From Maribacter huludaoensis (lineage in GTDB: Bacteria > Bacteroidota > Bacteroidia > Flavobacteriales > Flavobacteriaceae): 64,000 bases of DNA. The notes under the pieces were generated by a model that had not been told where the DNA came from, ran no database searches, and saw only the letters and a program-made list of their open reading frames with translations. The stretch's first letter is position 1. Every line of letters starts with the position of its first letter. Positions 1 to 64,000 of the stretch are shown here, one piece after another. The position numbers and the translations under genes are program-made. The stretch lies in assembly GCF_029350945.1 (NCBI RefSeq), contig NZ_JARKMS010000002.1:949376-1013375 (forward strand), in the 5' to 3' direction.

Positions 1-1091
1 TGTTGTTATGTACCGTTTTGGGTTTGACCTTGTTCGGCCTTATATTATTGGCAAAGCCAATTATGTATGCCATGAAACAACCACTTGAGGTAGTTGAGCT
101 GGCATTACCTTATTTAGATTTGGTAGCTTTTTCATTGGTGCCATTGATCATTTTTCAAGCTTTTAAACAATTTTCAGAGGGTTTGTCCCAGACCAAATAC
201 CCTATGTATGCAACGATAGTGGCCAATATTATAAATATTGTATTAAACTACCTTTTGATTTTTGGTAATTTTGGGTTTCCCGAAATGGGTATCGTGGGTG
301 CCGCTATAGGTACCTTGGTGTCCAGATTTTTTATGGTGTTCTACCTTTGGTTTATCCTTAAGACCAAAGAGAAATTTAAGTATTACGTAACCGGATTCAA
401 TTTTACGAAGATTGAAAATGCCGTCATAAAGAAGATTGTAGAGCTAGGTTTTCCATCTTCATTACAAATGTTTTTTGAGGTTGGTATTTTTACATCGGCA
501 GTATGGTTAAGCGGAGTTTTAGGCAAGAATGCCCAGGCAGCTAACCAAATAGCTTTAAATCTAAGTAGTATGACCTTTATGTTCGGTATGGGTTTGGGCG
601 TAACCGCTATGATCAGGGTAGGTAATCAAAAAGGCTTGGCCAATTTTAAAGAACTAAGACGCATTGCGCAATCTATATTTTTTCTAACCTTTTTATTGGA
701 AATCATTTTTGCTGCGTTATTCTTAATGGGTAGGCATTGGTTTCCGTCTTTGTATTTGGATATTGAAGATATGGCCAACTTTACGGATAATGCCGAAGTT
801 CTGGTCATTGCCGCAGAATTATTGTTGGTTGCGGCATTTTTTCAAATCTCTGACGGAGTACAAGTGGTCGTATTGGGCGCATTACGTGGTTTACAGGACG
901 TAAAAATACCAACTGTAATTACATTTATCTCATATTGGCTTATAGGTTTCCCCGTTAGTTATTATTTGTGCCTGCATACAGATTTAAAAAGTACGGGAAT
1001 TTGGATAGGTTTGCTTACCGGACTAACGGCATCGGCTATTATGTTGTATCTTCGATTTAATTATTTAACTAAAAAACTAATTGCCGCTTAA
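1..1091 (+). CDS. MATE family multidrug efflux transporter (5' end outside window)
   Basis: The frame is open from the left edge and ends at a TAA at 1089-1091. About 362 residues are visible. Hydrophobic helices recur throughout, with the pattern of the second half and middle of a MATE/NorM-type antiporter (for example FPSSLQMFFEVGIFTSAVW, and ANQIALNLSSMTFMFGMGLG). Such proteins are usually about 450-460 residues, so roughly 90 N-terminal residues lie outside the window; the TTG at position 3 is not the true start. MATE proteins export cationic compounds in exchange for Na+ or H+ across the inner membrane. The substrate cannot be read from sequence. The family assignment is confident. Confidence 0.9.
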   Translation, partial: LLCTVLGLTLFGLILLAKPIMYAMKQPLEVVELALPYLDLVAFSLVPLIIFQAFKQFSEGLSQTKYPMYATIVANIINIVLNYLLIFGNFGFPEMGIVGAAIGTLVSRFFMVFYLWFILKTKEKFKYYVTGFNFTKIENAVIKKIVELGFPSSLQMFFEVGIFTSAVWLSGVLGKNAQAANQIALNLSSMTFMFGMGLGVTAMIRVGNQKGLANFKELRRIAQSIFFLTFLLEIIFAALFLMGRHWFPSLYLDIEDMANFTDNAEVLVIAAELLLVAAFFQISDGVQVVVLGALRGLQDVKIPTVITFISYWLIGFPVSYYLCLHTDLKSTGIWIGLLTGLTASAIMLYLRFNYLTKKLIAA

Positions 1092-1144
1092 GCGTAACTT
1101 TTCTTGATCGGCAATGAATTTTCAACTTATAGATTACATTTTTT

Positions 1145-1372
1145 ATGGAATTTCCAAAATTTTTATTGGGTGATAATACGGATTATCCTACTGCAATATT
1201 TGTAGTTCATACAGAGTTTCCAAGGTTTATTATCAATCTTGAGGATGATGAGGTAGAATGGCTTGAAGAGTTTTCGAAGGAAGATGAAAAAGAACTGGAA
1301 GAAGAGGCGGAGAATTTAATAAAAGCGGCTACTGCTTTTTATGACAGGGAAGTTTCTAGATACGAAGATTAA
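1145..1372 (+). CDS. Small acidic conserved hypothetical protein
   Basis: This 75-residue protein has no signal peptide and no membrane segment. The first half is mixed (MEFPKFLLGDNTDYP, then a beta-like stretch TAIFVVHTEFPRFIINL). The second half is a strongly acidic predicted helix (residues about 37-62, rich in E and D). It lies 53 bp after the MATE gene and 5 bp before the PAP2 phosphatase gene, so it is probably co-transcribed with both. I recall similar small proteins in other Flavobacteriaceae but know no function. It is probably cytoplasmic. Confidence 0.75.
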   Translation: MEFPKFLLGDNTDYPTAIFVVHTEFPRFIINLEDDEVEWLEEFSKEDEKELEEEAENLIKAATAFYDREVSRYED

Positions 1373-1377
1373 CCATT

Positions 1378-1947
1378 ATGCTTGAAGAGCTTTTACAGTT
1401 GGATAAAGATTTTTTTTTATACCTCAACGGAATAGGTTCTCCGCAATGGGATAATTTCTTTCAGTTCGTATCCCATAAATTTAGTGCCATACCGCTGTAT
1501 CTTTTTTTGTTGATACTTTCCTTTCAGAAGTTTGGTACTAAAAAAACGTTACTACTCTTAGTTTCCGTTGCCTTATTGATAACGGTTACGGATCAGTTAG
1601 GAAATTTTTTCAAATACGGTATTGCCAGATTAAGGCCTTGTCACGATCCAGAAGTAGAACCCTACATGCGATTGGTGAAAAGTTACTGTGGTGGTAAATT
1701 CGGTTACTTCTCCGCGCATGCTTCAAACTCCTTTGCGCTGGCCGTGTTTTTTGGAAGTATTTTAAAATCGGAAACTAAATACATGGGTTTCCTGTTATTT
1801 ATTTGGGCCGCATTGGTTGCTTATAGTCGGGTCTATATTGGTGTACACTTTCCGTTAGACATCATTACGGGTGCCGTTATAGGTTCGTTATTCGGCTGGT
1901 TATTTGTAAAGTTATTTATATTTGCACTTCGCAAATTCTCCCTATGA
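1378..1947 (+). CDS. PAP2 superfamily membrane phosphatase
   Basis: This 189-residue membrane protein carries the three phosphatidic acid phosphatase type 2 signatures: K79 to RP86-87 (KX6RP), the FSAH box at 111-114 (with the His of motif 2), and SR150-151 to H157 and D161 (SRX5HX3D). Five to six hydrophobic helices surround them. Members dephosphorylate lipid phosphates such as undecaprenyl pyrophosphate or phosphatidylglycerol phosphate on the periplasmic side. The stop overlaps the start of the next gene (ATGA, 1944-1947), so it is translationally coupled to the ArnT-like glycosyltransferase. This suggests lipid-carrier or lipid A phosphate processing. The exact substrate is inferred, not shown. 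Confidence 0.88.
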   Translation: MLEELLQLDKDFFLYLNGIGSPQWDNFFQFVSHKFSAIPLYLFLLILSFQKFGTKKTLLLLVSVALLITVTDQLGNFFKYGIARLRPCHDPEVEPYMRLVKSYCGGKFGYFSAHASNSFALAVFFGSILKSETKYMGFLLFIWAALVAYSRVYIGVHFPLDIITGAVIGSLFGWLFVKLFIFALRKFSL

Positions 1948-3602
1948 TATCTAATCTAAGGTACCGGTTTTTAATAGTTTTAATTTTTTTGGTATACGTT
2001 GCAGGCATGTTTGTGACGTTATTTGAGAATGATTCTGCACAGTTTTCTGTGATGGCCATGAGAATGGTACAGGAGAATGATTTTTTTAGCCTCTTTAAAG
2101 GTCCTGAAGAGTATTTGGATAAGCCGCATATGCATTACTGGCTTGCCGCTTTATCATATAAAATATTCGGTATTCATGAATGGTCTTATCGTATTCCGGG
2201 AATTTTGGCCACGCTATTGGCCGCCTACAGTTGTTATGGGTTGGGCAGTTTGCTGTATAATAGGCAGGTAGGTAGGCTAGCTGCATTGATATTTATGACT
2301 GCGCAGACCATAGTTCTGGGAGCTATAGATGTAAGAACCGATGCCGTGTTAACGGGTTTTAGTATTCTATCTATTTGGCAGTTGACAAAATATATTGAAA
2401 AAGGTGGCACATTTTCTATAGCCCTAGGTGCCTTTGCTGCAGGTGTCGCATTTTCTACAAAAGGACAAATTGCACTTTTGGTTATTGGCCTGCCCATTTT
2501 ATGCCATTTGTTCTATACAGGCAAATGGAAAGCGTTTTTAAGCTGGAAAGTGTTATTGGCGCTTTTGATTTTTGCGGTTACTATTGCCCCTATGTTATAT
2601 GCCTATTATTTGCAATTTGATCTGCATCCAGAAAAGGTAATACGTGGCAAGGATAATCGTAGTGGTATATTCTTTATTTTTTGGGAGCAAAGTTTTGAGC
2701 GCCTTAGTGGTGAAGGGATCGGGAAGAACAGCAGTGATTATTTCTTCTTCTTTCATACATTTCTTTGGGTATTTCTACCTTGGACAATTCTAGGTATCGC
2801 TTCATTCTATACTAAAGTTCAGGCATTTATAAAACACAGGTTTAAGAACGTTGAAGGTTCGGAATTTTTAACCGTTGGTGGTATTACGTTCATATTTATC
2901 ATCATTAGTTTTGCGCAATTTAAATTACCACATTATTTAAATATTACTATTCCTCTTTTTGCAATTATAACCGCAGCATATATTTATAAACTATATGCCA
3001 ACAGCAAGTTACAAACGGTAAAAAGGTTAATGTATGGGCAATATTTTGTGTTGAGCATTGTTTTTATTGCGTCTGCCTTAATTTGTTTTTATGTGTTTCA
3101 ATTACATAGTCTCTTGGCCAACATTTGTTTGGCAACGGCAGCTGTAATGGTGGTATATTATGCTTTAAAACGGGAAGATGTATACGCAAAATTGATAACC
3201 ATATCGGTCTGTGCCTCTTTACTCTTAAATGCTGTATTAAATCTACATTTTTATCCTAACTTATTGGACTACCAGGGCGGCTCGTCCATGGCTAAGGTTG
3301 TTGCCCAAAAAGACATTCCGGTTGATCGTATTTACAAAGTTGATAGCGACCATACGTGGTCTTTGGATTTTTATAATCAATTTCCAGTTCAAATTACGAC
3401 ACCGGAAGTTTTAAAGAACAAAAAAGATGTTTGGGTCTATGTAAACGATAATGAGATGGCTATGTTACAGAAACAGGGTTTTGACTGGGATTCTCAATTA
3501 ACGGTAGATCAATTTAGAATTACACGTTTACAAGGGAAATTTTTAAATCCTAATACCCGAAAAAAGGTAACCCGTAAAATGCATCTGTTACATATTTACT
3601 AA
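1944..3602 (+). CDS. ArnT/PMT-like membrane glycosyltransferase (GT-C fold)
   Basis: The protein has 552 residues. An N-terminal helix is followed by an acidic loop (FENDSAQFSVMAMRM) and a YLDKPHMHYW segment, as in dolichyl-phosphate-mannose/ArnT-type (GT39/GT83) transferases, where the first periplasmic loop holds the catalytic Asp. About ten further membrane helices follow, then a soluble C-terminal region of about 110 residues. These enzymes move a sugar from a polyprenyl-phosphate donor to lipid A or protein. The ATG overlaps the PAP2 stop by 4 bp. The flippase-like and GT2 genes on the opposite strand just downstream could supply the polyprenyl-linked sugar. It ends tail to tail with the next gene, overlapping 4 bp. 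Confidence 0.85.
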   Translation: MISNLRYRFLIVLIFLVYVAGMFVTLFENDSAQFSVMAMRMVQENDFFSLFKGPEEYLDKPHMHYWLAALSYKIFGIHEWSYRIPGILATLLAAYSCYGLGSLLYNRQVGRLAALIFMTAQTIVLGAIDVRTDAVLTGFSILSIWQLTKYIEKGGTFSIALGAFAAGVAFSTKGQIALLVIGLPILCHLFYTGKWKAFLSWKVLLALLIFAVTIAPMLYAYYLQFDLHPEKVIRGKDNRSGIFFIFWEQSFERLSGEGIGKNSSDYFFFFHTFLWVFLPWTILGIASFYTKVQAFIKHRFKNVEGSEFLTVGGITFIFIIISFAQFKLPHYLNITIPLFAIITAAYIYKLYANSKLQTVKRLMYGQYFVLSIVFIASALICFYVFQLHSLLANICLATAAVMVVYYALKREDVYAKLITISVCASLLLNAVLNLHFYPNLLDYQGGSSMAKVVAQKDIPVDRIYKVDSDHTWSLDFYNQFPVQITTPEVLKNKKDVWVYVNDNEMAMLQKQGFDWDSQLTVDQFRITRLQGKFLNPNTRKKVTRKMHLLHIY

Positions 3603-4498
3603 AGTGATCCGTCCAAGTTTTTTGTTGCTGTATCTGCCAGTTCCAATTTAATTTTTTTGAAGTGATATAATACACCAATTAAAGAAACCATAGCGGTAAT
3701 TAAAAAGAAGAGTACACTTACCCCGACGGATATGTTTTGATCTAGCCCTAAAAATTTTGCACCATAGTAAAAGGTAACTTCACGGCTACCAATGCCACCT
3801 AGGGTCAAAGGAACAACTGCTACAATCGACGAAATTAAAAAAATGATGAGATATGGAATCTGATTCGTATCAATATGCAAAGCCAATAGAATAAACCAAA
3901 TGCTTACCAATTGAGACAATTGTACCAAAGCGGAAAGAACCGTTGTTTTCCAGAAAATTGGTAATACGTAGCTGAAGAATCTCTTATTCAATAACCAAAA
4001 TACGATTACCGATAGGGGTATGACTACTATAAATAGCCAACGAAATCCTTTTAACAGTTCTAACTCTATAAAAGCAAGCAATGTACAAGCATAAATAAAC
4101 AGTAGTAACAAGCCACCTAAACGATCTAATATAAGAACGCTTACTATTCTTTTGGTTTTAACATCAAAGGTCTTCTTTAAAATATATCCTTTATAAGCGT
4201 CACCACCTATACCGCCTGGTAAGAATAGGTTGTAGAACATGCCCAATAAATACAATTTAAAATTGCTTTTATGGGTAAGCATAATAGCAAGCTGACGAAA
4301 ATAGAGGTTGAGACGTATTGCCCCTATAAACTTGGAAAGGATAAAGAATATGATGGCAAATATCAAGTAATACAAATTACTCTTGATCAATATATCCTTT
4401 ATTTCACCAAGGTTAATTTTTGTAAAGATGAAATATATTAAAACAGCACTGATCAGTACTTTTAATCCGGTAGTAACTTTTTTATTTAACTTGGCCAC
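3599..4498 (-). CDS. Lysylphosphatidylglycerol synthase TM-region/UPF0104-like flippase-type membrane protein
   Basis: This 299-residue protein has about eight hydrophobic helices and the conserved features of the LPG_synthase_TM family: RLNLYF near residue 65, GMFYNLFLPGGIGGDAYKGY near 108-127, and PLTLGGIGSREVTFYYG near 232-248. The family includes the flippase half of MprF and AglD-like proteins, and stand-alone members often sit beside GT2 enzymes. Here its start overlaps the end of the GT2 gene by 17 bp, so the two are coupled. A role in lipid or glycolipid translocation is inference from family and context. Confidence 0.85.
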   Translation of the reverse strand: MAKLNKKVTTGLKVLISAVLIYFIFTKINLGEIKDILIKSNLYYLIFAIIFFILSKFIGAIRLNLYFRQLAIMLTHKSNFKLYLLGMFYNLFLPGGIGGDAYKGYILKKTFDVKTKRIVSVLILDRLGGLLLLFIYACTLLAFIELELLKGFRWLFIVVIPLSVIVFWLLNKRFFSYVLPIFWKTTVLSALVQLSQLVSIWFILLALHIDTNQIPYLIIFLISSIVAVVPLTLGGIGSREVTFYYGAKFLGLDQNISVGVSVLFFLITAMVSLIGVLYHFKKIKLELADTATKNLDGSL

Positions 4499-5441
4499 CT
4501 ACACTTACTTTTTTAATGCGGTACGGTCGTTTGTTCTGGGATTCATAATAAGTTCGTATTAATAATTCCATTACAATTCCTATTGTAAATAATTGAATAC
4601 CGGCAAAAATGAACATCATACCCACAGTAAGTAGAGGCCTTGTACCTATATCTTCACCAAAACCGAACTTAACGATCAATAGGTAAATGTTGATAAAAAC
4701 ACCTACAAGTATCATTAATGAGCCAGAAATACCGAACAGGTGAATTGGTCGTTGAAAGTATTTGCGGATAAAAAGTAAAAGCATCATATCTGCAACTACT
4801 TTAAATACACGCTCTAATCCGTATTTAGAAACCCCCGCATGGCGTGCGTGGTGTTTTACGGGTACTTGCTTTATTTGTCCGCCTTCAAGAAAAGCCAATA
4901 GGGTTATAAATCTGTGCATTTCGCCATAGAGATTTAAATCTTTAGCTATGTCTTTTGTAAATACCTTTAAGGCGCAACCGTTATCCTTTATGTCTAATTT
5001 AGTAACACGGCGTACTAGAAAATTAGCAATTTTAGAAGGTATTTTTTTTACTAGGGAGTCTTTTCTTTTTTGGCGAATGCCAGTTACAACATCATACTCA
5101 CCGTTTACCGCATAGGTAAGCATTTGTGGAATGTCTGACGGGTCGTTTTGTAAATCCCCGTCCATGGTAATAATAAATTCTCCTTCGGCATAGTCAAGAC
5201 CTGCGGCCAATGCTAAACTTTGACCATAATTCTTCTTCAATTCAATTAAATGAACTTTATCATCCTTTAAGTCTTTTACTACCTTCTTGGTTTTATCCTT
5301 AGAAAAATCATCAATATAAATGATTTGATAATCATAGCCTACCAAGCTTTCATGGATTTTTTGTGTCAAAAGAGCCACATTATCTTCCTCGTTATATAAA
5401 GGAACAACGACCGAAAGTAGGGAAGTAGTAACAGGTTGCAT
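4482..5441 (-). CDS. Family 2 glycosyltransferase, GtrB/DPM1-like, membrane anchored
   Basis: The 319-residue protein opens with a GT-A domain: VVVPLYNEEDN at 11-21, IDDFSKDKT with D44-D45, and the metal-binding DGDLQND at 94-100. Two hydrophobic helices near 235-260 and 270-300 follow. This is the layout of polyprenyl-phosphate glucose/mannose or 4-deoxy-4-formamido-arabinose transferases (GtrB, ArnC). Such enzymes charge a polyprenyl phosphate with one sugar for periplasmic transfer. It is coupled to the flippase-like gene downstream and lies close to an ArnT-like GT-C gene, so a lipid A or O-antigen decoration route is plausible but inferred. Confidence 0.9.
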   Translation of the reverse strand: MQPVTTSLLSVVVPLYNEEDNVALLTQKIHESLVGYDYQIIYIDDFSKDKTKKVVKDLKDDKVHLIELKKNYGQSLALAAGLDYAEGEFIITMDGDLQNDPSDIPQMLTYAVNGEYDVVTGIRQKRKDSLVKKIPSKIANFLVRRVTKLDIKDNGCALKVFTKDIAKDLNLYGEMHRFITLLAFLEGGQIKQVPVKHHARHAGVSKYGLERVFKVVADMMLLLFIRKYFQRPIHLFGISGSLMILVGVFINIYLLIVKFGFGEDIGTRPLLTVGMMFIFAGIQLFTIGIVMELLIRTYYESQNKRPYRIKKVSVGGQVK

Positions 5442-5527
5442 TGGGTTGTTTTTTGAATAGCTGCAAAGTTATGTTTTTTATCTTTAAGAAAGTGTACATG
5501 AACGGTAGTAACATCTTAAAGTGTATA

Positions 5528-6514
5528 CTACTGTTTTAAAGCTTTTAATAGCTTTTCTGCGGCTAAAAAAGGAGAGGTATTTCCACTGATAACTTCTTTT
5601 TTTAATTCTGGTAACATCTCTATGGTCTTTGGGTGAAGATAGAATTCAGACAATAGTTCTTGCTCTAAATACTGAGTCAACCAATTTTCATTTTGTTGTT
5701 GTCTGTTGGTCATAAAATAACCTGATGCCTGCATGTCTTTACAGTAGCTGTCGATCAAGGTCCAAACTTCATTTAAACCTTTATTTTCCAGAGCGGAGCA
5801 GGTTAGCACTTGGGGAACATAACCGTTTTCTTTTGGCGGAAACATATGTAGAGCCCTGGCAAACTCCATCTTGGCAAGATTGGCACGTTGTATATTATCC
5901 CCGTCCGCTTTTGTAATGACAATGGCATCGGCCATTTCTATAATACCTCTTTTTATGCCCTGCAGCTCATCACCGGCACCTGCCAATTTTAATAATAAAA
6001 AGAAATCTACCATGTCATGAACGGCAGTTTCACTTTGCCCTACGCCAATTGTTTCAATTAAAATACAATTGAATCCTGCTGCTTCCAGTATAACGATACT
6101 CTCCCTTGTTTTGCGGGTAACACCACCTAATGAAGAACCAGATGCCGATGGTCTTATATATGCATTAGGATTTTTGACCAGTTCTTCCATACGGGTCTTA
6201 TCGCCCAAAATACTACCTTTTGTTCTACTACTAGAAGGGTCTACGGTCAGTACGGCAACCTTTTTGCCAAGATCGGTAAGCATACCTCCAAATTGTTCTA
6301 TGAATGTACTTTTTCCTGCACCAGGTACTCCGGTAATACCAATTCTAATCGATTGTTGTTTCTTTGAAATACAACCGGCAATGATCTCGTTCGCAATAAT
6401 TCGATGCTCTGGTTTTGTGCTTTCTACTATGGTAATGGCCTTACTTACAATAGCAACATTATTTGCGTAGATACCTTTAAGAAATTCTGATGTAGTAAGG
6501 TTGGCTAAATTCAT
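5528..6514 (-). CDS. meaB: Methylmalonyl-CoA mutase-associated GTPase MeaB (ArgK family)
   Basis: This 328-residue G3E-type GTPase has the Walker A GVPGAGKS at 62-69, the switch and metal region LTVDPSSSRTKGSILGDKTRM (cut here to its family pattern, 90-110), ETIGVGQSE for the Walker B/G3 region, and a TKAD base-recognition motif (ITKADGDN). MeaB loads and protects adenosylcobalamin in methylmalonyl-CoA mutase. The mutase itself is not in the window. A PduO-type adenosyltransferase that makes the cofactor is at 29.2 kb. It lies 82 bp downstream of galM and 86 bp upstream of the GT2 gene on the same strand. Confidence 0.95.
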   Translation of the reverse strand: MNLANLTTSEFLKGIYANNVAIVSKAITIVESTKPEHRIIANEIIAGCISKKQQSIRIGITGVPGAGKSTFIEQFGGMLTDLGKKVAVLTVDPSSSRTKGSILGDKTRMEELVKNPNAYIRPSASGSSLGGVTRKTRESIVILEAAGFNCILIETIGVGQSETAVHDMVDFFLLLKLAGAGDELQGIKRGIIEMADAIVITKADGDNIQRANLAKMEFARALHMFPPKENGYVPQVLTCSALENKGLNEVWTLIDSYCKDMQASGYFMTNRQQQNENWLTQYLEQELLSEFYLHPKTIEMLPELKKEVISGNTSPFLAAEKLLKALKQ

Positions 6515-6595
6515 TATAATTGCGCTAATACGATATAGGTGGTAACATGCTAATTTATTATTAGGTATGATAGTTTATACATATACCTTATTTTC

Positions 6596-7504
6596 TTAAC
6601 CTTCAATATCAAATTTAAAGATAGATATGTTATTATAAATATCGCCAGGTCTTAAAACACTTTTAGGAAAATCCGGTTGATTAGGTGCATCTGGATAGTT
6701 CTGGGTTTCAAAACAGATGCCGGGGAATTCTTCTGGGGTGTATACCACCAAAGCCGGCTGATTGGTGTAAACTTTCATATGAATACCTGAGGTTTTGGAA
6801 TGTAGCTCTGCTACTTTCTCATTGCCAATATCCTTAATGAAAACAGTATCGAATCTTTGCAGCCCTATTTTTTTCGGCATTAAAAAATCGAACGCTGTTT
6901 TTCGAACAGGCATTATATTTCCGGTAGGTAACAAGTTTTCTTTTGTTTCTAATCGGTAGGGGCAATTTAATTGTAATTGATATTCGTCTATGTATGGGTT
7001 TTCATCTAATTTAAAATAGGCATGGTTGGTCAAGTTAATTACCGTACTTCTATCTGTTACTCCTTCATAAATTACCTGTAAAGCATTGTTCATTAGCTTA
7101 TAGGTTACGCTAACGGTTAAATTACCGGGGTAACCTTCTTCTAGATGTTTACTCGCATAACTTAATTTTACAAATGGTTTGTCACTATTATCCACCTCTT
7201 CAATGGTCCAGTATTTTTGATGAAACCCCTCTTTGCCACCATGTAAGTGTACCCCTTCTTCATGATATAGGTGATATCTTTCTCTGTCCAAAACAAATCC
7301 GCCTTCAGATATTCTTCCGGCGTAACGCCCTACACTGGCACCTAAAGCATTGTCATCTAGACGATATCTACTTGGATGGTTGTAACCAACAACAACGTTG
7401 GTATATTCTCCATCCTCACCTTTTACAAGTAGTTTTTGAATGGTGGCCCCATAATCAAGCACCATAAGTGTTAAAAAGGCATTGGAAATTGTAACTTGTT
7501 TCAA
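6596..7504 (-). CDS. galM: Aldose 1-epimerase (galactose mutarotase)
   Basis: The 302-residue protein matches GalM: GASVGRYAGRI near 55-65, the substrate-binding HLHGG at 86-90, the catalytic His in NLTNHAYF (H161) and the catalytic Glu in CFETQNYPD (E266). It interconverts alpha and beta anomers of hexoses in sugar uptake. It is shorter than many GalM proteins (about 340) and has no signal peptide, so it should be cytoplasmic. It is the first gene of a - strand run and is divergent from the sigma factor gene, with a shared 104-bp AT-rich gap. Confidence 0.93.
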   Translation of the reverse strand: MKQVTISNAFLTLMVLDYGATIQKLLVKGEDGEYTNVVVGYNHPSRYRLDDNALGASVGRYAGRISEGGFVLDRERYHLYHEEGVHLHGGKEGFHQKYWTIEEVDNSDKPFVKLSYASKHLEEGYPGNLTVSVTYKLMNNALQVIYEGVTDRSTVINLTNHAYFKLDENPYIDEYQLQLNCPYRLETKENLLPTGNIMPVRKTAFDFLMPKKIGLQRFDTVFIKDIGNEKVAELHSKTSGIHMKVYTNQPALVVYTPEEFPGICFETQNYPDAPNQPDFPKSVLRPGDIYNNISIFKFDIEG

Positions 7505-7608
7505 AGGGAATATTTAATAGTATAGTGTAAAAATAAAAATTTTTGCAACATTCTAATTTTTATGTCGTCCTTATTATAACAACAATCTAAAACCAATCAA
7601 TTTAACCG

Positions 7609-8154
7609 ATGTTTCAAAGCAATGTCGTAGAGAAATGTAAAGCAAACGACCGGGCTGCACAGTTGCAGTTGTATAGGAAGTATTGTGACGGAATGTACAT
7701 TGTTGCCATGCGGTTCGTGAAAAATGCGGATGATGCCGAAGACGTGCTACAAGAGTCTTTTATAAAGGCATTTGAAAAATTACATCAGTTTAAAGGTGAT
7801 GTTACTTTTGGTGCTTGGTTAAAGCGAATAGTAGTAAACAAGAGTATAGATTTTTTAAAATCAAAAACGGACAAGGAGGTTTCTTTAGATGATAGTTATA
7901 TGCAGTTAATTGATGTAAATGATGATTGGAAGGTGCCGTCAACCATAAGTATAGAACAGGTAAGGTGCGCCATAAATAAATTACAGGAAAAGTATAAATA
8001 TGTAGTGCTTATGTTCTTATTGGAAGGCTATGATCATAAAGAAATTGCGGAGGTACTTAATATATCTGCCTCTGCCTGTAGAACCAGATTGTCTAGAGGT
8101 AAAAGTCATTTAAAAGAATTATTAAAAGAAAAGAATTATGGAACAGGATCTTAG
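7609..8154 (+). CDS. ECF-type RNA polymerase sigma factor
   Basis: The 181-residue protein has sigma-70 region 2 near 24-93, including DAEDVLQESFIKAFEKL and the promoter-melting FGAWLKRIVVNKSIDFL, and region 4 near 118-170 with the HTH stretch HKEIAEVLNISASACRTRL. There is no region 3, as in extracytoplasmic-function sigma factors. Its last 17 bp overlap the next gene, which encodes a probable anti-sigma factor, so the pair is translationally coupled. The exported third gene suggests the system senses the envelope. The inducing signal is unknown. Confidence 0.93.
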   Translation: MFQSNVVEKCKANDRAAQLQLYRKYCDGMYIVAMRFVKNADDAEDVLQESFIKAFEKLHQFKGDVTFGAWLKRIVVNKSIDFLKSKTDKEVSLDDSYMQLIDVNDDWKVPSTISIEQVRCAINKLQEKYKYVVLMFLLEGYDHKEIAEVLNISASACRTRLSRGKSHLKELLKEKNYGTGS

Positions 8155-8719
8155 GGACATGTTCAAAAAGGATAGGGAAAAGCAAAAGCAAACCATTAAA
8201 ACTGGTCATGAAGAGCGCTTTTTGAAAAAACTTGAAGAATCAATGCCGGCAGAACAAAAACCTTTAAAAACTTGGTTAAAGTTTGCGGCATCAGTAGCGG
8301 TAATTATAAGTTTGGGCTTAGGTTTTTTATTCTTTACTAATGACGGTAATACTACAACAGTGGTTGATGCTACACCTGCAGAGGAACAGAAATCTGAATT
8401 TACTTTCGGTGACCTTTCACCAGATTTAAAAAAGGTGGAGAATTATTACGTTGCCAATATTAATATGGAATTGGCAAAACTAGAAGTATCACCAGATACC
8501 AAAGGGTTGATAGACAGTTTTATGGAGCAGCTTAATAATTTAAATATAGAGTATAAGACGTTGAATACAGAACTAATAGAATTAGGACCTAATGATCAAA
8601 CCATTACAGCCCTGATAGAGAATTTACAATTACGATTACAATTATTACAGAAATTAAAAAGAAAGTTGAACGAATTAAAATTATCAAAAAATGAACAGAT
8701 CATTGACAACAGTATCTAA
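8138..8719 (+). CDS. Probable membrane-anchored anti-sigma factor
   Basis: This 193-residue protein has a charged N-terminal domain (1-45, DMFKKDREKQKQ), one transmembrane helix near 46-66 (FAASVAVIISLGLGFLFF) and a helical periplasmic domain (about 85-193). The single-pass layout and its position, overlapping the ECF sigma gene by 17 bp, are typical of anti-sigma factors. I see no clear ZAS zinc motif (no HxxxCxxC), so the call rests on context and topology. Its end overlaps the next gene by 29 bp. An alternative is a structural membrane protein that simply travels with the sigma gene. Confidence 0.7.
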   Translation: MEQDLRDMFKKDREKQKQTIKTGHEERFLKKLEESMPAEQKPLKTWLKFAASVAVIISLGLGFLFFTNDGNTTTVVDATPAEEQKSEFTFGDLSPDLKKVENYYVANINMELAKLEVSPDTKGLIDSFMEQLNNLNIEYKTLNTELIELGPNDQTITALIENLQLRLQLLQKLKRKLNELKLSKNEQIIDNSI

Positions 8720-10097
8720 GCAACTCATCATTGCATTAGGTATATTAACTTCTACTACGCTTTTGGCACAAGAGGAAAGTAAAACATTTCAAGAACGGTT
8801 TATTGTGGCAGAAGATGCCGTGGTAAATATCAATACCAGTTATGCCGATATTGAATTTGAAACGTGGGATAAGGATGAGGTGGCCATTTCGGCCACCATT
8901 ATCCTAGAAGGTGCAACTAAAGAAGAAGCAGAAAACTATTTTAAGAATAGCCCCATTGAAATTTTAGGAAATAGCAAAGAGATCAAGATTTCTTCTAGGT
9001 CAAACAATAACGACTTCTTTGCTAGTTTTGATTCCGATGAATTATTCGATCATGGCGGTATGCGTATAGAGGTACCGGAAATTGCATCTTTTGTAGTTAG
9101 TGTACCAGAAATAGCCCCATTTCCTGAAATGCCACCATTGCCGCAAACAGAAGCCTTTATTTTTGATTATGAGGAATATCAAAAAGATGGTGAAAAATAC
9201 ATGAAGAAATGGCAAAAGAATTTTGAAAAGAGTTTTGATAAAAAACATCAAAAAAGATTAGAGGAATGGGCCGGGCGAATGGAGGAAAAAGGCGAAGCAA
9301 TGGAAAAGAAAATGGAAGCTTATAATGAAAGACGAGAATTATTATTAGAAAAGCGTCATGAAAAAATGGAGCAAAGGCAAGAGGAGTTTCGACAGAGGCA
9401 AGAAGAAGGAGAAGAGCGTAGAATCTTTATTCAATCTAATGAAAATTCGCCGAATATATTTTATTACTCCAATGAAGGAGAACAAAAGAATTTTAAAATT
9501 AAAAAGACCATAAAAATTAGCTTACCAAAGTCTACCAGAATAAAAATGGATGTACGCCATGGTGAGGTTAAACTAGCTGAGAATACCAAAAACTTGAATG
9601 CGAACCTATCGCATTCAAGCCTATGGGCAGTTACTATAGACGGAGAAGAAACTAATGTTTCTGCCTCATATACGCCTGTAAGTGTTCAAAGATGGAATTA
9701 TGGACGTTTAAGTACTTCTTATTCAGAAGAAATTTTATTATCAGAAGTGGTTCAATTACAATTGCAGGCAACTTCATCTGATGTTACTATAGATAAATTA
9801 TTTAAAAATGCATTTATAAAGAATGATTTTGGATCGGTGCACGTATTTGAATTGGGAGACGATTTTAAAGACCTGGATGTTAGTGTAAAAAATGGAGAAT
9901 TAAATGTTACCGTACCAAAAGTAGCTACCAATATATATATTAAAGGAAATTCATCGACATTAAAATTGCCAGAAGGTTTACAAATGATAGCGACCAAGAA
10001 TGGCACTACAACGATTCATAAGGGGCATCATATAAAAGCCAATAATGATCGATCTATAGTAATTACATCAGATTACAGCGAAGTAGTTCTTCAGTAG
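8691..10097 (+). CDS. Exported adhesin-like protein (DUF4097-type) with a charged helical insert
   Basis: The 468-residue protein starts with a signal peptide ending near LLAQ (residue about 26). A beta-strand-rich domain follows (about 28-125; NINTSYADIEFETWD). Then comes a very charged, Glu/Lys/Arg-rich helical segment (about 165-245, repeating EKK, ERR and RQEE) that should form a coiled coil. A second beta-rich domain (about 265-468) has the repeated short strands of DUF4097/putative adhesin proteins (VRHGEVKLAENTKNLNANLS). It closes the sigma/anti-sigma operon, overlapping by 29 bp. Flavobacterial genomes often pair such proteins with ECF systems; I infer an envelope or adhesion role. 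It ends one base from the stop of the next, opposite gene. Confidence 0.72.
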   Translation: MNRSLTTVSKQLIIALGILTSTTLLAQEESKTFQERFIVAEDAVVNINTSYADIEFETWDKDEVAISATIILEGATKEEAENYFKNSPIEILGNSKEIKISSRSNNNDFFASFDSDELFDHGGMRIEVPEIASFVVSVPEIAPFPEMPPLPQTEAFIFDYEEYQKDGEKYMKKWQKNFEKSFDKKHQKRLEEWAGRMEEKGEAMEKKMEAYNERRELLLEKRHEKMEQRQEEFRQRQEEGEERRIFIQSNENSPNIFYYSNEGEQKNFKIKKTIKISLPKSTRIKMDVRHGEVKLAENTKNLNANLSHSSLWAVTIDGEETNVSASYTPVSVQRWNYGRLSTSYSEEILLSEVVQLQLQATSSDVTIDKLFKNAFIKNDFGSVHVFELGDDFKDLDVSVKNGELNVTVPKVATNIYIKGNSSTLKLPEGLQMIATKNGTTTIHKGHHIKANNDRSIVITSDYSEVVLQ

Positions 10098-10832
10098 CTA
10101 TTTTACCAACTGTAATGTCCCAAAAACATTTGCATCTATCCACCCTTTATTCTTATTTTCTCCTGCTACAAATACAGATCCTATTAAGTTCTCTCGCTTT
10201 TCACTACGATCATTATCCGCATAGGCAAGTGCAAAACCAATTTTCTTATTCTCTTTGAGTACTACAGGCTTAATATTCGGTTCATCGTTATATATGCCAG
10301 GGTAAACCTTTACAAACATTTCCCAATAGGTAGTATTGCCTTCCGTTAGGTGCTTAGAAATGATATGGTCATTGTATAAGGTAGGTTTTTCGTCAACACC
10401 TAAATCCACAACATTACCATCTAAGGCTACATGGTAGGTAAATGCATTATGATTAAATCTATGCTGCCCACCAGAATTATCTTCATCTATATAAACAATG
10501 ACGCAGTCATCGTTCCACCAAAGTTTTAACGGATCTTCAGTTTTGTCCAAAATAATGTCATCTACTATTTCTAAAAGAATATAAAGTCCGTCCTCGTTCC
10601 AGGCAATTTTATACCTACCGTTGTAATCATCATGGTCAAAAGGTCCACCGATCCAATTTTGGTCAATAGGTTTCCAATCCAGTAAATTCCAATAGTTTTC
10701 TATAGCCCTACCATCTAGAGTAGGAGAGTCATTAATATAGGAGACTGGTGTTACTTGAGAGTTTTTCTTATTACTTACGTTTTTGCATGACACAAGGCCA
10801 AAAACGAGTAAAAGATAAATAGTCCATTTCAT
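10098..10832 (-). CDS. CBM9-like carbohydrate-binding lipoprotein
   Basis: I chose the ATG at 10832 because it opens directly into a lipoprotein signal (MKWTIYLLLVFGLVSCKN; Cys at residue 16). The longer frame, from 10865, puts eleven unlikely residues ahead of it. The mature part matches the family 9 carbohydrate-binding-like fold: DSPTLDGRAIENYW, a KIAWNEDGLYILLEIVDD strand pair, WWNDDCVIVYIDEDN and a C-terminal IGFALAYADNDR. Such domains bind sugars at the cell surface or on polysaccharide-degrading enzymes. Length is 244 residues from the chosen start. The ligand is unknown, and no polysaccharide utilisation locus is visible nearby. Confidence 0.82.
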   Translation of the reverse strand: MKWTIYLLLVFGLVSCKNVSNKKNSQVTPVSYINDSPTLDGRAIENYWNLLDWKPIDQNWIGGPFDHDDYNGRYKIAWNEDGLYILLEIVDDIILDKTEDPLKLWWNDDCVIVYIDEDNSGGQHRFNHNAFTYHVALDGNVVDLGVDEKPTLYNDHIISKHLTEGNTTYWEMFVKVYPGIYNDEPNIKPVVLKENKKIGFALAYADNDRSEKRENLIGSVFVAGENKNKGWIDANVFGTLQLVK

Positions 10833-10996
10833 AATAAGCAGTTGGCGTCTATGATGTAAACACACTATTTACTTAATTATTGTAAGATAATTAGTACTTT
10901 GTTATAAGAAGTAATATTTAGTAAAGCTTAAATAACTATTCCAGAATTATATGAAGCAGGGTAAAGTTCAATTTATAAAAGTAGTTATAGAATAAA

Positions 10997-11022
10997 ACAA
11001 GCACCTTTTTCGGGGTGCTTGT
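10997..11022 (-). terminator. Rho-independent terminator of msrA
   Basis: A 9-bp perfect stem (ACAAGCACC with GGTGCTTGT) with an 8-base loop lies 25 bp past the msrA stop. On the - strand it is followed by a T-rich run (TTTTATT). Confidence 0.8.
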
Positions 11023-11046
11023 CTTTATATATTTCTTGGTAAATTT

Positions 11047-11754
11047 TTAATGTGCACTTTTCTTTAGATAATCTCCAAAGTTTTCTTTAAATCTATTTAA
11101 TCTTGGTATGGAAACGTTCCTTATGTACGAATTGTTTGGATTGTTCTTTTCATAATCTTGATGATAGTCCTCTGCTTTGTAAAATACCGTATAGGGTATC
11201 ACTTCTGTAGTAATTGGATCATTGTCGTAAACTTTGTTATCGGTAAGTGCCTGCATATAGCTTTCTATGATTTTCTTTTGCTGATCATTTTTGTAAAAAG
11301 CTATAGACCGGTATTGTCTTCCGCGATCCGGTCCTTGTCTATTTAATTGTGTAGGGTCATGAGAACCGAAAAATACTTGAACCAATTCTGTAAATGAAAT
11401 TACACTAGGGTCGTAATAAACCTCTACAGCCTCTGCATGGTCTGTTTTACCGTAACCAACTTCTTCATAAGTAGGGTTCTTTTGTTTGCCCCCGGCATAG
11501 CCGGATACTACTTCCTTAACTCCCTTTACACTTTCAAAAATAGCTTCAACGCACCAAAAGCATCCACTGGCAAAATAGGCAGTTTCATATTTACTTAATT
11601 GTTGTGGGCTCAATTTTACTTCTTCCTCTATTTCCTCATCTGTTGATTGCATCATTTCAGAATTTTCGGAAATCGTATTTTTTTTGACTTTAGACTGGCA
11701 ACTGGTAGCTATCATAGTTGCACAGGCCAATAAAGTGACTTGTAATAATTTCAT
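11047..11754 (-). CDS. msrA: Peptide-methionine (S)-S-oxide reductase MsrA, lipoprotein form
   Basis: The 235-residue protein carries a lipoprotein signal (lipobox ending IATSC, Cys19), an acidic linker (about 25-50) and a full MsrA domain with the catalytic GCFWCVEA (Cys65 nucleophile), GYAGG, GKTDHAEAVEVYYDP and FFGSHDPTQLNRQG. It reduces the S epimer of methionine sulfoxide using a thiol reductant. The lipobox places it on the periplasmic face of a membrane, where it would repair oxidised envelope proteins. No MsrB gene is adjacent. A clear terminator follows the gene. Confidence 0.95.
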   Translation of the reverse strand: MKLLQVTLLACATMIATSCQSKVKKNTISENSEMMQSTDEEIEEEVKLSPQQLSKYETAYFASGCFWCVEAIFESVKGVKEVVSGYAGGKQKNPTYEEVGYGKTDHAEAVEVYYDPSVISFTELVQVFFGSHDPTQLNRQGPDRGRQYRSIAFYKNDQQKKIIESYMQALTDNKVYDNDPITTEVIPYTVFYKAEDYHQDYEKNNPNNSYIRNVSIPRLNRFKENFGDYLKKSAH

Positions 11755-11855
11755 AATAATTTTCTTTTAGCAATTGGTAGGTAATTTACAAAGACCTTAC
11801 GAGGAAAACGGTTAAAAAATGTTAACGACATTGAAGGAAATTATATTTTTGGGAA

Positions 11856-12539
11856 ATGAACACACTACTAGAAGCTCTTGAGTCTTACTCGGCAGAAACC
11901 ATTTGCATATTAGACTTCGCTATTTCTTCAAATGCATATGTGGCTTTGGATATTTCTAAGTCCAACAAAGATTTATTAAATCTGGATATTACAGATTACA
12001 CCGTTTGTCAAGCTTATATAGATAATGTACTTAAAAGTAAACAAGGTGTTATTGCCTACGGTGGATATTTAGAACAAAGAAACTTATATAGTGATAAGAA
12101 AGGTTTTACATCAGATACACAACCAATAAGAAATATTCATTTAGGTATGGATTTCTGGCACGCTGCAGGTACTAAAGTAATGGTACCTATAGACGGAAGC
12201 GTGCATAGCTTTAAAAATAATACCACCATTGGTGATTATGGACCAACTATTATTTTAGAACATGTTTTAAATGGTATTACCTTCTATACGTTATATGGTC
12301 ATTTGAGCTTGGCTTCATTATCTGGACTATATATAGGAAAGAATTTTAAGGCAGGAGACGTAATGGCAACTTTGGGTACACCGGATATCAATGTTAACTA
12401 CGCCCCACATCTTCATTTTCAAATTATAAAAGACCTGGAAGGTAAGGAAGGTGATTACCCAGGTGTGTGTGCAGAAGCTAAATTATCTTTTTACAAGGAA
12501 AACTGCCCAGACCCCAATGTGTTATTGAAATTAGGATAA
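11856..12539 (+). CDS. M23-family (LytM-type) peptidase, no signal peptide
   Basis: The 227-residue protein has the M23 zinc site: HLGMD (His and Asp ligands, about residues 88-92) and APHLHFQ (HxH, about 187-193), with the TLYGHLS active-site His between them. M23 enzymes cut peptidoglycan cross-links. No signal peptide or membrane helix is visible at this start, which is unusual for a cell-wall enzyme. Similar cytosolic-looking members occur in Bacteroidota, so I do not assume a truncation. It stands alone on +, with a gene-free, repeat-bearing region downstream. Confidence 0.87.
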   Translation: MNTLLEALESYSAETICILDFAISSNAYVALDISKSNKDLLNLDITDYTVCQAYIDNVLKSKQGVIAYGGYLEQRNLYSDKKGFTSDTQPIRNIHLGMDFWHAAGTKVMVPIDGSVHSFKNNTTIGDYGPTIILEHVLNGITFYTLYGHLSLASLSGLYIGKNFKAGDVMATLGTPDINVNYAPHLHFQIIKDLEGKEGDYPGVCAEAKLSFYKENCPDPNVLLKLG

Positions 12540-12958
12540 AGTAAAAAGTTTTAAGTTGGAATATTGAAAATAGAAAATAAAGCGTAGAGTATAGATTTGT
12601 TAGAAGTGCGAGTTACAAAGTATTAAGTCTGAAGTTGGAAATATTGAAAATAGAAAATAGAGTATAGAGAATAGACTTGTTGCGAATTGCAAAATCGGTA
12701 ATACTAGATTGCAAAAGAGAAAATAGCGTATTTAGTAAAGCGAATTACTAGAGCAATTATTAACGTAATATCTTAGTACTTTATACTTATTATTTAATTC
12801 TAAAAAACGCGAAGCGTTAAAGTAAGCAACCAACAACCAACTTCTATTTTCTCTATTCTATCCTCTCTTTTCTTTTTTTAAAACTTGAACTTGAATTTGT
12901 ATTTGAGTTTGATTTTTGCATTTGAATTTGAACAAGAAATCGGTTAACGACATCAATT
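12540..12958. repeat. Gene-free stretch with imperfect direct repeats
   Basis: No convincing ORF is present. Two imperfect copies of a roughly 48-bp A-rich element occur at 12554-12601 and 12632-12681, sharing AGTTGGAA, ATATTGAAAATAGAAAATA, GTATAG and TTGTT in the same order. A related AGAAAATAGAAxxTAGAAAATAGACTT run recurs at 13411-13442. The rest (12820-12930) is pyrimidine-rich, then a TTGAATTTG-type simple sequence. This looks like degenerate intergenic repeat DNA, not a mobile element: I see no transposase, and the ends have no inverted repeats. Confidence 0.6.
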
Positions 12959-12996
12959 ATCGGTAAGGTGATTTTAGGTTGTTTGTCATTCGTCGA
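12959..12996 (+). promoter_or_regulatory. Upstream element shared by small secreted proteins A and C
   Basis: ATCGGT, two bases, GGTG, one base, TTTTAGGT (12959-12979) is followed after exactly 7 bases by CATTCGTCGA (12987-12996). The same arrangement with the same 7-base gap is at 21474-21511. Eighteen of 21 bases match in the first part and 10 of 10 in the second. It lies about 120 bp before the start of protein A. The likeness to LytTR-type sites is an inference. Confidence 0.6.
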
Positions 12997-13114
12997 TGAG
13001 ATTTTACACTTTACCCGAACTTGTGTCAACCAACGAGAATTAGGGGTTTTTCAGCGATTCATCACCTAGTAAAACAAGGCCTGCGGCGTTCTATTATTGT
13101 AACAAACGCAAGTC

Positions 13115-13351
13115 ATGAAAATAATAATAGCAACAATCTTCATCATCTTTTTAAGCTTTACTGCTCAAGCACAAGACAATACATCAGATGTAAAAGTTGA
13201 AACTATTGAGATGGGCATCGTTACTGAAACTACATTTGAAGTCAAAGAAAACATTTCAACAGAAGTTGCTAGATTATACAAGTTTAAAAACTCAAGAGTT
13301 AAAAGAGATTTAAATTTTATAACCAAAGCGAACAAACCTAAAATGGCTTAG
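13115..13351 (+). CDS. Small secreted protein A (ARLY-KN-R motif family)
   Basis: The 78-residue protein has a signal peptide of 20 residues ending QAQ. An acidic, Thr/Val/Glu-rich middle follows (21-50), then a basic C-terminus with ARLYKFKNSRVKRDL at 52-66 and NFITK. Three other small proteins in this window (13877, 21629 and 30932 on -) share the same plan and the same C-terminal motif but differ in the middle. It has no operon partner: the flanks are 575 and 525 bp without other genes. The mature chain would be about 58 residues and exported to the periplasm or beyond. I do not recognise the family. A structural, signalling or antimicrobial peptide are all open possibilities. Confidence 0.8.
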   Translation: MKIIIATIFIIFLSFTAQAQDNTSDVKVETIEMGIVTETTFEVKENISTEVARLYKFKNSRVKRDLNFITKANKPKMA

Positions 13352-13778
13352 TCTTTTAGAATGAAGTATTAAGTAAAAAGTATTAACTACATAGTGTATA
13401 CGGATTATTAGAAAATAGAAAATAGAAGTTAGAAAATAGACTTCATAACAATTATTAATAGAGAATTTAGCGAAGCTAAATTTATTTCTAGTAACGGACA
13501 GCGGACAGCGGACAGCGGACAGCGGACAGCGGACAGCGGACAGCGGACAGCGGACAGCGGACAGCGGACAGCGGACAACGGACAACGGACAACGGACAAC
13601 CAAAATCTAATACTTCAATTTCCATTATTAAACTTACCTCTTGTAGTCCTTTTATCTATCACAAATGCAACTATGTAGGAAAAAGCTTATTAACTCGATA
13701 AACTGCACAAATACAACCAATAATAGGTCAATTTTTTGTAGGAAAACGGACTACAAAAACTGGTAGTACATCGAAATG
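13352..13778. other. Gene-free island between proteins A and B with inverted repeats
   Basis: Besides the heptamer array, I see a perfect 9-bp inverted repeat, TTTTTGTAG (13733-13741) and CTACAAAAA (13751-13759), with a 9-base spacer. TTGTAGTCC at 13641-13649 is also complementary to GGACTACAA at 13748-13756, so the same sequence can pair with two partners. No ORF with support is present on +. The long - strand frame here is a by-product of the array. Confidence 0.5.
13495..13599. repeat. Tandem array of 15 heptamers
   Basis: Eleven perfect CGGACAG units are followed by four CGGACAA units, 105 bp with no interruption. It is the most GC-rich patch in an otherwise AT-rich island. Both subtypes sit in blocks, as expected from slippage or unequal exchange. 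It lies between small secreted proteins A and B. Confidence 0.95.
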
Positions 13779-13813
13779 CATACTTTTCATCGTAAAAACC
13801 ATACCTCTTATCG
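13779..13813 (+). promoter_or_regulatory. Direct repeat at 21-bp spacing upstream of protein B
   Basis: CATACTTTTCATCG (13779-13792) and CATACCTCTTATCG (13800-13813) match at 11 of 14 positions and start exactly 21 bp apart, two helical turns. The pair ends 63 bp before the start of protein B. Two half-sites 21 bp apart are typical of LytTR response regulators such as AgrA; which regulator acts here is unknown. Confidence 0.5.
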
Positions 13814-13876
13814 AATTGAAAATACGTTTACTTACGGGTAGGTGGTTATCTATACACCAAATTTACCTACTTTATT

Positions 13877-14116
13877 ATGCGTACAATTATTTTTTTATTC
13901 CTTGTTATCTGTTTGGGAACCAAGTCCCAAGCACAATCGAAGTCACCAGATACGAAAGTACAGACCATTGTTATGCCCATGGCAGAAGTAGCAATTAAGT
14001 CTAACGTAAACACTCCCGGTTTCCAAACAGCTGCAAGGTTTTACACAGTCAAAAATGCAAGAATAAAACGTGCTTTACTTTTTAAGGCAAGGGTGAGAAC
14101 AGTTTCTTTTGCCTAG
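13877..14116 (+). CDS. Small secreted protein B (divergent member of the ARLY-KN-R family)
   Basis: The 79-residue protein has a 20-residue signal peptide ending SQAQ. A variable middle follows (SKSPDTKVQTIVMP; compare DVKVETIEMG in protein A), then a basic tail with ARFYTVKNARIKRALLF at 53-69. It lacks the FIT residues seen in A, C and D and is the most divergent of the four, but the spacing of the R, Y, KN, R and R-L-F positions is kept. Its last 4 bp overlap the end of the opposite SGNH esterase gene. An earlier in-frame start is not supported, because this ATG opens directly into the signal peptide. Function unknown. Confidence 0.72.
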   Translation: MRTIIFLFLVICLGTKSQAQSKSPDTKVQTIVMPMAEVAIKSNVNTPGFQTAARFYTVKNARIKRALLFKARVRTVSFA

Positions 14117-14850
14117 TTCAATTCTTCTACAAGTTTTTCGGTTACCTCTGTTCCCCCTTGAGGTAATACTATAGTTTTTAAAACATTCCAAACATTTTCG
14201 GTAACTATTCTCTGACCTTCTGCAGTTGGGTGAATACCATCTTCTAAGTTCAATTCAGGAATACAGGCAACACCCTCCAATAAAAACGGAATCAATTCTA
14301 TATCATTACTTTTTGCCAATGCAGGATACATCATTTTAAACTGCGAAGCATAATCTGCACCCATATTTGGCGGTATTTGCATACCGGCCAATATAATTTG
14401 TGTTTTGGGGTTTTTATCTTTGACCATATCGATCATGGCTTGCAAGTTGTTCATAGACTCCGTAATAGGAATTCCTCGCAATCCGTCGTTTGCACCTAAT
14501 TCCAAAACAAAAATATCTACCGGCTGATTTAGGACCCAGTCCAAACGGTTTAAGCCCCCAGAAGTAGTTTCACCACTTAATCCAGAGTTGATTACCTTGT
14601 AATCTAACCCTAAAGAATCTAATTTTAATTGAATTCTATTAGGAAAACCTTCTTTGGTATCTAAGCCATACGCAGCGGTAAGGCTGTTTCCGTAGAATAA
14701 AATTACTTTGTCATCGGCAGAAACAGCTTCTTTTTCAGGGCTGCTAACAGTTTCGGTTTGGGTGTCAGTTTGCTTTTTTTCTGACGTTTCTCCACATCCA
14801 ACGAACAACAACACCACTAAAAAATAACGAAACTTTAATACTTTCAACAT
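14113..14850 (-). CDS. SGNH/GDSL esterase lipoprotein, TesA-like
   Basis: The 245-residue protein has a lipoprotein signal with Cys19 (LLFVGC), a low-complexity linker (about 20-46) and an SGNH hydrolase domain. Block I is YGNSLTAAYG (nucleophile Ser56), block II has the Gly of SGLSGETTSGG, block III is GANDGLRG, and block V has the catalytic Asp and His in DGIHPTAEG. E. coli TesA (arylesterase/thioesterase I/lysophospholipase) is the closest well-known type. It is divergent from an ABC ATPase and an FtsX-like permease, exactly as tesA is from ybbA-ybbP in E. coli, which supports the assignment. As a lipoprotein it would act in the periplasm or outer membrane. Confidence 0.9.
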   Translation of the reverse strand: MLKVLKFRYFLVVLLFVGCGETSEKKQTDTQTETVSSPEKEAVSADDKVILFYGNSLTAAYGLDTKEGFPNRIQLKLDSLGLDYKVINSGLSGETTSGGLNRLDWVLNQPVDIFVLELGANDGLRGIPITESMNNLQAMIDMVKDKNPKTQIILAGMQIPPNMGADYASQFKMMYPALAKSNDIELIPFLLEGVACIPELNLEDGIHPTAEGQRIVTENVWNVLKTIVLPQGGTEVTEKLVEELN

Positions 14851-14912
14851 AGGCTTAACTTATTAGATTCCAAATCATTTGTTTATTTTGTTGTCTTGTA
14901 CCAAAATGATTT

Positions 14913-15602
14913 ATGACAAAGATATTAAACGTACGTAATCTAAAGAAAACGTATACCAGCGGATCTAAGAATTTGACGGTTATTGATGTTATTTCTTTTT
15001 CTATTGAAGAAGGCGACACTTTTGCTATCGTTGGTCCGTCAGGAAGTGGAAAAACAACACTGTTAGGCCTTTGCGCGGGATTAGATGAAATCAACGACGG
15101 AGTAATTGAACTTTGCGGTGAAGATTTAAGTAGTTTAAACGAAGATCAACGTGCTTTACTACGAAATGAGAAAGTAGGATTTATTTTTCAAGATTTTCAA
15201 CTACTGCCCACATTAACAGCCTTAGAAAACGTTAGTGTACCCTTAGAGTTACAGGGTGCAACCAATGCTTCTAAAGATGCAATGGAACTTCTGGACAAGG
15301 TAGGTTTAGGTAATCGTCATGACCATTATCCGTCTCAACTATCTGGTGGTGAACAACAGCGAGTTGCCTTGGCACGGGCATTTTCAAATAAACCCTCTAT
15401 TCTTTTTGCCGATGAGCCTACAGGTAATTTAGATGAAGAAACTGGAGAAAAGGTTATTAAGCTTTTGTTTGACCTGAATAAAGAAATGGGAACTACATTG
15501 GTGATTGTTACCCATGATTTAGAGCTGGCAAACCTGAACAAGCATGTATTGCGACTTAAAGGTGGTAAAATAGTAATTAACGAAACCACGGCTACATCTT
15601 GA
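14913..15602 (+). CDS. ABC transporter ATP-binding protein, YbbA/LolD-like
   Basis: The 229-residue ATPase has Walker A GPSGSGKTT at 41-49, the Q-loop FQDFQLLP, signature LSGGEQQR, Walker B ILFADEPTGNLD and the switch His in VTHD. This is the MacB/LolD class that pairs with FtsX-like permeases. The following permease gene starts at a TTG that overlaps this gene's stop by 4 bp, so the two are coupled. With the divergent SGNH esterase, the set matches E. coli tesA/ybbA/ybbP. The transported or extruded substrate is unknown. Confidence 0.95.
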   Translation: MTKILNVRNLKKTYTSGSKNLTVIDVISFSIEEGDTFAIVGPSGSGKTTLLGLCAGLDEINDGVIELCGEDLSSLNEDQRALLRNEKVGFIFQDFQLLPTLTALENVSVPLELQGATNASKDAMELLDKVGLGNRHDHYPSQLSGGEQQRVALARAFSNKPSILFADEPTGNLDEETGEKVIKLLFDLNKEMGTTLVIVTHDLELANLNKHVLRLKGGKIVINETTATS

Positions 15603-18151
15603 GTACAACACAAAGAACATCTAACGCATCATTTAATTGGCTTTTGAAAATGGCTTGGCGTGATGGTAAGGCAAGTGGCAAGCGCTTGTTACTTTTCATG
15701 GCTTCTATTATTCTAGGTATAGCCGCAGTTGTTTCAATTCAATCTTTTAGCGATAACCTAAAAGATAATATTGGTCTACAGTCAAAAGCACTCATGGGTG
15801 CAGATTTTTTAATTGATAGTAATCAGCCGGCAAATGACAGGGTAGCGGCATTAATGGATTCTTTAGGAGGGTATAATGCAAGAGAAGTCAATTTTGCCTC
15901 AATGGCGGCTTTCCCTAAAAGTCTAACTACAAAATTAGTACAGGTACGTGCCGTTGAAGGTGCTTTTCCTTTTTATGGAGCATTAGAAACTGAACCTGCC
16001 AAAGCTGCAAAAGAATACTTGAAAAAAGGCGGGGCATTAGTTGATGCTACGGCAATGCTTCAATACAATTTAAAACCTGGCGATAGTGTAAAACTTGGTA
16101 ACATTACTTTCCCTATTGTTGGGTCCTTGATTACCGCTCCTGGTAGCACAGGTATTGGTGCCACTGCAGCGCCACCTATAATTGTGCCTTTTCGCTTTAT
16201 GGAAGATAGCGGGCTCTTACAGCGTGGTAGTCGTCTAAAGTATAATTATTACTTCAACAATGACAAGGCAGATCTAGAAGCCCTGAGTAAAGATGTTGAC
16301 CCGTTATTAGATGCTGAGAATGCTGATATGGATACCCATACCGATACTAGTGAACGCCTGGGACGTAGATATGAAAATGTAGGTCGTTTTCTAAATTTGG
16401 TCGCATTTATAGCACTTCTCTTAGGGTGTGTTGGTATTGCCAGTTCTGTACATATTTATATAAAAGAAAAATTAAAGGCAGTTGCAGTGCTAAAGTGTTT
16501 GGGGGCAACTAGAAAACAGACATTTTTAATTTACCTGATCCAGATTGCTGGAATGGGCTTGTTAGGCGGACTCATAGGTACCATTATAGGATTGTTATTA
16601 CAACAGACTTTTCCGCTAATATTACAAGAGTTTTTACCATTTGAAGTAGAAATATCTACTTCATTTCAAGCCATATTCGTTGGGTTGTTACTAGGTGTTT
16701 GTATGTCGGTTTTATTTGCCTTGTCACCATTGATCCATACTTGGTTTGTTTCCCCTTTACAAGTATTGCGGGTGCAAGAAGATACTGGTAAAAAGGCAAG
16801 AACTTATCAAATTTGGGTAGTTGTTGCCATAGTACTTTTTATATTTTTATTCGCATTTTGGCTGTTGGGAAGATGGGCGTTCGCATTGAGTTTTGTAGGA
16901 GGTATATTGGTGACTTTTTCCATTTTAGCGGGTGTGTCTATTTTATTTATGCGATTGATAAAACGCTACTTTCCAAAATCATGGAGTTTTGCCGCTAGAC
17001 AGAGTTTGTTGAATTTATACCGACCGAATAACCAGACGGTAGTGTTGATTTTAGCTATTGGTATTGGAACATTTTTGATCAGTACATTATATTTTACAAA
17101 AGATTTTCTTCTGGCTAAAACTTCTTTCGAGGCAAGTGCCGAGAGTCCGAATTTAATTTTGTTCGATGTACAAACCGATCAACGTGATGCCGTGACAAAT
17201 ACCATTACCCCAAAAGGTCTTCCCGTTATAGATAATATTCCTATCGTTACAATGAGAATTGAGCGTATAAAGAATAGAAATGTAAATGACATTAGAATAG
17301 ATACTACTACCCGAGTGAACAAGTGGATTTTAAACCATGAGTTTAGAACTACGTATAGGGATTCCATGATCGGTTCAGAGAAACTATTGGAAGGGGAGTG
17401 GATGCCTACCGTAGACCCTAATGCAAAAATAATTCCTATTTCATTGGCAGAAAATGTTGCCAATGACGCTTTGGTAACCTTAGGCGATACATTGTTATTT
17501 AATGTTCAGGGAAAATTGATGACCACCGTTGTAGGTAATATCCGTCAGGTAGATTGGGCTAGAATGCAGCTCAATTTTTCTATCGTATTTCCAAAAGGTG
17601 TGTTAGAAAATGCACCACAGTTTCATGTGGTAACAACAAATGCCCCGGATAAAAAATCATCGGCAAATCTGCAAAGAGAATTGGTGAAGAAATTCCCCAA
17701 TGTATCGATCATAGATTTAAGACAGGTAGTAACCTTGGTCGAAGATATTTTAGATAAAATTTCATGGGTCATATCTTTTATGGCATTTTTCAGTATTCTA
17801 ACAGGAATTATCGTCTTGATCGGCTCCGTTCGTAACAGTAAATACCAGCGCATTCGGGAAAGTGTATTGTTAAGAACACTTGGTGCCCAGAGTAAACAGA
17901 TTTTAAAAATTAATGCCCTAGAATACTTTTTTTTAGGGGTTTTAGGAAGCGGAGTAGGGGTTTTACTTTCGTTACTAAGCAGCTTTCTACTCGCATATTT
18001 TATTTTCGATACGCCATTTATTCCGTCCTGGGTTCCATTTTTAGTTGTGTTACCGGGCATAACATTATTGGTCCTAGCTATCGGATTAATGAACAGTAGA
18101 GGGGTGTTAAATAGTCCGCCATTACAGGTACTGCGGAAAGAAGCAAATTGA
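15599..18151 (+). CDS. FtsX-like ABC permease, YbbP type
   Basis: The 850-residue protein has a helix near 30-50, a large periplasmic domain (about 50-260), three helices (about 265-390), two central helices near 405-455, a second periplasmic domain (about 510-710) and three C-terminal helices. This is the two-copy FtsX layout of YbbP-type permeases. The TTG start at 15599 overlaps the ATPase stop. The first in-frame ATG (15650, at MAWRD) is only 17 codons in. I prefer the TTG because FNWLLKMAWRD is the usual opening of the family, but the start is not certain. It forms an inner-membrane ABC complex with the preceding ATPase, probably acting on lipids or envelope proteins. Confidence 0.92.
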   Translation: MSTTQRTSNASFNWLLKMAWRDGKASGKRLLLFMASIILGIAAVVSIQSFSDNLKDNIGLQSKALMGADFLIDSNQPANDRVAALMDSLGGYNAREVNFASMAAFPKSLTTKLVQVRAVEGAFPFYGALETEPAKAAKEYLKKGGALVDATAMLQYNLKPGDSVKLGNITFPIVGSLITAPGSTGIGATAAPPIIVPFRFMEDSGLLQRGSRLKYNYYFNNDKADLEALSKDVDPLLDAENADMDTHTDTSERLGRRYENVGRFLNLVAFIALLLGCVGIASSVHIYIKEKLKAVAVLKCLGATRKQTFLIYLIQIAGMGLLGGLIGTIIGLLLQQTFPLILQEFLPFEVEISTSFQAIFVGLLLGVCMSVLFALSPLIHTWFVSPLQVLRVQEDTGKKARTYQIWVVVAIVLFIFLFAFWLLGRWAFALSFVGGILVTFSILAGVSILFMRLIKRYFPKSWSFAARQSLLNLYRPNNQTVVLILAIGIGTFLISTLYFTKDFLLAKTSFEASAESPNLILFDVQTDQRDAVTNTITPKGLPVIDNIPIVTMRIERIKNRNVNDIRIDTTTRVNKWILNHEFRTTYRDSMIGSEKLLEGEWMPTVDPNAKIIPISLAENVANDALVTLGDTLLFNVQGKLMTTVVGNIRQVDWARMQLNFSIVFPKGVLENAPQFHVVTTNAPDKKSSANLQRELVKKFPNVSIIDLRQVVTLVEDILDKISWVISFMAFFSILTGIIVLIGSVRNSKYQRIRESVLLRTLGAQSKQILKINALEYFFLGVLGSGVGVLLSLLSSFLLAYFIFDTPFIPSWVPFLVVLPGITLLVLAIGLMNSRGVLNSPPLQVLRKEAN

Positions 18152-18211
18152 GAAAAGCTTTTTCTGATATAAAATTGATGGTTGCATTATAAGTTTTCTA
18201 CCTTTAAAAAC

Positions 18212-19867
18212 ATGGGAAAGCAACTATTCTATTTGTTCATTATGTCGTTATTGTTATGTTCTTGTAGAACCAATAATGTAAAAGCCGATTTAATAATTAC
18301 CAATGCCAATATCTGGACCGGTAATTCAGACTTACCAAAAGCTGAGGCAATGGCCATAAAAGCAGATACCATTTTGGCCATTGGCTTATTTGATGATATT
18401 CAAAAGTTTAAAGGCTCAATTACTGAAATAAAAGATGTAAGCGGAAAATTTATTACACCAGGTTTTATTGATACTCATGTGCATTTATTAATGGGTGGTA
18501 ATAGCTTATTGAACGTAGCGTTGCGTGATGTTGATAGTAAAGAAGAATTCATAAATAAAATAGCATCGTTCGCTAAAGAAATAGAACCTGGTAAATGGAT
18601 CGTTGAGGGAAATTGGGACCATACCCTGTGGGGAGGTGAATTACCTAATAAAGATTGGATAGATGAATTTACGGGTGAAAATCCGGTTGCAATTTATAGA
18701 ATGGACGGTCATATGATTCTAGCCAACTCGGCAGCGCTAAAAATTGCCGGTATAGATGAGAATAGTCCTAAGGTAGAAAATGGAGAAATTGTTAAAAATA
18801 AAGATGGTATACCGTCAGGAATTCTTAAAAGTGAAGCCATGTATTTGGTTTTAAATAAAATTCCGGAGTTAACAATAACAGAAAAGGAAAAGGCAATTAG
18901 TGCAGCTCAAGATTATCTGGTTTCACAAGGGGTAACGAGTATTCATGATGTAGATAGTTTGGGTGGATATGAAATTTTAGAAAAAATGAATTTCAATGAT
19001 CAACTTAAGGTAAGGGTTTACACGGCCGATCCGTTGAAGTATTGGAAAACAACAACTAAAGATGAAAAAAACTCCAAATGGTTAAAGAACGGTCTTATGA
19101 AAGGCTTTGTTGACGGCTCGTTAGGTTCGCATACTGCAGCCTTTAAAGATCCTTATTCGGATAAGCCATCAGATAGCGGTTTATTTATTGTAGATAAGGA
19201 TAGCTTAAATACTTGGGTCATAAATGCGGATAAACAACAATTGCAGATTACCGTTCACGCAATAGGCGATTTGGCAAACAGCACCATATTAGATTTTTTT
19301 GATAGTGTTGTGGTTAAAAACGGAAAACGAGATAGGCGATTAAGAATAGAACATGCGCAACACTTGGCGGTAGAGGATATTGATAGATTTTCCAAACTTG
19401 ATGTCATTACGAGTATGCAACCCTATCATGCCATTGATGACGGTAGATGGGCTGAAGAGTTAATTGGACATGAACGGATAAAGACTACCTATGCTTTTAA
19501 ATCTATTTTAGATGCCAACACAACTTTAGTATTTGGTAGTGATTGGCCTGTGGCGCCTGCATCACCTTTATATGGGATTTATGCTGCCGTCACCAGAAGA
19601 ACTCTAGATGCCAAAAATCCTGATGGTTGGGTTCCTGAACAAAAAATAAATGTGGAACAGGCATTAAGAGCATATACTAAAGATGCTGCTTTTAGCTCTT
19701 TTGATGAAAATATAAAAGGCACTTTAGAACCGGGTAAATTGGCAGATTTTGTTATTTTAAAAGAAGATATTTTTCAAATTGACCCTACATCCATTAAAGA
19801 CGTACAAGTGTTGGAGACTTATGTTGGCGGTAAACGTATGTTTGTACATAGTGAGCTTTCTAAGTAA
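18212..19867 (+). CDS. YtcJ-like amidohydrolase lipoprotein
   Basis: I take the ATG at 18212, which opens directly into a lipoprotein signal (LLLCSC, Cys at about residue 18). A frame from TTG at 18182 would add ten odd residues. The domain is metal-dependent amidohydrolase of the YtcJ type: GFIDTHVHLLMGG (metal-binding HxH), a long insert, DGSLGSHTAAF, HAIGDLA, RIEHAQHL, FGSDWPVAP (metal Asp) and the closing GKLADFVIL. Length is 551 residues. Members hydrolyse C-N bonds of small molecules; substrate unknown. It follows the YbbP-type permease by 60 bp and may share its transcript. Confidence 0.9.
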   Translation: MGKQLFYLFIMSLLLCSCRTNNVKADLIITNANIWTGNSDLPKAEAMAIKADTILAIGLFDDIQKFKGSITEIKDVSGKFITPGFIDTHVHLLMGGNSLLNVALRDVDSKEEFINKIASFAKEIEPGKWIVEGNWDHTLWGGELPNKDWIDEFTGENPVAIYRMDGHMILANSAALKIAGIDENSPKVENGEIVKNKDGIPSGILKSEAMYLVLNKIPELTITEKEKAISAAQDYLVSQGVTSIHDVDSLGGYEILEKMNFNDQLKVRVYTADPLKYWKTTTKDEKNSKWLKNGLMKGFVDGSLGSHTAAFKDPYSDKPSDSGLFIVDKDSLNTWVINADKQQLQITVHAIGDLANSTILDFFDSVVVKNGKRDRRLRIEHAQHLAVEDIDRFSKLDVITSMQPYHAIDDGRWAEELIGHERIKTTYAFKSILDANTTLVFGSDWPVAPASPLYGIYAAVTRRTLDAKNPDGWVPEQKINVEQALRAYTKDAAFSSFDENIKGTLEPGKLADFVILKEDIFQIDPTSIKDVQVLETYVGGKRMFVHSELSK

Positions 19868-19964
19868 CAATTAATTTCTTTGTACGTTTTCCGTTTTAAA
19901 TAGTCTCTTATTACTTAATTACGGATAAATTACGCACTATACGTAATTTGTCAACTAATCAACA

Positions 19965-19972
19965 TAGCTTTG
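19965..19972 (+). promoter_or_regulatory. Candidate -7 element of the helicase gene
   Basis: TAGCTTTG fits the Bacteroidota -7 consensus TAnnTTTG and lies 25 bp before the ATG. The nearest upstream TTG (19948) is only 14 bp away, shorter than usual, so the -33 element is not convincing. Confidence 0.35.
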
Positions 19973-19997
19973 CAACTGAAATACAAAAGTTATTGTT

Positions 19998-21353
19998 ATG
20001 CCGTTGTTTACCGATTTAAAAATATCTAGAAACCTAGAAAAAGCACTTGAAGATTTAGGTTTTGAAAATACTACTCCCATTCAAGAGAAAGCTTTTCCTA
20101 TTGTAATGAGTGGTAGTGATGTTGTTGGTATTGCGCAAACGGGTACCGGTAAAACATTTGCTTATTTACTTCCTATTTTAAATACGCTGAAGTTTTCCAA
20201 AGAAATCCATCCAAAGGTTATTATTCTTGTACCTACACGTGAGTTGGTGGTACAGGTGGTAGAAGAGGCGGAGAAACTGTCTAAATATTCTGGAACTAGA
20301 ATTTTAGGTGTGTTTGGTGGTAAAAGTATGTTGCGCCAAAAGGAGGCTTTGGCATTGGGTACAGATGTATTGGTGGCAACCCCTGCCAGACTTTATGATC
20401 TTATTCTAACTAAAGCGGTTCAATTAAAACAAGTGAAGAAGCTTGTTATCGATGAGGTCGATGTAATGCTGGACCTGGGTTTTAGATTTCAACTTGTAAA
20501 TATTTTTGAACTCTTGCCTCAGAAGAGACAGAATATCATGTTTTCCGCTACCATGACCGATGATATTGAATTGTTTATTACCGATTTCTTTACAGGCGTT
20601 CAAAAAATTGCTATTGCCGTTAGTGGTACTCCTCTAGAAAATATTACCCAGTATACTTACGCTACCCCTAACTTTTATACAAAAGTTAACCTGTTGGTCC
20701 ACTTATTACAAAATGTAGAAACGTACCATAAGGTTTTGGTTTTTGTTTCCAGTAAGCGCAGTGCAGATTTATTGTTCAAAGAATTGGCGGAGTACTTTAG
20801 TGAAGAAATATGCATTATTCACTCCAATAAAACTCAGAACTACAGACTACGCTCCATTAATCAGTTTGACGAAGGTAAGAACCGTATTTTGGTAACTACA
20901 GATGTTATGGCACGTGGACTGGATTTACAGGAAATTTCTCATGTAATAAACTTTGATACTCCGTCATATCCTGAAAACTACATGCACCGTATTGGTAGAA
21001 CAGGTAGGGCAGAGAAAGAAGGAACTTCTATTTTATTGTACACGGAAAAAGAAGAAGAAGCCAAGAATGCTATAGAGGATTTAATGTCTCATAAGATAAA
21101 TCAATTACCATTACCAGAGGATGTAGAAATTGCTACACAACTTACTTTTGACGAGCAACCTAAGCATAGAGAACGTGAAAATCCGCTTAATATAAACGAA
21201 GAGGAGCGTGGAGCAAGTTTTCATGAGAAATCTGATAAGAACAAGAAGGAGAATCAAGGTGGCTCGTATAAACGTATCATTAAAAAGAAGTACACTAAAC
21301 CGAAGACCCGTGGAGATAAAAACTACGGTAAACGTGGTAGAAACAAAAAATAG
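19998..21353 (+). CDS. DEAD-box ATP-dependent RNA helicase
   Basis: The 451-residue protein has all DEAD-box motifs: the Q motif (FENTTPIQEKAFP), motif I AQTGTGKT, Ia PTRELVVQ, II DEVD (a variant of DEAD, in VIDEVDVMLD), III SAT, V TTDVMARGLD and VI HRIGRTGRAEKEG. A basic, Lys/Arg/Gly-rich tail (about 385-451) would bind RNA. RhlE-like proteins of this type help ribosome assembly and mRNA decay and are often cold-induced. The change of DEAD to DEVD keeps the catalytic Asp-Glu pair. It is monocistronic. A weak 6-bp hairpin with T-rich flank at 21385-21410 may end it. Confidence 0.93.
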   Translation: MPLFTDLKISRNLEKALEDLGFENTTPIQEKAFPIVMSGSDVVGIAQTGTGKTFAYLLPILNTLKFSKEIHPKVIILVPTRELVVQVVEEAEKLSKYSGTRILGVFGGKSMLRQKEALALGTDVLVATPARLYDLILTKAVQLKQVKKLVIDEVDVMLDLGFRFQLVNIFELLPQKRQNIMFSATMTDDIELFITDFFTGVQKIAIAVSGTPLENITQYTYATPNFYTKVNLLVHLLQNVETYHKVLVFVSSKRSADLLFKELAEYFSEEICIIHSNKTQNYRLRSINQFDEGKNRILVTTDVMARGLDLQEISHVINFDTPSYPENYMHRIGRTGRAEKEGTSILLYTEKEEEAKNAIEDLMSHKINQLPLPEDVEIATQLTFDEQPKHRERENPLNINEEERGASFHEKSDKNKKENQGGSYKRIIKKKYTKPKTRGDKNYGKRGRNKK

Positions 21354-21473
21354 GTTTCATTTATTTCAAATTAATTGATTTTATATTCTAAAAATAGAAT
21401 GTTCTTTTATACCCTAGTTTTAGGGCTGTTCTAAATTTTCAGCATTTAAAAACATCGATTAAATACACATCAA

Positions 21474-21530
21474 ATCGGTGTGGTGTTTTTAGGTCAAAAA
21501 CCATTCGTCGACACTTTTTGTCTATTCGTC
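21474..21530 (+). promoter_or_regulatory. Upstream element of protein C with 21-bp direct repeat
   Basis: The block at 21474-21511 is the counterpart of 12959-12996 before protein A. In addition CCATTCGTC (21501-21509) recurs as CTATTCGTC (21522-21530), 21 bp apart and on the same face of the helix. This is the arrangement of LytTR-type operators. It ends 98 bp before the start codon. ACATCGATT and AATCGGTGT (21452-21460 and 21473-21481) could also pair, so part of this region might double as a terminator of the helicase gene. Confidence 0.58.
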
Positions 21531-21628
21531 ATAGAATTTTACGCTAGGCGAAAATTATAGCAGTTTAGCGAGGGTAAGAGCCATTATCCTCTATCTGAAA
21601 CTACTTTTATATTGTTCAACATTACGAT

Positions 21629-21886
21629 ATGAAAGCATTATTCACCACACTAATAGTTATTTTCGCCGGCGCATTGGCACTGGCACAAACTCCCCAAACA
21701 GATGATAAAATTAACGCTACTGAAGTGGGTGTTGTTTTGGCTGATAGCACTGACAATATTAACCACGAAAAAGAGATTACTATCACTGATGAGACGTCGA
21801 TAGCACGCTTGTACAGATATAAGAATGCAAGGGTTAACAAAGAATTAGCTTTTATTACAGCTAAGGATTACGGTAAATTGGCATAA
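21629..21886 (+). CDS. Small secreted protein C (ARLY-KN-R motif family)
   Basis: The 85-residue protein has a 20-residue signal peptide ending ALAQ. The middle is acidic and polar (21-55; rich in T, D, N, E), then comes the basic motif ARLYRYKNARVNKEL at 59-73 with AFITA, and a short tail ending GKLA. It shares the motif with the proteins at 13115, 13877 and 30932 on -, and shares its upstream element with the protein at 13115. A possible 39-residue membrane peptide gene follows 52 bp downstream. I do not recognise the family; secretion is the only property I can support. Confidence 0.8.
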   Translation: MKALFTTLIVIFAGALALAQTPQTDDKINATEVGVVLADSTDNINHEKEITITDETSIARLYRYKNARVNKELAFITAKDYGKLA

Positions 21887-21938
21887 TCTTTGCCCTAAAC
21901 AACAAGGTGCAATTAAGCATCTTATAAATATTAAAACT

Positions 21939-22058
21939 ATGATGTTACTTTCAATTTTAATACCAGCAGTTATCGTTATTGCAACAATTGCCTTTACTTC
22001 AAAAAATGAAAAAAAAGTACGTCCAATTAAAGTACCTGTAAACAAGCGTAAGTTTTAA
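21939..22058 (+). CDS. Possible 39-residue membrane peptide
   Basis: An ATG-ATG start opens a 39-codon frame ending TAA at 22056-22058. The product has a hydrophobic N-terminal half (LLSILIPAVIVIATIAF), then a strongly basic tail (KNEKKVRPIKVPVNKRKF). This is the topology of single-span microproteins with a cytoplasmic basic end. It lies 52 bp after small secreted protein C on the same strand and overlaps the stop of the opposite amidohydrolase gene by 4 bp. There is no Shine-Dalgarno, as is usual here. The regular composition argues it is real, but only comparison with relatives can confirm it. Confidence 0.5.
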   Translation: MMLLSILIPAVIVIATIAFTSKNEKKVRPIKVPVNKRKF

Positions 22059-23644
22059 TTTTTTACGCCAGGCTGCTTAATAGTATAATTACTTTTAGCT
22101 TTTGCCTTATCTACTTGGCGTTTAACATCTGCCAGTAGCGCTTTGGAATCATAGATGATTCCGTCTTTAATGGTGTATTTAACACCACCAACCCGAACCA
22201 CCTCATTGTCCTTGGTAAGTTTAATAGCTCCCGTACCATACAATACTTTGAAATTTTGTAGCGGATTTTCCTCAACAATGACAAAGTCTGCCAATTTGCC
22301 TATGGTTACCGAACCTAATTTGTCATCCAAACCTAATGCCTCTGCACCATTTAGTGTAGCAGATTGTATGATTTCTAAAGGATGAAACCCAGCTTCTCGC
22401 ATTAATTCCAGTTCTCTTATATAGGCAAAACCATATAATTGAAAAATGAATCTGGAATCTGATCCCGTGGTTACTCTACCACCTCTGTTTTTAAATTCAT
22501 TGATAAAGGTCATCCAAAGTTTATAATTTTTTCTCCAGGCAACTTCTTGTTCCGTGCCCCAATCATGCCAGTACGATCCATGAGATACTTTGCTAGGTTG
22601 ATAAAACTCCCATAAAGATGGCAATGTATAATCTTCATGCCATTCAGCTCTTCTTGCGCGCTGTAAATCTCTACTAGCCTCATATATGTTGAAAGTTGGG
22701 TCCAAGGTAAAATCAAGTTCCAATAATTCGTTCATTACGTTATTCCAGTGTTCGGAATAAGGCTGGGCCGCTTGTTCCCATAATTTTCCGGCATTTTCAA
22801 AACGATCTTGCTCGTTTTGGTAGTTGTAGTCCAACGGAAAATCTTGTACCGTTCTATCATCGAACAAAGCTTCTGGTAACCCGTACCAATGCTCCATAGA
22901 GGTTAATCCCGCTCTGGCGGAATGTAAAACATTCCAACGGGCAACGCTCATTTGCGCATGGTGGCATGCAGAACCTAATCCTAATTTCTTGTTCTCGTCC
23001 AATGCCGCTGCCATAATTGCCGGTTCGGCTCCAAAGAACTTAATACCGTCAGCTCCTCTTTTGGCATTGGCGCGTACCCATTCCCTAGCTTGTTCAGGAG
23101 TAGAAATAGGAATATCGTTCAACGGATTAAAAGATTTACTTGTTTGCCCGAAAGCAGTATAGGAAATAATACGCGGAGCAATGATTTCATTTTTTTCGCT
23201 TTTTCGTTTTAAGTCAAGCGTGACATCAATACCTCTACCGGCAACTTCACGGGCGGTAGTTACACCATGCGCCATCCAAAGTTTAAATACATAGTCTGGA
23301 TCAGCGCCTTGGGCATCACCGCCAATATGAGTGTGCATATCAATAAAACCGGGCATTAAGTACATACCGGTACAATCCAATTCTTTACCACCTGACTTTA
23401 ATTTTGGCCTCTTGGCCGCATCTATATCTACACCTGGATAACCAACCACCTTTATATTGGTGATCACATTGTTTTCTACAACAATGTCAATAGGTCCTTG
23501 TGGTGGTGCTCCGTTACCATTAATAAGCATTACGCCTCTAATGATCAATTGATCGTGGGGTCCGTCCCCTTCAAGAGATTGTGCTTGTATTGTAAACCAT
23601 ACGGATAAGAATAGAACTGGTAAGAGCAGATGTTTACGTAACAT
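22055..23644 (-). CDS. Exported amidohydrolase (imidazolonepropionase-like)
   Basis: The 529-residue protein has a signal peptide ending IQAQ (about residue 22) and an amidohydrolase domain: GFIDMHTHIGGD (metal HxH), a lysine-bearing stretch (GADGIKFFGAEP) for the bridging ligand, SACHHAQMS, SMEHWYG, TTGSDSRF with the metal Asp, and LGSVTIGKLADFVIVEENP. The enzymes cut C-N bonds in cyclic amides or dipeptides. Its secreted nature suggests a role in nutrient breakdown. It is a second exported amidohydrolase only 2.2 kb from the first (18212), but the two are not close paralogues by eye. Confidence 0.9.
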   Translation of the reverse strand: MLRKHLLLPVLFLSVWFTIQAQSLEGDGPHDQLIIRGVMLINGNGAPPQGPIDIVVENNVITNIKVVGYPGVDIDAAKRPKLKSGGKELDCTGMYLMPGFIDMHTHIGGDAQGADPDYVFKLWMAHGVTTAREVAGRGIDVTLDLKRKSEKNEIIAPRIISYTAFGQTSKSFNPLNDIPISTPEQAREWVRANAKRGADGIKFFGAEPAIMAAALDENKKLGLGSACHHAQMSVARWNVLHSARAGLTSMEHWYGLPEALFDDRTVQDFPLDYNYQNEQDRFENAGKLWEQAAQPYSEHWNNVMNELLELDFTLDPTFNIYEASRDLQRARRAEWHEDYTLPSLWEFYQPSKVSHGSYWHDWGTEQEVAWRKNYKLWMTFINEFKNRGGRVTTGSDSRFIFQLYGFAYIRELELMREAGFHPLEIIQSATLNGAEALGLDDKLGSVTIGKLADFVIVEENPLQNFKVLYGTGAIKLTKDNEVVRVGGVKYTIKDGIIYDSKALLADVKRQVDKAKAKSNYTIKQPGVKN

Positions 23645-23756
23645 AGGGTGGTTGTTTGCGTTAGTTTCCTTAAATATAGAGAAACCCGCAAAAAGAACGG
23701 TGAACGTTTGATAACTTTACAAATAAAAAGTGTTGTTGTTATTTGTACTTAAAGCA

Positions 23757-24977
23757 TTAAGCAACTGGAGATAATTGTTGTTTGATTTCTTGGAACTTGA
23801 TGATGTAATTAGTTCCTTTTTTGGAATTATCGCGTTCTATTGTTCCGCGTAATTGTCGCGTAAGGTTATGAATCAATTTTAAACCTAAAGACTTTGTGTT
23901 TTTATGATTAATGGTTTCCGGAAAGCCGATTCCATTATCACCAATCTCAAGAATATAGCAGTTTTTTTGTTCACTATCTTTTCTAAGTTTAATACTGATG
24001 ATGCCTTCGTTATCGTTTTCTATACCATATTTTAAGGCATTGGTCAAGGTTTCATTAATTAAAAGCCCTAATGGAATTGCCGTGTCTATTCCCAATTTTA
24101 TATCGGGAATATCTATATTTAAATCAACATTGTTGTCGTTGCCCTTTATTGAACGAATTAAATATTCACCCAATTCCAACACATATGATTTGTATTCAAT
24201 GTGGCTAATATCATTACGCATATACAGCATTTCATGAACCATTGCCATTGCAATTACCCTATTTTGGGTTCCTTTTAACAAGCCTTTCATTGGGCCTGTT
24301 TCTATATTTCTGGATTGTAAGCTCAACAAACTGGAAACTGTTTGAAGATTGTTTTTTACTCTATGGTGAACTTCTTTTAAAAGATTTTCCTTTTCGTGTA
24401 CTTGGTTTGCCAGTGCCTTTTTTGAACTATACATGGCATTGTACGTTTTTAGCAATGTTTTTCCTAAAGTGTTTCCTAATATGAAAACAGCGAACAAAAC
24501 GGAAACTAAGCTAAAGACCGAGCTTGATTCTTCTGGAACCAAATTTTCTGTAACACGCAATTCAGGTATGTTCTGTGTAAAAACCAATAGTATTAGAACG
24601 GTTATAATATTAAAATAAACTTTGCCATATTTAGTACTATTAATAAAACCTCCAAAGGCGATCAACGGAATCATGAATATAAACGCACTGTGAATGCCAC
24701 CACTATATACAGTTACTATAACCGCTGTAATTAATCCTATTATAGAAGAAAAATTAAAGGTGGGTACTATATTTTTATGAGACCTGAAGTAAAGTAGATT
24801 AATAATGTTCAAGACGGCAAAGCCGACAAGGGCAAAAGGTATGATCTGAGTTATGTTCAAAAAGAAATAGCATAAAGCCCCAAAAAGAATGGAGATAATG
24901 CTTGTGGTATAATTTACCCTTAAAAATAGTTTGGTTTTATCCTGTAGACGTTCTTTGTCAATGGTAAATCCGGGCAT
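23757..24977 (-). CDS. Membrane sensor histidine kinase, HisKA_2 type
   Basis: The 406-residue protein has five or six N-terminal membrane helices (about 22-170), a short coiled linker, and a HisKA_2 dimerisation domain with HHRVKNNLQTVSSLLSLQS (phospho-acceptor His at 204/205). An HATPase domain follows, with N box LLINETLTNALKYG and G1 box EIGDNGIGFP. No response regulator is adjacent; it is an orphan in this window. Kinases with the HRVKNNLQ box often partner LytTR or HWE-type regulators, so a link to the 21-bp repeats upstream of the small secreted proteins is possible but purely inferred. Confidence 0.92.
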   Translation of the reverse strand: MPGFTIDKERLQDKTKLFLRVNYTTSIISILFGALCYFFLNITQIIPFALVGFAVLNIINLLYFRSHKNIVPTFNFSSIIGLITAVIVTVYSGGIHSAFIFMIPLIAFGGFINSTKYGKVYFNIITVLILLVFTQNIPELRVTENLVPEESSSVFSLVSVLFAVFILGNTLGKTLLKTYNAMYSSKKALANQVHEKENLLKEVHHRVKNNLQTVSSLLSLQSRNIETGPMKGLLKGTQNRVIAMAMVHEMLYMRNDISHIEYKSYVLELGEYLIRSIKGNDNNVDLNIDIPDIKLGIDTAIPLGLLINETLTNALKYGIENDNEGIISIKLRKDSEQKNCYILEIGDNGIGFPETINHKNTKSLGLKLIHNLTRQLRGTIERDNSKKGTNYIIKFQEIKQQLSPVA

Positions 24978-25240
24978 AGAAATTATTTATGTACTAGAAA
25001 ATATACAAATTACGTAATGTAAATCTAATTATGTTTTTATCATTATACTAGTATTTTCGACTTTAGTATGATAAAAACTGTTATAATTTTTTAGAATAAC
25101 ATATTTTTTATCCCTAAATAATACTTAAAAATATGAAATGATCTGTTAATTGAATACTTCATTGTATTTTTCTAATAAAAAGCATTTAGGAAGAATTAAT
25201 TTCTACTAGGTTTATTTATAGTCTGTTATAGGTGTCAAAT
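24978..25240. other. AT-rich gene-free gap
   Basis: No ORF or strong repeat is visible. It would hold the promoter of the sensor kinase gene (transcribed leftwards from 24977). I found no convincing TAnnTTTG element on the - strand. Confidence 0.4.
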
Positions 25241-25270
25241 AAAATAGGCATCTATTTAGATGCCTATTTT
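25241..25270 (-). terminator. Rho-independent terminator of secA
   Basis: AAAATAGGCATCTA (25241-25254) and TAGATGCCTATTTT (25257-25270) form a long perfect stem with a tiny loop and A/T-rich ends, 21 bp past the secA stop. Confidence 0.85.
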
Positions 25271-25291
25271 AAACTTATGATTATATTAAAA

Positions 25292-28200
25292 TTAATCTTG
25301 TGTCAACACCCAAGATCCGTTTTGTAAAAGTGGTTCAGCTTGTTTAAATTTTACCGTTTTACTTTCGCCGCTCATTACATTTTTAATGGTTACACGCTCA
25401 TTTCTACCAATTTTTGGTTGTTCCCTGGTAATAGTTTCGGTAACCGAAGGTCGCTCAGCTTGATTTTGGCTTACTGCTCTACTACGTGCCGCTAACTCAT
25501 CACTATTTGGAATTTCCTCTTTAGTAGTCTTTAAATTTTCTTTGCGTTGTACATTTCTTTCTTCTTGAATGGCATTGGGGTTCTCAGAAGGCAACTCTCC
25601 TTTGAACAAGAAAGAAACTACATCTTTGTTTACTTTCTCTATCATAGATTTAAAAAGTTCAAATGCTTCGAACTTATAAATCAACAAAGGGTCTTTTTGT
25701 TCGTGGACCGCTAGTTGTACAGATTGTTTCAACTCATCCATCTTACGTAAATGTGTTTTCCACGAATCATCTATAATAGCCAATGAAATATTCTTCTCGA
25801 AATCTGTAATCAGTTGTTTACCGTTGCTGTCATAAGCTTCTTGTAGGTTGGTTACTACATTCAAACTTTTAATACCGTCTGTAAAAGGAACTACAATACG
25901 CTCAAAGTTATTGGCATTGTCTTCATGTACTTTTTTAATGACCGGAAAGGCTGCTGCAGCGTTGCGCTCCATTTTGTCGTTATAATGTCCGTAAGCTGCC
26001 TTGTAAATTTTGCCGGTAATTTCTTGAGCGGACAATTTGCCGAACTCAGCCTCATCTACAGGTGCCGTGATAGAGAAGTATTTGATCAATTCAAATTCTA
26101 AATTCTTATAATCACTGGCAGCTTTATTGCTTTCTACGATAACCTCACAGGTATCATATATCATATTGGCGATGTCAAGTTTTAATCGCTCGCCTTGTAA
26201 TGCATGGCGTCTTCTTTTGTAAACGACTTCACGTTGCGCGTTCATTACGTCATCATATTCCAACAAACGTTTACGAACGCCAAAGTTGTTTTCCTCCACC
26301 TTTTTCTGAGCACGTTCAATAGATTTTGTCATCATGCTGTGTTGAATAACTTCACCATCTTCCAAGCCCATTTTGTCCATCATTTTGGCGACCCTGTCAG
26401 AACCGAACAAACGCATTAGGTTGTCTTCTAAAGAGACGTAGAATTGAGAACTACCAGGATCTCCTTGACGACCAGATCTACCACGTAACTGTCTGTCAAC
26501 ACGACGAGAGTCATGTCTTTCCGTACCTATGATCGCAAGACCCCCCGCTTTTTTAACGGCATCAGATAATTTAATATCGGTACCACGACCTGCCATGTTG
26601 GTCGCTATGGTTACAACACCGGCGTTACCGGCCTCAGCAACTACATCTGCTTCTTTCTTGTGAAGTTTTGCGTTAAGTACATTATGAGGAACTTTACGAA
26701 CACTCAATAATTTTGATAGTAATTCTGATATTTCTACAGAAGTTGTACCGATCAATACAGGTCTGCCCGCTTGACTTATTTTCGTTACTTCTTCTATAAT
26801 AGCATTATATTTCTCTCTTTTTGTTTTGTAGATAAGATCATTTTTGTCTTCTCTTGCAATAGGTCTGTTGGTAGGAATTTCCATTACATCTAGCTTGTAA
26901 ATTTCCCAGAATTCACCAGCTTCCGTTACAGCGGTACCTGTCATACCCGCAAGTTTACGGTACATTCTAAAGTAGTTCTGTAAAGTAACGGTTGCAAAAG
27001 TTTGTGTCAACGCTTCAATTTTCACGTTCTCCTTTGCTTCAATTGCCTGATGTAATCCGTCAGAATATCTACGGCCGTCCATAATACGTCCCGTTTGCTC
27101 ATCTACGATCATTACCTTATTATCCATAACCACATATTCGGTATCCTTTTCAAATAAGGTATAAGCTTTTAATAATTGGCTCATGGTATGAATACGCTCG
27201 CTCTTAACGGTGAAATCTTTAAAAAGCTCTTCTTTTAGTTCAGCTTCTTTTTCAATTTCAAGATTTTGATTTTCAATCTTCGCAATTTCTGCACCTATGT
27301 CCGGCATTACGAAGAAATCTTTATCCTGCTCGCCAGAAATATAATTTACCCCTTTGTCCGTCAATTCAATTTGGTTGTTCTTTTCGTCAATTACAAAAAG
27401 TAAATCTTCATCAACAACCGGCATTTCCCTGTTGTTGTCCTGCATATAATAATTCTCTGTTTTTTGAAGTAATTGTTTTACTCCTTCCTCACTTAAGAAT
27501 TTTATTAAGGCCTTGTTCTTTGGTAATCCACGATATACTCTTAATAATAAGAAACCACCTTCTTTTGTATCACCTTCGGCAATTAATTTTTTAGCTTCTG
27601 CCAAAACACCGGTTAAATGTTGGCGTTGTTTTCTAACGATTTCATCGACCTTTGGTTTTAACTCGTTGAATTCATGACGGTCACCTTCCGGTACAGGACC
27701 TGAAATGATAAGAGGTGTACGTGCATCATCTACCAAAACAGAATCTACCTCATCGACCATGGCATAGTTATGTGGGCGTTGTACCAAATCTTTTGGTGTG
27801 TGCGCCATATTATCCCTTAGATAATCAAAACCGAATTCATTATTAGTTCCGTATGTAATATCTGCATTGTAGGCAGCACGTCTACCATCTGAATTTGGTC
27901 TGTGGTAATCTATACAATCTACTGTTAAACCATGAAATTGAAAAATAGGTGCCATCCAAGCACTATCCCTTTTTGCCAAATAATCGTTTACGGTTACCAA
28001 ATGCGCGCCATTACCTGTTAAAGCGTTAAGGTATAAAGGTAACGTGGCCACCAATGTTTTACCCTCACCTGTTTGCATCTCTGCAATTTTACCTTGGTGC
28101 ATGGCAATACCACCAATAAGCTGAACATCATAATGTACCATGTCCCAAGTAACTTCTTTACCTGCGGCGTTCCATGAATTTTTCCAAATTGCATTGGCGC

Positions 28201-28651
28201 CTTCTAGGGTTACATAGTCTTTTGTGGCAGATAACGTTCTGTCATATTCAGATGCCGTTACTTGTAGAGTCTCATTATTTGCAAAACGCTTAGCGGTTTC
28301 TTTGACCACTGCAAAGGCTTCCGGTAATATTTTGTTTAACGTGTTCTCGGAAATAGTGTAGGCTTCTTCCCTTAATTTATCTATTTCAGTGTAGATATCT
28401 TCGTTTTTATCAATGTCTGTAGAGTTTTTTACCTCTTCTTCCAAAGCATTGATTTGATCCGTTTTTTCTTTTATAGATTCTTTGATAGCCTCTTTGAACG
28501 CTATGGTTTTCTGCCTAAGTTCATCATGGCTAAGACTTTCCAATTTAGATTCGAAGGTTTTTATTTGATCTACCAAAGGCTGCAATTCCTTTACATCTTT
28601 TTGTGATTTGTCACCAACGAATGCCTTTAGTATGGAATTAATGAAACTCAT
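25292..28651 (-). CDS. secA: Preprotein translocase ATPase SecA
   Basis: The 1119-residue motor drives unfolded proteins through SecYEG. Visible features include [20 protein letters not shown] (Walker A), [37 protein letters not shown] and [10 protein letters not shown]. It is longer than E. coli SecA (901) because of insertions typical of Bacteroidota, for example around 340-480. The C-terminus reads [12 protein letters not shown] and ends in SWVLTQD: the usual zinc-binding CPCGSGKKYK tail is missing. Monocistronic with a strong terminator. The ORF start at 28651 gives the standard opening ([19 protein letters not shown]). Confidence 0.97.
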
Positions 28652-28805
28652 ATATTTTAATCTATTAGAATTGAAGCTTTTCTATCAGGTACTATCATAA
28701 GAATAGCTTTCAAATATTTTATTATCGATGCTCATAAAGAGCAAAAGGTATTCCAGTCTTGATTTTTAGACCAATTTACCTAAGAACCTGTCAAAATTAC
28801 ATAAA

Positions 28806-28831
28806 AAAAAAGCCTCCGAAGAGACTTTTTT
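28806..28831 (-). terminator. Terminator of the DUF2795 gene, UUCG tetraloop
   Basis: On the - strand AAAAAAGTCTC, TTCG, GAGGCTTTTTT forms an 11-bp stem (one G-U pair) closed by the very stable C(UUCG)G loop and followed by more T. It lies 22 bp past the stop at 28854. Confidence 0.85.
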
Positions 28832-28853
28832 GTAGATATTATAATATCGAATA

Positions 28854-29078
28854 TTAATATTCGTCCTCGTTCCAGAGGTAATCTTCTTCCGTTGGATAGT
28901 CGGGCCAGATCTCTTCGATAGATTCATATATTTCGCCACCTTCTTCTTCCATAGATTGTAAATTTTCTACAACTTCAAGAGGGGCTCCAGTTCTGATGGA
29001 GTAGTCTATTAACTCATCTTTACTTGCCGGCCAAGGTGCATCACTTAAATAAGATGCTAATTCTAATGTCCAATACAT
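28854..29078 (-). CDS. DUF2795 family small protein
   Basis: The 74-residue protein fits DUF2795: MYWTLELASYLSDAPWPASK, then DELIDYSIRTGAPLEVVENL and a strongly acidic tail rich in E, D, W and Y. Members are small, soluble and very common in Bacteroidota and elsewhere, sometimes resembling a degenerate DNA-binding fold, but without proven function. It sits alone upstream of secA with its own tetraloop terminator, so it is an independent unit and probably highly expressed. Confidence 0.88.
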   Translation of the reverse strand: MYWTLELASYLSDAPWPASKDELIDYSIRTGAPLEVVENLQSMEEEGGEIYESIEEIWPDYPTEEDYLWNEDEY

Positions 29079-29208
29079 AGTAATTTTTTGATTTTAATTT
29101 TTTGCAAAAGTAATTTTTAAATTTAAACAGCAAAATAAATAGTAATAAAATTCAGTTTATCAATATCTTTTTTCGCATTTATTAATTGATAACGAATAAA
29201 TTACGGAT

Positions 29209-29787
29209 TTATTGGTCCTTTTTTTTAGGAACCCATTTTATTTCATTTGCTTGTAAATCATATGACAATTTTCGTGCCAATACAAAGAGATAATCTGAAA
29301 GTCTATTAAGAAAAGATAACACATTTTTATCAAACGGTTCGTTTTCGTGTAATAATGTTGAAATGCGTTCCGCCCTGCGACAGATGGTACGGGCAATATG
29401 ACAGTATGACACTGTGGTATGGCCACCCGGAAGAATAAAATGGGTCATTTGTGGTAGTTGTGTGTCCATGGTATCAATAGCATTTTCCAAAAAATTAATT
29501 TCATTGGTGCCTACTTTGGTTATTTTTAAACGCTCAGTACCATTTTTAAGCATTTTTTTTTCAGGATTTGTTGCCAAAATTGCACCAACGGTAAATAGAT
29601 GTTCTTGTATGGCAATTAGCTGATGCTGGTAAATAGGGTCAATATCCTGATCTCTTATGAGTCCTATCCAAGAATTTAGCTCATCTACCGTACCGTAACT
29701 GTCAATACGTATATGATGTTTTGGTACGCGTGTGCCACCAAATAGTCCGGTAGTTCCGTCATCACCTGTTTTAGTATATATTTTCAT
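29209..29787 (-). CDS. PduO-type ATP:cob(I)alamin adenosyltransferase
   Basis: The 192-residue protein begins with the diagnostic KIYTKTGDDGTTGLFGG (ATP site) followed by IDSYGTVDELNSWIG, and has the cobalamin-site helix ARTICRRAER near 140-148. It makes adenosylcobalamin from cob(I)alamin and ATP in the cytoplasm. This cofactor serves methylmalonyl-CoA mutase, whose chaperone MeaB is encoded at 5.5 kb, and possibly other B12 enzymes. A 49-residue membrane peptide gene lies 73 bp upstream on the same strand. Confidence 0.95.
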   Translation of the reverse strand: MKIYTKTGDDGTTGLFGGTRVPKHHIRIDSYGTVDELNSWIGLIRDQDIDPIYQHQLIAIQEHLFTVGAILATNPEKKMLKNGTERLKITKVGTNEINFLENAIDTMDTQLPQMTHFILPGGHTTVSYCHIARTICRRAERISTLLHENEPFDKNVLSFLNRLSDYLFVLARKLSYDLQANEIKWVPKKKDQ

Positions 29788-29860
29788 TTAGATCGGGTTT
29801 AGGAAAGAAGTAAGGTTAAAACTAAGGTTAACATAAATGTCCAAAATAGTAACGCGGCTT

Positions 29861-30010
29861 TTATTTTTTGTCATCCTTGTTTTTTCTTTCATAATCTCCC
29901 ATGAATTTTCTGGATTTTCGGTCTTTTGATTTTCCTTTACTGGTAATACGTATGGCCAAGTAGATAGCGAAAACGATACCAAGGGTTATATAGATGGAAT
30001 TACTGCTCAT
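29861..30010 (-). CDS. 49-residue single-span membrane peptide
   Basis: The ATG at 30010 opens a 49-codon frame ending TAA at 29861-29863. The product is MSSNSIYITLGIVFAIYLAI, then a basic tail (RITSKGKSKDRKSRKF). It contains one membrane helix (about 6-21) and a cytoplasmic, very charged tail. A longer frame overlapping it on the same strand (29788-29982) has no helix or regular composition and is a shadow of this one. The peptide may be co-transcribed with the adenosyltransferase gene. Short proteins of this plan are common in Flavobacteriaceae but I know no function. Confidence 0.65.
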   Translation of the reverse strand: MSSNSIYITLGIVFAIYLAIRITSKGKSKDRKSRKFMGDYERKNKDDKK

Positions 30011-30040
30011 TAAGATTTGCTTTAGTCTAAAATTACTGGT

Positions 30041-30535
30041 TTAAATCCGTATTTTAAAATGTTCCTTTACTTGCTCTTTTCTAAAGAACACCGCTCCACA
30101 ATAAAACATGTCTATTGTAACGGTCACGTTATTATTGGTTTTAAGCCTTTCCCAACTATCATGATTTTTTTTGTTCTTATGTATGCCGTCTAAAAGAAGC
30201 ATACTGTCATTAGGTAATTTGCTCAAGTCTAAATTGATTCCTTTTAGGTCATTGATGGTTGCTATTAAAATATCTGCATTGTTCTCTACAAAAGTTATAT
30301 GCGAACATTTTTTTTTTATAATTTCTTTGGATGTCCTATAGTCGCCTACCAGAAAAATTGACTTGTACTTGAAGTAGTTTATACTCTTTACACTAACTTT
30401 TAATGTTGTAGCAAGCTTTAATCCTGTCTTTTGATAAAGACATTTAGTAATGTAATCATACACAAATGGTGAATGCACTCCGTGCTGATTTTTAGAAGTA
30501 AGAAGAAATTTAATGTAAGATATAAAATGAAACAC
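30041..30535 (-). CDS. Shortened SAM-methyltransferase-like protein
   Basis: This 164-residue protein opens with IKFLLTSKNQHGVHSPFVYD, which I recognise from a family of flavobacterial putative SAM-dependent methyltransferases of about 230-240 residues, and ends in the matching MFYCGAVFFRKEQVKEHFKIR. Between them the expected glycine-rich SAM motif (E/DxGxGxG) is replaced by IFLVGDYRTSKEI, and roughly 70 residues are missing. No frameshift or stop is visible. It is probably a decayed or repurposed methyltransferase that has lost cofactor binding. It stands alone, 30 bp from the small membrane peptide gene (different reading frame). Confidence 0.65.
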   Translation of the reverse strand: MFHFISYIKFLLTSKNQHGVHSPFVYDYITKCLYQKTGLKLATTLKVSVKSINYFKYKSIFLVGDYRTSKEIIKKKCSHITFVENNADILIATINDLKGINLDLSKLPNDSMLLLDGIHKNKKNHDSWERLKTNNNVTVTIDMFYCGAVFFRKEQVKEHFKIRI

Positions 30536-30671
30536 TGATTACCTTTTCAATTTTTTGTCAAAAATAAAGATTGTCGTTAAACTAAGTTTAATTTTTGAAT
30601 TTGTATTTAAAAAGTAGGTAATGGTAAGAATTTGGATAGGTGTAAGAGAGGGGACGAAAAAGGATTTTTAA

Positions 30672-30932
30672 TTAGGATAGTTTGGCATCATTTAGTTTTG
30701 TGATGAATTCTAAAGCCCTAATTGCTCTATGGTTTTTGTGCTTGTGTAATCTTGCAACTTCAATCGTATTTTCAGTTTCCATAGTTGCTACATTAATATC
30801 GTTGATTTCAATTGTATGAACCAATTCTATTTGTGCAGTTTCAATTTCCAAAGAAACATTCTCATTGTTAGCCTGTGCTTGAGCGAAGAAACATGTAAAG
30901 AAAAGAGCGGTTAAAAGAACAATTGATTTCAT
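30672..30932 (-). CDS. Small secreted protein D (ARLY-KN-R motif family)
   Basis: The 86-residue protein has a 20-residue signal peptide ending QAQ. An acidic, isoleucine/threonine-rich middle follows (21-57), then ARLHKHKNHRAIRAL at 60-74, EFITK, and the tail DAKLS. The motif aligns without gaps to those of the proteins at 13115 and 21629, with H for Y. The gene is alone on -, between the methyltransferase-like gene and the ABC-F gene, with its own upstream TTCGTC-type elements (30982-31039). Function unknown. Confidence 0.8.
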   Translation of the reverse strand: MKSIVLLTALFFTCFFAQAQANNENVSLEIETAQIELVHTIEINDINVATMETENTIEVARLHKHKNHRAIRALEFITKLNDAKLS

Positions 30933-30981
30933 AATGTTTGTTTTACACTGCTAAAGTACAGGCAAGCACAAACATATTTTG

Positions 30982-31039
30982 CCGCTCGTCGTTGGGCATC
31001 ATTTAACTGTAGACGAACGGTAAAAAACATTCGTTTGCA
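30982..31039 (-). promoter_or_regulatory. TTCGTC-type elements upstream of protein D
   Basis: On the - strand ACCGTTCGT (31013-31021) fits the LytTR half-site pattern I recall, [TA][AC][CA]GTTN[AG][TG], at every position. ACAGTTAAA follows 11 bp downstream. On the + strand CCGCTCGTC (30982-30990) and ACATTCGTT (31027-31035) are similar cores in opposite orientation. The site lies about 80 bp before the start codon. Confidence 0.45.
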
Positions 31040-31086
31040 ATTTTAGAAATTTTTAAAAAGGCTGGGTATGTACGTAATAAAGGAGG

Positions 31087-32958
31087 TTAACCTTCCATTA
31101 GTGCGGAAAGCTCAAACCAGCGTTCTGTTTTGGTATCTATGGTATCCGTTACTTCTTTCAATTCAATGGATAGATTTTTAATGTCCTCACCGCTTAAAGT
31201 ACTATCTGTAAATTTTTCTTGTAACGTTACTTTTTTTGACTCAAGTTTCTGAATCTCACGCTCTAGTTTTTTATACTCTTGTTGCTCTGCATAAGATATT
31301 TTGGGAGATGCCTCTGCTTCTTTCCAATTTGTTTTATTGGTAGGTTGAGATTCTTTTTGCTCTCTTTTTTCTAAAATCTGACTGTCTTCATAGGTACGAT
31401 AGTCAGAATAGTTGCCAGGAAAATCTTCCACTACGGCATCGCCCCTAAATACAAACAAGTGGTCTACGATCTTGTCCATAAAGTAACGGTCGTGAGAAAC
31501 TACCATTAAACAGCCTTGAAAATCCATTAAGAAACTTTCCAGTACGTTTAGTGTTACAATATCCAAATCATTGGTAGGCTCATCTAAAATTAGAAAATTA
31601 GGGTTTTGTATCAATACCGTGCATAAGTACAAGCGCTTACGCTCGCCACCACTTAGTTTATCTACAAAATCATATTGCTTTTTTCTATCAAATAGAAAGC
31701 GTTCCAGTAACTGCTGTGCAGATATCTGCCTACCTTTCATTAGCGGAATATAATCACCAAATTCCCTAATGACGTCAATTACTTTCTGGCCTACTTTTAT
31801 CTCAATTCCTTTTTGTGTGTAGTAACCAAACTTTATGGTTTCACCTACAATGACTTTTCCGCTATCGGGTTGTTCGCGCCCACTTAGAATATTTAAAAAT
31901 GTAGATTTTCCAGTACCGTTTTTACCTATAATACCAATACGTTCTCCTTTTTGAAAAACATATTCAAATTTGTCCAAAATTGGTTTGTTAGGGAAAGATT
32001 TAGAAATCTTATGAAGCTCAAGAATTTTACTTCCCATACGCTCCATGTTCAATTCTAACTGAACTTGGTGATCTTTTCTACGTTGGCTTGCTTTATCTTT
32101 AATAATGGCAAAATCATCTATTCTGGATTTAGATTTTGTTGTACGGGCCTTTGGTTGCCTGCGCATCCAATCTAATTCTTTCTTAAATAGCAATTCTGTT
32201 TTATGCTGCTCTACCGCTTCCTGTTCAATACGGGCTTCTTTTTTTTCTAAGTAGTAAGAATAATTTCCTTTATACGGATAAAGCTTACCGTTCTCTAGTT
32301 CTATAATTTCATTACAGACACGTTCTAAAAAGTAACGGTCATGAGTTACCATGAACAAAGTCATGTTCTCTTTGGCAAAAAACTCTTCTAGCCACTCTAT
32401 CATTTCCAGATCCAGGTGGTTGGTAGGTTCGTCCAAAACCAAAAGGTCTGGTTTGTTGATCAAGGCATTGGCCAAAGCCAATCTTTTTTTCTGCCCGCCC
32501 GATAATTTACCCACCTTGGCATTAAGATCGTCCAGCTTTAGTTTTGATAGAATCTGCTTATACTGAGTTTCAAAATCCCAAGCTTCAAAACGGTCCATTG
32601 CTTCAAAAGCTTTTTGATATGCATCGGCATCTTCAGGGTTTTGAAGTGCCTTTTCATAATTTTTAATGACTTCAAGCACTTCGTTGTCAGAAGCAAAAAT
32701 GGTTTCCTCAATACTCAAATTTGGGTCCATGTTAGGTTCCTGAGCAAGAAAGGATACACGGGTAGATTTACGATAGTTTACTTGACCGCTATCTGGGCTG
32801 TCAGCTCCTGAAAGAATATTAAGTATAGATGTTTTTCCTGTACCGTTTTTAGCGATCAAGGCTATTTTTTGGTCTTTATTGATACCAAAGGATAGATTCT
32901 CAAAAAGCACATGTTCGCCATAGGATTTTGATATGTTTTCAACGGTAAGTAAATTCAT
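31087..32958 (-). CDS. ABC-F family ATPase, Uup/EttA-like
   Basis: The 623-residue soluble protein has two ATPase domains: Walker A AKNGTGKTS and signature LSGGQKKR with LDEPTNHLD in the first, and GKNGTGKST, LSGGERKR and LDEPTNDLD in the second. A charged linker lies between them (about 240-310) and a coiled-coil tail at 550-623, as in Uup. ABC-F proteins have no membrane part and act on ribosomes or, for Uup, also on DNA branch structures. The tail favours Uup over EttA. It is followed (upstream gene on -) by the DUF4105 gene 18 bp away, so both may share a transcript. Confidence 0.93.
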   Translation of the reverse strand: MNLLTVENISKSYGEHVLFENLSFGINKDQKIALIAKNGTGKTSILNILSGADSPDSGQVNYRKSTRVSFLAQEPNMDPNLSIEETIFASDNEVLEVIKNYEKALQNPEDADAYQKAFEAMDRFEAWDFETQYKQILSKLKLDDLNAKVGKLSGGQKKRLALANALINKPDLLVLDEPTNHLDLEMIEWLEEFFAKENMTLFMVTHDRYFLERVCNEIIELENGKLYPYKGNYSYYLEKKEARIEQEAVEQHKTELLFKKELDWMRRQPKARTTKSKSRIDDFAIIKDKASQRRKDHQVQLELNMERMGSKILELHKISKSFPNKPILDKFEYVFQKGERIGIIGKNGTGKSTFLNILSGREQPDSGKVIVGETIKFGYYTQKGIEIKVGQKVIDVIREFGDYIPLMKGRQISAQQLLERFLFDRKKQYDFVDKLSGGERKRLYLCTVLIQNPNFLILDEPTNDLDIVTLNVLESFLMDFQGCLMVVSHDRYFMDKIVDHLFVFRGDAVVEDFPGNYSDYRTYEDSQILEKREQKESQPTNKTNWKEAEASPKISYAEQQEYKKLEREIQKLESKKVTLQEKFTDSTLSGEDIKNLSIELKEVTDTIDTKTERWFELSALMEG

Positions 32959-32976
32959 AAAAGGGTAGCTATAGGT

Positions 32977-34161
32977 TTATTTTTTGGCTAATTGTTTACG
33001 CTTAAAATAATAGATAAGATAAGTGTATCTAATTGCCAACGCCAGTAAAACAATGATTAATAAAACGGAAAACACTTGAATTTTAAACATCCACAGTATG
33101 CAAGTGATACCTAGTATTATGGTTAAAAATATAATGTAAGTGAGCATCCAAGACGGAATCTGCTTTTTGACCATTATAAAGGCGATTACTATATTCGGGG
33201 CAAATGCCCAAAGGGAATTAAAATTTGCTTTAGTAGCTAAGTGATCAGTTGCAAACCATAAGAATAATATAAGTACACCTGCTAACCCGGTAACTGCAAA
33301 AAGCCCAAAGTCTAACCATTTATTTCTACGTAAATTTTTGAAATCGTTATATGTAACATAACAAATTAATAGTAGTACTACACTAAGCCAAAATAACGGA
33401 GTTAGAAATAGTAGAGACCTGTCTTCTTGTTCTGGTATGTCTAGTAATACTGTCTCTTTTCTAACTATCGGTTTACCATCTAAAGTGGTATGTTTCATTT
33501 GTTCATACACATAAATAGGTAAGAATAAATGCTCGTATGGTGATGCTTCTCTGTCTATTACAGAGCCTAAAGCTAGATCAATACCAAAATTTGACCAGGA
33601 ATTAGGATTCAGTTTTAACCGAATTAATTCTCTAAACGTTAATTGCTCTTTTAAATGACTATAATCAAATTTGAAGGTGTTGCCCAAAGTTTTTTCAAAT
33701 ACCATAGGTATTCTTGTGGCGCAATTATCAAACAAAAAGTCATATTTGTATTTTTTGTTTTCCGGTAACAAGTTATGTTCCAAGAAAGATACAATAGCGC
33801 TTCTTTGCTCCAGATCAACATCTAATACTTGCTCCCTTATCCAACGTTTTTCTTGTTGGTAAGAGTATTCAAAATACTTGAACGGAATTCTAGAAATGGT
33901 ATAGGATAGTTTACCGCGGGTGAAATTTAAATAGAAATTAGGGTCCTCAAAATCATAGGTGCCGTAGCCGTAAACTTCATCTATGCCCAACGTGGGGTCT
34001 TGTAGACGAATGGCACTATGTCCAAATTTAGCCGCTAATTCTTCGCCTGTTCCAACTGTTAACAAGCTGATCTTTGATAAAGGAGATAGTTCTGCATTTT
34101 GAGCGTGACCCAAAAATGCAGAACATAAGAATACTACAAGAAATGTGATTTTTCTGAACAT
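32977..34161 (-). CDS. DUF4105 (Lnb N-terminal-like) membrane protein
   Basis: The 394-residue protein has a signal peptide ending HAQ (about residue 21), a periplasmic domain (about 25-240) with FGHSAIRLQDP, YGTYDFEDPNFYLNF and FDNCATRIP, and five membrane helices (about 245-385). The His and Cys in GHSA and NC match the DUF4105/Lnb domain, which has a NlpC/P60-like thiol-protease fold. In Lnb it acylates the N-terminus of lipoproteins. That role here is inferred. The cysteine of DNCATR is the likely catalytic residue. Confidence 0.87.
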   Translation of the reverse strand: MFRKITFLVVFLCSAFLGHAQNAELSPLSKISLLTVGTGEELAAKFGHSAIRLQDPTLGIDEVYGYGTYDFEDPNFYLNFTRGKLSYTISRIPFKYFEYSYQQEKRWIREQVLDVDLEQRSAIVSFLEHNLLPENKKYKYDFLFDNCATRIPMVFEKTLGNTFKFDYSHLKEQLTFRELIRLKLNPNSWSNFGIDLALGSVIDREASPYEHLFLPIYVYEQMKHTTLDGKPIVRKETVLLDIPEQEDRSLLFLTPLFWLSVVLLLICYVTYNDFKNLRRNKWLDFGLFAVTGLAGVLILFLWFATDHLATKANFNSLWAFAPNIVIAFIMVKKQIPSWMLTYIIFLTIILGITCILWMFKIQVFSVLLIIVLLALAIRYTYLIYYFKRKQLAKK

Positions 34162-34275
34162 ATCTTTACTAGTTCATAGCAACTGCAAAGATGCGAATAA
34201 TAACAGACTTGAAGCAGATTGGTTTTTTTAATTTTTTGTGAAAGATTTTATAAGTTGAACTACCCGCTATAAAAC

Positions 34276-34302
34276 TAAAGCCACCTGTAATAGGTGGCTT
34301 TA
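34276..34302 (-). terminator. Rho-independent terminator of pyc
   Basis: TAAAGCCACCT (34276-34286) and AGGTGGCTTTA (34292-34302) form an 11-bp stem with a 5-base loop. The - strand then reads GTTTTATAG, so the T tract is modest. It lies 28 bp past the pyc stop. Confidence 0.75.
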
Positions 34303-34329
34303 AGAAATTTTACTGAAAAAGATTATGCT

Positions 34330-37300
34330 TTATGAAATGGTTACGACCAAATCATCTTGCTTTACCATACTGCCTTCTTTTAGGCTTATTGATTGTACCT
34401 TACCAGATTTAAATGCGGTAACAGTAGTTTCCATTTTCATGGCTTCAATTACGAATAAAGGGTCGTTTTCTTTTACTTCTTGACCTTTTTTTACCAATAC
34501 TTTGTACAAGGAGCCTTGTAACGGTGCACCAATTTGATCATCGTTTGCCGGATCTATCTTTTCGTTTTCTTCAATTTTAAGATTTAAAGAGGTGTCTAAA
34601 ACATCTACAAATCTGTTTTCACCGTTTACTTGAAAAAACACGGTTCTCATACCTAACTCGTTTGGTATACCTACAGAAAGTAGCCTTACAATTACCGTTT
34701 TGCCCGGTTCTAATTCAATTAAAGTTTCTTCACGAAGCTTCATACCGTAGAAGAAATGCTTTGTTTGTACCAGCGCTAAATTACCATACAGCTTATAGTT
34801 TTCATGTGCTTTTTCAAACACTTTTGGGTATAAGGTGTACGAAAGAAAATCTTCCATTTCAATAGCTCTTGTAAAGCCTTTTTGGAATTTCTTTTTGAAG
34901 GCTTTGAATTCCTTGTCAAAATCTGTTGGCGCCAAATGGGCATTTGGTCTGTTCGTGTATGGCTTTTTGTTTTTAAGAATAATCTTTTGAAGCTTTTTAG
35001 GGAATCCGCCAACAGGCTGACCCAAATCTCCCATAAAGAAACTAATCACAGAATCTGGGAAAGATATTTCCTCTCCACGTGTCATAACATCTTCTGTAGT
35101 AAGTTCATTGGTTACCATGAAAATTGCCATGTCGCCAACAACTTTTGAACTCGGCGTTACTTTGATCAGGTTTCCAAAAAGTTTATTGACATCAGCATAC
35201 ATTTTCTTTACTTCATCAAACCTATCACCTAATCCTAATGCTGTTGCTTGCGGACGTAAGTTTGAGTATTGGCCACCTGGAATTTCATGACCGTATACTT
35301 CTGCAGTACCAGATTTTAGTCCAGATTCAAACGGGTAATACAACTCTCTTGTATCTTCCCAATAGTTAGAAAACTGGTTCAGCTTCGGCATATCGAATTC
35401 ATGAGCCCTTGGCTGACCCTTCATCATTTCAACTACCGAATTAAAGTTGGGCTGTGATGTCAATCCAGAGAGGCCGCCCAAGGCAACATCCACAACATCT
35501 ACACCTGCCTCAATTGCTTTTAAGTACGTTGTTGTCTGTAACGAAGAAGTATCGTGCGTATGTAGATGAATAGGCACGTTTACAGTGTCTTTTAACGCGG
35601 TTACCAATTCAGTAGCGGCATAGGGTTTTAAAAGACCCGCCATATCCTTGATGGCGATCATATGCGCACCGGCATTTTCCAGGTCTTTTGCCAGCTGTGT
35701 GTAATATTTTAGGTTGTACTTGGTTTCGTTGACATCTAGAATATCTCCCGTATAGCTCAATGCGGCCTCGGCAATACCACCGGTTTTATTACGAACATAA
35801 TTAATACTTGGCTCCATGGCCTTTACCCAATTGAGCGAATCGAATATTCGGAAAATATCAACTCCATTTTCCCAAGATTTCTCTACGAATTTTTCAATAA
35901 GGTTGTCCGGGTATGCCTTGTAACCCACGCCGTTTGATCCTCTAAGTAGCATTTGAAACAAAATATTGGGTACAGCTTTGCGTAGCTCTCTTAATCGTGT
36001 CCACGGACTCTCATGCAAGAATCGCATACTAACATCAAAAGTTGCACCGCCCCAAACTTCCATACTAAAGGTGTTAGGATGGTTCTTGGCATAACTCTCT
36101 GCAACGCGCAACATGTCATACGTACGCATTCTAGTTGCCAATAGTGATTGATGCGCATCGCGCATAGTGGTATCCGTATAATGAATTTTCTTTTCATCAA
36201 TTAACCAAGCACAAAATTTTTCGGGACCCATTTCGGTCAGCATATCTTTTGTTCCCTTTGGATGCGCTTCTAACGGATTGAATTTTGGAACCTTTGCGTT
36301 TCTAAAGACCTTGTTCTCATCTATATACTTTACATCAGAATTACCGTTTACAATAACTTCCGCCAAAAAGTTCACCACCTTTGAGGTTCTATCTTGTGAT
36401 AGTTTAATGTCGAATAGGGCAGGGGTGTTCTGTATAAAATTAACAGTTACCTTACCTTCTTTGAATGTAGGATGCTGTATTACATTCTGAAGGAAATGAA
36501 TGTTGGTCTCTACGCCTCTAATCCTAAATTCTTTTAACGCACGAACCATTTTACGGGTAGCACCGTCAAGTGTTCTGCCGTGCGAGGAAACTTTCACCAG
36601 CATGGAATCAAAAAACGGACTCACTTGATACCCTTGGTAAATACTACCGGCATCTAAACGAATTCCCATACCAGAGGCACTGCGGTACGTGGTTACCGTA
36701 CCATAATCTGGGGTAAAATTGTTGCTTGGATCTTCGGTGGTCAATCTACACTGTAAAGCAAAGCCATAAGTGGCAATGGTTTCTTGACCGTATATTTTAA
36801 TTTGCTGACTATCTAGTTTATAATTGCCGGCAACGAAAATTTGTGTTTTTACCAGGTCTATACCGGTTACCATTTCTGTAACGGTATGTTCTACCTGTAT
36901 TCTTGGATTCACCTCAATAAAATAGATATTGTCATTGGGGTCTACCAAAAACTCTACGGTTCCAATATTGTTATAGTTAACTTCTTTGGCAATGTCAACG
37001 GCATATTTATAAAGGTTTTGTTTTACTTCTTCGCTAACGTTATGGGATGGTGCGATCTCTACCACTTTTTGGTGACGTCGTTGCACGGAACAATCGCGTT
37101 CATGTAAGTGGCGAATATTACCATGGTTATCTGCTACGATCTGTACCTCTATATGTTTAGGGTCTTCTACATATTTCTCAAGAAACATAGTGTCATCGCC
37201 AAAAGCATTTAGTGCTTCGTTTCTGGCAGAATCAAAATTCATTTCTAGATCTTCATCTTTTCTAATAATGCGCATACCACGACCGCCACCACCAGATGCG

Positions 37301-37782
37301 GCCTTAAGCATAACAGGGTAGCCAATTGTAGCGGCTTCTGACAAAGCAATTTTTAAAGAAGTCAATTTCTTTTTATTACTCTCAATGATAGGAACGTTAC
37401 ATTTTACGGCAACTTTCTTGGCGGTAATCTTATCGCCCAAGGCATCCATCACTTTTGGGTCAGGACCTATAAAGATGATGTCATTGGCAGCACATTGTCT
37501 TGCAAATTCAGAGTTTTCAGAAAGGAATCCGTAGCCTGGGTGTATGGCATCTACATTTTTAGCCTTTGCCAATGCTATAATTTGAGGAATGTCCAAGTAA
37601 GGTTTTAATGGCTGATTATCTTCACCAATTTGGTAAGATTCATCGGCTTTGTTACGGTGTTGAGAATAGCGATCTTCATAAGTGTAAATGGCAACTGTCT
37701 TAATGTTCAGCTCGGTACAGGCACGTAGTACTCTGATTGCAATTTCACTTCTGTTGGCTACTAAAACCTTTTTAATTTTCAT
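34330..37782 (-). CDS. pyc: Pyruvate carboxylase
   Basis: The 1150-residue protein is a full single-chain pyruvate carboxylase. Biotin carboxylase domain 1-450: ATP-grasp, KAASGGGGRGMR, EVNPRIQVEHTVTE. Carboxyltransferase domain about 530-800: TDTTMRDAHQSLLATRMRT with the metal-binding DAH, HTHDTSS, GLTSQPN. PYC tetramerisation part about 880-1030. Biotinyl domain 1075-1150 with the biotin Lys in EAMKMETT. It makes oxaloacetate from pyruvate, bicarbonate and ATP, replenishing the TCA cycle. Monocistronic, divergent from pssA across a 395-bp gap. Confidence 0.97.
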   Translation of the reverse strand: MKIKKVLVANRSEIAIRVLRACTELNIKTVAIYTYEDRYSQHRNKADESYQIGEDNQPLKPYLDIPQIIALAKAKNVDAIHPGYGFLSENSEFARQCAANDIIFIGPDPKVMDALGDKITAKKVAVKCNVPIIESNKKKLTSLKIALSEAATIGYPVMLKAASGGGGRGMRIIRKDEDLEMNFDSARNEALNAFGDDTMFLEKYVEDPKHIEVQIVADNHGNIRHLHERDCSVQRRHQKVVEIAPSHNVSEEVKQNLYKYAVDIAKEVNYNNIGTVEFLVDPNDNIYFIEVNPRIQVEHTVTEMVTGIDLVKTQIFVAGNYKLDSQQIKIYGQETIATYGFALQCRLTTEDPSNNFTPDYGTVTTYRSASGMGIRLDAGSIYQGYQVSPFFDSMLVKVSSHGRTLDGATRKMVRALKEFRIRGVETNIHFLQNVIQHPTFKEGKVTVNFIQNTPALFDIKLSQDRTSKVVNFLAEVIVNGNSDVKYIDENKVFRNAKVPKFNPLEAHPKGTKDMLTEMGPEKFCAWLIDEKKIHYTDTTMRDAHQSLLATRMRTYDMLRVAESYAKNHPNTFSMEVWGGATFDVSMRFLHESPWTRLRELRKAVPNILFQMLLRGSNGVGYKAYPDNLIEKFVEKSWENGVDIFRIFDSLNWVKAMEPSINYVRNKTGGIAEAALSYTGDILDVNETKYNLKYYTQLAKDLENAGAHMIAIKDMAGLLKPYAATELVTALKDTVNVPIHLHTHDTSSLQTTTYLKAIEAGVDVVDVALGGLSGLTSQPNFNSVVEMMKGQPRAHEFDMPKLNQFSNYWEDTRELYYPFESGLKSGTAEVYGHEIPGGQYSNLRPQATALGLGDRFDEVKKMYADVNKLFGNLIKVTPSSKVVGDMAIFMVTNELTTEDVMTRGEEISFPDSVISFFMGDLGQPVGGFPKKLQKIILKNKKPYTNRPNAHLAPTDFDKEFKAFKKKFQKGFTRAIEMEDFLSYTLYPKVFEKAHENYKLYGNLALVQTKHFFYGMKLREETLIELEPGKTVIVRLLSVGIPNELGMRTVFFQVNGENRFVDVLDTSLNLKIEENEKIDPANDDQIGAPLQGSLYKVLVKKGQEVKENDPLFVIEAMKMETTVTAFKSGKVQSISLKEGSMVKQDDLVVTIS

Positions 37783-38177
37783 TTTAGGGTAATGTATTTA
37801 ATGGTTAGTGTATAAGATTGATTGTTATAAAACTGTATTTTTTTATTGAAATTGTTACACAGGTCATAATTTAATTCTAATATCTCAACTAAACAATACT
37901 ATGCATGCATAATATTTTTCATATCGCAATTATTTTGTGATATGTTGTTGTAAAAGTTAGGCCTTATTTTCATGCGATGGTCGTAAATAATAGAAAAACA
38001 CATGTTTAACCTGCTGTTCTAACTATTATTAGATGTCATTGAATTAAAGAATGCCACTATTGCAACAGTATTTTTAAGGCGATAATCTTTAGCACCATTT
38101 AATTATATTATTTTAGTGCAAATATTGTTAAAGGGGCATGTATTTAATGTCCTGTTTTTGACATTAGGTGAAGTATT
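37783..38177. other. Divergent promoter region between pyc and pssA
   Basis: 395 bp, very AT-rich, no ORF or strong repeat. It must hold promoters for both genes. I see no clear TAnnTTTG box on either strand; TATTTTAG near 38109 differs from it at one of the fixed bases. Confidence 0.4.
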
Positions 38178-38915
38178 ATGAAAAGACATATTCCAAATTT
38201 TATTACTCTTTTAAACGTTTTCTGCGGCTGTGTGGCATCGGTTTTTGCCGTTTTGAATAAATTGGAAATTGCCGCAATTTTTGTGGCTCTGGGTATATTC
38301 TTCGATTTTTTTGACGGATTGGCAGCACGTGTTCTCGATGTAAAAAGTGAATTAGGCCTTCAGTTAGATTCTTTGGCCGATATGATCACAAGTGGTTTAG
38401 TACCGGGTATTGTAATGTTTCAGTTGTTGGCAATGTCTCAGACAAGTGGTTGGGGAGATGGTTCTCATTTTTTTCTAGAAAGTGGTACCATTACATTTCA
38501 GCATTTATTACCTTTTTTCGGATTTGTAATTACAATGGCTTCAGGTTATAGATTGGCTAAGTTCAATATTGATGAAAACCAGACCTCTTCCTTTATAGGT
38601 TTGCCTACTCCGGCCAATGCTTTGTTAATTCTTTCGTTGCCGCTTATATTAATGTATCAGAATAATGAATTCTTAAACGGTATTATTCTCAATCAATGGT
38701 TCTTAATAATTTTGACATTGGTAAGCGCCTATTTGTTGAATGCCAATTTACCGCTGTTCGCATTAAAATTTAAGAATACCAGTTTTATGGATAATGCCAT
38801 GCGTTATATTTTTTTAATTATTAGCCTGGTGCTTATTGTAACCATGAAGTTTATGGCCATCCCTTTAATTATTATATTCTATGTAGTAAGTTCAGTAATA
38901 CAAGAGAGACTTTAA
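38178..38915 (+). CDS. pssA: CDP-diacylglycerol-serine O-phosphatidyltransferase
   Basis: The 245-residue membrane protein has the CDP-alcohol phosphatidyltransferase signature complete: D46-G47, A50-R51, G60, D64 and D68 (DGxxARx8Gx3Dx3D), in DFFDGLAARVLDVKSELG then LQLDSLAD. Seven or eight helices cover the rest. It makes phosphatidylserine, the precursor of phosphatidylethanolamine. The N-terminus (MKRHIPNFITLLNVFCGC) is that of the bacterial type II (PssA of Bacillus-like) family. A DinB-like gene follows 25 bp downstream and may be co-transcribed. Confidence 0.94.
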   Translation: MKRHIPNFITLLNVFCGCVASVFAVLNKLEIAAIFVALGIFFDFFDGLAARVLDVKSELGLQLDSLADMITSGLVPGIVMFQLLAMSQTSGWGDGSHFFLESGTITFQHLLPFFGFVITMASGYRLAKFNIDENQTSSFIGLPTPANALLILSLPLILMYQNNEFLNGIILNQWFLIILTLVSAYLLNANLPLFALKFKNTSFMDNAMRYIFLIISLVLIVTMKFMAIPLIIIFYVVSSVIQERL

Positions 38916-38940
38916 TACTGTACATTTAGGAAAGATAATT

Positions 38941-39456
38941 ATGGAGAATGAAGAATATGAGTTTTGGTTAAGTGGACCAATTGAAGGTGTGCCAGATTTA
39001 TTACAGCCTGCCGCACATGCACTTTTACAATCAGAACGAGAGTTAAAGAAGTATACTGCTGATTTTCCTAAAGAATTATTATGGGCTAAAACGGCAGGTA
39101 GGGCTTCCGTAGGTTTTCATATGAACCATGTGACGGGCGTATTAGATCGCATGTTGACCTACGCTAAAGGTGAATCGTTATCAGATGAACAATTTACTTT
39201 TTTGAAACAAGAAGGTACTTTTAATCTGAATACAGAGGTAATCCATTTGCAAGAGCAATTTTCTGCTAAAGTAGAAGAGGCTATTGGGTATTTTAAAACC
39301 GTTCCAGAAAATTCACTTACCGAAGATAGAACTGTTGGTAGAAAAAAATTACCGACAACCGTTATAGGTTTATTGTTTCATGCTGCAGAGCATAGCCAAA
39401 GACATATTGGTCAGTTATTGGTTACTGTAAGCATATTACAAGTTGATATTTCATAA
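38941..39456 (+). CDS. DinB-like metal-dependent hydrolase/transferase family protein
   Basis: The 171-residue protein is a four-helix DinB/YfiT-type protein. Three His positions that usually bind metal are visible: in VGFHMNHVTGVLDRML (near 60-66) and in FHAAEHSQRHIGQL (near 145-158). DinB-fold proteins include bacillithiol transferases and many of unknown role. No substrate is suggested by neighbours. It lies between pssA and an amine oxidase-like gene, with gaps of 25 and 26 bp. Confidence 0.85.
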   Translation: MENEEYEFWLSGPIEGVPDLLQPAAHALLQSERELKKYTADFPKELLWAKTAGRASVGFHMNHVTGVLDRMLTYAKGESLSDEQFTFLKQEGTFNLNTEVIHLQEQFSAKVEEAIGYFKTVPENSLTEDRTVGRKKLPTTVIGLLFHAAEHSQRHIGQLLVTVSILQVDIS

Positions 39457-39482
39457 ACTTTTAAATTCCATTTTTTATCAGC

Positions 39483-40544
39483 ATGAATAAAACGATAGTA
39501 ATTATCGGCGCAGGATTATCTGGTTTGTTAACTGCGTACCGTCTACAAGAGCTTGGTTTTAATGTAAAGGTATTAGAAGCTAGAAGCCGTATTGGAGGAA
39601 GAATACATACCGTGGAATCCAATAAAACCAAAGTTGAAATGGGGGCCACCTGGTTTAATGACAGCCATTATCATTTATTGGATATTATAGAAGAGTTCAA
39701 GGTTCCCTATTTTGAACAATTCATGACCGGTATATCTTATTTTCAAACATTTTCAAATGTGCCACCTCAAGAAATTGCTGTCCCTAGCGATAGCCCAAGT
39801 TATCGTTTTAAAAATGGTACGGTAGATTTAATAAATGCAATTTTCTCTAAACTTGCGCCTGAAACGGTTTTGTTGAACGAAAAAGTAGATAAGGTTATTT
39901 TTGAGGAAGATAAGGCCAAAGTGGTAACGAAATCTCATTCGTTGGTAACCGATGTAGTTATTTCAACATTGCCCCCTGCCGTTTTAATTGATCAAATTGA
40001 TTTTTCTCCGTCATTGCCAAATGAGTTGCTAGCCGTTGCAGAACATACGCATACATGGATGCAAGATTCCATTAAAGTTGCGTTGACCTATAAAAAGCCA
40101 TTTTGGAGAGCGCAGGGAAAATCGGGCACTATATTTAGTAATGTTGGTCCTTTGACTGAGTTTTATGATCAGTCTAATGTAGATACCAAGTCATTTGCCC
40201 TTGTTGGTTTTGCATCGGGTAGTTGTGCCCGTTTTACCAAAGAACAACGTATAGAAAAAATTGAAGCGCAATTAAAAATGGTTTTTGGTGATGATGCTTT
40301 ACACTATGAGGCGTATCATGAAACGGCTTGGTATAATGAACAATTTACAAAATCGGACATGCAGGCAGACCATTTGTTTCCACATCAAAATGGAGGTCAC
40401 GCTGTATTTTCTACACCTCTAAATGGTAATAAATTGTTTATTTCTGGTGCAGAAACTTCAAAACATCACTCAGGTTACATGGAAGGCGCTATTTTTGCAG
40501 CTGAATCTGTTGTGGCAAAACTCAAGAAACTGCACAACAAGTAG
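39483..40544 (+). CDS. FAD-dependent amine oxidase-like protein
   Basis: The 353-residue protein starts with the Rossmann dinucleotide fold IVIIGAGLSGLLTAYRLQ (GxGxxG), followed by the ARSRIGGRIHT box typical of flavin monoamine oxidases, and ends with SGAETSKHHSGYMEGAIFAA, the FAD-binding tail. At 353 residues it is shorter than classic MAO proteins (about 450), so the substrate domain is reduced. It oxidises an amine or related compound using FAD; the substrate is unknown. It lies 10 bp before the Dus gene, so they form an operon. Confidence 0.87.
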   Translation: MNKTIVIIGAGLSGLLTAYRLQELGFNVKVLEARSRIGGRIHTVESNKTKVEMGATWFNDSHYHLLDIIEEFKVPYFEQFMTGISYFQTFSNVPPQEIAVPSDSPSYRFKNGTVDLINAIFSKLAPETVLLNEKVDKVIFEEDKAKVVTKSHSLVTDVVISTLPPAVLIDQIDFSPSLPNELLAVAEHTHTWMQDSIKVALTYKKPFWRAQGKSGTIFSNVGPLTEFYDQSNVDTKSFALVGFASGSCARFTKEQRIEKIEAQLKMVFGDDALHYEAYHETAWYNEQFTKSDMQADHLFPHQNGGHAVFSTPLNGNKLFISGAETSKHHSGYMEGAIFAAESVVAKLKKLHNK

Positions 40545-40554
40545 CCAATTTTAA

Positions 40555-41499
40555 ATGTCAGTCACCTTACTATCTTCACCTTTACAAGGCTTTACCGATT
40601 TTAGATTCCGAAATGCGTTTCATAAATATTTTGGAGGTATAGATACTTTTTATGCACCATACATTAGACTGAACGGTAAAATGGTGATTAAAAATTCGTA
40701 TCAGAAAGATTTACAGCCAGATAATAACACTACGCTAGAGGTAATACCGCAGGTAATGACGGGCGATGCCGATGAGTTTTTATTTGTGATTAAGTATATT
40801 CAAAGTTTAGGTTACAGGGAACTCAACTGGAACTTAGGTTGCCCTTACCCAATGGTAACAAAGCAAGGTATGGGAAGCGGACTCATTTGTAATCCTGAGA
40901 AAATTGACCATATTTTAAAACGTGCGCATGAAGAAACAGATGTAGTGGTTTCCATGAAAATGAGAATGGGCTATGAGCACGCAGAAGAAATTTTAGATGT
41001 TTTTCCAATTCTAGATAAGTATCCGTTAAAAAATATTGCCATTCATGCGCGTATTGGAAAGCAGCTGTATAAAGGCGGTGTAGATTTAGATGCTTTTCAG
41101 AAATGTATAAACGGTACCAAACACAAACTCTACTATAATGGAGATATTACCACTGTAGCCAAGTTTAACGAAATGAAAGAGCGCTTTCCTAGCATAGACC
41201 ATTTTATGATGGGCAGAGGGCTGATCGCCGACCCATTTCTACCTAGTATGATCAAGAATAATACCACCGAATACCCAAAAGACCGTTGGAAGATTTTTTC
41301 AGAATTTCACGATACGATTTATCAGCAATATGATGAGGCTTTATCAGGACCAACACCTATAAAAATGAAAATGAGGGGCTTTTGGGAGTATTTTGCACTG
41401 TCTACTTCTAATCCGCATAAAGCTTTTAAAAAAATAAAAAAAGCTAACAATCCTAGGGCATATCAACAAGCGGTGCGTGAGATATTAAATAATGCGTAG
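40555..41499 (+). CDS. tRNA-dihydrouridine synthase
   Basis: The 314-residue FMN enzyme has the Dus hallmarks: SPLQGFTDFRFRNAF at the start, LNWNLGCPYPMVTKQGMGSG with the catalytic Cys of GCPYP, VSMKMRMGYE, IHARIGKQLYKGG, YYNGDI and FMMGRGLIADP. It reduces uridine in the tRNA D-loop with NADPH. The sequence resembles the DusC type more than DusB, but I do not assign the target position. It belongs to a + strand run with the amine oxidase-like gene upstream (10 bp) and the radical SAM gene 40 bp downstream. Confidence 0.94.
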   Translation: MSVTLLSSPLQGFTDFRFRNAFHKYFGGIDTFYAPYIRLNGKMVIKNSYQKDLQPDNNTTLEVIPQVMTGDADEFLFVIKYIQSLGYRELNWNLGCPYPMVTKQGMGSGLICNPEKIDHILKRAHEETDVVVSMKMRMGYEHAEEILDVFPILDKYPLKNIAIHARIGKQLYKGGVDLDAFQKCINGTKHKLYYNGDITTVAKFNEMKERFPSIDHFMMGRGLIADPFLPSMIKNNTTEYPKDRWKIFSEFHDTIYQQYDEALSGPTPIKMKMRGFWEYFALSTSNPHKAFKKIKKANNPRAYQQAVREILNNA

Positions 41500-41539
41500 C
41501 GTAACCATTATCTTTGCTACCTTGTTCTAAAAATCGCTA

Positions 41540-43720
41540 GTGAAAGACCTTCTTTTAATAACACCGCCCTTTACTCAATTAAACACTCCGTATCCGGCAA
41601 CGGCATACATAAAGGGTTTTTTGAACACAAAGGATATTTCTTCTTACCAGTCAGATTTAGGGATTGAGGTTATTTTATCACTCTTCAATGAAAATACATT
41701 TCGGCAGCTGTTTGCAATGGCTTATGAGGCAGATGCTATTGTAACTGAGAATACCCAAAGGATATATGCACTTCGTCATGAATATTTTAAAACCTTAGAT
41801 GCGGTTATTCTTTTTCTACAAGGTAAAAATGATACTTTGGCAAGGCAGTTATGTACGGATAGTTTTTTGCCAAAAGCCTCTAGATTTCAACAATTGGATG
41901 ATTTGGAATGGGCATTTGGGAATATGGGTATGCAAGATAAAGCCAAGCATTTGGCAACTCTGTATCTGGAGGATCTTTCAGATTTTATAGTAGAATGTAT
42001 AGATCCAAATTTTGGCTTTAGTAGATATGCAGAAAGGCTTGGGCGCAGCGCCAATTCTTTTGATGAGCTATATGATCACTTGAATAAAAAGCCAACCTTT
42101 ATTGATGAATTAACGCTCAATATATTAAAAAAGCAATTAGAGGAACACACACCCAAATTGGTTTGTTTTTCGGTACCCTTTCCAGGGAATTTATATAGCG
42201 CCTTTCGTTGTGCACAATTTATAAAGGCTAATTATCCTGATGTGAAAATTGCCATGGGTGGCGGATTTCCAAATACAGAATTGCGCAGCCTTACCGATGT
42301 TCGGGTGTTTGAATTCTTTGATTTTATAACCTTGGATGATGGTGAACTTCCGTTAGAATTGGTGCATCAATATATAGTTCATGGAGAAGGGGAGTTAAAG
42401 CGTGCTTTTGTCTTAGAGGGTGGTAAAGTTGCTTATAAGAATGATAGTTTAAGGCAAGATTATAAGCAGCAAGATGTGGGAACACCAGATTATGCTGATC
42501 TGCAATTAGAGAATTATATTTCGGTCATTGAAATTGCCAATCCAATGCATAGTCTGTGGAGCGATGGTCGTTGGAACAAGCTTACCATGGCTCACGGTTG
42601 TTATTGGGGTAAATGTACCTTTTGCGATATTTCTTTAGATTATATTAAAATCTACGAGCCGGTTGCCGCAAGTATGTTGGTAGATCGCGTAGAAACTTTA
42701 ATAGCCCAAACTGGTGAATCTGGTTTTCACTTTGTTGATGAAGCGGCACCACCTTCGTTAATGAAGGCTTTTGCCTTAGAGGTGTTAAAACGAAATTTGA
42801 CCATTACTTGGTGGACGAACATTCGTTTTGAAAAGAATTTTACCCAAGATTTATGTTATCTATTAAAAGCATCGGGCTGTATTGCGATCTCTGGTGGTTT
42901 GGAAGTTGCATCTGACCGACTTTTAAAACTGATAGATAAAGGCGTAACGGTAGCGCAAGTAGCACAGGTTACTAGAAATTTCACCGAAGCGAACATCATG
43001 GTGCATTCGTATTTAATGTACGGCTACCCAACGCAGACCGTTCAAGAAACGATAGATAGTTTAGAAATGGTAAGGCAGTTATTTGAGTTGGGAATTATAC
43101 AATCTGGCTTTTGGCATCAATTTGCATTAACGGCGCACAGTCCGGTTGGTTTAGATCCTGAAGAATATGGGGTAATGCCAAATTTAAAAGATATCAGCTT
43201 TGCGAACAACGATATAGATTTTAAGGATAAAACTGGTATAGATCACGGTATATTCAGCTTCGGGTTAAAGAAATCGCTTTTTAATTTTATGCACGGTATC
43301 GGTTTTGACATGAGCTTACAAGAATGGTTCGATTTTAATATTCCGCAGTCTACCATATCACCTGATTATATTTATGATTGTCTGCAACAAGAAGTGGTCT
43401 TAAAAACAAAACCTACCGCTAAGATTGTTTTTATAGGGCAAATGCCACTCGTGCAAGAACAGGTGAAAAAGAAAAAAGGTAGGTCATGGGAGCAATTACA
43501 GTTATATTTCCATTCTACCACAGATGTATACGAAATTACGGTCGATAAAGAACAGGGTGAGTGGCTTTTGGATAATTTAGAGAAAATAAGTCCAGCTAAT
43601 ACACCAATTACTTTTGCCCAATTAAAGAAAGATTTTGAAATACAATTTGAGGATTTTGAATTGTTCTGGTATTCTAAGCCTATACTGGGGTTACAGGAAC
43701 ACGGGCTTTTGGTATTATAA
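41540..43720 (+). CDS. B12-binding-domain radical SAM protein with CX4CX2C cluster
   Basis: The 726-residue protein starts at GTG (41540), giving MKDLLLITPPFTQLNTPYPA, the usual opening of B12-binding radical SAM enzymes. A cobalamin-type domain lies near 200-270 (AMGGGFPNTELRSL). The cluster cysteines are C354, C359 and C362 in HGCYWGKCTFCDI, four residues apart between the first two, not the usual three. Later motifs include FVDEAAPPSLM, ISGGLEVASDRLL and HSYLMYGYPTQT (radical SAM barrel). The C-terminal 120 residues are unassigned. The product is unknown; B12 radical SAM proteins do methylations or rearrangements. Confidence 0.85.
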   Translation: MKDLLLITPPFTQLNTPYPATAYIKGFLNTKDISSYQSDLGIEVILSLFNENTFRQLFAMAYEADAIVTENTQRIYALRHEYFKTLDAVILFLQGKNDTLARQLCTDSFLPKASRFQQLDDLEWAFGNMGMQDKAKHLATLYLEDLSDFIVECIDPNFGFSRYAERLGRSANSFDELYDHLNKKPTFIDELTLNILKKQLEEHTPKLVCFSVPFPGNLYSAFRCAQFIKANYPDVKIAMGGGFPNTELRSLTDVRVFEFFDFITLDDGELPLELVHQYIVHGEGELKRAFVLEGGKVAYKNDSLRQDYKQQDVGTPDYADLQLENYISVIEIANPMHSLWSDGRWNKLTMAHGCYWGKCTFCDISLDYIKIYEPVAASMLVDRVETLIAQTGESGFHFVDEAAPPSLMKAFALEVLKRNLTITWWTNIRFEKNFTQDLCYLLKASGCIAISGGLEVASDRLLKLIDKGVTVAQVAQVTRNFTEANIMVHSYLMYGYPTQTVQETIDSLEMVRQLFELGIIQSGFWHQFALTAHSPVGLDPEEYGVMPNLKDISFANNDIDFKDKTGIDHGIFSFGLKKSLFNFMHGIGFDMSLQEWFDFNIPQSTISPDYIYDCLQQEVVLKTKPTAKIVFIGQMPLVQEQVKKKKGRSWEQLQLYFHSTTDVYEITVDKEQGEWLLDNLEKISPANTPITFAQLKKDFEIQFEDFELFWYSKPILGLQEHGLLVL

Positions 43721-43755
43721 AAAAAAGCCACAATGAATAACAAAGTGGCTTTTTT
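43721..43755. terminator. Bidirectional terminator between radical SAM and phoD genes
   Basis: AAAAAAGCCAC (43721-43731) and GTGGCTTTTTT (43745-43755) form an 11-bp stem with a 13-base loop, A-rich before and T-rich after, so it can work in both directions between these convergent genes. Confidence 0.85.
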
Positions 43756-43771
43756 ACTCATAAAAGTTAAA

Positions 43772-45469
43772 TTACGAATAGCTATACGTATAGCCTACCT
43801 CCGTATTATAGGACGTTGATAAAAGAGTGTCTACAAAAATCCATTCAGAAGTTACCTCGGTAGTAGTGAAAGTGGTCATCATAAATCCTCTTCTAGAAGC
43901 ATCAAAGTAATTTAGGTTGTCTATTAAGGTTGTCATTGCTTCTTGAAAACCTGCAATTAATTCTGGGGTGAGGTTTGCTCCCAGGTAAGTTTCAAAACCA
44001 GGTGAGCTAACGGAAGATGTTGCCAATTCAATACCTACTTCAGAACCATCTGCAGCAATCAGTGTATTTTGCCAAGCGTTGTGGGTATCACCGGCAAGTG
44101 TAACAATTTTTTTGCCGTTCAACGCTCCGTATATGATTTCACGGTCCACTGGGTAGCCGTCCCAAGCATCTAAGTTATATGGAATAACAGATGTTACCCT
44201 TGCTATTTCTTCCGGTGTCAATGTTGGGTCGTTATTAAGATGCCTAAGTTTTATGGTCACTAGTTCTGTAAGGATAGTGGCAAAATTGGGTGAGCCAAAG
44301 GCGGTAAGTAACTCAGCTGGCACGTTCATTTTACCCATAAGCACTTGTTGCCCCAGTACCTGCCATTTTGCAGAACTGTTGCCGATTTCTGATATGACCC
44401 AATCTCTTTGTTCCGTACCTAAAATAGAGCGGTTGGGGTCTGATAATGCTGTTTGGAATGCAACAGCGTCAAAACCGGTTGCAGTAAAATAATCTGTGAT
44501 GCTTAATTGTTTGTCCCTGCCAATTAAACGAGTATCCATCAACACCAGATTCACTAGGTTTCCAATATTTACAGATCTGTAGATAAGGCTATTATCATCT
44601 GCAGAAATTCTTGAGAATGGTAAAAACTCGCTGTACGCTTGTAAGGCATTTTGCTTTCTTACCTCAAAACTACCTTCGGTAGCTTCATCATGGTTTTCAG
44701 CACCTTCTTTATAGGTGTCATTGGCAATTTCGTGATCGTCCCAAACACAGATAAAAGGCTTTTTTTGGTGCGCCAATTGTAAGGATGTATCCGATCTATA
44801 TTGTTTGTAGCGGGTGCGGTAGTCATCCAATGAAATAATCTCTCCCTCTGGTTCATGAGAACGATTTAAAAATGCATTTTCTGCTGTTGAGCCATATCCT
44901 CCGGCACCATACTCATAAAAGTAGTCTCCTAAATGAACAATGATATCTGCATCGGAATTTGCCATTGCATCGTACGCATTGAACAAACCTGCTTGGTAGT
45001 TAGAACATGAACAAACGGCTAACTTGGCTTGCGTGGCATCGGTTGGTAGGGTAATGGTTTCACCAACCACGGAAATGGATTTATCAGAGGTACTTATAAA
45101 TCTATAATATAATTTTTGATCAGCTTCTAGCTCGGTCAATTCAATGGCCAGAGTATTGTCCCTAGAGGTTTCAGTTGTTATTTTTCCAGTTCTCAATATG
45201 CTACTAAAATCGGTTTGTGTAGAGACTTCCCAGATAATTTCAACATTTGCCGTAGTATAACGTGTCCATATGATTACACCAGAATCACTTGGGTCAAAAC
45301 TGGCAACCCCGTAACTAAAGTTTTGTACCGTTAATTGAGATTCGTCATATTCAACTTGTACATTGTCATCTTCGCTACAGCTTATAATGTTTGGGGCTAA
45401 AATTATTCCCCCAGAAGCCATTAAGGTTTTTTGAATAAAATTTCTTCTGGTGTTTTTCGTCTTTTTCAT
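43772..45469 (-). CDS. PhoD-like alkaline phosphatase, Tat-exported
   Basis: I chose the ATG at 45469, which starts MKKTKNTRRNFIQKTLMASG: a twin-Arg signal (RRNFIQ) near the start. The frame from 45511 adds 14 residues before it. The 565-residue protein has PhoD features: HLGDYFYEYG, CVWDDHEIANDTY and LAGDTHNAW, plus an N-terminal Ig-like domain. Such enzymes hydrolyse phosphomono- or diesters with Fe and Ca in the periplasm. The ISCS near residue 30 could be a lipobox as well. It is divergent from the GyrI-like gene (166-bp gap). Alkaline phosphatases like this are often induced when phosphate is short, but no site is seen. Confidence 0.92.
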   Translation of the reverse strand: MKKTKNTRRNFIQKTLMASGGIILAPNIISCSEDDNVQVEYDESQLTVQNFSYGVASFDPSDSGVIIWTRYTTANVEIIWEVSTQTDFSSILRTGKITTETSRDNTLAIELTELEADQKLYYRFISTSDKSISVVGETITLPTDATQAKLAVCSCSNYQAGLFNAYDAMANSDADIIVHLGDYFYEYGAGGYGSTAENAFLNRSHEPEGEIISLDDYRTRYKQYRSDTSLQLAHQKKPFICVWDDHEIANDTYKEGAENHDEATEGSFEVRKQNALQAYSEFLPFSRISADDNSLIYRSVNIGNLVNLVLMDTRLIGRDKQLSITDYFTATGFDAVAFQTALSDPNRSILGTEQRDWVISEIGNSSAKWQVLGQQVLMGKMNVPAELLTAFGSPNFATILTELVTIKLRHLNNDPTLTPEEIARVTSVIPYNLDAWDGYPVDREIIYGALNGKKIVTLAGDTHNAWQNTLIAADGSEVGIELATSSVSSPGFETYLGANLTPELIAGFQEAMTTLIDNLNYFDASRRGFMMTTFTTTEVTSEWIFVDTLLSTSYNTEVGYTYSYS

Positions 45470-45634
45470 CTGGTAAATTAGTTTCCTCAAAATTGTTTTA
45501 ATTCCGATCAATCTATGTTAGTTGAACTTTATGTTTGTGTTATTGAAACTATCGGTAACAATAATGACCTAAGGTCAGTTGGTTTTATAACTGTTCTATA
45601 TGAATTTCTTAAGTTTGGAGAATAGCTTAGAAAT

Positions 45635-46114
45635 ATGACACCTAAAATCATTACCCTGAAAGAAAAAAAGTTGATAGGATTATCTGCTGAAATGAGTTTG
45701 TTAGATAATAAAACCCCTCAACTTTGGAAAACGTTTAGGCAACGTAGTAAAGAAGTGGATCATAGGGCGTCTGAAGATTTTATATCACTGCAACAATATC
45801 CTAGCCATTATTTTGAAGAATTTAGCGCTGGTAGCGAATTTGTAAAGTGGGCTTGTGTTGAGGTTGATGAAGTGGATAGTATTCCCGAAGGCATGAACAT
45901 GTTACTATTGGAAACTGGCTTATATGCTGTATTTCATTATACAGGCAGTGCACAAAACGCACCTACTTTCTTTCAATATATTTATGGGGAATGGATTCCT
46001 AACTCAGAATATCAATTAGATGGTCGCCCACATTTTGAAGTGCTTGGAGCAAAATATAAAAACAACGATCCCAACTCAGAAGAAGAAGTTTGGATTCCTA
46101 TAAAAGCAAAATGA
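45635..46114 (+). CDS. GyrI-like/AraC effector-binding domain protein
   Basis: The 159-residue protein is a stand-alone GyrI-like domain (SHS2 fold): ITLKEKKLIGLSAEMSL, then KWACVEVDEVDSIPEGM, LETGLYAVFHYTG and FQYIYGEWIPNSEYQLDGRPHFEV cut here to its key WxPxSxY-like pattern, ending EEVWIPI. Such domains bind small molecules; some act as gyrase inhibitors or drug sensors. Its stop overlaps the MFS gene start (ATGA), so the two are coupled, and a ligand-handling role with the transporter is plausible. Confidence 0.88.
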   Translation: MTPKIITLKEKKLIGLSAEMSLLDNKTPQLWKTFRQRSKEVDHRASEDFISLQQYPSHYFEEFSAGSEFVKWACVEVDEVDSIPEGMNMLLLETGLYAVFHYTGSAQNAPTFFQYIYGEWIPNSEYQLDGRPHFEVLGAKYKNNDPNSEEEVWIPIKAK

Positions 46115-47385
46115 AACAACCTGAAAAAGCACCCTGGTACTATCTCTTATTATTGATATTGGCTGGGGAAAGTGTCTTTATTTTGCCGTTTGTGCTACAA
46201 CGTGTTTTTAGACCTACTGTTTTAAAGGTTTTTAAACTCGATAATGTTTCTTTAGGTCTGTGCTTTTCGGTATACGGTTTTGTAGCGTTGGTCTCATATG
46301 TGCTTGGTGGTCCGTTAGCAGATAAATATCAACCAAGAAAGTTAATAGCCATAGCACTTTGGATGACTGCAATGGGCGGTTTGGTATTCGCTACTTTTCC
46401 TAATTATGCTACATTACAGGTTCTTTACGGATTTTGGGGCTTTACTACCATATTTCTCTTTTGGTCTCCCATGATAAAAGCTACCCGTGTTTGGGGCGGT
46501 ATAAATTCTCAAGGCAGGGCATTCGGGTTTTTAGATGGTGGTAGGGGCTTGGTAGGGGCCTTGTTCGGTACACTTGGGGTAGTGGTATTTTCTTATTTTA
46601 TGACGACGGATTTGGAAGTCGCTAGTTTGGAAGAGAGCCGTTTTGCTTTTAGATATGTTATTTTAACTTCTGCAGGTATTGTAGCCGTAGTGGGTGTTTT
46701 GGTATGGTTGTTCATGAGATTACCTGCAGATCAGGAAAAAGAAATTGTCATTGATCGTATTACAGTTTCGCAGATTAAAGAGGTGCTGTGGTTGCCATCG
46801 GTTCAATTGTTAATGGTTATTATTTTATGTGCCTATGTTGGCTACAAGATTACGGATGTTTTTTCGCTATATGCTAAAGATGTAATGTTGCTTAATGAAG
46901 TTGCCTCAGCAGAAGTTGGCACTGTTTTGTTGTTTGCAAGACCGGTAGTAGGGGTGTTGATCGGTATTGTTGCAGACAGGTCTAGACCTAGTCTGTTTTT
47001 GTTCATAGGTTTTGTAATAGCCTTCATTGGTTCTTTGGTTTTTGCTTTGGGAGTAGTTGAAAATGTTTCTTATGTTATGTTCATATTTTCGATTATGACA
47101 GTAGCGCTTGGTGTTTATGCCATACGTTCATTGTATTTCGCGATTATGCAAAGTGGTAGAATCCCTTTGGTTTTAACGGGTACCGCTGTGGGTATTATTT
47201 CATTGGTAGGCTATACCCCCGATATTTTTGCCGGACCCGCAATGGGGTACTTATTAGATGCATCACCGGGTTTAAAAGGACATCAACATGTATTTTGGAT
47301 GTTGGCTGTATTTTCTTTTGTGGGCGGATTGGCGGCTTTTAGATATTTGCAACTTTATGGTAAACGGCTTTATGGTAATTCCTAA
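46111..47385 (+). CDS. Major facilitator superfamily transporter
   Basis: I chose ATG 46111, which overlaps the GyrI-like gene's stop (ATGA), giving 424 residues. Twelve helices are seen. Loop 2-3 reads LGGPLADKYQPRKLIA, matching the MFS signature GxLaDrxGrrkxl, and loop 8-9 has GIVADRSRPSLFL. The family moves small solutes by ion symport or antiport. An upstream ATG (46090) lies inside the partner gene and is less likely. The substrate is unknown. The third gene (DUF4345-like) overlaps its end. Confidence 0.92.
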   Translation: MKQPEKAPWYYLLLLILAGESVFILPFVLQRVFRPTVLKVFKLDNVSLGLCFSVYGFVALVSYVLGGPLADKYQPRKLIAIALWMTAMGGLVFATFPNYATLQVLYGFWGFTTIFLFWSPMIKATRVWGGINSQGRAFGFLDGGRGLVGALFGTLGVVVFSYFMTTDLEVASLEESRFAFRYVILTSAGIVAVVGVLVWLFMRLPADQEKEIVIDRITVSQIKEVLWLPSVQLLMVIILCAYVGYKITDVFSLYAKDVMLLNEVASAEVGTVLLFARPVVGVLIGIVADRSRPSLFLFIGFVIAFIGSLVFALGVVENVSYVMFIFSIMTVALGVYAIRSLYFAIMQSGRIPLVLTGTAVGIISLVGYTPDIFAGPAMGYLLDASPGLKGHQHVFWMLAVFSFVGGLAAFRYLQLYGKRLYGNS

Positions 47386-47752
47386 AAATCTTAATCTTTT
47401 ACTTTCAGCGGTAATCGTCATTATTGCAGGTTTGGTGTATGGCGCCTATCCTACTTTTGTTATGCCAGAACTTTTGGGTTTTCAGGTGGTAGATTTAGAA
47501 TTGAAGAACATGTTGCGTGCGGTAATGGGAATTTATATGGGAGTTGGCCTATATTGGTTATTTGGTGCTTTAAATCCTAAATTTTGGTATGGGGCAACGG
47601 TCTGCAATGTGCTTTTTATGGGAGGAATATCATTTGGTAGAATAGTAAGTACACTGTTTGACGGTGTATCGCCTTTGTTTACTCCCGCATTAGTATTAGA
47701 ACTGCTGTTCTTTGGCTGGGGATTATATAACCTTAAAAAGTATAAGGAATAG
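47372..47752 (+). CDS. DUF4345-like small membrane protein
   Basis: The 126-residue protein from ATG 47372 (overlapping the MFS end by 14 bp) has four hydrophobic helices and the DUF4345 look: LNLLLSAVIVIIAGLVYGAYP, here at the border of helix 1, MRAVMGIYMGVGLYWLFGAL and VLFMGGISFGRIVS. Another ATG at 47357 would add five residues; the long frame from 47288 is read-through of the MFS gene. It is the last gene of the GyrI-MFS set. Function unknown. Confidence 0.8.
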   Translation: MVIPKNLNLLLSAVIVIIAGLVYGAYPTFVMPELLGFQVVDLELKNMLRAVMGIYMGVGLYWLFGALNPKFWYGATVCNVLFMGGISFGRIVSTLFDGVSPLFTPALVLELLFFGWGLYNLKKYKE

Positions 47753-47762
47753 TACTTGTTTT

Positions 47763-48503
47763 TTAAAAATCAAGCTTCTTCTTACGTAGCTCAAAATTCT
47801 GCCCCAGATATACTTTACGTACCATTTCATCTGCAGCCAAATCTTCTGGAATACCGGATTTTAAAATTCCTCCTTCGAACATTAGGTAAGAACGTTCTGT
47901 AATAGCAAGTGTTTCCTGTACGTTATGATCGGTAATAAGTATACCGATATTTTTGTTCTTTAGTTGCGCTACAATACGTTGTATGTCTTCTACGGCCACG
48001 GGATCTACTCCTGCAAAAGGCTCATCAAGAAGAATAAACTTTGGATCGGTAGCCAACGCTCTTGCAATCTCAGTTCTTCTTCGCTCACCACCGGATAATA
48101 AATCGCCACGACTTTTACGAATATGTCCCAATCCAAATTCTTCTATGAGCGATTCCATTTTCATGTGCTGCTCTTTCTTGCTTAATTTGGTTAGTTGTAG
48201 TACACTTAGAATGTTCTTTTCTATACTTAGTTTTCTAAACACCGATGCTTCTTGTGCCAAGTACCCAATACCGTTCTGTGCTCTTTTATACATGGGGAAT
48301 TTGGTGATTTCCATGTCGTCTAAATAGATACTTCCGCCATTAGGTTTTATAAGGCCAACAATCATGTAAAAGGATGTGGTTTTACCCGCACCGTTTGGTC
48401 CAAGTAGTCCTACGATCTCTCCTTGGTTTACCTCAAGGGAAATTCCTTTAACCACCCTACGGCCTCTGTAGGATTTCATAATATTGTCGGCACGTAACTT
48501 CAT
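47763..48503 (-). CDS. lptB: LPS export system ATP-binding protein LptB
   Basis: The 246-residue ATPase has Walker [10 protein letters not shown], signature LLSGGERRR, Walker [14 protein letters not shown] and the switch ITDHNV. The string [15 protein letters not shown] and the phrase [10 protein letters not shown] in the helical part are hallmarks of LptB. It powers lipopolysaccharide transport from the inner membrane by LptFG. It is last in a - strand cluster (KdsD, TatC, CMD protein, LptB) that I recall as conserved in Flavobacteriaceae; KdsD supplies the Kdo pathway, in line with LPS. Confidence 0.95.
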
Positions 48504-48554
48504 GTTTTCAAATCTATTGGTTATTGGTCTGCTAGAAAAGTAATTAGGGATTTT

Positions 48555-48905
48555 TTAACCTTCTTGGTTTTCTAATTCTTCCCAGTATTCATAAGCTCTT
48601 CTTAAGTGTGGTATAACAATAGTACCGCCTACCAAAGTAGCTATACTTAAAGTTTCCATGACCTCTTCTTTAGATACGCCTTCGTTGTATGAACTTTCTA
48701 AATGATATTTTACACAATCATCGCATCGTAACACCGTAGACGCCACAAGACCTAATAACTCTTTGGTTTTCACATCTAAGGCACCAGCGGCAAAAGCATT
48801 GGTATCTAAATTGAATATACGTTTTACTATTTTATTATTATCGGCCAATAACTTATCGTTCATTTTAGAACGATACGCGTTAAATTCTTCAATTTGATTT
48901 GACAT
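48555..48905 (-). CDS. Carboxymuconolactone decarboxylase (AhpD-like) family protein
   Basis: The 116-residue protein has the AhpD/CMD helical core with the redox pair and His in LRCDDCVKYHLESSYNEGVS (CxxC, then H four residues on). In AhpD this Cys pair reduces peroxiredoxin; many stand-alone proteins of this family have no proven role. Its start overlaps the tatC end by 17 bp, so the two are translationally coupled. Confidence 0.93.
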   Translation of the reverse strand: MSNQIEEFNAYRSKMNDKLLADNNKIVKRIFNLDTNAFAAGALDVKTKELLGLVASTVLRCDDCVKYHLESSYNEGVSKEEVMETLSIATLVGGTIVIPHLRRAYEYWEELENQEG

Positions 48906-49749
48906 TTCTATTTGCTTTTTTTTCTTTTTCAGCTTTTTTTCTTTCTTTTCTCAATACCATAGCAGAAATATAGATACTTACTTGATATAAGATCAATACC
49001 GGTATGGCCACTATAATTTGGCTGGCAACATCTGGCGGAGTTATTACGGCAGATAAGATCAATACGACCACCAATGCTATTTTTCTATATTTTCTCATTA
49101 TTTCTGGGGTTACCAGGCCAATTTTGGTCAAAAAGAAAATAATGATAGGTAGTTCAAATAAAACACCACAGGCAATTACAGACGCTCTAACGGTAGATAT
49201 GTAAGAGGCAAGGTCAAATTCATTGGTAACCTCTGAACTTACTTGGTAGGTGCCTAAAAAGTTAATGGATAACGGTGATACCACATAGTACCCGAACAAT
49301 ACACCTAGAAAAAATAAGAAAGATGCTATGAAAATAAAGCCTCTAGAATTTCTTCGTTCTTTTTCGTAAAGTCCCGGACTAATGAATTTCCACATTTCAT
49401 AAAGAACATAAGGAAAGCCAATAATAAAACCTGCCCAGATCGATGTCCAAATATGTGCGGAAAATTGCCCGGACATTAATCTACTTTGTATGGTAAATGG
49501 TAGTTTATCGGCACAAAAAGCCGAGTCAAATCCAAAATATGTTGCGATATCACAAAATAATTTGTAGGTGGGGAAATCCATTTTTTTAGGTCCGAAAATA
49601 ACCGTGTCAAAAATGAAATCTTTCATTAAAAAGGCAACACTACCAATAATGACAACTGCCAAAACTGATCGTATTAAATGCCATCTCAATTCTTCTAAAT
49701 GGTCAAGAAACGACATTTCGTTTGGTGGCGTGGTAGCTTTGGAACTCAT
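48889..49749 (-). CDS. tatC: Twin-arginine translocase subunit TatC
   Basis: The 286-residue protein has TatC features: MSFLDHLEELRWHLIRS at the N-terminus (Tat signal binding), FISPGLYEKERR near 140 and six helices, with the Glu of the second periplasmic loop. It is about 30 residues longer than E. coli TatC due to a first-loop insertion (FDTVIFGPKKMDFPTYKLFC) typical of Bacteroidota. It recognises twin-Arg signals, such as that of the PhoD-like protein at 45.5 kb. Its start codon adjoins the kdsD stop (shared base at 49749). Confidence 0.96.
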   Translation of the reverse strand: MSSKATTPPNEMSFLDHLEELRWHLIRSVLAVVIIGSVAFLMKDFIFDTVIFGPKKMDFPTYKLFCDIATYFGFDSAFCADKLPFTIQSRLMSGQFSAHIWTSIWAGFIIGFPYVLYEMWKFISPGLYEKERRNSRGFIFIASFLFFLGVLFGYYVVSPLSINFLGTYQVSSEVTNEFDLASYISTVRASVIACGVLFELPIIIFFLTKIGLVTPEIMRKYRKIALVVVLILSAVITPPDVASQIIVAIPVLILYQVSIYISAMVLRKERKKAEKEKKANRNVKSN

Positions 49750-50714
49750 TATAAAATACCTTCGTTTATTAAATTATGTAAATGAATAACACCAACGTAT
49801 GTGTCGTTATCCATGGCCAACAGTTGTGAGATACCCTTTTTCTGCATATGTTCTAAAGCTTTTATGGCCAATGTATTTGCAGCTATTGTTTTTGGGTTGG
49901 TGGTCATAATATCTTTGGCGGTCAATCCTTTTATATTATCATGCTTGTTTAGCATTCGCCTAATATCGCCATCGGTAACGATACCAACAACTTTTTCTCC
50001 GTTAAGTACGGCAGTGACCCCTAACATTTTTTTAGAAATTTCAACAATAACCTTTTTGACCTCTTCGTCTTGTTGTACGCTTGGCACTTGGTTTTTGCTC
50101 ACAAGATCAGAAACTCTAAGATAAAGTCTTTTTCCCAATGATCCGCCAGGGTGATATTTTGCAAAGTCAGAACTGGTAAACCCTTTAATTTCCAGTAGAA
50201 CAATGGCCAAGGCATCTCCCATAACCAATTGTGCGGTAGTACTTGTTGTAGGAGCCAAACCATTTGGGCAAGCCTCTTTTTCTACATGGGTATTTAAAAT
50301 ATAGTCTGCCTGCTTTGCTAAAAAAGAATCGGTATTACCGGTCATTGCAATTAATTTGTTTGTACCTCTTTTTATGAGCGGTACCAACATCTTGATTTCG
50401 GGCGTATTTCCACTGTTAGAAATGCAGATGACCACATCATTGTCCTGTACGGTTCCTAAGTCTCCATGAATGGCGTCGCCCGCATGCATAAATATTGCGG
50501 GAGTACCTGTAGAATTCAAGGTAGCTACAATTTTAGTGGCAATGATGGCACTCTTGCCAATACCAGAGATTATAACACGGCCTTTTGCCTGGATAATGCA
50601 GTTTACGATACTGGCAAAATCGTCTGTCAAAAGAGATGAAAGTTGTGCTATAGCATCACGCTCAGTTTCAATGGTTTTTTTCGCTAAGCCAATAATGGTG
50701 TCCGTTGCAATCAA
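49749..50714 (-). CDS. kdsD: Arabinose-5-phosphate isomerase (KdsD/KpsF)
   Basis: The protein has an SIS domain (about 20-170; GIGKSAIIATKIVATLNSTG, SNSGNTPEI) and two CBS domains (about 190-320), the standard KdsD/KpsF layout, which makes D-arabinose 5-phosphate for Kdo in LPS. The only in-frame ATG (50945) lies 76 codons too far upstream and inside recQ on the other strand. I therefore place the start at TTG 50714 (LIATDTIIG), giving 321 residues, or TTG 50726 (325); E. coli KdsD has 328. It heads the kdsD-tatC-CMD-lptB cluster. Confidence 0.88.
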   Translation of the reverse strand: MIATDTIIGLAKKTIETERDAIAQLSSLLTDDFASIVNCIIQAKGRVIISGIGKSAIIATKIVATLNSTGTPAIFMHAGDAIHGDLGTVQDNDVVICISNSGNTPEIKMLVPLIKRGTNKLIAMTGNTDSFLAKQADYILNTHVEKEACPNGLAPTTSTTAQLVMGDALAIVLLEIKGFTSSDFAKYHPGGSLGKRLYLRVSDLVSKNQVPSVQQDEEVKKVIVEISKKMLGVTAVLNGEKVVGIVTDGDIRRMLNKHDNIKGLTAKDIMTTNPKTIAANTLAIKALEHMQKKGISQLLAMDNDTYVGVIHLHNLINEGIL

Positions 50715-50899
50715 TCTATTATTCAAATTATGGATTGTATTCCTAAAAGAATGTATTATCTTTAAGATGACAAAATTAAACAAACTTAATTTTAAATGCC
50801 GATTATCGCATAATAATTTAGAAACGCCTAGCTTGGTAATTTGTAATTTTGTTCGCTTATAAAATTTTAAAGTAAGTAGTGTCCCCTTAAATGTAAAAT

Positions 50900-53110
50900 G
50901 TGACAGACAGTAAAGAATTTGACAATATCGATTTACATTCCTCATTAAAAAAATATTTTGGGTTTTCTCAGTTTAAAGGACTTCAAGAAGAGGTAATTAA
51001 AAATGTTTTAAAGCAGAATAATACGTTTGTAATTATGCCAACTGGTGGTGGTAAATCTATGTGCTACCAATTACCTGCGTTAATGCAAGATGGTACCGCT
51101 ATTATTGTATCTCCACTTATTGCCTTAATGAAGAATCAAGTAGATGCCATACGTGGTGTATCTTCTGAGAACGGAATAGCACATGTGCTTAACTCATCAT
51201 TGAATAAAGGGGAAATAAAACAGGTAAAGCAAGATATCACCAATGGTGTAACCAAACTTTTATATGTTGCTCCTGAGTCATTGACAAAAGAAGAGAATGT
51301 AGAGTTTTTACGTTCGGTTACTATTTCTTTTGTTGCGGTAGACGAAGCGCACTGTATCTCTGAATGGGGTCATGATTTTAGACCTGAATATAGAAACCTA
51401 AAATCTATTGTTGAACGTTTGGGCGATAATATTCCTATTATAGGACTTACCGCTACGGCTACACCTAAAGTGCAGGAAGATATCATAAAGAATTTGGGAA
51501 TTGGTGGAGCCACTTTGTTCAAGGCATCTTTCAATAGGCCCAATTTGTTTTATGAGGTACGTACCAAAACCGAGAATATTGAGGCGGATATCATCCGTTT
51601 TGTAAAACAAAATTCAGGCAAATCCGGTATTATATATTGTCTAAGCCGAAAAAAGGTAGAAGAATTGGCTCAGGTTTTACAGGTAAATGGAGTAAGTGCC
51701 GTGCCGTATCACGCCGGTTTTGATGCTAAGACCAGATCAAAATATCAAGATATGTTCTTGATGGAAGATGTAGACGTGGTTGTGGCCACTATTGCTTTTG
51801 GTATGGGTATAGACAAGCCAGATGTGCGTTTTGTTATACATCATGATATTCCTAAAAGTATAGAAAGTTATTACCAAGAAACGGGTAGGGCAGGCCGTGA
51901 TGGTGGCGAAGGTCATTGTTTGGCATATTACTCATATAAGGATATAGAGAAGCTTGAGAAGTTCATGTCCGGTAAACCAGTGGCAGAACAAGAGATAGGA
52001 AATGCGCTGTTGCAAGAAGTTGTAGCCTATGCAGAAACCTCTATGTCCAGGCGTAAGTTTATGCTTCATTATTTTGGTGAGGAATTTGACGAGGTTAATG
52101 GTGAAGGGGCAGATATGGATGACAATACCCGAAACCCTAAAGAGAAAGAAGAAGCCAAGGACAACGTTGAAAAGTTGCTAAAGGTGGTGACCGGAACTAG
52201 TGAAAAGTTTAAGTCCAAAGAAATTGTAAATACCCTTAGAGGAAAGACCAATGCAATAATTTCATCTCATAAAACCAATGAAAAGGAGTTTTTTGGTATT
52301 GGTTCCGATAAGGATAAGAGTTATTGGATGGCACTTATTCGTCAAACTTTGGTTGCCGGTCTTCTTAGAAAAGAAATAGAACAATACGGCGTACTTCATG
52401 TAACCGATAGTGGTAAGGAGTTTTTAAAGAAGCCTTCATCGTTCATGATGACCAAAGATCATGTCTATAATGCGGAAAATGATAATGCTATTGTGGGTGC
52501 CGCTAAATCTGGAGGAATTGCAGATGAGAAATTGTTAAAGCAATTAAAGGATTTACGAAAGGCACAGGCCAAGAAAATAGGTGTACCCCCTTTTGTAGTC
52601 TTTCAAGATCCTTCATTAGAAGATATGGCATTAAAATACCCTATCTCGCATGAAGAGATGTTAAATGTTCATGGGGTAGGTGAGGGTAAGGCAAAAAAAT
52701 ACGGTAAACCCTTTGTTGCATTTATTAAAAATTACGTTGAGGAGAATGAAATAATTAGACCAGATGATCTTGTGGTTAAAAGTACGGGTGCCAACTCTGC
52801 TTTAAAGCTGTATGTAATACAGAATGTAGATAGGAAATTACCGTTGTCTGATATTGCATCTGCAAAAGGATTGGAAATACCTGATCTTATCAAAGAAATG
52901 GAACAAATAGTATACAGTGGTACAAAGTTGAATCTTAATTATTGGATCGATGAGATTTTAGATGAAGATCAACAAGAAGAAATACACGATTATTTTTTAG
53001 AGGCCGATAGTGATAACCTTGAAGACGCCATGACCGAATTTGATGGTGAGTACGAGGAAGAAGAATTACGTTTATACCGTCTAAAATTTATTAGTGAGGT
53101 AGCAAATTAA
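50900..53110 (+). CDS. recQ: ATP-dependent DNA helicase RecQ
   Basis: The 736-residue protein starts at GTG 50900 (the ATG two bases upstream, at 50898, runs straight into TGA, so GTG is the only choice). It has the RecQ set: motif 0 FKGLQEEVIKNVL, Walker A PTGGGKS, DEAH box VAVDEAHCISEWGHDFRPEY, TATATP, and HHDIPKSIESYYQETGRAGRDG. Then the winged-helix RQC region (about 400-510), an HRDC domain (about 550-625) and an acidic tail with HTH-like RQC-extension (630-736). The usual RQC zinc cysteines are not obvious. It unwinds recombination intermediates and stalled forks. Confidence 0.95.
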   Translation: MTDSKEFDNIDLHSSLKKYFGFSQFKGLQEEVIKNVLKQNNTFVIMPTGGGKSMCYQLPALMQDGTAIIVSPLIALMKNQVDAIRGVSSENGIAHVLNSSLNKGEIKQVKQDITNGVTKLLYVAPESLTKEENVEFLRSVTISFVAVDEAHCISEWGHDFRPEYRNLKSIVERLGDNIPIIGLTATATPKVQEDIIKNLGIGGATLFKASFNRPNLFYEVRTKTENIEADIIRFVKQNSGKSGIIYCLSRKKVEELAQVLQVNGVSAVPYHAGFDAKTRSKYQDMFLMEDVDVVVATIAFGMGIDKPDVRFVIHHDIPKSIESYYQETGRAGRDGGEGHCLAYYSYKDIEKLEKFMSGKPVAEQEIGNALLQEVVAYAETSMSRRKFMLHYFGEEFDEVNGEGADMDDNTRNPKEKEEAKDNVEKLLKVVTGTSEKFKSKEIVNTLRGKTNAIISSHKTNEKEFFGIGSDKDKSYWMALIRQTLVAGLLRKEIEQYGVLHVTDSGKEFLKKPSSFMMTKDHVYNAENDNAIVGAAKSGGIADEKLLKQLKDLRKAQAKKIGVPPFVVFQDPSLEDMALKYPISHEEMLNVHGVGEGKAKKYGKPFVAFIKNYVEENEIIRPDDLVVKSTGANSALKLYVIQNVDRKLPLSDIASAKGLEIPDLIKEMEQIVYSGTKLNLNYWIDEILDEDQQEEIHDYFLEADSDNLEDAMTEFDGEYEEEELRLYRLKFISEVAN

Positions 53111-53134
53111 CAGTTCTTAACTCAAAGTAGATTT

Positions 53135-53177
53135 AAATCCATTACCCAATTTAGTTTGGTTAATGGATTTTTTTTTT
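53135..53177 (+). terminator. Rho-independent terminator of recQ
   Basis: AAATCCATTA (53135-53144) pairs with TAATGGATTT (53161-53170), then a run of T to 53177. It lies 25 bp past the stop. The loop is about 16 bases. Confidence 0.85.
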
Positions 53178-53388
53178 GCCAAATATTATCTGAATAAAGA
53201 TTTAATGACCGTCGTGCTTGGGTCGGGTTAATGTTTATAGTATCCAATGAGTTTTATTTTATTTAGTTAATAGTCTTGTAATCAGGTTTTTATAAATTGT
53301 TTAATATTTTTATTCAAACTTTAAACAAAATTTAAGACTATTACTAGTAGTTCCGTTATACATTTACGGAAATCTAAAAAAAAGAACT

Positions 53389-53901
53389 ATGAAAATTTTA
53401 AAAATTACATTGTTAAGTGCTGTTGCATTATTTGTTACAAATGTTTCGGCACAATCAGAAACTATTGTTGACGTTGCTGCCGGAAATGACAACTTTACTA
53501 CTTTGGTAGCTGCAGTTAAAGCTGCAAATTTGGTAGAAACTTTAAGTAGTGAAGGTCCATTTACAGTGTTTGCCCCTGTGAATAGCGCTTTTGAAGCATT
53601 GCCAGCTGGTACCGTAGATACATTGCTGAAGCCGGAAAGTAAAGATGCTCTAACTGGTATTTTAACGTACCATGTAGTTGCTGGTAAATATATGGCTGCA
53701 GATGTTATAGATGCTATCAACAAAAATGATGGTGCGTTTTCTGTAAAAACCGTACAAGGAGGTATGATTACATTATCGCTAGCCGATGAGAAGGTAATGT
53801 TAAAGGATGAAAAAGGGAATATGGCAACTGTAATTATTGCAGATGTAGCAGCAAGTAATGGTGTCGTTCACGCCATTGATACTGTAGTAATGCCATTATA
53901 G
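53389..53901 (+). CDS. Secreted fasciclin-domain protein
   Basis: The 170-residue protein has a signal peptide ending SAQ (residue 22) and one fasciclin (FAS1/BIgH3) domain: FTTLVAAVKAANLVETL (H1), GPFTVFAPVNSAFEALPAG, LTYHVVAGKYMAADVI (H2-like) and VVHAIDTVVMP at the end. FAS1 proteins mediate adhesion or surface attachment. Length is normal for single-domain bacterial forms. It stands alone with a 278-bp AT-rich leader and a strong terminator, so it is an independent unit. TACATTTA near 53357 is close to a -7 box but imperfect. Confidence 0.93.
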   Translation: MKILKITLLSAVALFVTNVSAQSETIVDVAAGNDNFTTLVAAVKAANLVETLSSEGPFTVFAPVNSAFEALPAGTVDTLLKPESKDALTGILTYHVVAGKYMAADVIDAINKNDGAFSVKTVQGGMITLSLADEKVMLKDEKGNMATVIIADVAASNGVVHAIDTVVMPL

Positions 53902-53921
53902 AAATTAGAATTCTCTAGTAC

Positions 53922-53967
53922 AAAAATCCCTTTTGCTTCTTTAGATAGAAGTAAAAGGGATTTTTTT
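53922..53967. terminator. Bidirectional terminator after the fasciclin gene
   Basis: A 19-bp stem (53922-53940 with 53947-53965; one G-U pair) with a 6-base loop TTAGAT, A run before and T run after. It serves both the fasciclin gene and the convergent gene whose stop is at 53966. Confidence 0.88.
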
Positions 53968-55297
53968 AATTTATGTAATTTTTATTAGCGTGCAGCTGCA
54001 CCGCTAGTAGATATTTATTCTTCCGTAATTGTCTTCGTATTTTTTTAATAGCGGATTCAATAGATTTTTCAGGTTCTATAATATTGTATTCGCCCCAAAA
54101 ATCAGGGTCTGCAAAACCAATGGCTTCATCACTTAATATTATAGAAGATTTCATTCTGTCCTTATATTTAGGGTAGCTTTCATTGGTGTTTCTTTCCCAA
54201 TTCGTAATTGCCATTTCGCAGTTCATGCTGTAAACTGAATTGAACAAGCGTTTGTTCCAATCAATTTTGAACTCTAATAACACATTACTGTAGCCGTAAT
54301 ACCATTTACCATTTTTTTCTCTGTAATCTACACGATAAGATACTTCTGTTGGCCATACTTCGGCATTTCTTGGTTTTTTTCTAACGAACATTTGTGATGC
54401 CAACCTCTTATCGGTAATATTTAAAGAGTAAATGGCTCGGGTCAAAATTTTATTCTCGGCATCTATGTATAGTTTACCATTATATAATGGATCGATAATT
54501 TCTGGCTTTTGCTTGAATTCTATAACATATATCAATTGGTCGTTTACGCGGGTAGATGTGTCAAATGAAAAGTCGTAGTATGCCAAAGTTTCCGGGGTAA
54601 AGATGTAGTCAGGGTATTTTACCATATCTACAAATAAGGTATTGAACGGACCACCTTGAAGTTTTAGGGCAACGGTATCTAACTTAGTATAATCAGTGCT
54701 TTTGCGTGCTTTGTACAGTTCAAGTGCATCGGTCTTTTTAGAAGAATAGGGTGTTTTGTAAATATTTACTACCGCTTCGGATAGGCTTACGTTTGTTCTT
54801 CTTTTTTTTATGGTCTCTCTGTAAAAGGCAGTCATTACAGTACTTTCATCTAAGTAATTATCACCTTTTCTGTTCAAAGTTTCAAAAACTAATTTTTCAG
54901 CATCATTAGGGGCATCTATTCGCGCTTCGGACAAGGCCATGGCAAATTCCGTCATATAGATTTTGTTCTTCTCTTCATCTAGTTCCGATATAGCGATCTG
55001 CTTTGTTTTGTATCCTAAAAATGCAATTGTTACATTGTTCTCGGTATATTCCTTTGGCACTTTCAAGGAAAATTGTCCTTCAGAATTGGTAATTGTGGTG
55101 ACATTGGTATTTTCTACCGTTAGGGTAGCGAAGATTAAAGGTTTTTTACTATCGGCATCTAAAACTTCACCGGTATATTCCGTATAATCAATTGTTTGTG
55201 CCAACATAGTGTTGGTTACTGTTCCTATTGAAAATAACAATAAGAAAACATACTTTACAGGATGGAGCCTTGTTGAGAAATTGTTCTTTTGTGACAT
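53966..55297 (-). CDS. Exported protein with carboxypeptidase-like regulatory domain
   Basis: The 443-residue protein has a signal-like N-terminus (VKYVFLLLFSIGTVTNTML, cleavage near AQ at 34) followed by a CarbopepD_reg_2 domain at about 40-125 (YTGEVLDADSKKPLIFATL, NSEGQFSLKVP, IAFLGYKTKQI). The remaining 300 residues are beta-rich and match unknown Bacteroidota outer-membrane-associated proteins (DUF5686-like or DUF4369-type ones often have this layout). The domain is common in TonB-dependent proteins; no TonB plug is visible, so this is not a receptor. Function unknown. Confidence 0.8.
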   Translation of the reverse strand: MSQKNNFSTRLHPVKYVFLLLFSIGTVTNTMLAQTIDYTEYTGEVLDADSKKPLIFATLTVENTNVTTITNSEGQFSLKVPKEYTENNVTIAFLGYKTKQIAISELDEEKNKIYMTEFAMALSEARIDAPNDAEKLVFETLNRKGDNYLDESTVMTAFYRETIKKRRTNVSLSEAVVNIYKTPYSSKKTDALELYKARKSTDYTKLDTVALKLQGGPFNTLFVDMVKYPDYIFTPETLAYYDFSFDTSTRVNDQLIYVIEFKQKPEIIDPLYNGKLYIDAENKILTRAIYSLNITDKRLASQMFVRKKPRNAEVWPTEVSYRVDYREKNGKWYYGYSNVLLEFKIDWNKRLFNSVYSMNCEMAITNWERNTNESYPKYKDRMKSSIILSDEAIGFADPDFWGEYNIIEPEKSIESAIKKIRRQLRKNKYLLAVQLHANKNYIN

Positions 55298-55393
55298 AAC
55301 CTAGCTTTTTTTTTAAGATAATGATTAAAAACGAATTTTATGTAATCAATTTTGTTAAATCCTTATCGTTGTGGTTGTTACCGTAATATAATT

Positions 55394-56137
55394 TTATTTC
55401 TTGCCATCAAATGTTTTTGATGAAGTACTTACCAATCTATTGATTTCCTGTAGTTCTTCTTCTGTAAGGTCTCGCCATTTTCCTACAGGTACATCCAATT
55501 GTACGTTCATAATTCTAATGCGCTTCAATTTCTTTACCCTATAGTCTAGATACTCGCACATTCTACGAATTTGTCTGTTCAGGCCTTGTGTAAGTATTAT
55601 TCTAAATTGATAGGTACTTACTTCAAAAACTTCACACTCCCGTGTTACTTGGTCAAGAATAGGAATTCCTTTGCGCATTCTATTTAAAAAATCAATGGTG
55701 ATAGGTTTATCTACCGTTACCAGGTATTCTTTTTCATGGTTGTTGCGGGCGCGTAATATCTTATTTACAATGTCGCCATCATCGGTTAAAAATATAAGCC
55801 CTTCACTGGGTTTGTCCAATCTGCCGATGGGGAAAATCCTTTTTGGGTAATTAATAAAATCAATAATGTTGTCTTTTTCAACACCGGTGTCCGTGGTGCA
55901 AACAATACCCACAGGTTTGTTGAATGCCAAATATGTTGATTTACCTTTAGGGGCTTTGATCAGTTCTCCATCCACCTTTACCACATCGCCAATTGAAATT
56001 TTAGTGCCCATTTCCGGTACTTCTCCATTAATGGTAACTCTGCCCTGTTCAATAAGTTTATCAGCAGCCCTACGCGAGCAATATCCTGCTTCGCTAAGAT
56101 ATTTGTTGATCCTTGTCTTTTGAGTGTTGTCTTGCAT
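55394..56137 (-). CDS. rluF: Pseudouridine synthase of the RsuA/RluB/E/F family, RluF-like
   Basis: The 247-residue protein has an S4 RNA-binding domain at the N-terminus ([21 protein letters not shown], residues 9-29) and the catalytic domain with Asp108 in [14 protein letters not shown]. The motif [15 protein letters not shown] is typical of RluF. These enzymes make pseudouridine at 23S rRNA U2604 or nearby. The symbol is the best family match, but specificity is not proved. It is followed 22 bp upstream on the same strand by the class A beta-lactamase-fold gene. Confidence 0.9.
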
Positions 56138-56159
56138 ATTCAGCTTTGCTGTATTTGTA

Positions 56160-57287
56160 TTATTTTCTATTCAATTCTTGTTGATAGATTTCTCTACCTA
56201 ATTGAGCTAAAAATGGAATTCCTATTTCATCATACTCATAGGCATCATCATTAAAAATGCCATCCTTGTTGACCAAGATCGTTGCCGTTAAGAGAAAATC
56301 GATATTATTTTTAGTGTCCTTTATATAGGCGCAATCTGTCAACGTTCCGTAAGCAAACCCTACTTTATTATATATTTCTATAGACTCCGGTATATTTTTT
56401 TTAGTATCGCCATACATGAAAAACTTACAATAACCATCATAATATGTAGCTGGATCATAGCCAATGTGCTGAGGGGTGGTATGCATTGCGTTTAACAAAT
56501 GTTCCCGTTGTTTTTCACTAATATTAAACCGTTCAACTTCTTTAAACATTTGCGGAAATAGTACTCTTTTAAGAAGGTTGTGTTGCGTTGTAATAGGATA
56601 ATAGTTTTTTTGACTAAAATCAAAAGCTTCTTCTATAAGTTCATCACCTTCATAATACCCAATACCTTTTTCCACGTTAAGAAGTTTTAAACGCTCTGGA
56701 GTTTTGTTTAAAAGTGATTGCGTAATTCCGGTGGTAGAGTCGTTAAGATAAATGATTAACGGTTTGGTTCTTAAATCATCTGAATGATAGCCCACTCTAT
56801 GACTTAATCTTACAGGCGAAATGCCTTTCTCCTTTAAATTTTGATTAATGGCTTCAAAACCTAAGAACTCCATCAATCTGTTGTTCGCTAAATTGTCGCT
56901 GACCGCAAAAATTTTAGATATGTCATTTGCTACGGTACTTTCTATAGTATCACCTTCTATATAATATTTTGTATTTATTGATAAAGTGTCCGTTAAATTT
57001 AGTTTTTCCAATGCTAAAACGGCAACGGGAAATTTAACCGTACTCGCAGGGTAAAAGTAACTACTGTCATTCACCTGAAATTCATAATCGGTAAATGAAA
57101 TACTATCATTTCTTCTATTGATCTGTGTATATATAATTTGTACTTCATAGCTATTTATGCTGTCCATAACCCTTTTTATTTTAGGGTCATTTGAAGATAG
57201 GGCAACTTCAAGAAAGTTTAAATTCTGCTTTTCTTGTGCGCAAGAAATTAGAAGAACACCACAAATGAAAAGAAGAAAGTGCTTCAT
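56160..57287 (-). CDS. Class A beta-lactamase-fold serine hydrolase, lipoprotein
   Basis: The 375-residue protein has a lipoprotein signal (Cys16, LISCAQ) and the class A beta-lactamase fold: [11 protein letters not shown] with S82 and K85 (SxxK), [15 protein letters not shown] (SDN), and a KVG triad in [12 protein letters not shown] where KTG is usual. The deviation, and extra length beyond true lactamases (about 290), suggests a penicillin-binding-like or esterase role, not drug hydrolysis, but hydrolysis cannot be excluded. It lies in the same direction as RluF. Confidence 0.88.
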
Positions 57288-57301
57288 GTTATTATATATT
57301 T

Positions 57302-57541
57302 TTAGGGGTTGTAGACCTCACCCCTATGCGGTTTCAGTAAATCCCTTACCGTAATCATTTCATTTTCTTCTACAACCATAAAAGCAATACTGTACATTTC
57401 ATTAATTTCTTTAAAACCCGTAATATTTAATGCAGTTTTTTCAGAAGCTATAAACTCGTTTAAGTGCTTAACATGATGTTCGGCAGTTTTTAGGGCTGCA
57501 GGACCTCTAAAGTCCCATATAAGTTTTATTTGTCTGTTCAA
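57302..57541 (-). CDS. Small conserved hypothetical protein
   Basis: The 79-residue protein (IKLIWDFRGPAALKTAEHHV, LNEFIASEKTALNI, ITVRDLLKPHRGEVYNP) has no signal peptide or membrane span. I recall similar proteins in many Flavobacteriaceae, with WDFRGP and an HH pair conserved, but I do not know their function. It lies 14 bp before the class A lactamase-fold gene on the same strand, so it is probably co-transcribed with it. Confidence 0.75.
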   Translation of the reverse strand: MNRQIKLIWDFRGPAALKTAEHHVKHLNEFIASEKTALNITGFKEINEMYSIAFMVVEENEMITVRDLLKPHRGEVYNP

Positions 57542-57746
57542 GAAGATATAATTAGGTTATAAATATAAGTAACAAATTTACCATAAAAAATGGCACTATA
57601 TAGTCTTTAAAAAACGAGTTGACGGTTTACCGCCAAGCTAATTTTAATTGATTATTAGCTATTTGTTATATATTGTAAGCCCTAAAAACGTGTTAAGTAA
57701 ATCATTAAGCATTTGCACACGATGTGGTTATTACTATTTTTGCTCG

Positions 57747-58646
57747 ATGTTTTTTAAGAAATCAATGTTTTTACTGCGTAAAATTTATCCTATTGTAATA
57801 ATAGGATTACTGACAATTGTTTTTAGCTCATGTGAAGGTCTTTTTAAGAAAGATGAGGAAAAAAGGGTCATTGCTAGGGTTGGTGAGTCTTTTTTGTATG
57901 AAGATGACCTGGCGCCTTTAATTACGGAAAACATGACCAAAGGGGACAGTACTTCATTTGCTGTCAATTATATAAACAATTGGGCCTCAAAACAATTGTT
58001 GCTTTCCAAGGCGAAAATAAATTTATCCGAAGAAAAATTGGCCGAGTATAATGCCCTGGTCGATGATTACAGAACAGAACTTTATACAAGTGTTTATAAA
58101 GAAGCATTGGTTGCACAGGCCACAGATTCTGTAATTACTGATGAGCAATTGAACGCTTTTTATGAAAATGCCAAAGAGAACTTTAAACTTAAAGAACAGA
58201 TTGCAAGAATTCGCTTTGTTGCGTTACCTAAAGGTTTTTTAAATCAAGATGAAGTTGGTAAACGACTTAAGAGATTTAAAAACGACGATGTTCGCTATTT
58301 AGATTCTATAGGTGTTCAGTTTACCAAATTGAATTTTAATGATTCTATTTGGGTGAGATATTCCAGAATATTTGAAGAAATACCACTAATAACAGCTGAC
58401 AATGCCAATAAGTACTTAAAAAATTCACAATTTTTTGAATTAGAGGATTCAATCGGGGTATATTTGGGAAAAATAGAGGAAACCAAGGATGTTAACGACG
58501 TTGCGCCTTTGTCCTTTATTAAACCTACTATAGAACAAGTTTTATTAAGTCGTAGAAAAATGGACTACCTACGCAAATTAGAAACTGAATTATTAGATGA
58601 AGCAATCAAGGATAATGAATTTGAAGTTTTCGAAAACAAAAAATAG
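57747..58646 (+). CDS. SurA-like chaperone lipoprotein (N-terminal-type, no PPIase core)
   Basis: The start at ATG 57747 gives a lipoprotein signal (SMFLLRKIYPIVIIGLLTIV, then FSSC with Cys near 30); 57765 is an alternative. The longer frame from 57648 adds an unlikely 33 residues. The 299-residue product has helical chaperone-like parts and VIARVGESFLYEDDLAPLI, the SurA N-domain opening. I see no full parvulin domain. It overlaps the next SurA-like gene by 32 bp, so the two are translated together. Likely role: folding of outer membrane proteins. Confidence 0.8.
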   Translation: MFFKKSMFLLRKIYPIVIIGLLTIVFSSCEGLFKKDEEKRVIARVGESFLYEDDLAPLITENMTKGDSTSFAVNYINNWASKQLLLSKAKINLSEEKLAEYNALVDDYRTELYTSVYKEALVAQATDSVITDEQLNAFYENAKENFKLKEQIARIRFVALPKGFLNQDEVGKRLKRFKNDDVRYLDSIGVQFTKLNFNDSIWVRYSRIFEEIPLITADNANKYLKNSQFFELEDSIGVYLGKIEETKDVNDVAPLSFIKPTIEQVLLSRRKMDYLRKLETELLDEAIKDNEFEVFENKK

Positions 58647-60078
58647 TATTTACATAGGTGCAATTTTACTATTTGCAGGTGCTGCAACAGCACAAGATTC
58701 TATACCAGATGTTTCTGCCAATGCACCTGAACCAATGGAAGACATCGCAGAAGCGGAACCAATAAAAAAAGATTCGTCGGTTAATTTTAAGAGAATAAAA
58801 CTTGACGGTATAGCTGCCGTAGTGGGTGATTATGTAATCTTGGATTCTGATATTGAAAAAACACTTATTGATTTGAAGAGCCAAGGAGCGTCTACTGAAG
58901 ATATTACGCATTGCGGACTCCTAGGTAAATTGATGGAGGATCGTTTGTATGCCAACCAGGCAGTTCAAGATAGTATTTTGGTTTCAGATGATGAGGTAAA
59001 TGCAACCGGTGATCGTCAATTGCAATCTCTGGTGCAACAGATAGGTTCAATGGAGAAGGTTTTAAAATATTATAAGAAAACCGATGAAGCCAGTTTTAGG
59101 GAAGAACTTTACAAAATCAATAAACTACGTATGCTTTCTGAGCGTATGCAACAAGATATCATTAAGGAAATTGAAATTACACCAGAAGAGGTTCGTCAGT
59201 TCTTCAATAAAATTCCTGAAGACGAAAGACCTGTATTTGGTGCTGAACTAGAAATTGCACAGATTACCAAAGAGCCGGAGCCATCTGAGGAAGAAAAGCA
59301 AAAGGTAATAGATAAATTGAACCAGATTAAGGCAGATGTAGAAGATAACGACTCTAGTTTTAGTGTAAAGGCAATTCTGTATTCTCAAGATCCAGGTTCT
59401 AAATCTAAAGGTGGTTTTTATAGCATAACAAAAGATACCGGTTTTGATAAGAAGTTTAAAGATGTAGCTTTTAGCTTAAGGGAAGGTGAGGTTTCTGAAC
59501 CTTTTGAGACAGTTTTCGGTTTTCATATTATTTATATAGAAAAAATCAGAGGCCAAGAGTTGGATTTAAGACATATATTGATTCAGCCAGAAATATCTCA
59601 AGCAGTAATGGACGAGGCAAAGGCAGAGCTAGATAGTATTAGAAAGAAAATTATAGATGGTGAATTTACTTTTGCAGAAGCGGCACTGAATTTTTCTGAT
59701 GAAAAAGAGACAAAATTTGATGGCGGATTGTTGCGTAACCCTGTAAACTTCGATTCTAAATTTGAGTTGACAAAAATGGATCCAACCTTATATAATCAAG
59801 TACAAAATTTAAAGGACAATGAAATTACATATCCTGTACTTGAAGAAGATCCAAGAGGTGGAGCGCCTAAATATAAAATTCTAAAGATTACCAATAGGTA
59901 TGATGAGCATGTAGCCGATTTTTCTAAAGATTACACGAAAATTCAGGAATTGGCACTTACTGAAAAGAAATACAACGCCATTAAAAAATGGATGGACAAG
60001 CATATTAAGGATACCTATATCAGCGTTAATGATGAAAACAAAGATTGTGAGTTCGCTAATAACTGGGTAAAAGAATAA
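58615..60078 (+). CDS. SurA-like periplasmic chaperone/peptidyl-prolyl isomerase
   Basis: The ATG at 58615 starts a clear signal peptide (SIYIGAILLFAGAATAQ, cleavage near 28); ATG 58597 is a possible longer start. The 487-residue protein has the SurA N-domain (LDGIAAVVGDYVILDSDIEK), then two parvulin-like (PpiC) domains near 200-310 and 315-430 (DPGSKSKGGFYSIT, GEVSEPFETVFGFHIIYIE, LDLRHILIQPE, KFDGGLLRNP). It helps beta-barrel proteins fold. MoxR follows 4 bp later. The arrangement suggests one envelope-biogenesis unit. Confidence 0.92.
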   Translation: MNLKFSKTKNSIYIGAILLFAGAATAQDSIPDVSANAPEPMEDIAEAEPIKKDSSVNFKRIKLDGIAAVVGDYVILDSDIEKTLIDLKSQGASTEDITHCGLLGKLMEDRLYANQAVQDSILVSDDEVNATGDRQLQSLVQQIGSMEKVLKYYKKTDEASFREELYKINKLRMLSERMQQDIIKEIEITPEEVRQFFNKIPEDERPVFGAELEIAQITKEPEPSEEEKQKVIDKLNQIKADVEDNDSSFSVKAILYSQDPGSKSKGGFYSITKDTGFDKKFKDVAFSLREGEVSEPFETVFGFHIIYIEKIRGQELDLRHILIQPEISQAVMDEAKAELDSIRKKIIDGEFTFAEAALNFSDEKETKFDGGLLRNPVNFDSKFELTKMDPTLYNQVQNLKDNEITYPVLEEDPRGGAPKYKILKITNRYDEHVADFSKDYTKIQELALTEKKYNAIKKWMDKHIKDTYISVNDENKDCEFANNWVKE

Positions 60079-60082
60079 ATAT

Positions 60083-61036
60083 ATGTCAGACGTTGCGGCA
60101 ATAGAACGCCTAGTTGTAAAACATGCGGAGCTTAAAAAAGAAATAGCCAAGATCATTGTAGGTCAAGATGAGGTTATTGAACAGATTTTGCTTTCTATTT
60201 ACTCTGGCGGACATTCGTTGCTGATCGGTGTGCCAGGTTTGGCAAAAACCTTAATGGTAAATACCATTGCCCAAGCTTTGGGACTTGATTTTAAAAGAAT
60301 ACAGTTTACGCCAGATTTAATGCCTAGCGATATTCTTGGTAGTGAAGTTTTAGATCAGAGCAGAAATTTTAAATTTATAAAAGGTCCCATATTTTCGAAT
60401 ATTATTCTAGCGGACGAGATTAATAGAACACCACCAAAAACCCAGGCGGCTCTTTTGGAAGCTATGCAGGAAAGAGCGGTAACTATTGCGGGCCATCAAC
60501 ATAAATTGGATTTGCCCTATTTTGTATTGGCAACACAAAACCCAATAGAACAAGAAGGTACATACCCTTTGCCGGAAGCTCAGTTAGACCGTTTTATGTT
60601 CGCTATAGAATTGAAGTACCCAAGTATAGCGGAAGAAATACAAGTTGTTAAGAATACAACGGCAGATAGAAAGCAAGTGGTTAGCCCGTTATTCAATGCC
60701 CAAGATATAATTGACGTTCAAAACTTAATACGTAGGGTACCCGTTGCGGATAATGTTGTTGAGTATACGGTAAATTTGGTGAATAGTACTAGACCTAATT
60801 TAGACTCGGCTTCAGATTATGTAAAGCAATACTTGGACTGGGGAGCCGGGCCAAGAGCTTCTCAAAACCTTATTTTGGGAGCCAAGGCCAATGCCGCCAT
60901 TCATGGTAAGTTTTCTCCGGATATTGAAGATGTACATGCCGTTGTAAAAGGAATTTTGCGTCATCGTATCATAAAAAATTACAAAGCTGAGGCAGAAGGT
61001 ATCAGTGAAGAGGATATTATAGATAAATTACTTTAA
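60083..61036 (+). CDS. MoxR family AAA+ ATPase
   Basis: The 317-residue protein has Walker A GVPGLAKT, Walker B ILADEINRTPPKTQ, sensor 1 LATQNPIEQEGTYPLPEAQ and the arginine-bearing LDRFMF. It belongs to the MoxR class, chaperones that activate partners, often with VWA-domain proteins. No VWA gene is visible here; the gene ends the SurA-like operon (gap of 4 bp). The link suggests it acts in envelope protein maturation, which is inferred. Confidence 0.95.
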   Translation: MSDVAAIERLVVKHAELKKEIAKIIVGQDEVIEQILLSIYSGGHSLLIGVPGLAKTLMVNTIAQALGLDFKRIQFTPDLMPSDILGSEVLDQSRNFKFIKGPIFSNIILADEINRTPPKTQAALLEAMQERAVTIAGHQHKLDLPYFVLATQNPIEQEGTYPLPEAQLDRFMFAIELKYPSIAEEIQVVKNTTADRKQVVSPLFNAQDIIDVQNLIRRVPVADNVVEYTVNLVNSTRPNLDSASDYVKQYLDWGAGPRASQNLILGAKANAAIHGKFSPDIEDVHAVVKGILRHRIIKNYKAEAEGISEEDIIDKLL

Positions 61037-61402
61037 TAAAACAGCCTATTTTCTGCATTTTTAAATGAAATAAAGTCATTTAAACGCCATAATTGTTTAA
61101 TAACTACGCACTTTTCATATCATTTGAGAAAAAATAGGTAATCATACTTATTTAATTTTAAATGCGTTCTATATTACGTAATTTTACGAAATTGCGTTAA
61201 CTTAATATTAAATAACAGATGACATTTGACATTGATGGTTTTAAACGGATATATATTATGCTAATTCCATAATATATATTTAAATCAATACATTCTGTCA
61301 GTTTGTAGTTATCATGATTCTCATTTCAACAACAAATCTTCAGAACGAAATAAGAAATTAAACTACTTGCGTTAGTCTAACAAATACACAAATCAATTTT
61401 TA
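61037..61402. other. Gap before acnB with a perfect 12-bp inverted repeat
   Basis: No ORF is seen. ATATATATTATG (61249-61260) and CATAATATATAT (61268-61279) are exact inverted copies with a 7-base spacer, about 123 bp before the acnB start. It could be an operator or transcript hairpin. The rest is AT-rich, with no clear -7 box. Confidence 0.55.
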
Positions 61403-64000
61403 ATGAGCATTTATAAAGATTACCTAAAGGAGATCGAAGAACGTAAAGGTCAAGGTCTTCATCCAAAGCCAATTGATGGTGCTGAATTAATTAGTAAAAT
61501 TATTGAGCAAATCAAAGATGTGGATAATGAATATAGAGAAGATTCTCTAAAGTTTTTTATCTATAATGTTTTACCGGGTACAACCAGTGCCGCTGGGGTA
61601 AAAGCAAAATTCTTAAAAGAAATTATTCTTGGTGAATCTGTCGTTAAAGAAATTACACCGGCGTTTGCCCTAGAACAACTATCCCACATGAAGGGTGGAC
61701 CTTCTATCAAAGTTCTGTTGGATATTGCATTAGGTTCTGATGAAGCTTTGGCAAAACAGGCTGCTGAAGTTCTAAAAACTCAAGTATTTCTTTACGAAGC
61801 GGATACTTCTCGTTTAGAAGAAGCCTTTAAAAATGGTAACGCCATTGCAAGAGATATTATAGAAAGTTACGCACAAGCAGAATTTTTTACGAAACTACCA
61901 GATGTAGAAGAAGAAATTGAGGTGGTAACATATATTGCCGGCGTGGGCGACATATCAACGGATTTATTATCGCCAGGTGGTGATGCACACTCAAGATCTG
62001 ATCGTGAACTACATGGTCAATGTATGTTTGAGCATAACAAGGAGATGCAACAAGAATTATTGGCTTTGAAAGAGCAGCATCCAGATAAGCGCGTTATGCT
62101 GATTGCAGAAAAAGGAACAATGGGTGTTGGTTCATCTAGAATGTCAGGTGTAAATAATGTGGCATTATGGACGGGTATACCATCTAGTCCTTATGTGCCA
62201 TTTATCAATATAGCACCGGTAATTGCCGGTACCAATGGTATTGCTCCAATTTTCTTAACAACTGTAGGTGTAACCGGTGGTATAGGTCTAGACCTTAAAA
62301 ACTGGGTAAAGCAGAAAGATGAAGCGGGCAATACTATTGTAGATGAAGATGGCGAGCCTATTTTAAAACAGATGTATTCCGTTGCAACAGGTACCGTACT
62401 TACGATCAATACCAAAGAGAAAAAACTTTATCACGGTAAAGTTGAATTGAAAGATGTATCCGCTGCATTTACACCTCAGAAAATGGAGTTCATGAAAGCA
62501 GGTGGTTCCTATGCCGTAGTTTTTGGTAAAAAGCTTCAAACATTTGCAGCCAAGACATTGGGTATAGCTGTTCCTCAGGTTTATGCAATTTCAAAAGAAG
62601 TTTCTATTGAAGGTCAAGGTTTAACTGCTGTAGAGAAAATATTCAATAAAAATGCTGTAGGTACTTCGGGCGCTACGTTGCATGCAGGTTCTTATGTTCG
62701 CGCAGAAGTCAATATTGTAGGTTCTCAAGATACTACGGGTCTAATGACATCTCAGGAGCTGGAGATGATGGCCGCTAAGGTTATTTCCCCAATTGTAGAT
62801 GGTGCCTACCAATCTGGTTGTCATACAGCATCGGTTTGGGACGATAAATCCAAAGCCAATATTCCCAGGTTAATGAGCTTTATGAACGATTTTGGTCTAA
62901 TTACCGGTCGTGATCCAAAAGGAAAGTATTTTCCTATGACAGATGTGATCCATAAAGTACTTAACGATATCACGGTAGGGGATTGGGACATCATTATAGG
63001 TGGTGATTCTCATACACGTATGTCCAAAGGTGTTGCTTTTGGTGCAGATTCAGGTACAGTTGCCTTGGCACTGGCCACAGGTGAGGTTTCAATGCCAATT
63101 CCAGAATCGGTTAAGGTAACCTTTAAAGGACAAATGAAGTCTTATATGGATTTTCGTGATGTAGTTCATGCCACTCAACAACAAATGCTACAGCAATTTG
63201 GAGGCGAGAACGTATTTCAGGGACGTGTAATTGAAGTGCATATTGGTACATTAACTTCAGATGAAGCATTTACGTTTACTGATTGGACCGCTGAAATGAA
63301 AGCCAAAGCATCTATCTGTATTTCTGAAGACGATACCTTAATTGAATCCCTAGAGATTGCAAAAGGCCGTATTCAGATTATGATAGAAAAGGGTATGGAC
63401 AATGCAAAACAAGTTCTTAAAGGGCTTGTTGATAAAGCCGAAGCTAGAATAACGGAGCTTAAAACAGGTATTAAACCTTCTTTAAGACCAGATGCGGACG
63501 CTAAATATTATGCAGAGGTAATTATTGATTTAGATGAAATTGCCGAGCCAATGATTGCTGATCCAGATGTTAATAACGAGGATGTTTCCAAGCGTTATAC
63601 CCATGATAATATTCGTCCGTTATCTTATTACGGCGGAACTAAGAAAGTAGATCTTGGATTTGTTGGATCATGTATGGTTCATAAGGGCGATATGAAAATA
63701 TTGGCTCAGATGTTGAAAAATGTAGAGGCACAAAAAGGTAAAGTTGAATTTAATGCCCCATTGGTCGTAGCTCCACCAACATATAATATTGTTGATGAGT
63801 TGAAAGCTGAAGGAGATTGGGAAGTGCTTCAAAAATATTCAGGGTTTGAATTTGATGATAGTGCACCAAAAGGCTTGGCACGTACCAAATACGAAAACAT
63901 GCTTTATTTAGAAAGACCGGGCTGTAACCTTTGTATGGGTAACCAGGAAAAAGCAGAGCCAGGAGATACCGTTATGGCTACATCTACACGTTTATTTCAG
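61403..64000 (+). CDS. acnB: Aconitate hydratase B (3' end outside window)
   Basis: The ATG at 61403 begins MSIYKDYLKEIEERKGQGLH, typical of AcnB. The frame is open to the window edge, 866 codons, and AcnB proteins of this group are about 920 long. It has the HEAT-like domain (about 1-150), the swivelling domain 4 near 170-390 (GDISTDLLSPGGDAHSRSD, GSSRMSGVN), SGCHTA, GGDSHTRMS, and the iron-sulfur ligands in GSCMVH and GCNLCMGN. It interconverts citrate and isocitrate in the TCA cycle, and also acts as 2-methylisocitrate dehydratase in this family. Confidence 0.97.
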   Translation, partial: MSIYKDYLKEIEERKGQGLHPKPIDGAELISKIIEQIKDVDNEYREDSLKFFIYNVLPGTTSAAGVKAKFLKEIILGESVVKEITPAFALEQLSHMKGGPSIKVLLDIALGSDEALAKQAAEVLKTQVFLYEADTSRLEEAFKNGNAIARDIIESYAQAEFFTKLPDVEEEIEVVTYIAGVGDISTDLLSPGGDAHSRSDRELHGQCMFEHNKEMQQELLALKEQHPDKRVMLIAEKGTMGVGSSRMSGVNNVALWTGIPSSPYVPFINIAPVIAGTNGIAPIFLTTVGVTGGIGLDLKNWVKQKDEAGNTIVDEDGEPILKQMYSVATGTVLTINTKEKKLYHGKVELKDVSAAFTPQKMEFMKAGGSYAVVFGKKLQTFAAKTLGIAVPQVYAISKEVSIEGQGLTAVEKIFNKNAVGTSGATLHAGSYVRAEVNIVGSQDTTGLMTSQELEMMAAKVISPIVDGAYQSGCHTASVWDDKSKANIPRLMSFMNDFGLITGRDPKGKYFPMTDVIHKVLNDITVGDWDIIIGGDSHTRMSKGVAFGADSGTVALALATGEVSMPIPESVKVTFKGQMKSYMDFRDVVHATQQQMLQQFGGENVFQGRVIEVHIGTLTSDEAFTFTDWTAEMKAKASICISEDDTLIESLEIAKGRIQIMIEKGMDNAKQVLKGLVDKAEARITELKTGIKPSLRPDADAKYYAEVIIDLDEIAEPMIADPDVNNEDVSKRYTHDNIRPLSYYGGTKKVDLGFVGSCMVHKGDMKILAQMLKNVEAQKGKVEFNAPLVVAPPTYNIVDELKAEGDWEVLQKYSGFEFDDSAPKGLARTKYENMLYLERPGCNLCMGNQEKAEPGDTVMATSTRLFQ

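What the first reader, a model, noticed from the sequence alone, without database searches (positions are those of the whole stretch)
13115..30932. A four-member family of tiny secreted proteins with a shared basic C-terminal motif
Seen directly: the proteins at 13115-13351, 13877-14116, 21629-21886 and 30672-30932 (-) are 78-86 residues. All have a 20-residue signal peptide ending in AQ and a C-terminal motif of the form ARLYxxKNxRxxRxLxFIT at residue 52-60, with unrelated acidic middles. The A, R, KN, R and L positions are kept in all four; FIT is kept in three. Each gene is alone in an intergenic island, not in an operon. Four paralogues within 18 kb is a strong signal of expansion. I do not recognise the family. 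Exported peptide, surface protein or signal are possible roles; none is shown.
Basis: partly seen in the sequence, partly recalled or inferred. Interest (0 to 1): 0.85.

Follow-up and report, generated by a model that had tools for sequence, protein, structure and literature searches.

The report
Exported peptide family with conserved control region
Four genes in this marine bacterium belong to an undescribed family of tiny exported proteins, found so far only in one group of flavobacteria and in some of their viruses; most copies share one long, very conserved control region of the kind used by signalling systems, so they are probably part of a cell-surface signalling circuit that has not yet been studied.

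Summary
The four small ORFs are real homologues; three more copies lie elsewhere in the genome. The family matches no Pfam or NCBIfam model above its cut-off and occurs in 32 of 199 Flavobacteriaceae genomes, in relatives of Zobellia, Maribacter and Arenibacter. The anatomy is prepropeptide-like: signal peptide, variable, mostly acidic spacer, and a 27-residue cationic C-terminus under strong purifying selection. Best reading: exported peptides made under, and probably feeding back on, a LytTR/HisKA_2 envelope-signalling circuit. The regulon part is well supported; regulator and target are inferred. Main rival: an envelope-active cationic peptide.

The parts
13115..13351 (+). family member P1 (78 aa): signal peptide, acidic spacer, conserved cationic C-terminus
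13877..14116 (+). family member P2 (79 aa), divergent; relative in the same-genus genome G075 (L052)
21629..21886 (+). family member P3 (85 aa), a copy near the six-TM kinase
30672..30932 (-). family member P4 (86 aa)
12936..13117 (+). conserved promoter module R1 of P1 (117.9 bits, E 8.9e-36; one of the 36 promoters used to build R1)
21448..21631 (+). conserved promoter module R1 of P3 (71.5 bits, E 2.1e-21; also one of the 36)
13768..13817 (+). divergent box array upstream of P2 (ACATCGAAATGCA / TTCATCG / TTATCGA), seen by eye; not matched by R1
   Evidence: R1 negative
31012..31020 (-). CCGTTCGTC upstream of P4 at -88, identical to the AlgR (LytTR-type) core site; also upstream of the G075 relative; not matched by R1
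   Evidence: AlgR consensus from PMC4064291 (passages)
21939..22058 (+). TM39: 39-aa single-TM micropeptide (RPIKVPV near the C-terminus) following P3
23757..24977 (-). HK6TM: HisKA_2 + HATPase_c kinase; about six hydrophobic segments by eye, no sensor domain in Pfam
22055..23644 (-). amidohydrolase, recurrent neighbour
11856..12539 (+). M23 peptidase, recurrent neighbour on the other side
25292..28651 (-). SecA, anchor of the locus (name by recognition, not by a Pfam scan)

Best explanation
The four genes are members of a regulon of exported prepropeptide-like proteins. SHOWN by sequence: a signal-peptide-like N-terminus, a variable, mostly acidic spacer and a strongly conserved 27-residue cationic C-terminus (mean net charge +8.8); a dedicated ~185-bp promoter module upstream of at least one copy in every one of the 32 genomes; one LytTR response regulator present in all of these; in most, a six-TM HisKA_2 kinase in the same locus; after some copies, a TM micropeptide; a phage-borne copy. 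INFERRED: the boxes are LytTR sites; the regulator is that conserved REC-LytTR protein, served by its neighbour, a kinase with (by eye) periplasmic TPRs and a HisKA_2 core, and in most genomes also by the six-TM kinase, whose core is of the same HisKA_2 type; the exported peptide acts in the periplasm or outside and reports back to one of these kinases through its C-terminus, as a feedback modulator or a peptide signal. Phages of the same hosts carry the peptide under other upstream sequence, as would be expected if they set this circuit for their own benefit. Confidence about 0.85 for an exported-peptide regulon with a LytTR-like promoter, about 0.5 for this regulator, about 0.4 for the peptide acting on the circuit.
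For: Family and anatomy: (75 distinct sequences, near-identical tandem copies and one leaderless member included: R and F at motif positions 2 and 17 in 75 of 75; C-terminus net positive in 75 of 75; pN<pS in 13 of 13 hand-chosen pairs, C-terminal pN/pS below 0.3 in 12 of 13, synonymous sites saturated in several). Promoter; R1 best E<=7.5e-10 in all 32 family genomes and in none of the other 167 (next best 2.3e-7; 36 of these promoters trained the model); that strong hits abut family genes in 32 of 32 I checked by eye from the coordinates. Boxes: CGTTYRTCGA with <=1 mismatch in 43 of 57 non-redundant upstreams, shuffles mean 2.9, max 8; exact AlgR core upstream of P4. The box YCGAYNAANNRC[AC] is in 31 of 57 family upstreams (shuffle mean 0.32) and in 14 of 28 regulator-kinase gaps (0.31). 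Co-occurrence: regulator >=78% identical in 32 of 32 family genomes, 60-75% in 4 of 167 others; HK6TM in 31 of 32 (E<=6.7e-67) and in 2 of 167, G077 and more weakly G060. Domains. Six non-family SecA loci lack both kinase and family. TM39. Phages.
Against: Co-occurrence is largely one clade: all 30 genomes with SecA >=82% identical to ours have family, promoter, regulator and kinase, so the Fisher values overstate independence. G057 (fragmented, 8% contamination) has four family genes, R1 promoters and the regulator but no six-TM kinase, so that kinase is not required. In 6 of 31 genomes the HK6TM match covers only the catalytic half (frames of 294-304 aa). Family and kinase copy numbers, taken by hand, do not rise together (Spearman -0.29, p 0.11, 31 genomes). 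Four genomes (G030, G060, G077, G096) have the regulator but no family match better than E 0.008. The CAACA repeats beside the regulator (23 of 28 gaps) are absent from family promoters (0 of 75), so the regulator's sites may differ. The AlgR core itself is exact in only 4 of 57 upstreams and within one mismatch in 8 (shuffle mean 1.9, max 5). A two-box pattern gave 25 matches in 13 genomes (reversed control 3), but by my count 13 lie neither at family genes nor at the regulator, five of them in three family-free genomes. P2 and P4 lack R1. A C-terminus conserved between genera is unlike the diversifying pheromones I know of (recalled). AlphaFold gave no confident fold (pLDDT 62).
Confidence: 0.4

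Rival explanations
1. Envelope-active cationic peptide: the acidic spacer keeps the basic C-terminus quiet until export, and the 27-mer then binds LPS, peptidoglycan or competitor membranes (self-protective or antimicrobial), with the two-component system only controlling dose.
For: Mean net charge +8.8 at the C-terminus and -3.7 in the spacer; near-identical copies, eight in G050, suggest dosage.
Against: No immunity or modification gene was seen to recur at the loci compared, unless TM39 is one; the C-terminus is conserved between genera; a leaderless paralogue is kept; phages have no obvious use for a bacteriocin.
Confidence: 0.3
2. Peptide pheromone of a quorum-type circuit (Agr/ComCDE-like) acting between cells through the six-TM kinase.
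For: About six hydrophobic segments and no recognised sensor domain, peptide genes nearby, LytTR-like promoter, phage-borne copy.
Against: Kinase not found in G057 and its sensor half not matched in 6 of 31; no dedicated processing or export gene seen to recur; little divergence in the presumed active part.
Confidence: 0.15
3. Surface or matrix structural component, or a small nucleic-acid-binding exported protein, of no signalling role.
For: Basic C-terminus; related boxes also precede SprF/PorP-like and other exported-protein genes in other genomes (names by recognition).
Against: Phage carriage and kinase linkage unexplained.
Confidence: 0.1
4. Mobile or selfish repeat carrying a small ORF.
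For: Tandem copies including the promoter, about 690-765 bp apart.
Against: Purifying selection on the protein and a recurrent syntenic position; no search for terminal repeats or transposases was made.
Confidence: 0.03

Closest known systems
PHROG 26162 (phage protein family, 59 positions, unknown function)
   Same: C-terminal motif matches with E 3.3e-6 (P0005) and 7.9e-6 (leaderless paralogue)
   Different: No function is assigned; only positions about 23-53 of 59 match. That the Maribacter or Cellulophaga phage genes belong to it is a guess, not checked
LytTR two-component systems with small exported peptides (AgrBDCA, ComCDE; recalled, with passages of PMC8895600)
   Same: Multi-TM kinase, LytTR regulator, LytTR-like boxes in the promoter of the peptide genes
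   Different: HisKA_2 kinases; Gram-negative; no AgrB-like or ABC processing gene seen; conserved rather than diversifying peptide; regulator gene not linked to the peptide genes in the own genome
Periplasmic or membrane feedback proteins of two-component systems (CpxP, MgrB; recalled)
   Same: Small exported or membrane protein possibly controlled by the system whose kinase it may modulate
   Different: No sequence relation known to me; multi-copy; phage-borne
RRNPP/arbitrium TPR-peptide signalling (recalled)
   Same: TPR protein plus small peptide with a conserved C-terminal end, and phage versions of the peptide
   Different: Here the TPRs are judged to be the periplasmic part of a histidine kinase; peptide binding is untested
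AlgZR of Pseudomonas aeruginosa (PMC4064291, passages)
   Same: CCGTTCGTC core site, exact upstream of P4, related boxes upstream of many other copies
   Different: Different targets; kinase relation not tested

Membership tests
Any Pfam-A or NCBIfam family | whole-protein score above the curated cut-off | tested here: not met
   of the four window members the best Pfam hit is DUF4969, 20.6 bits against a cut-off of 31.4; one of ten A4 members hits TIGR03927 (E 9.4e-4, cut-off not shown); phage and leaderless members nothing over cut-off
PHROG 26162 | profile match over most of 59 positions | tested here: inconclusive
   about positions 23-53 of 59, best E 3.3e-6
Agr/Com-type peptide signalling | LytTR response regulator in every genome with the peptide | tested here: met
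   32 of 32, but mostly one clade
Agr/Com-type peptide signalling | cognate multi-TM kinase always present and linked | tested here: not met
   not found in G057; on another contig than the family in G050; sensor half not matched in 6 of 31
Agr/Com-type peptide signalling | dedicated processing or export protein (AgrB, ComAB type) | tested here: inconclusive
   no such recurrent candidate recognised; neighbours were compared by BLAST clusters and only six window proteins scanned with Pfam
Agr/Com-type peptide signalling | peptide activates the kinase and its own promoter | not testable with these tools
   needs experiment
LytTR regulon | LytTR-type boxes in the promoter | tested here: met
   against shuffles (CGTTYRTCGA within one mismatch in 43 of 57); the exact AlgR core in only 4 of 57; binding not tested
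RRNPP/TPR peptide sensors | TPR domain that binds the peptide | tested here: inconclusive
   TPRs present in the kinase beside the regulator, own genome and G057; binding not tested
CpxP/MgrB-type feedback protein | induced by the system and inhibits its kinase | not testable with these tools
   needs experiment
Bacteriocin | immunity gene beside it | tested here: inconclusive
   no recurrent candidate beside the peptide genes except TM39 after some copies

The most novel reading that the evidence does not exclude
A Bacteroidota peptide-signalling circuit: exported prepropeptides, made from LytTR-box promoters, are read by the periplasmic TPR domain of a HisKA_2 kinase and by a six-TM kinase with a partner membrane micropeptide; and phages of these bacteria carry their own copy of the peptide to set the host circuit, as arbitrium-type peptides do in firmicutes, but by way of a cell-envelope kinase.
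Probability: 0.2. Interest if true: 0.93.

Novelty: new variant of a known kind. Interest (0 to 1): 0.68.

Why it matters
This undescribed exported peptide family comes with a very conserved promoter module, a candidate regulator and kinases, a companion membrane micropeptide and a phage version, so its role can be tested directly in culturable marine flavobacteria such as Zobellia and Maribacter. If it is a signal, it would be a peptide circuit in a phylum where I saw none described in the listings (only the top papers of each were listed).

Tried and rejected
Known-family searches: Pfam, NCBIfam, PHROGs and PDB sequences gave nothing beyond PHROG 26162 (PDB best E 0.32, chloroplast L24, taken as chance). 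Rfam on window 11000-33000 and on 20 regulator loci: 0 matches. AlphaFold of one member: low confidence, so no fold search was run. Expectation that the six-TM kinase is the obligate partner: weakened by G057, by six genomes whose sensor half is not matched, and by copy numbers. Expectation that G077 and G060, which have a kinase relative, carry a divergent peptide near it: none found. Expectation that R1 also controls unrelated genes in the own genome: besides four strong hits, all at family genes, only 15 weak ones, E 0.003 to 7.5 (150 of 2047 first-look candidates were scored). Gene-neighbour function: M14, M23 and MsrA relatives also lie near SecA in some of six family-free genomes, so they are probably background; amidohydrolase, TesA and the ABC permease were not labelled in those six, and this was not pursued. 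Literature: nine searches, no paper on this family among the listings. Papers: passages of PMC9723704, PMC8895600, PMC4064291, PMC8776804; abstract and outline of PMC6193735; all others only as search listings.
Full report
OBSERVATION. The four ORFs exist as described; their alignment has nine invariant columns, seven of them in the motif. The genome holds seven members: four in the window, two with identical protein in tandem at C10:429245 and C10:429933, and one leaderless at C8:54198-54374.

DISTRIBUTION. A profile of six own-genome members hit 43 of 199 Flavobacteriaceae genomes at E<=1e-3. I dropped 11 whose best matches (E 1.8e-5 to 9.3e-4) cover only the N-terminal part of the profile; 32 remain. 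In 395 genomes of the order a broader profile hit 33 at E<=0.01: 13 have E<1e-6, all in the same family; the other 20 have best E 4.3e-4 to 0.0099 and were not inspected one by one. A scan of named genomes kept the best 80 of 211 relatives: Zobellia, Maribacter, Arenibacter, Eudoraea, Muriicola, Pricia, Kriegella, Pseudozobellia, Ulvibacterium, Saonia, Pareuzebyella, Aurantibacter, Pelagihabitans and records not named to genus.

ANATOMY. In 75 distinct sequences the last 27 residues have mean pairwise identity 0.62, the spacer 0.28 and the signal region 0.54; mean net charge is -3.7 in the spacer (negative in 67 of 75) and +8.8 at the C-terminus (positive in 75 of 75). R at motif position 2 and F at position 17 are invariant. 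Thirteen hand-chosen pairs: pN<pS in all, C-terminal pN/pS below 0.3 in 12; the exception is the P2 pair, 0.5. AlphaFold shows C-terminal helices with low confidence.

PROMOTER. The upstream 200 bp are conserved across genera. Consensus of 36 promoters that I chose: ATCGATTAAANACAC, then TTTCGGTAAG, GTTTTT, CGTTTATCGATG, TTTTTTACACTTNATCCGA, TACCGAAAAATA, TTTCAGCGA, then GTTTTATTTATATAA and AAGTC-ATG. By pattern, the first two boxes are 20 bp apart in 17 of the 18 upstreams where both were found, and the first lies 49 bp from the TTNRYCGR box in 18 of 26. The sequence-only model R1 has best E<=7.5e-10 in all 32 family genomes and in none of the other 167; 33 of those have weak hits (2.3e-7 to 9.1e-4). 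In the window R1 fits P1 and P3 only. P2 and P4 have divergent upstreams, P4 with an exact CCGTTCGTC, the core site of the LytTR-type regulator AlgR (PMC4064291, passages). Over 57 non-redundant upstreams CGTTYRTCGA with at most one mismatch is in 43 (shuffles mean 2.9, max 8), CCGTTCGTC exactly in 4 (0.17) and with at most one mismatch in 8 (1.9, max 5). A perfect TAnnTTTR (compare the -7 consensus TAnnTTTG in PMC9723704, passages) lies in the last 60 bp of 23 of 57, most often 27 bp before ATG.

NEIGHBOURHOOD. The six-TM kinase occurs in 14 of the 21 stretches (20 loci and the window). Where SecA and the family lie together, a typical order is SecA - kinase (1-3 copies) - M14 - amidohydrolase - family - ABC/TesA - family - M23 - MsrA. 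Six SecA loci of non-family genomes have neither kinase nor family; in three of them I read a 421-425-aa desaturase-like gene (named by recognition) beside SecA. G057 keeps such a gene and has the family without the kinase (G057 is fragmented, with 8% contamination). The family was therefore probably there before the kinase.

PARTNERS. The own genome has 14 LytTR genes. One (L080/L325; REC-LytTR) was chosen because a pattern scan of the 14 loci found clustered boxes beside it (R1 there only E 7.5 and on the other strand) and because its neighbour kinase is the only other own-genome match of the six-TM kinase at E<=1e-20. Its orthologue is >=78% identical in all 32 family genomes, 60-75% in four others, then drops to 46%. 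The other 13 were not tested in this way. From (listings capped) the kinase-domain match lies within 5 kb of the regulator in 30 of 32 family genomes; G050 is 22 kb away, G037 unresolved. This is mostly one clade: the 30 genomes with SecA >=82% identity all have the family; G150 (81%) and G057 (78%) also do, while G094, G077 and G096 (80-81%) do not. The Fisher tests ignore this.

SHARED BOXES. YCGAYNAANNRC[AC] occurs in 31 of 57 family upstreams and 14 of 28 regulator-kinase gaps (28 of 30 gaps used; shuffle means 0.32 and 0.31). But CAACA repeats occur in 23 of 28 gaps and 0 of 75 family upstreams. A stricter two-box pattern gave 25 matches in 13 genomes (reversed control 3): by my count 11 at family promoters, one at the regulator, 13 elsewhere, five of them in three family-free genomes. 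The boxes are thus not private to this family.

SECOND TINY GENE. After P3 begins a 39-codon ORF (21939-22058). With a strict pattern, 13 of 208 distinct family genes are followed by such an ORF within 160 nt (the window's own copy did not fit the pattern), so it follows a minority of copies. A profile of these 13 and the window's finds 33 distinct sequences at E<=8.5e-5 in all loci held; in 24 of 33 a family frame ends within 115 nt upstream on the same strand; the other nine are farther away or have none recorded. None was found in the G057 or the six non-family loci.

PHAGES AND LEADERLESS COPIES. Thirteen phage records match P0005: eight Maribacter phage records (Molly/Colly; 48% over residues 1-71, E 2e-7) and five Cellulophaga records (34-36%, E 0.06-0.1, weak on their own; the kept motif VVRVYKDKDYKIKRELSF supports them). 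The three genes translated have a signal-peptide-like start by eye, and R1 has no match in the three regions. Scans of viral contigs added contigs that by size look like the same phages; two further scans found none. The leaderless paralogue sits between metG and a DUF1501-like gene in four genomes (G000, G075, G152, G164; names by recognition); similar hits in G555 and G564 were not read.

MECHANISM. The simplest account of promoter, regulator, kinases and phage copies is an exported peptide made by, and reporting to, a LytTR/HisKA_2 envelope circuit. The constant partner is the regulator with its TPR kinase, not the six-TM kinase. TPR domains often bind peptide ends (general knowledge), which would fit a C-terminus of nearly fixed length. 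Nothing here shows binding, processing or expression. The cationic-peptide rival explains the charge pattern equally well.

Noticed in passing
L104-L133, gap between the LytTR regulator and the next gene (own genome L325:3896-4301): Paired CACAACA-type direct repeats in 23 of 28 gaps and, in 16 of 30, a conserved AGTGTTCTC element, usually TTCATTTTCATATAGTGTTCTCGTAAAAG followed by a hairpin and T run, that looks like a short RNA with a terminator; no Rfam match in 20 loci.
   Followed up: partly
13496-13600: Fifteen tandem copies of a GGACARC heptamer between P1 and P2.
   Followed up: no
G000:C8:54198-54374 (L280:1699-1878), L277-L279: Leaderless 53-59-aa paralogue kept between metG and a DUF1501-like gene in four genomes.
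   Followed up: partly
L162, L164, L166, L188: Related box arrays precede SprF/PorP-like genes (L162, L164) and other apparently exported-protein genes in other genomes (names by recognition), so the boxes may belong to a wider flavobacterial regulon.
   Followed up: no
L155-L157, L140, beside secA: A 421-425-aa desaturase-like gene occupies the place that the six-TM kinase has in the family-bearing clade.
   Followed up: partly
G050:C2:219633-221333 and C2:350660-353052: Near-identical tandem copies with promoter, seven in two arrays plus one on another contig: recent amplification.
   Followed up: no
L281:2501-2698; L282:3549-3728; L283:2917-3096: Phage genes of this family annotated hypothetical; in Maribacter phage Molly_1 a matrixin-family metalloprotease gene lies three genes downstream.
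   Followed up: partly
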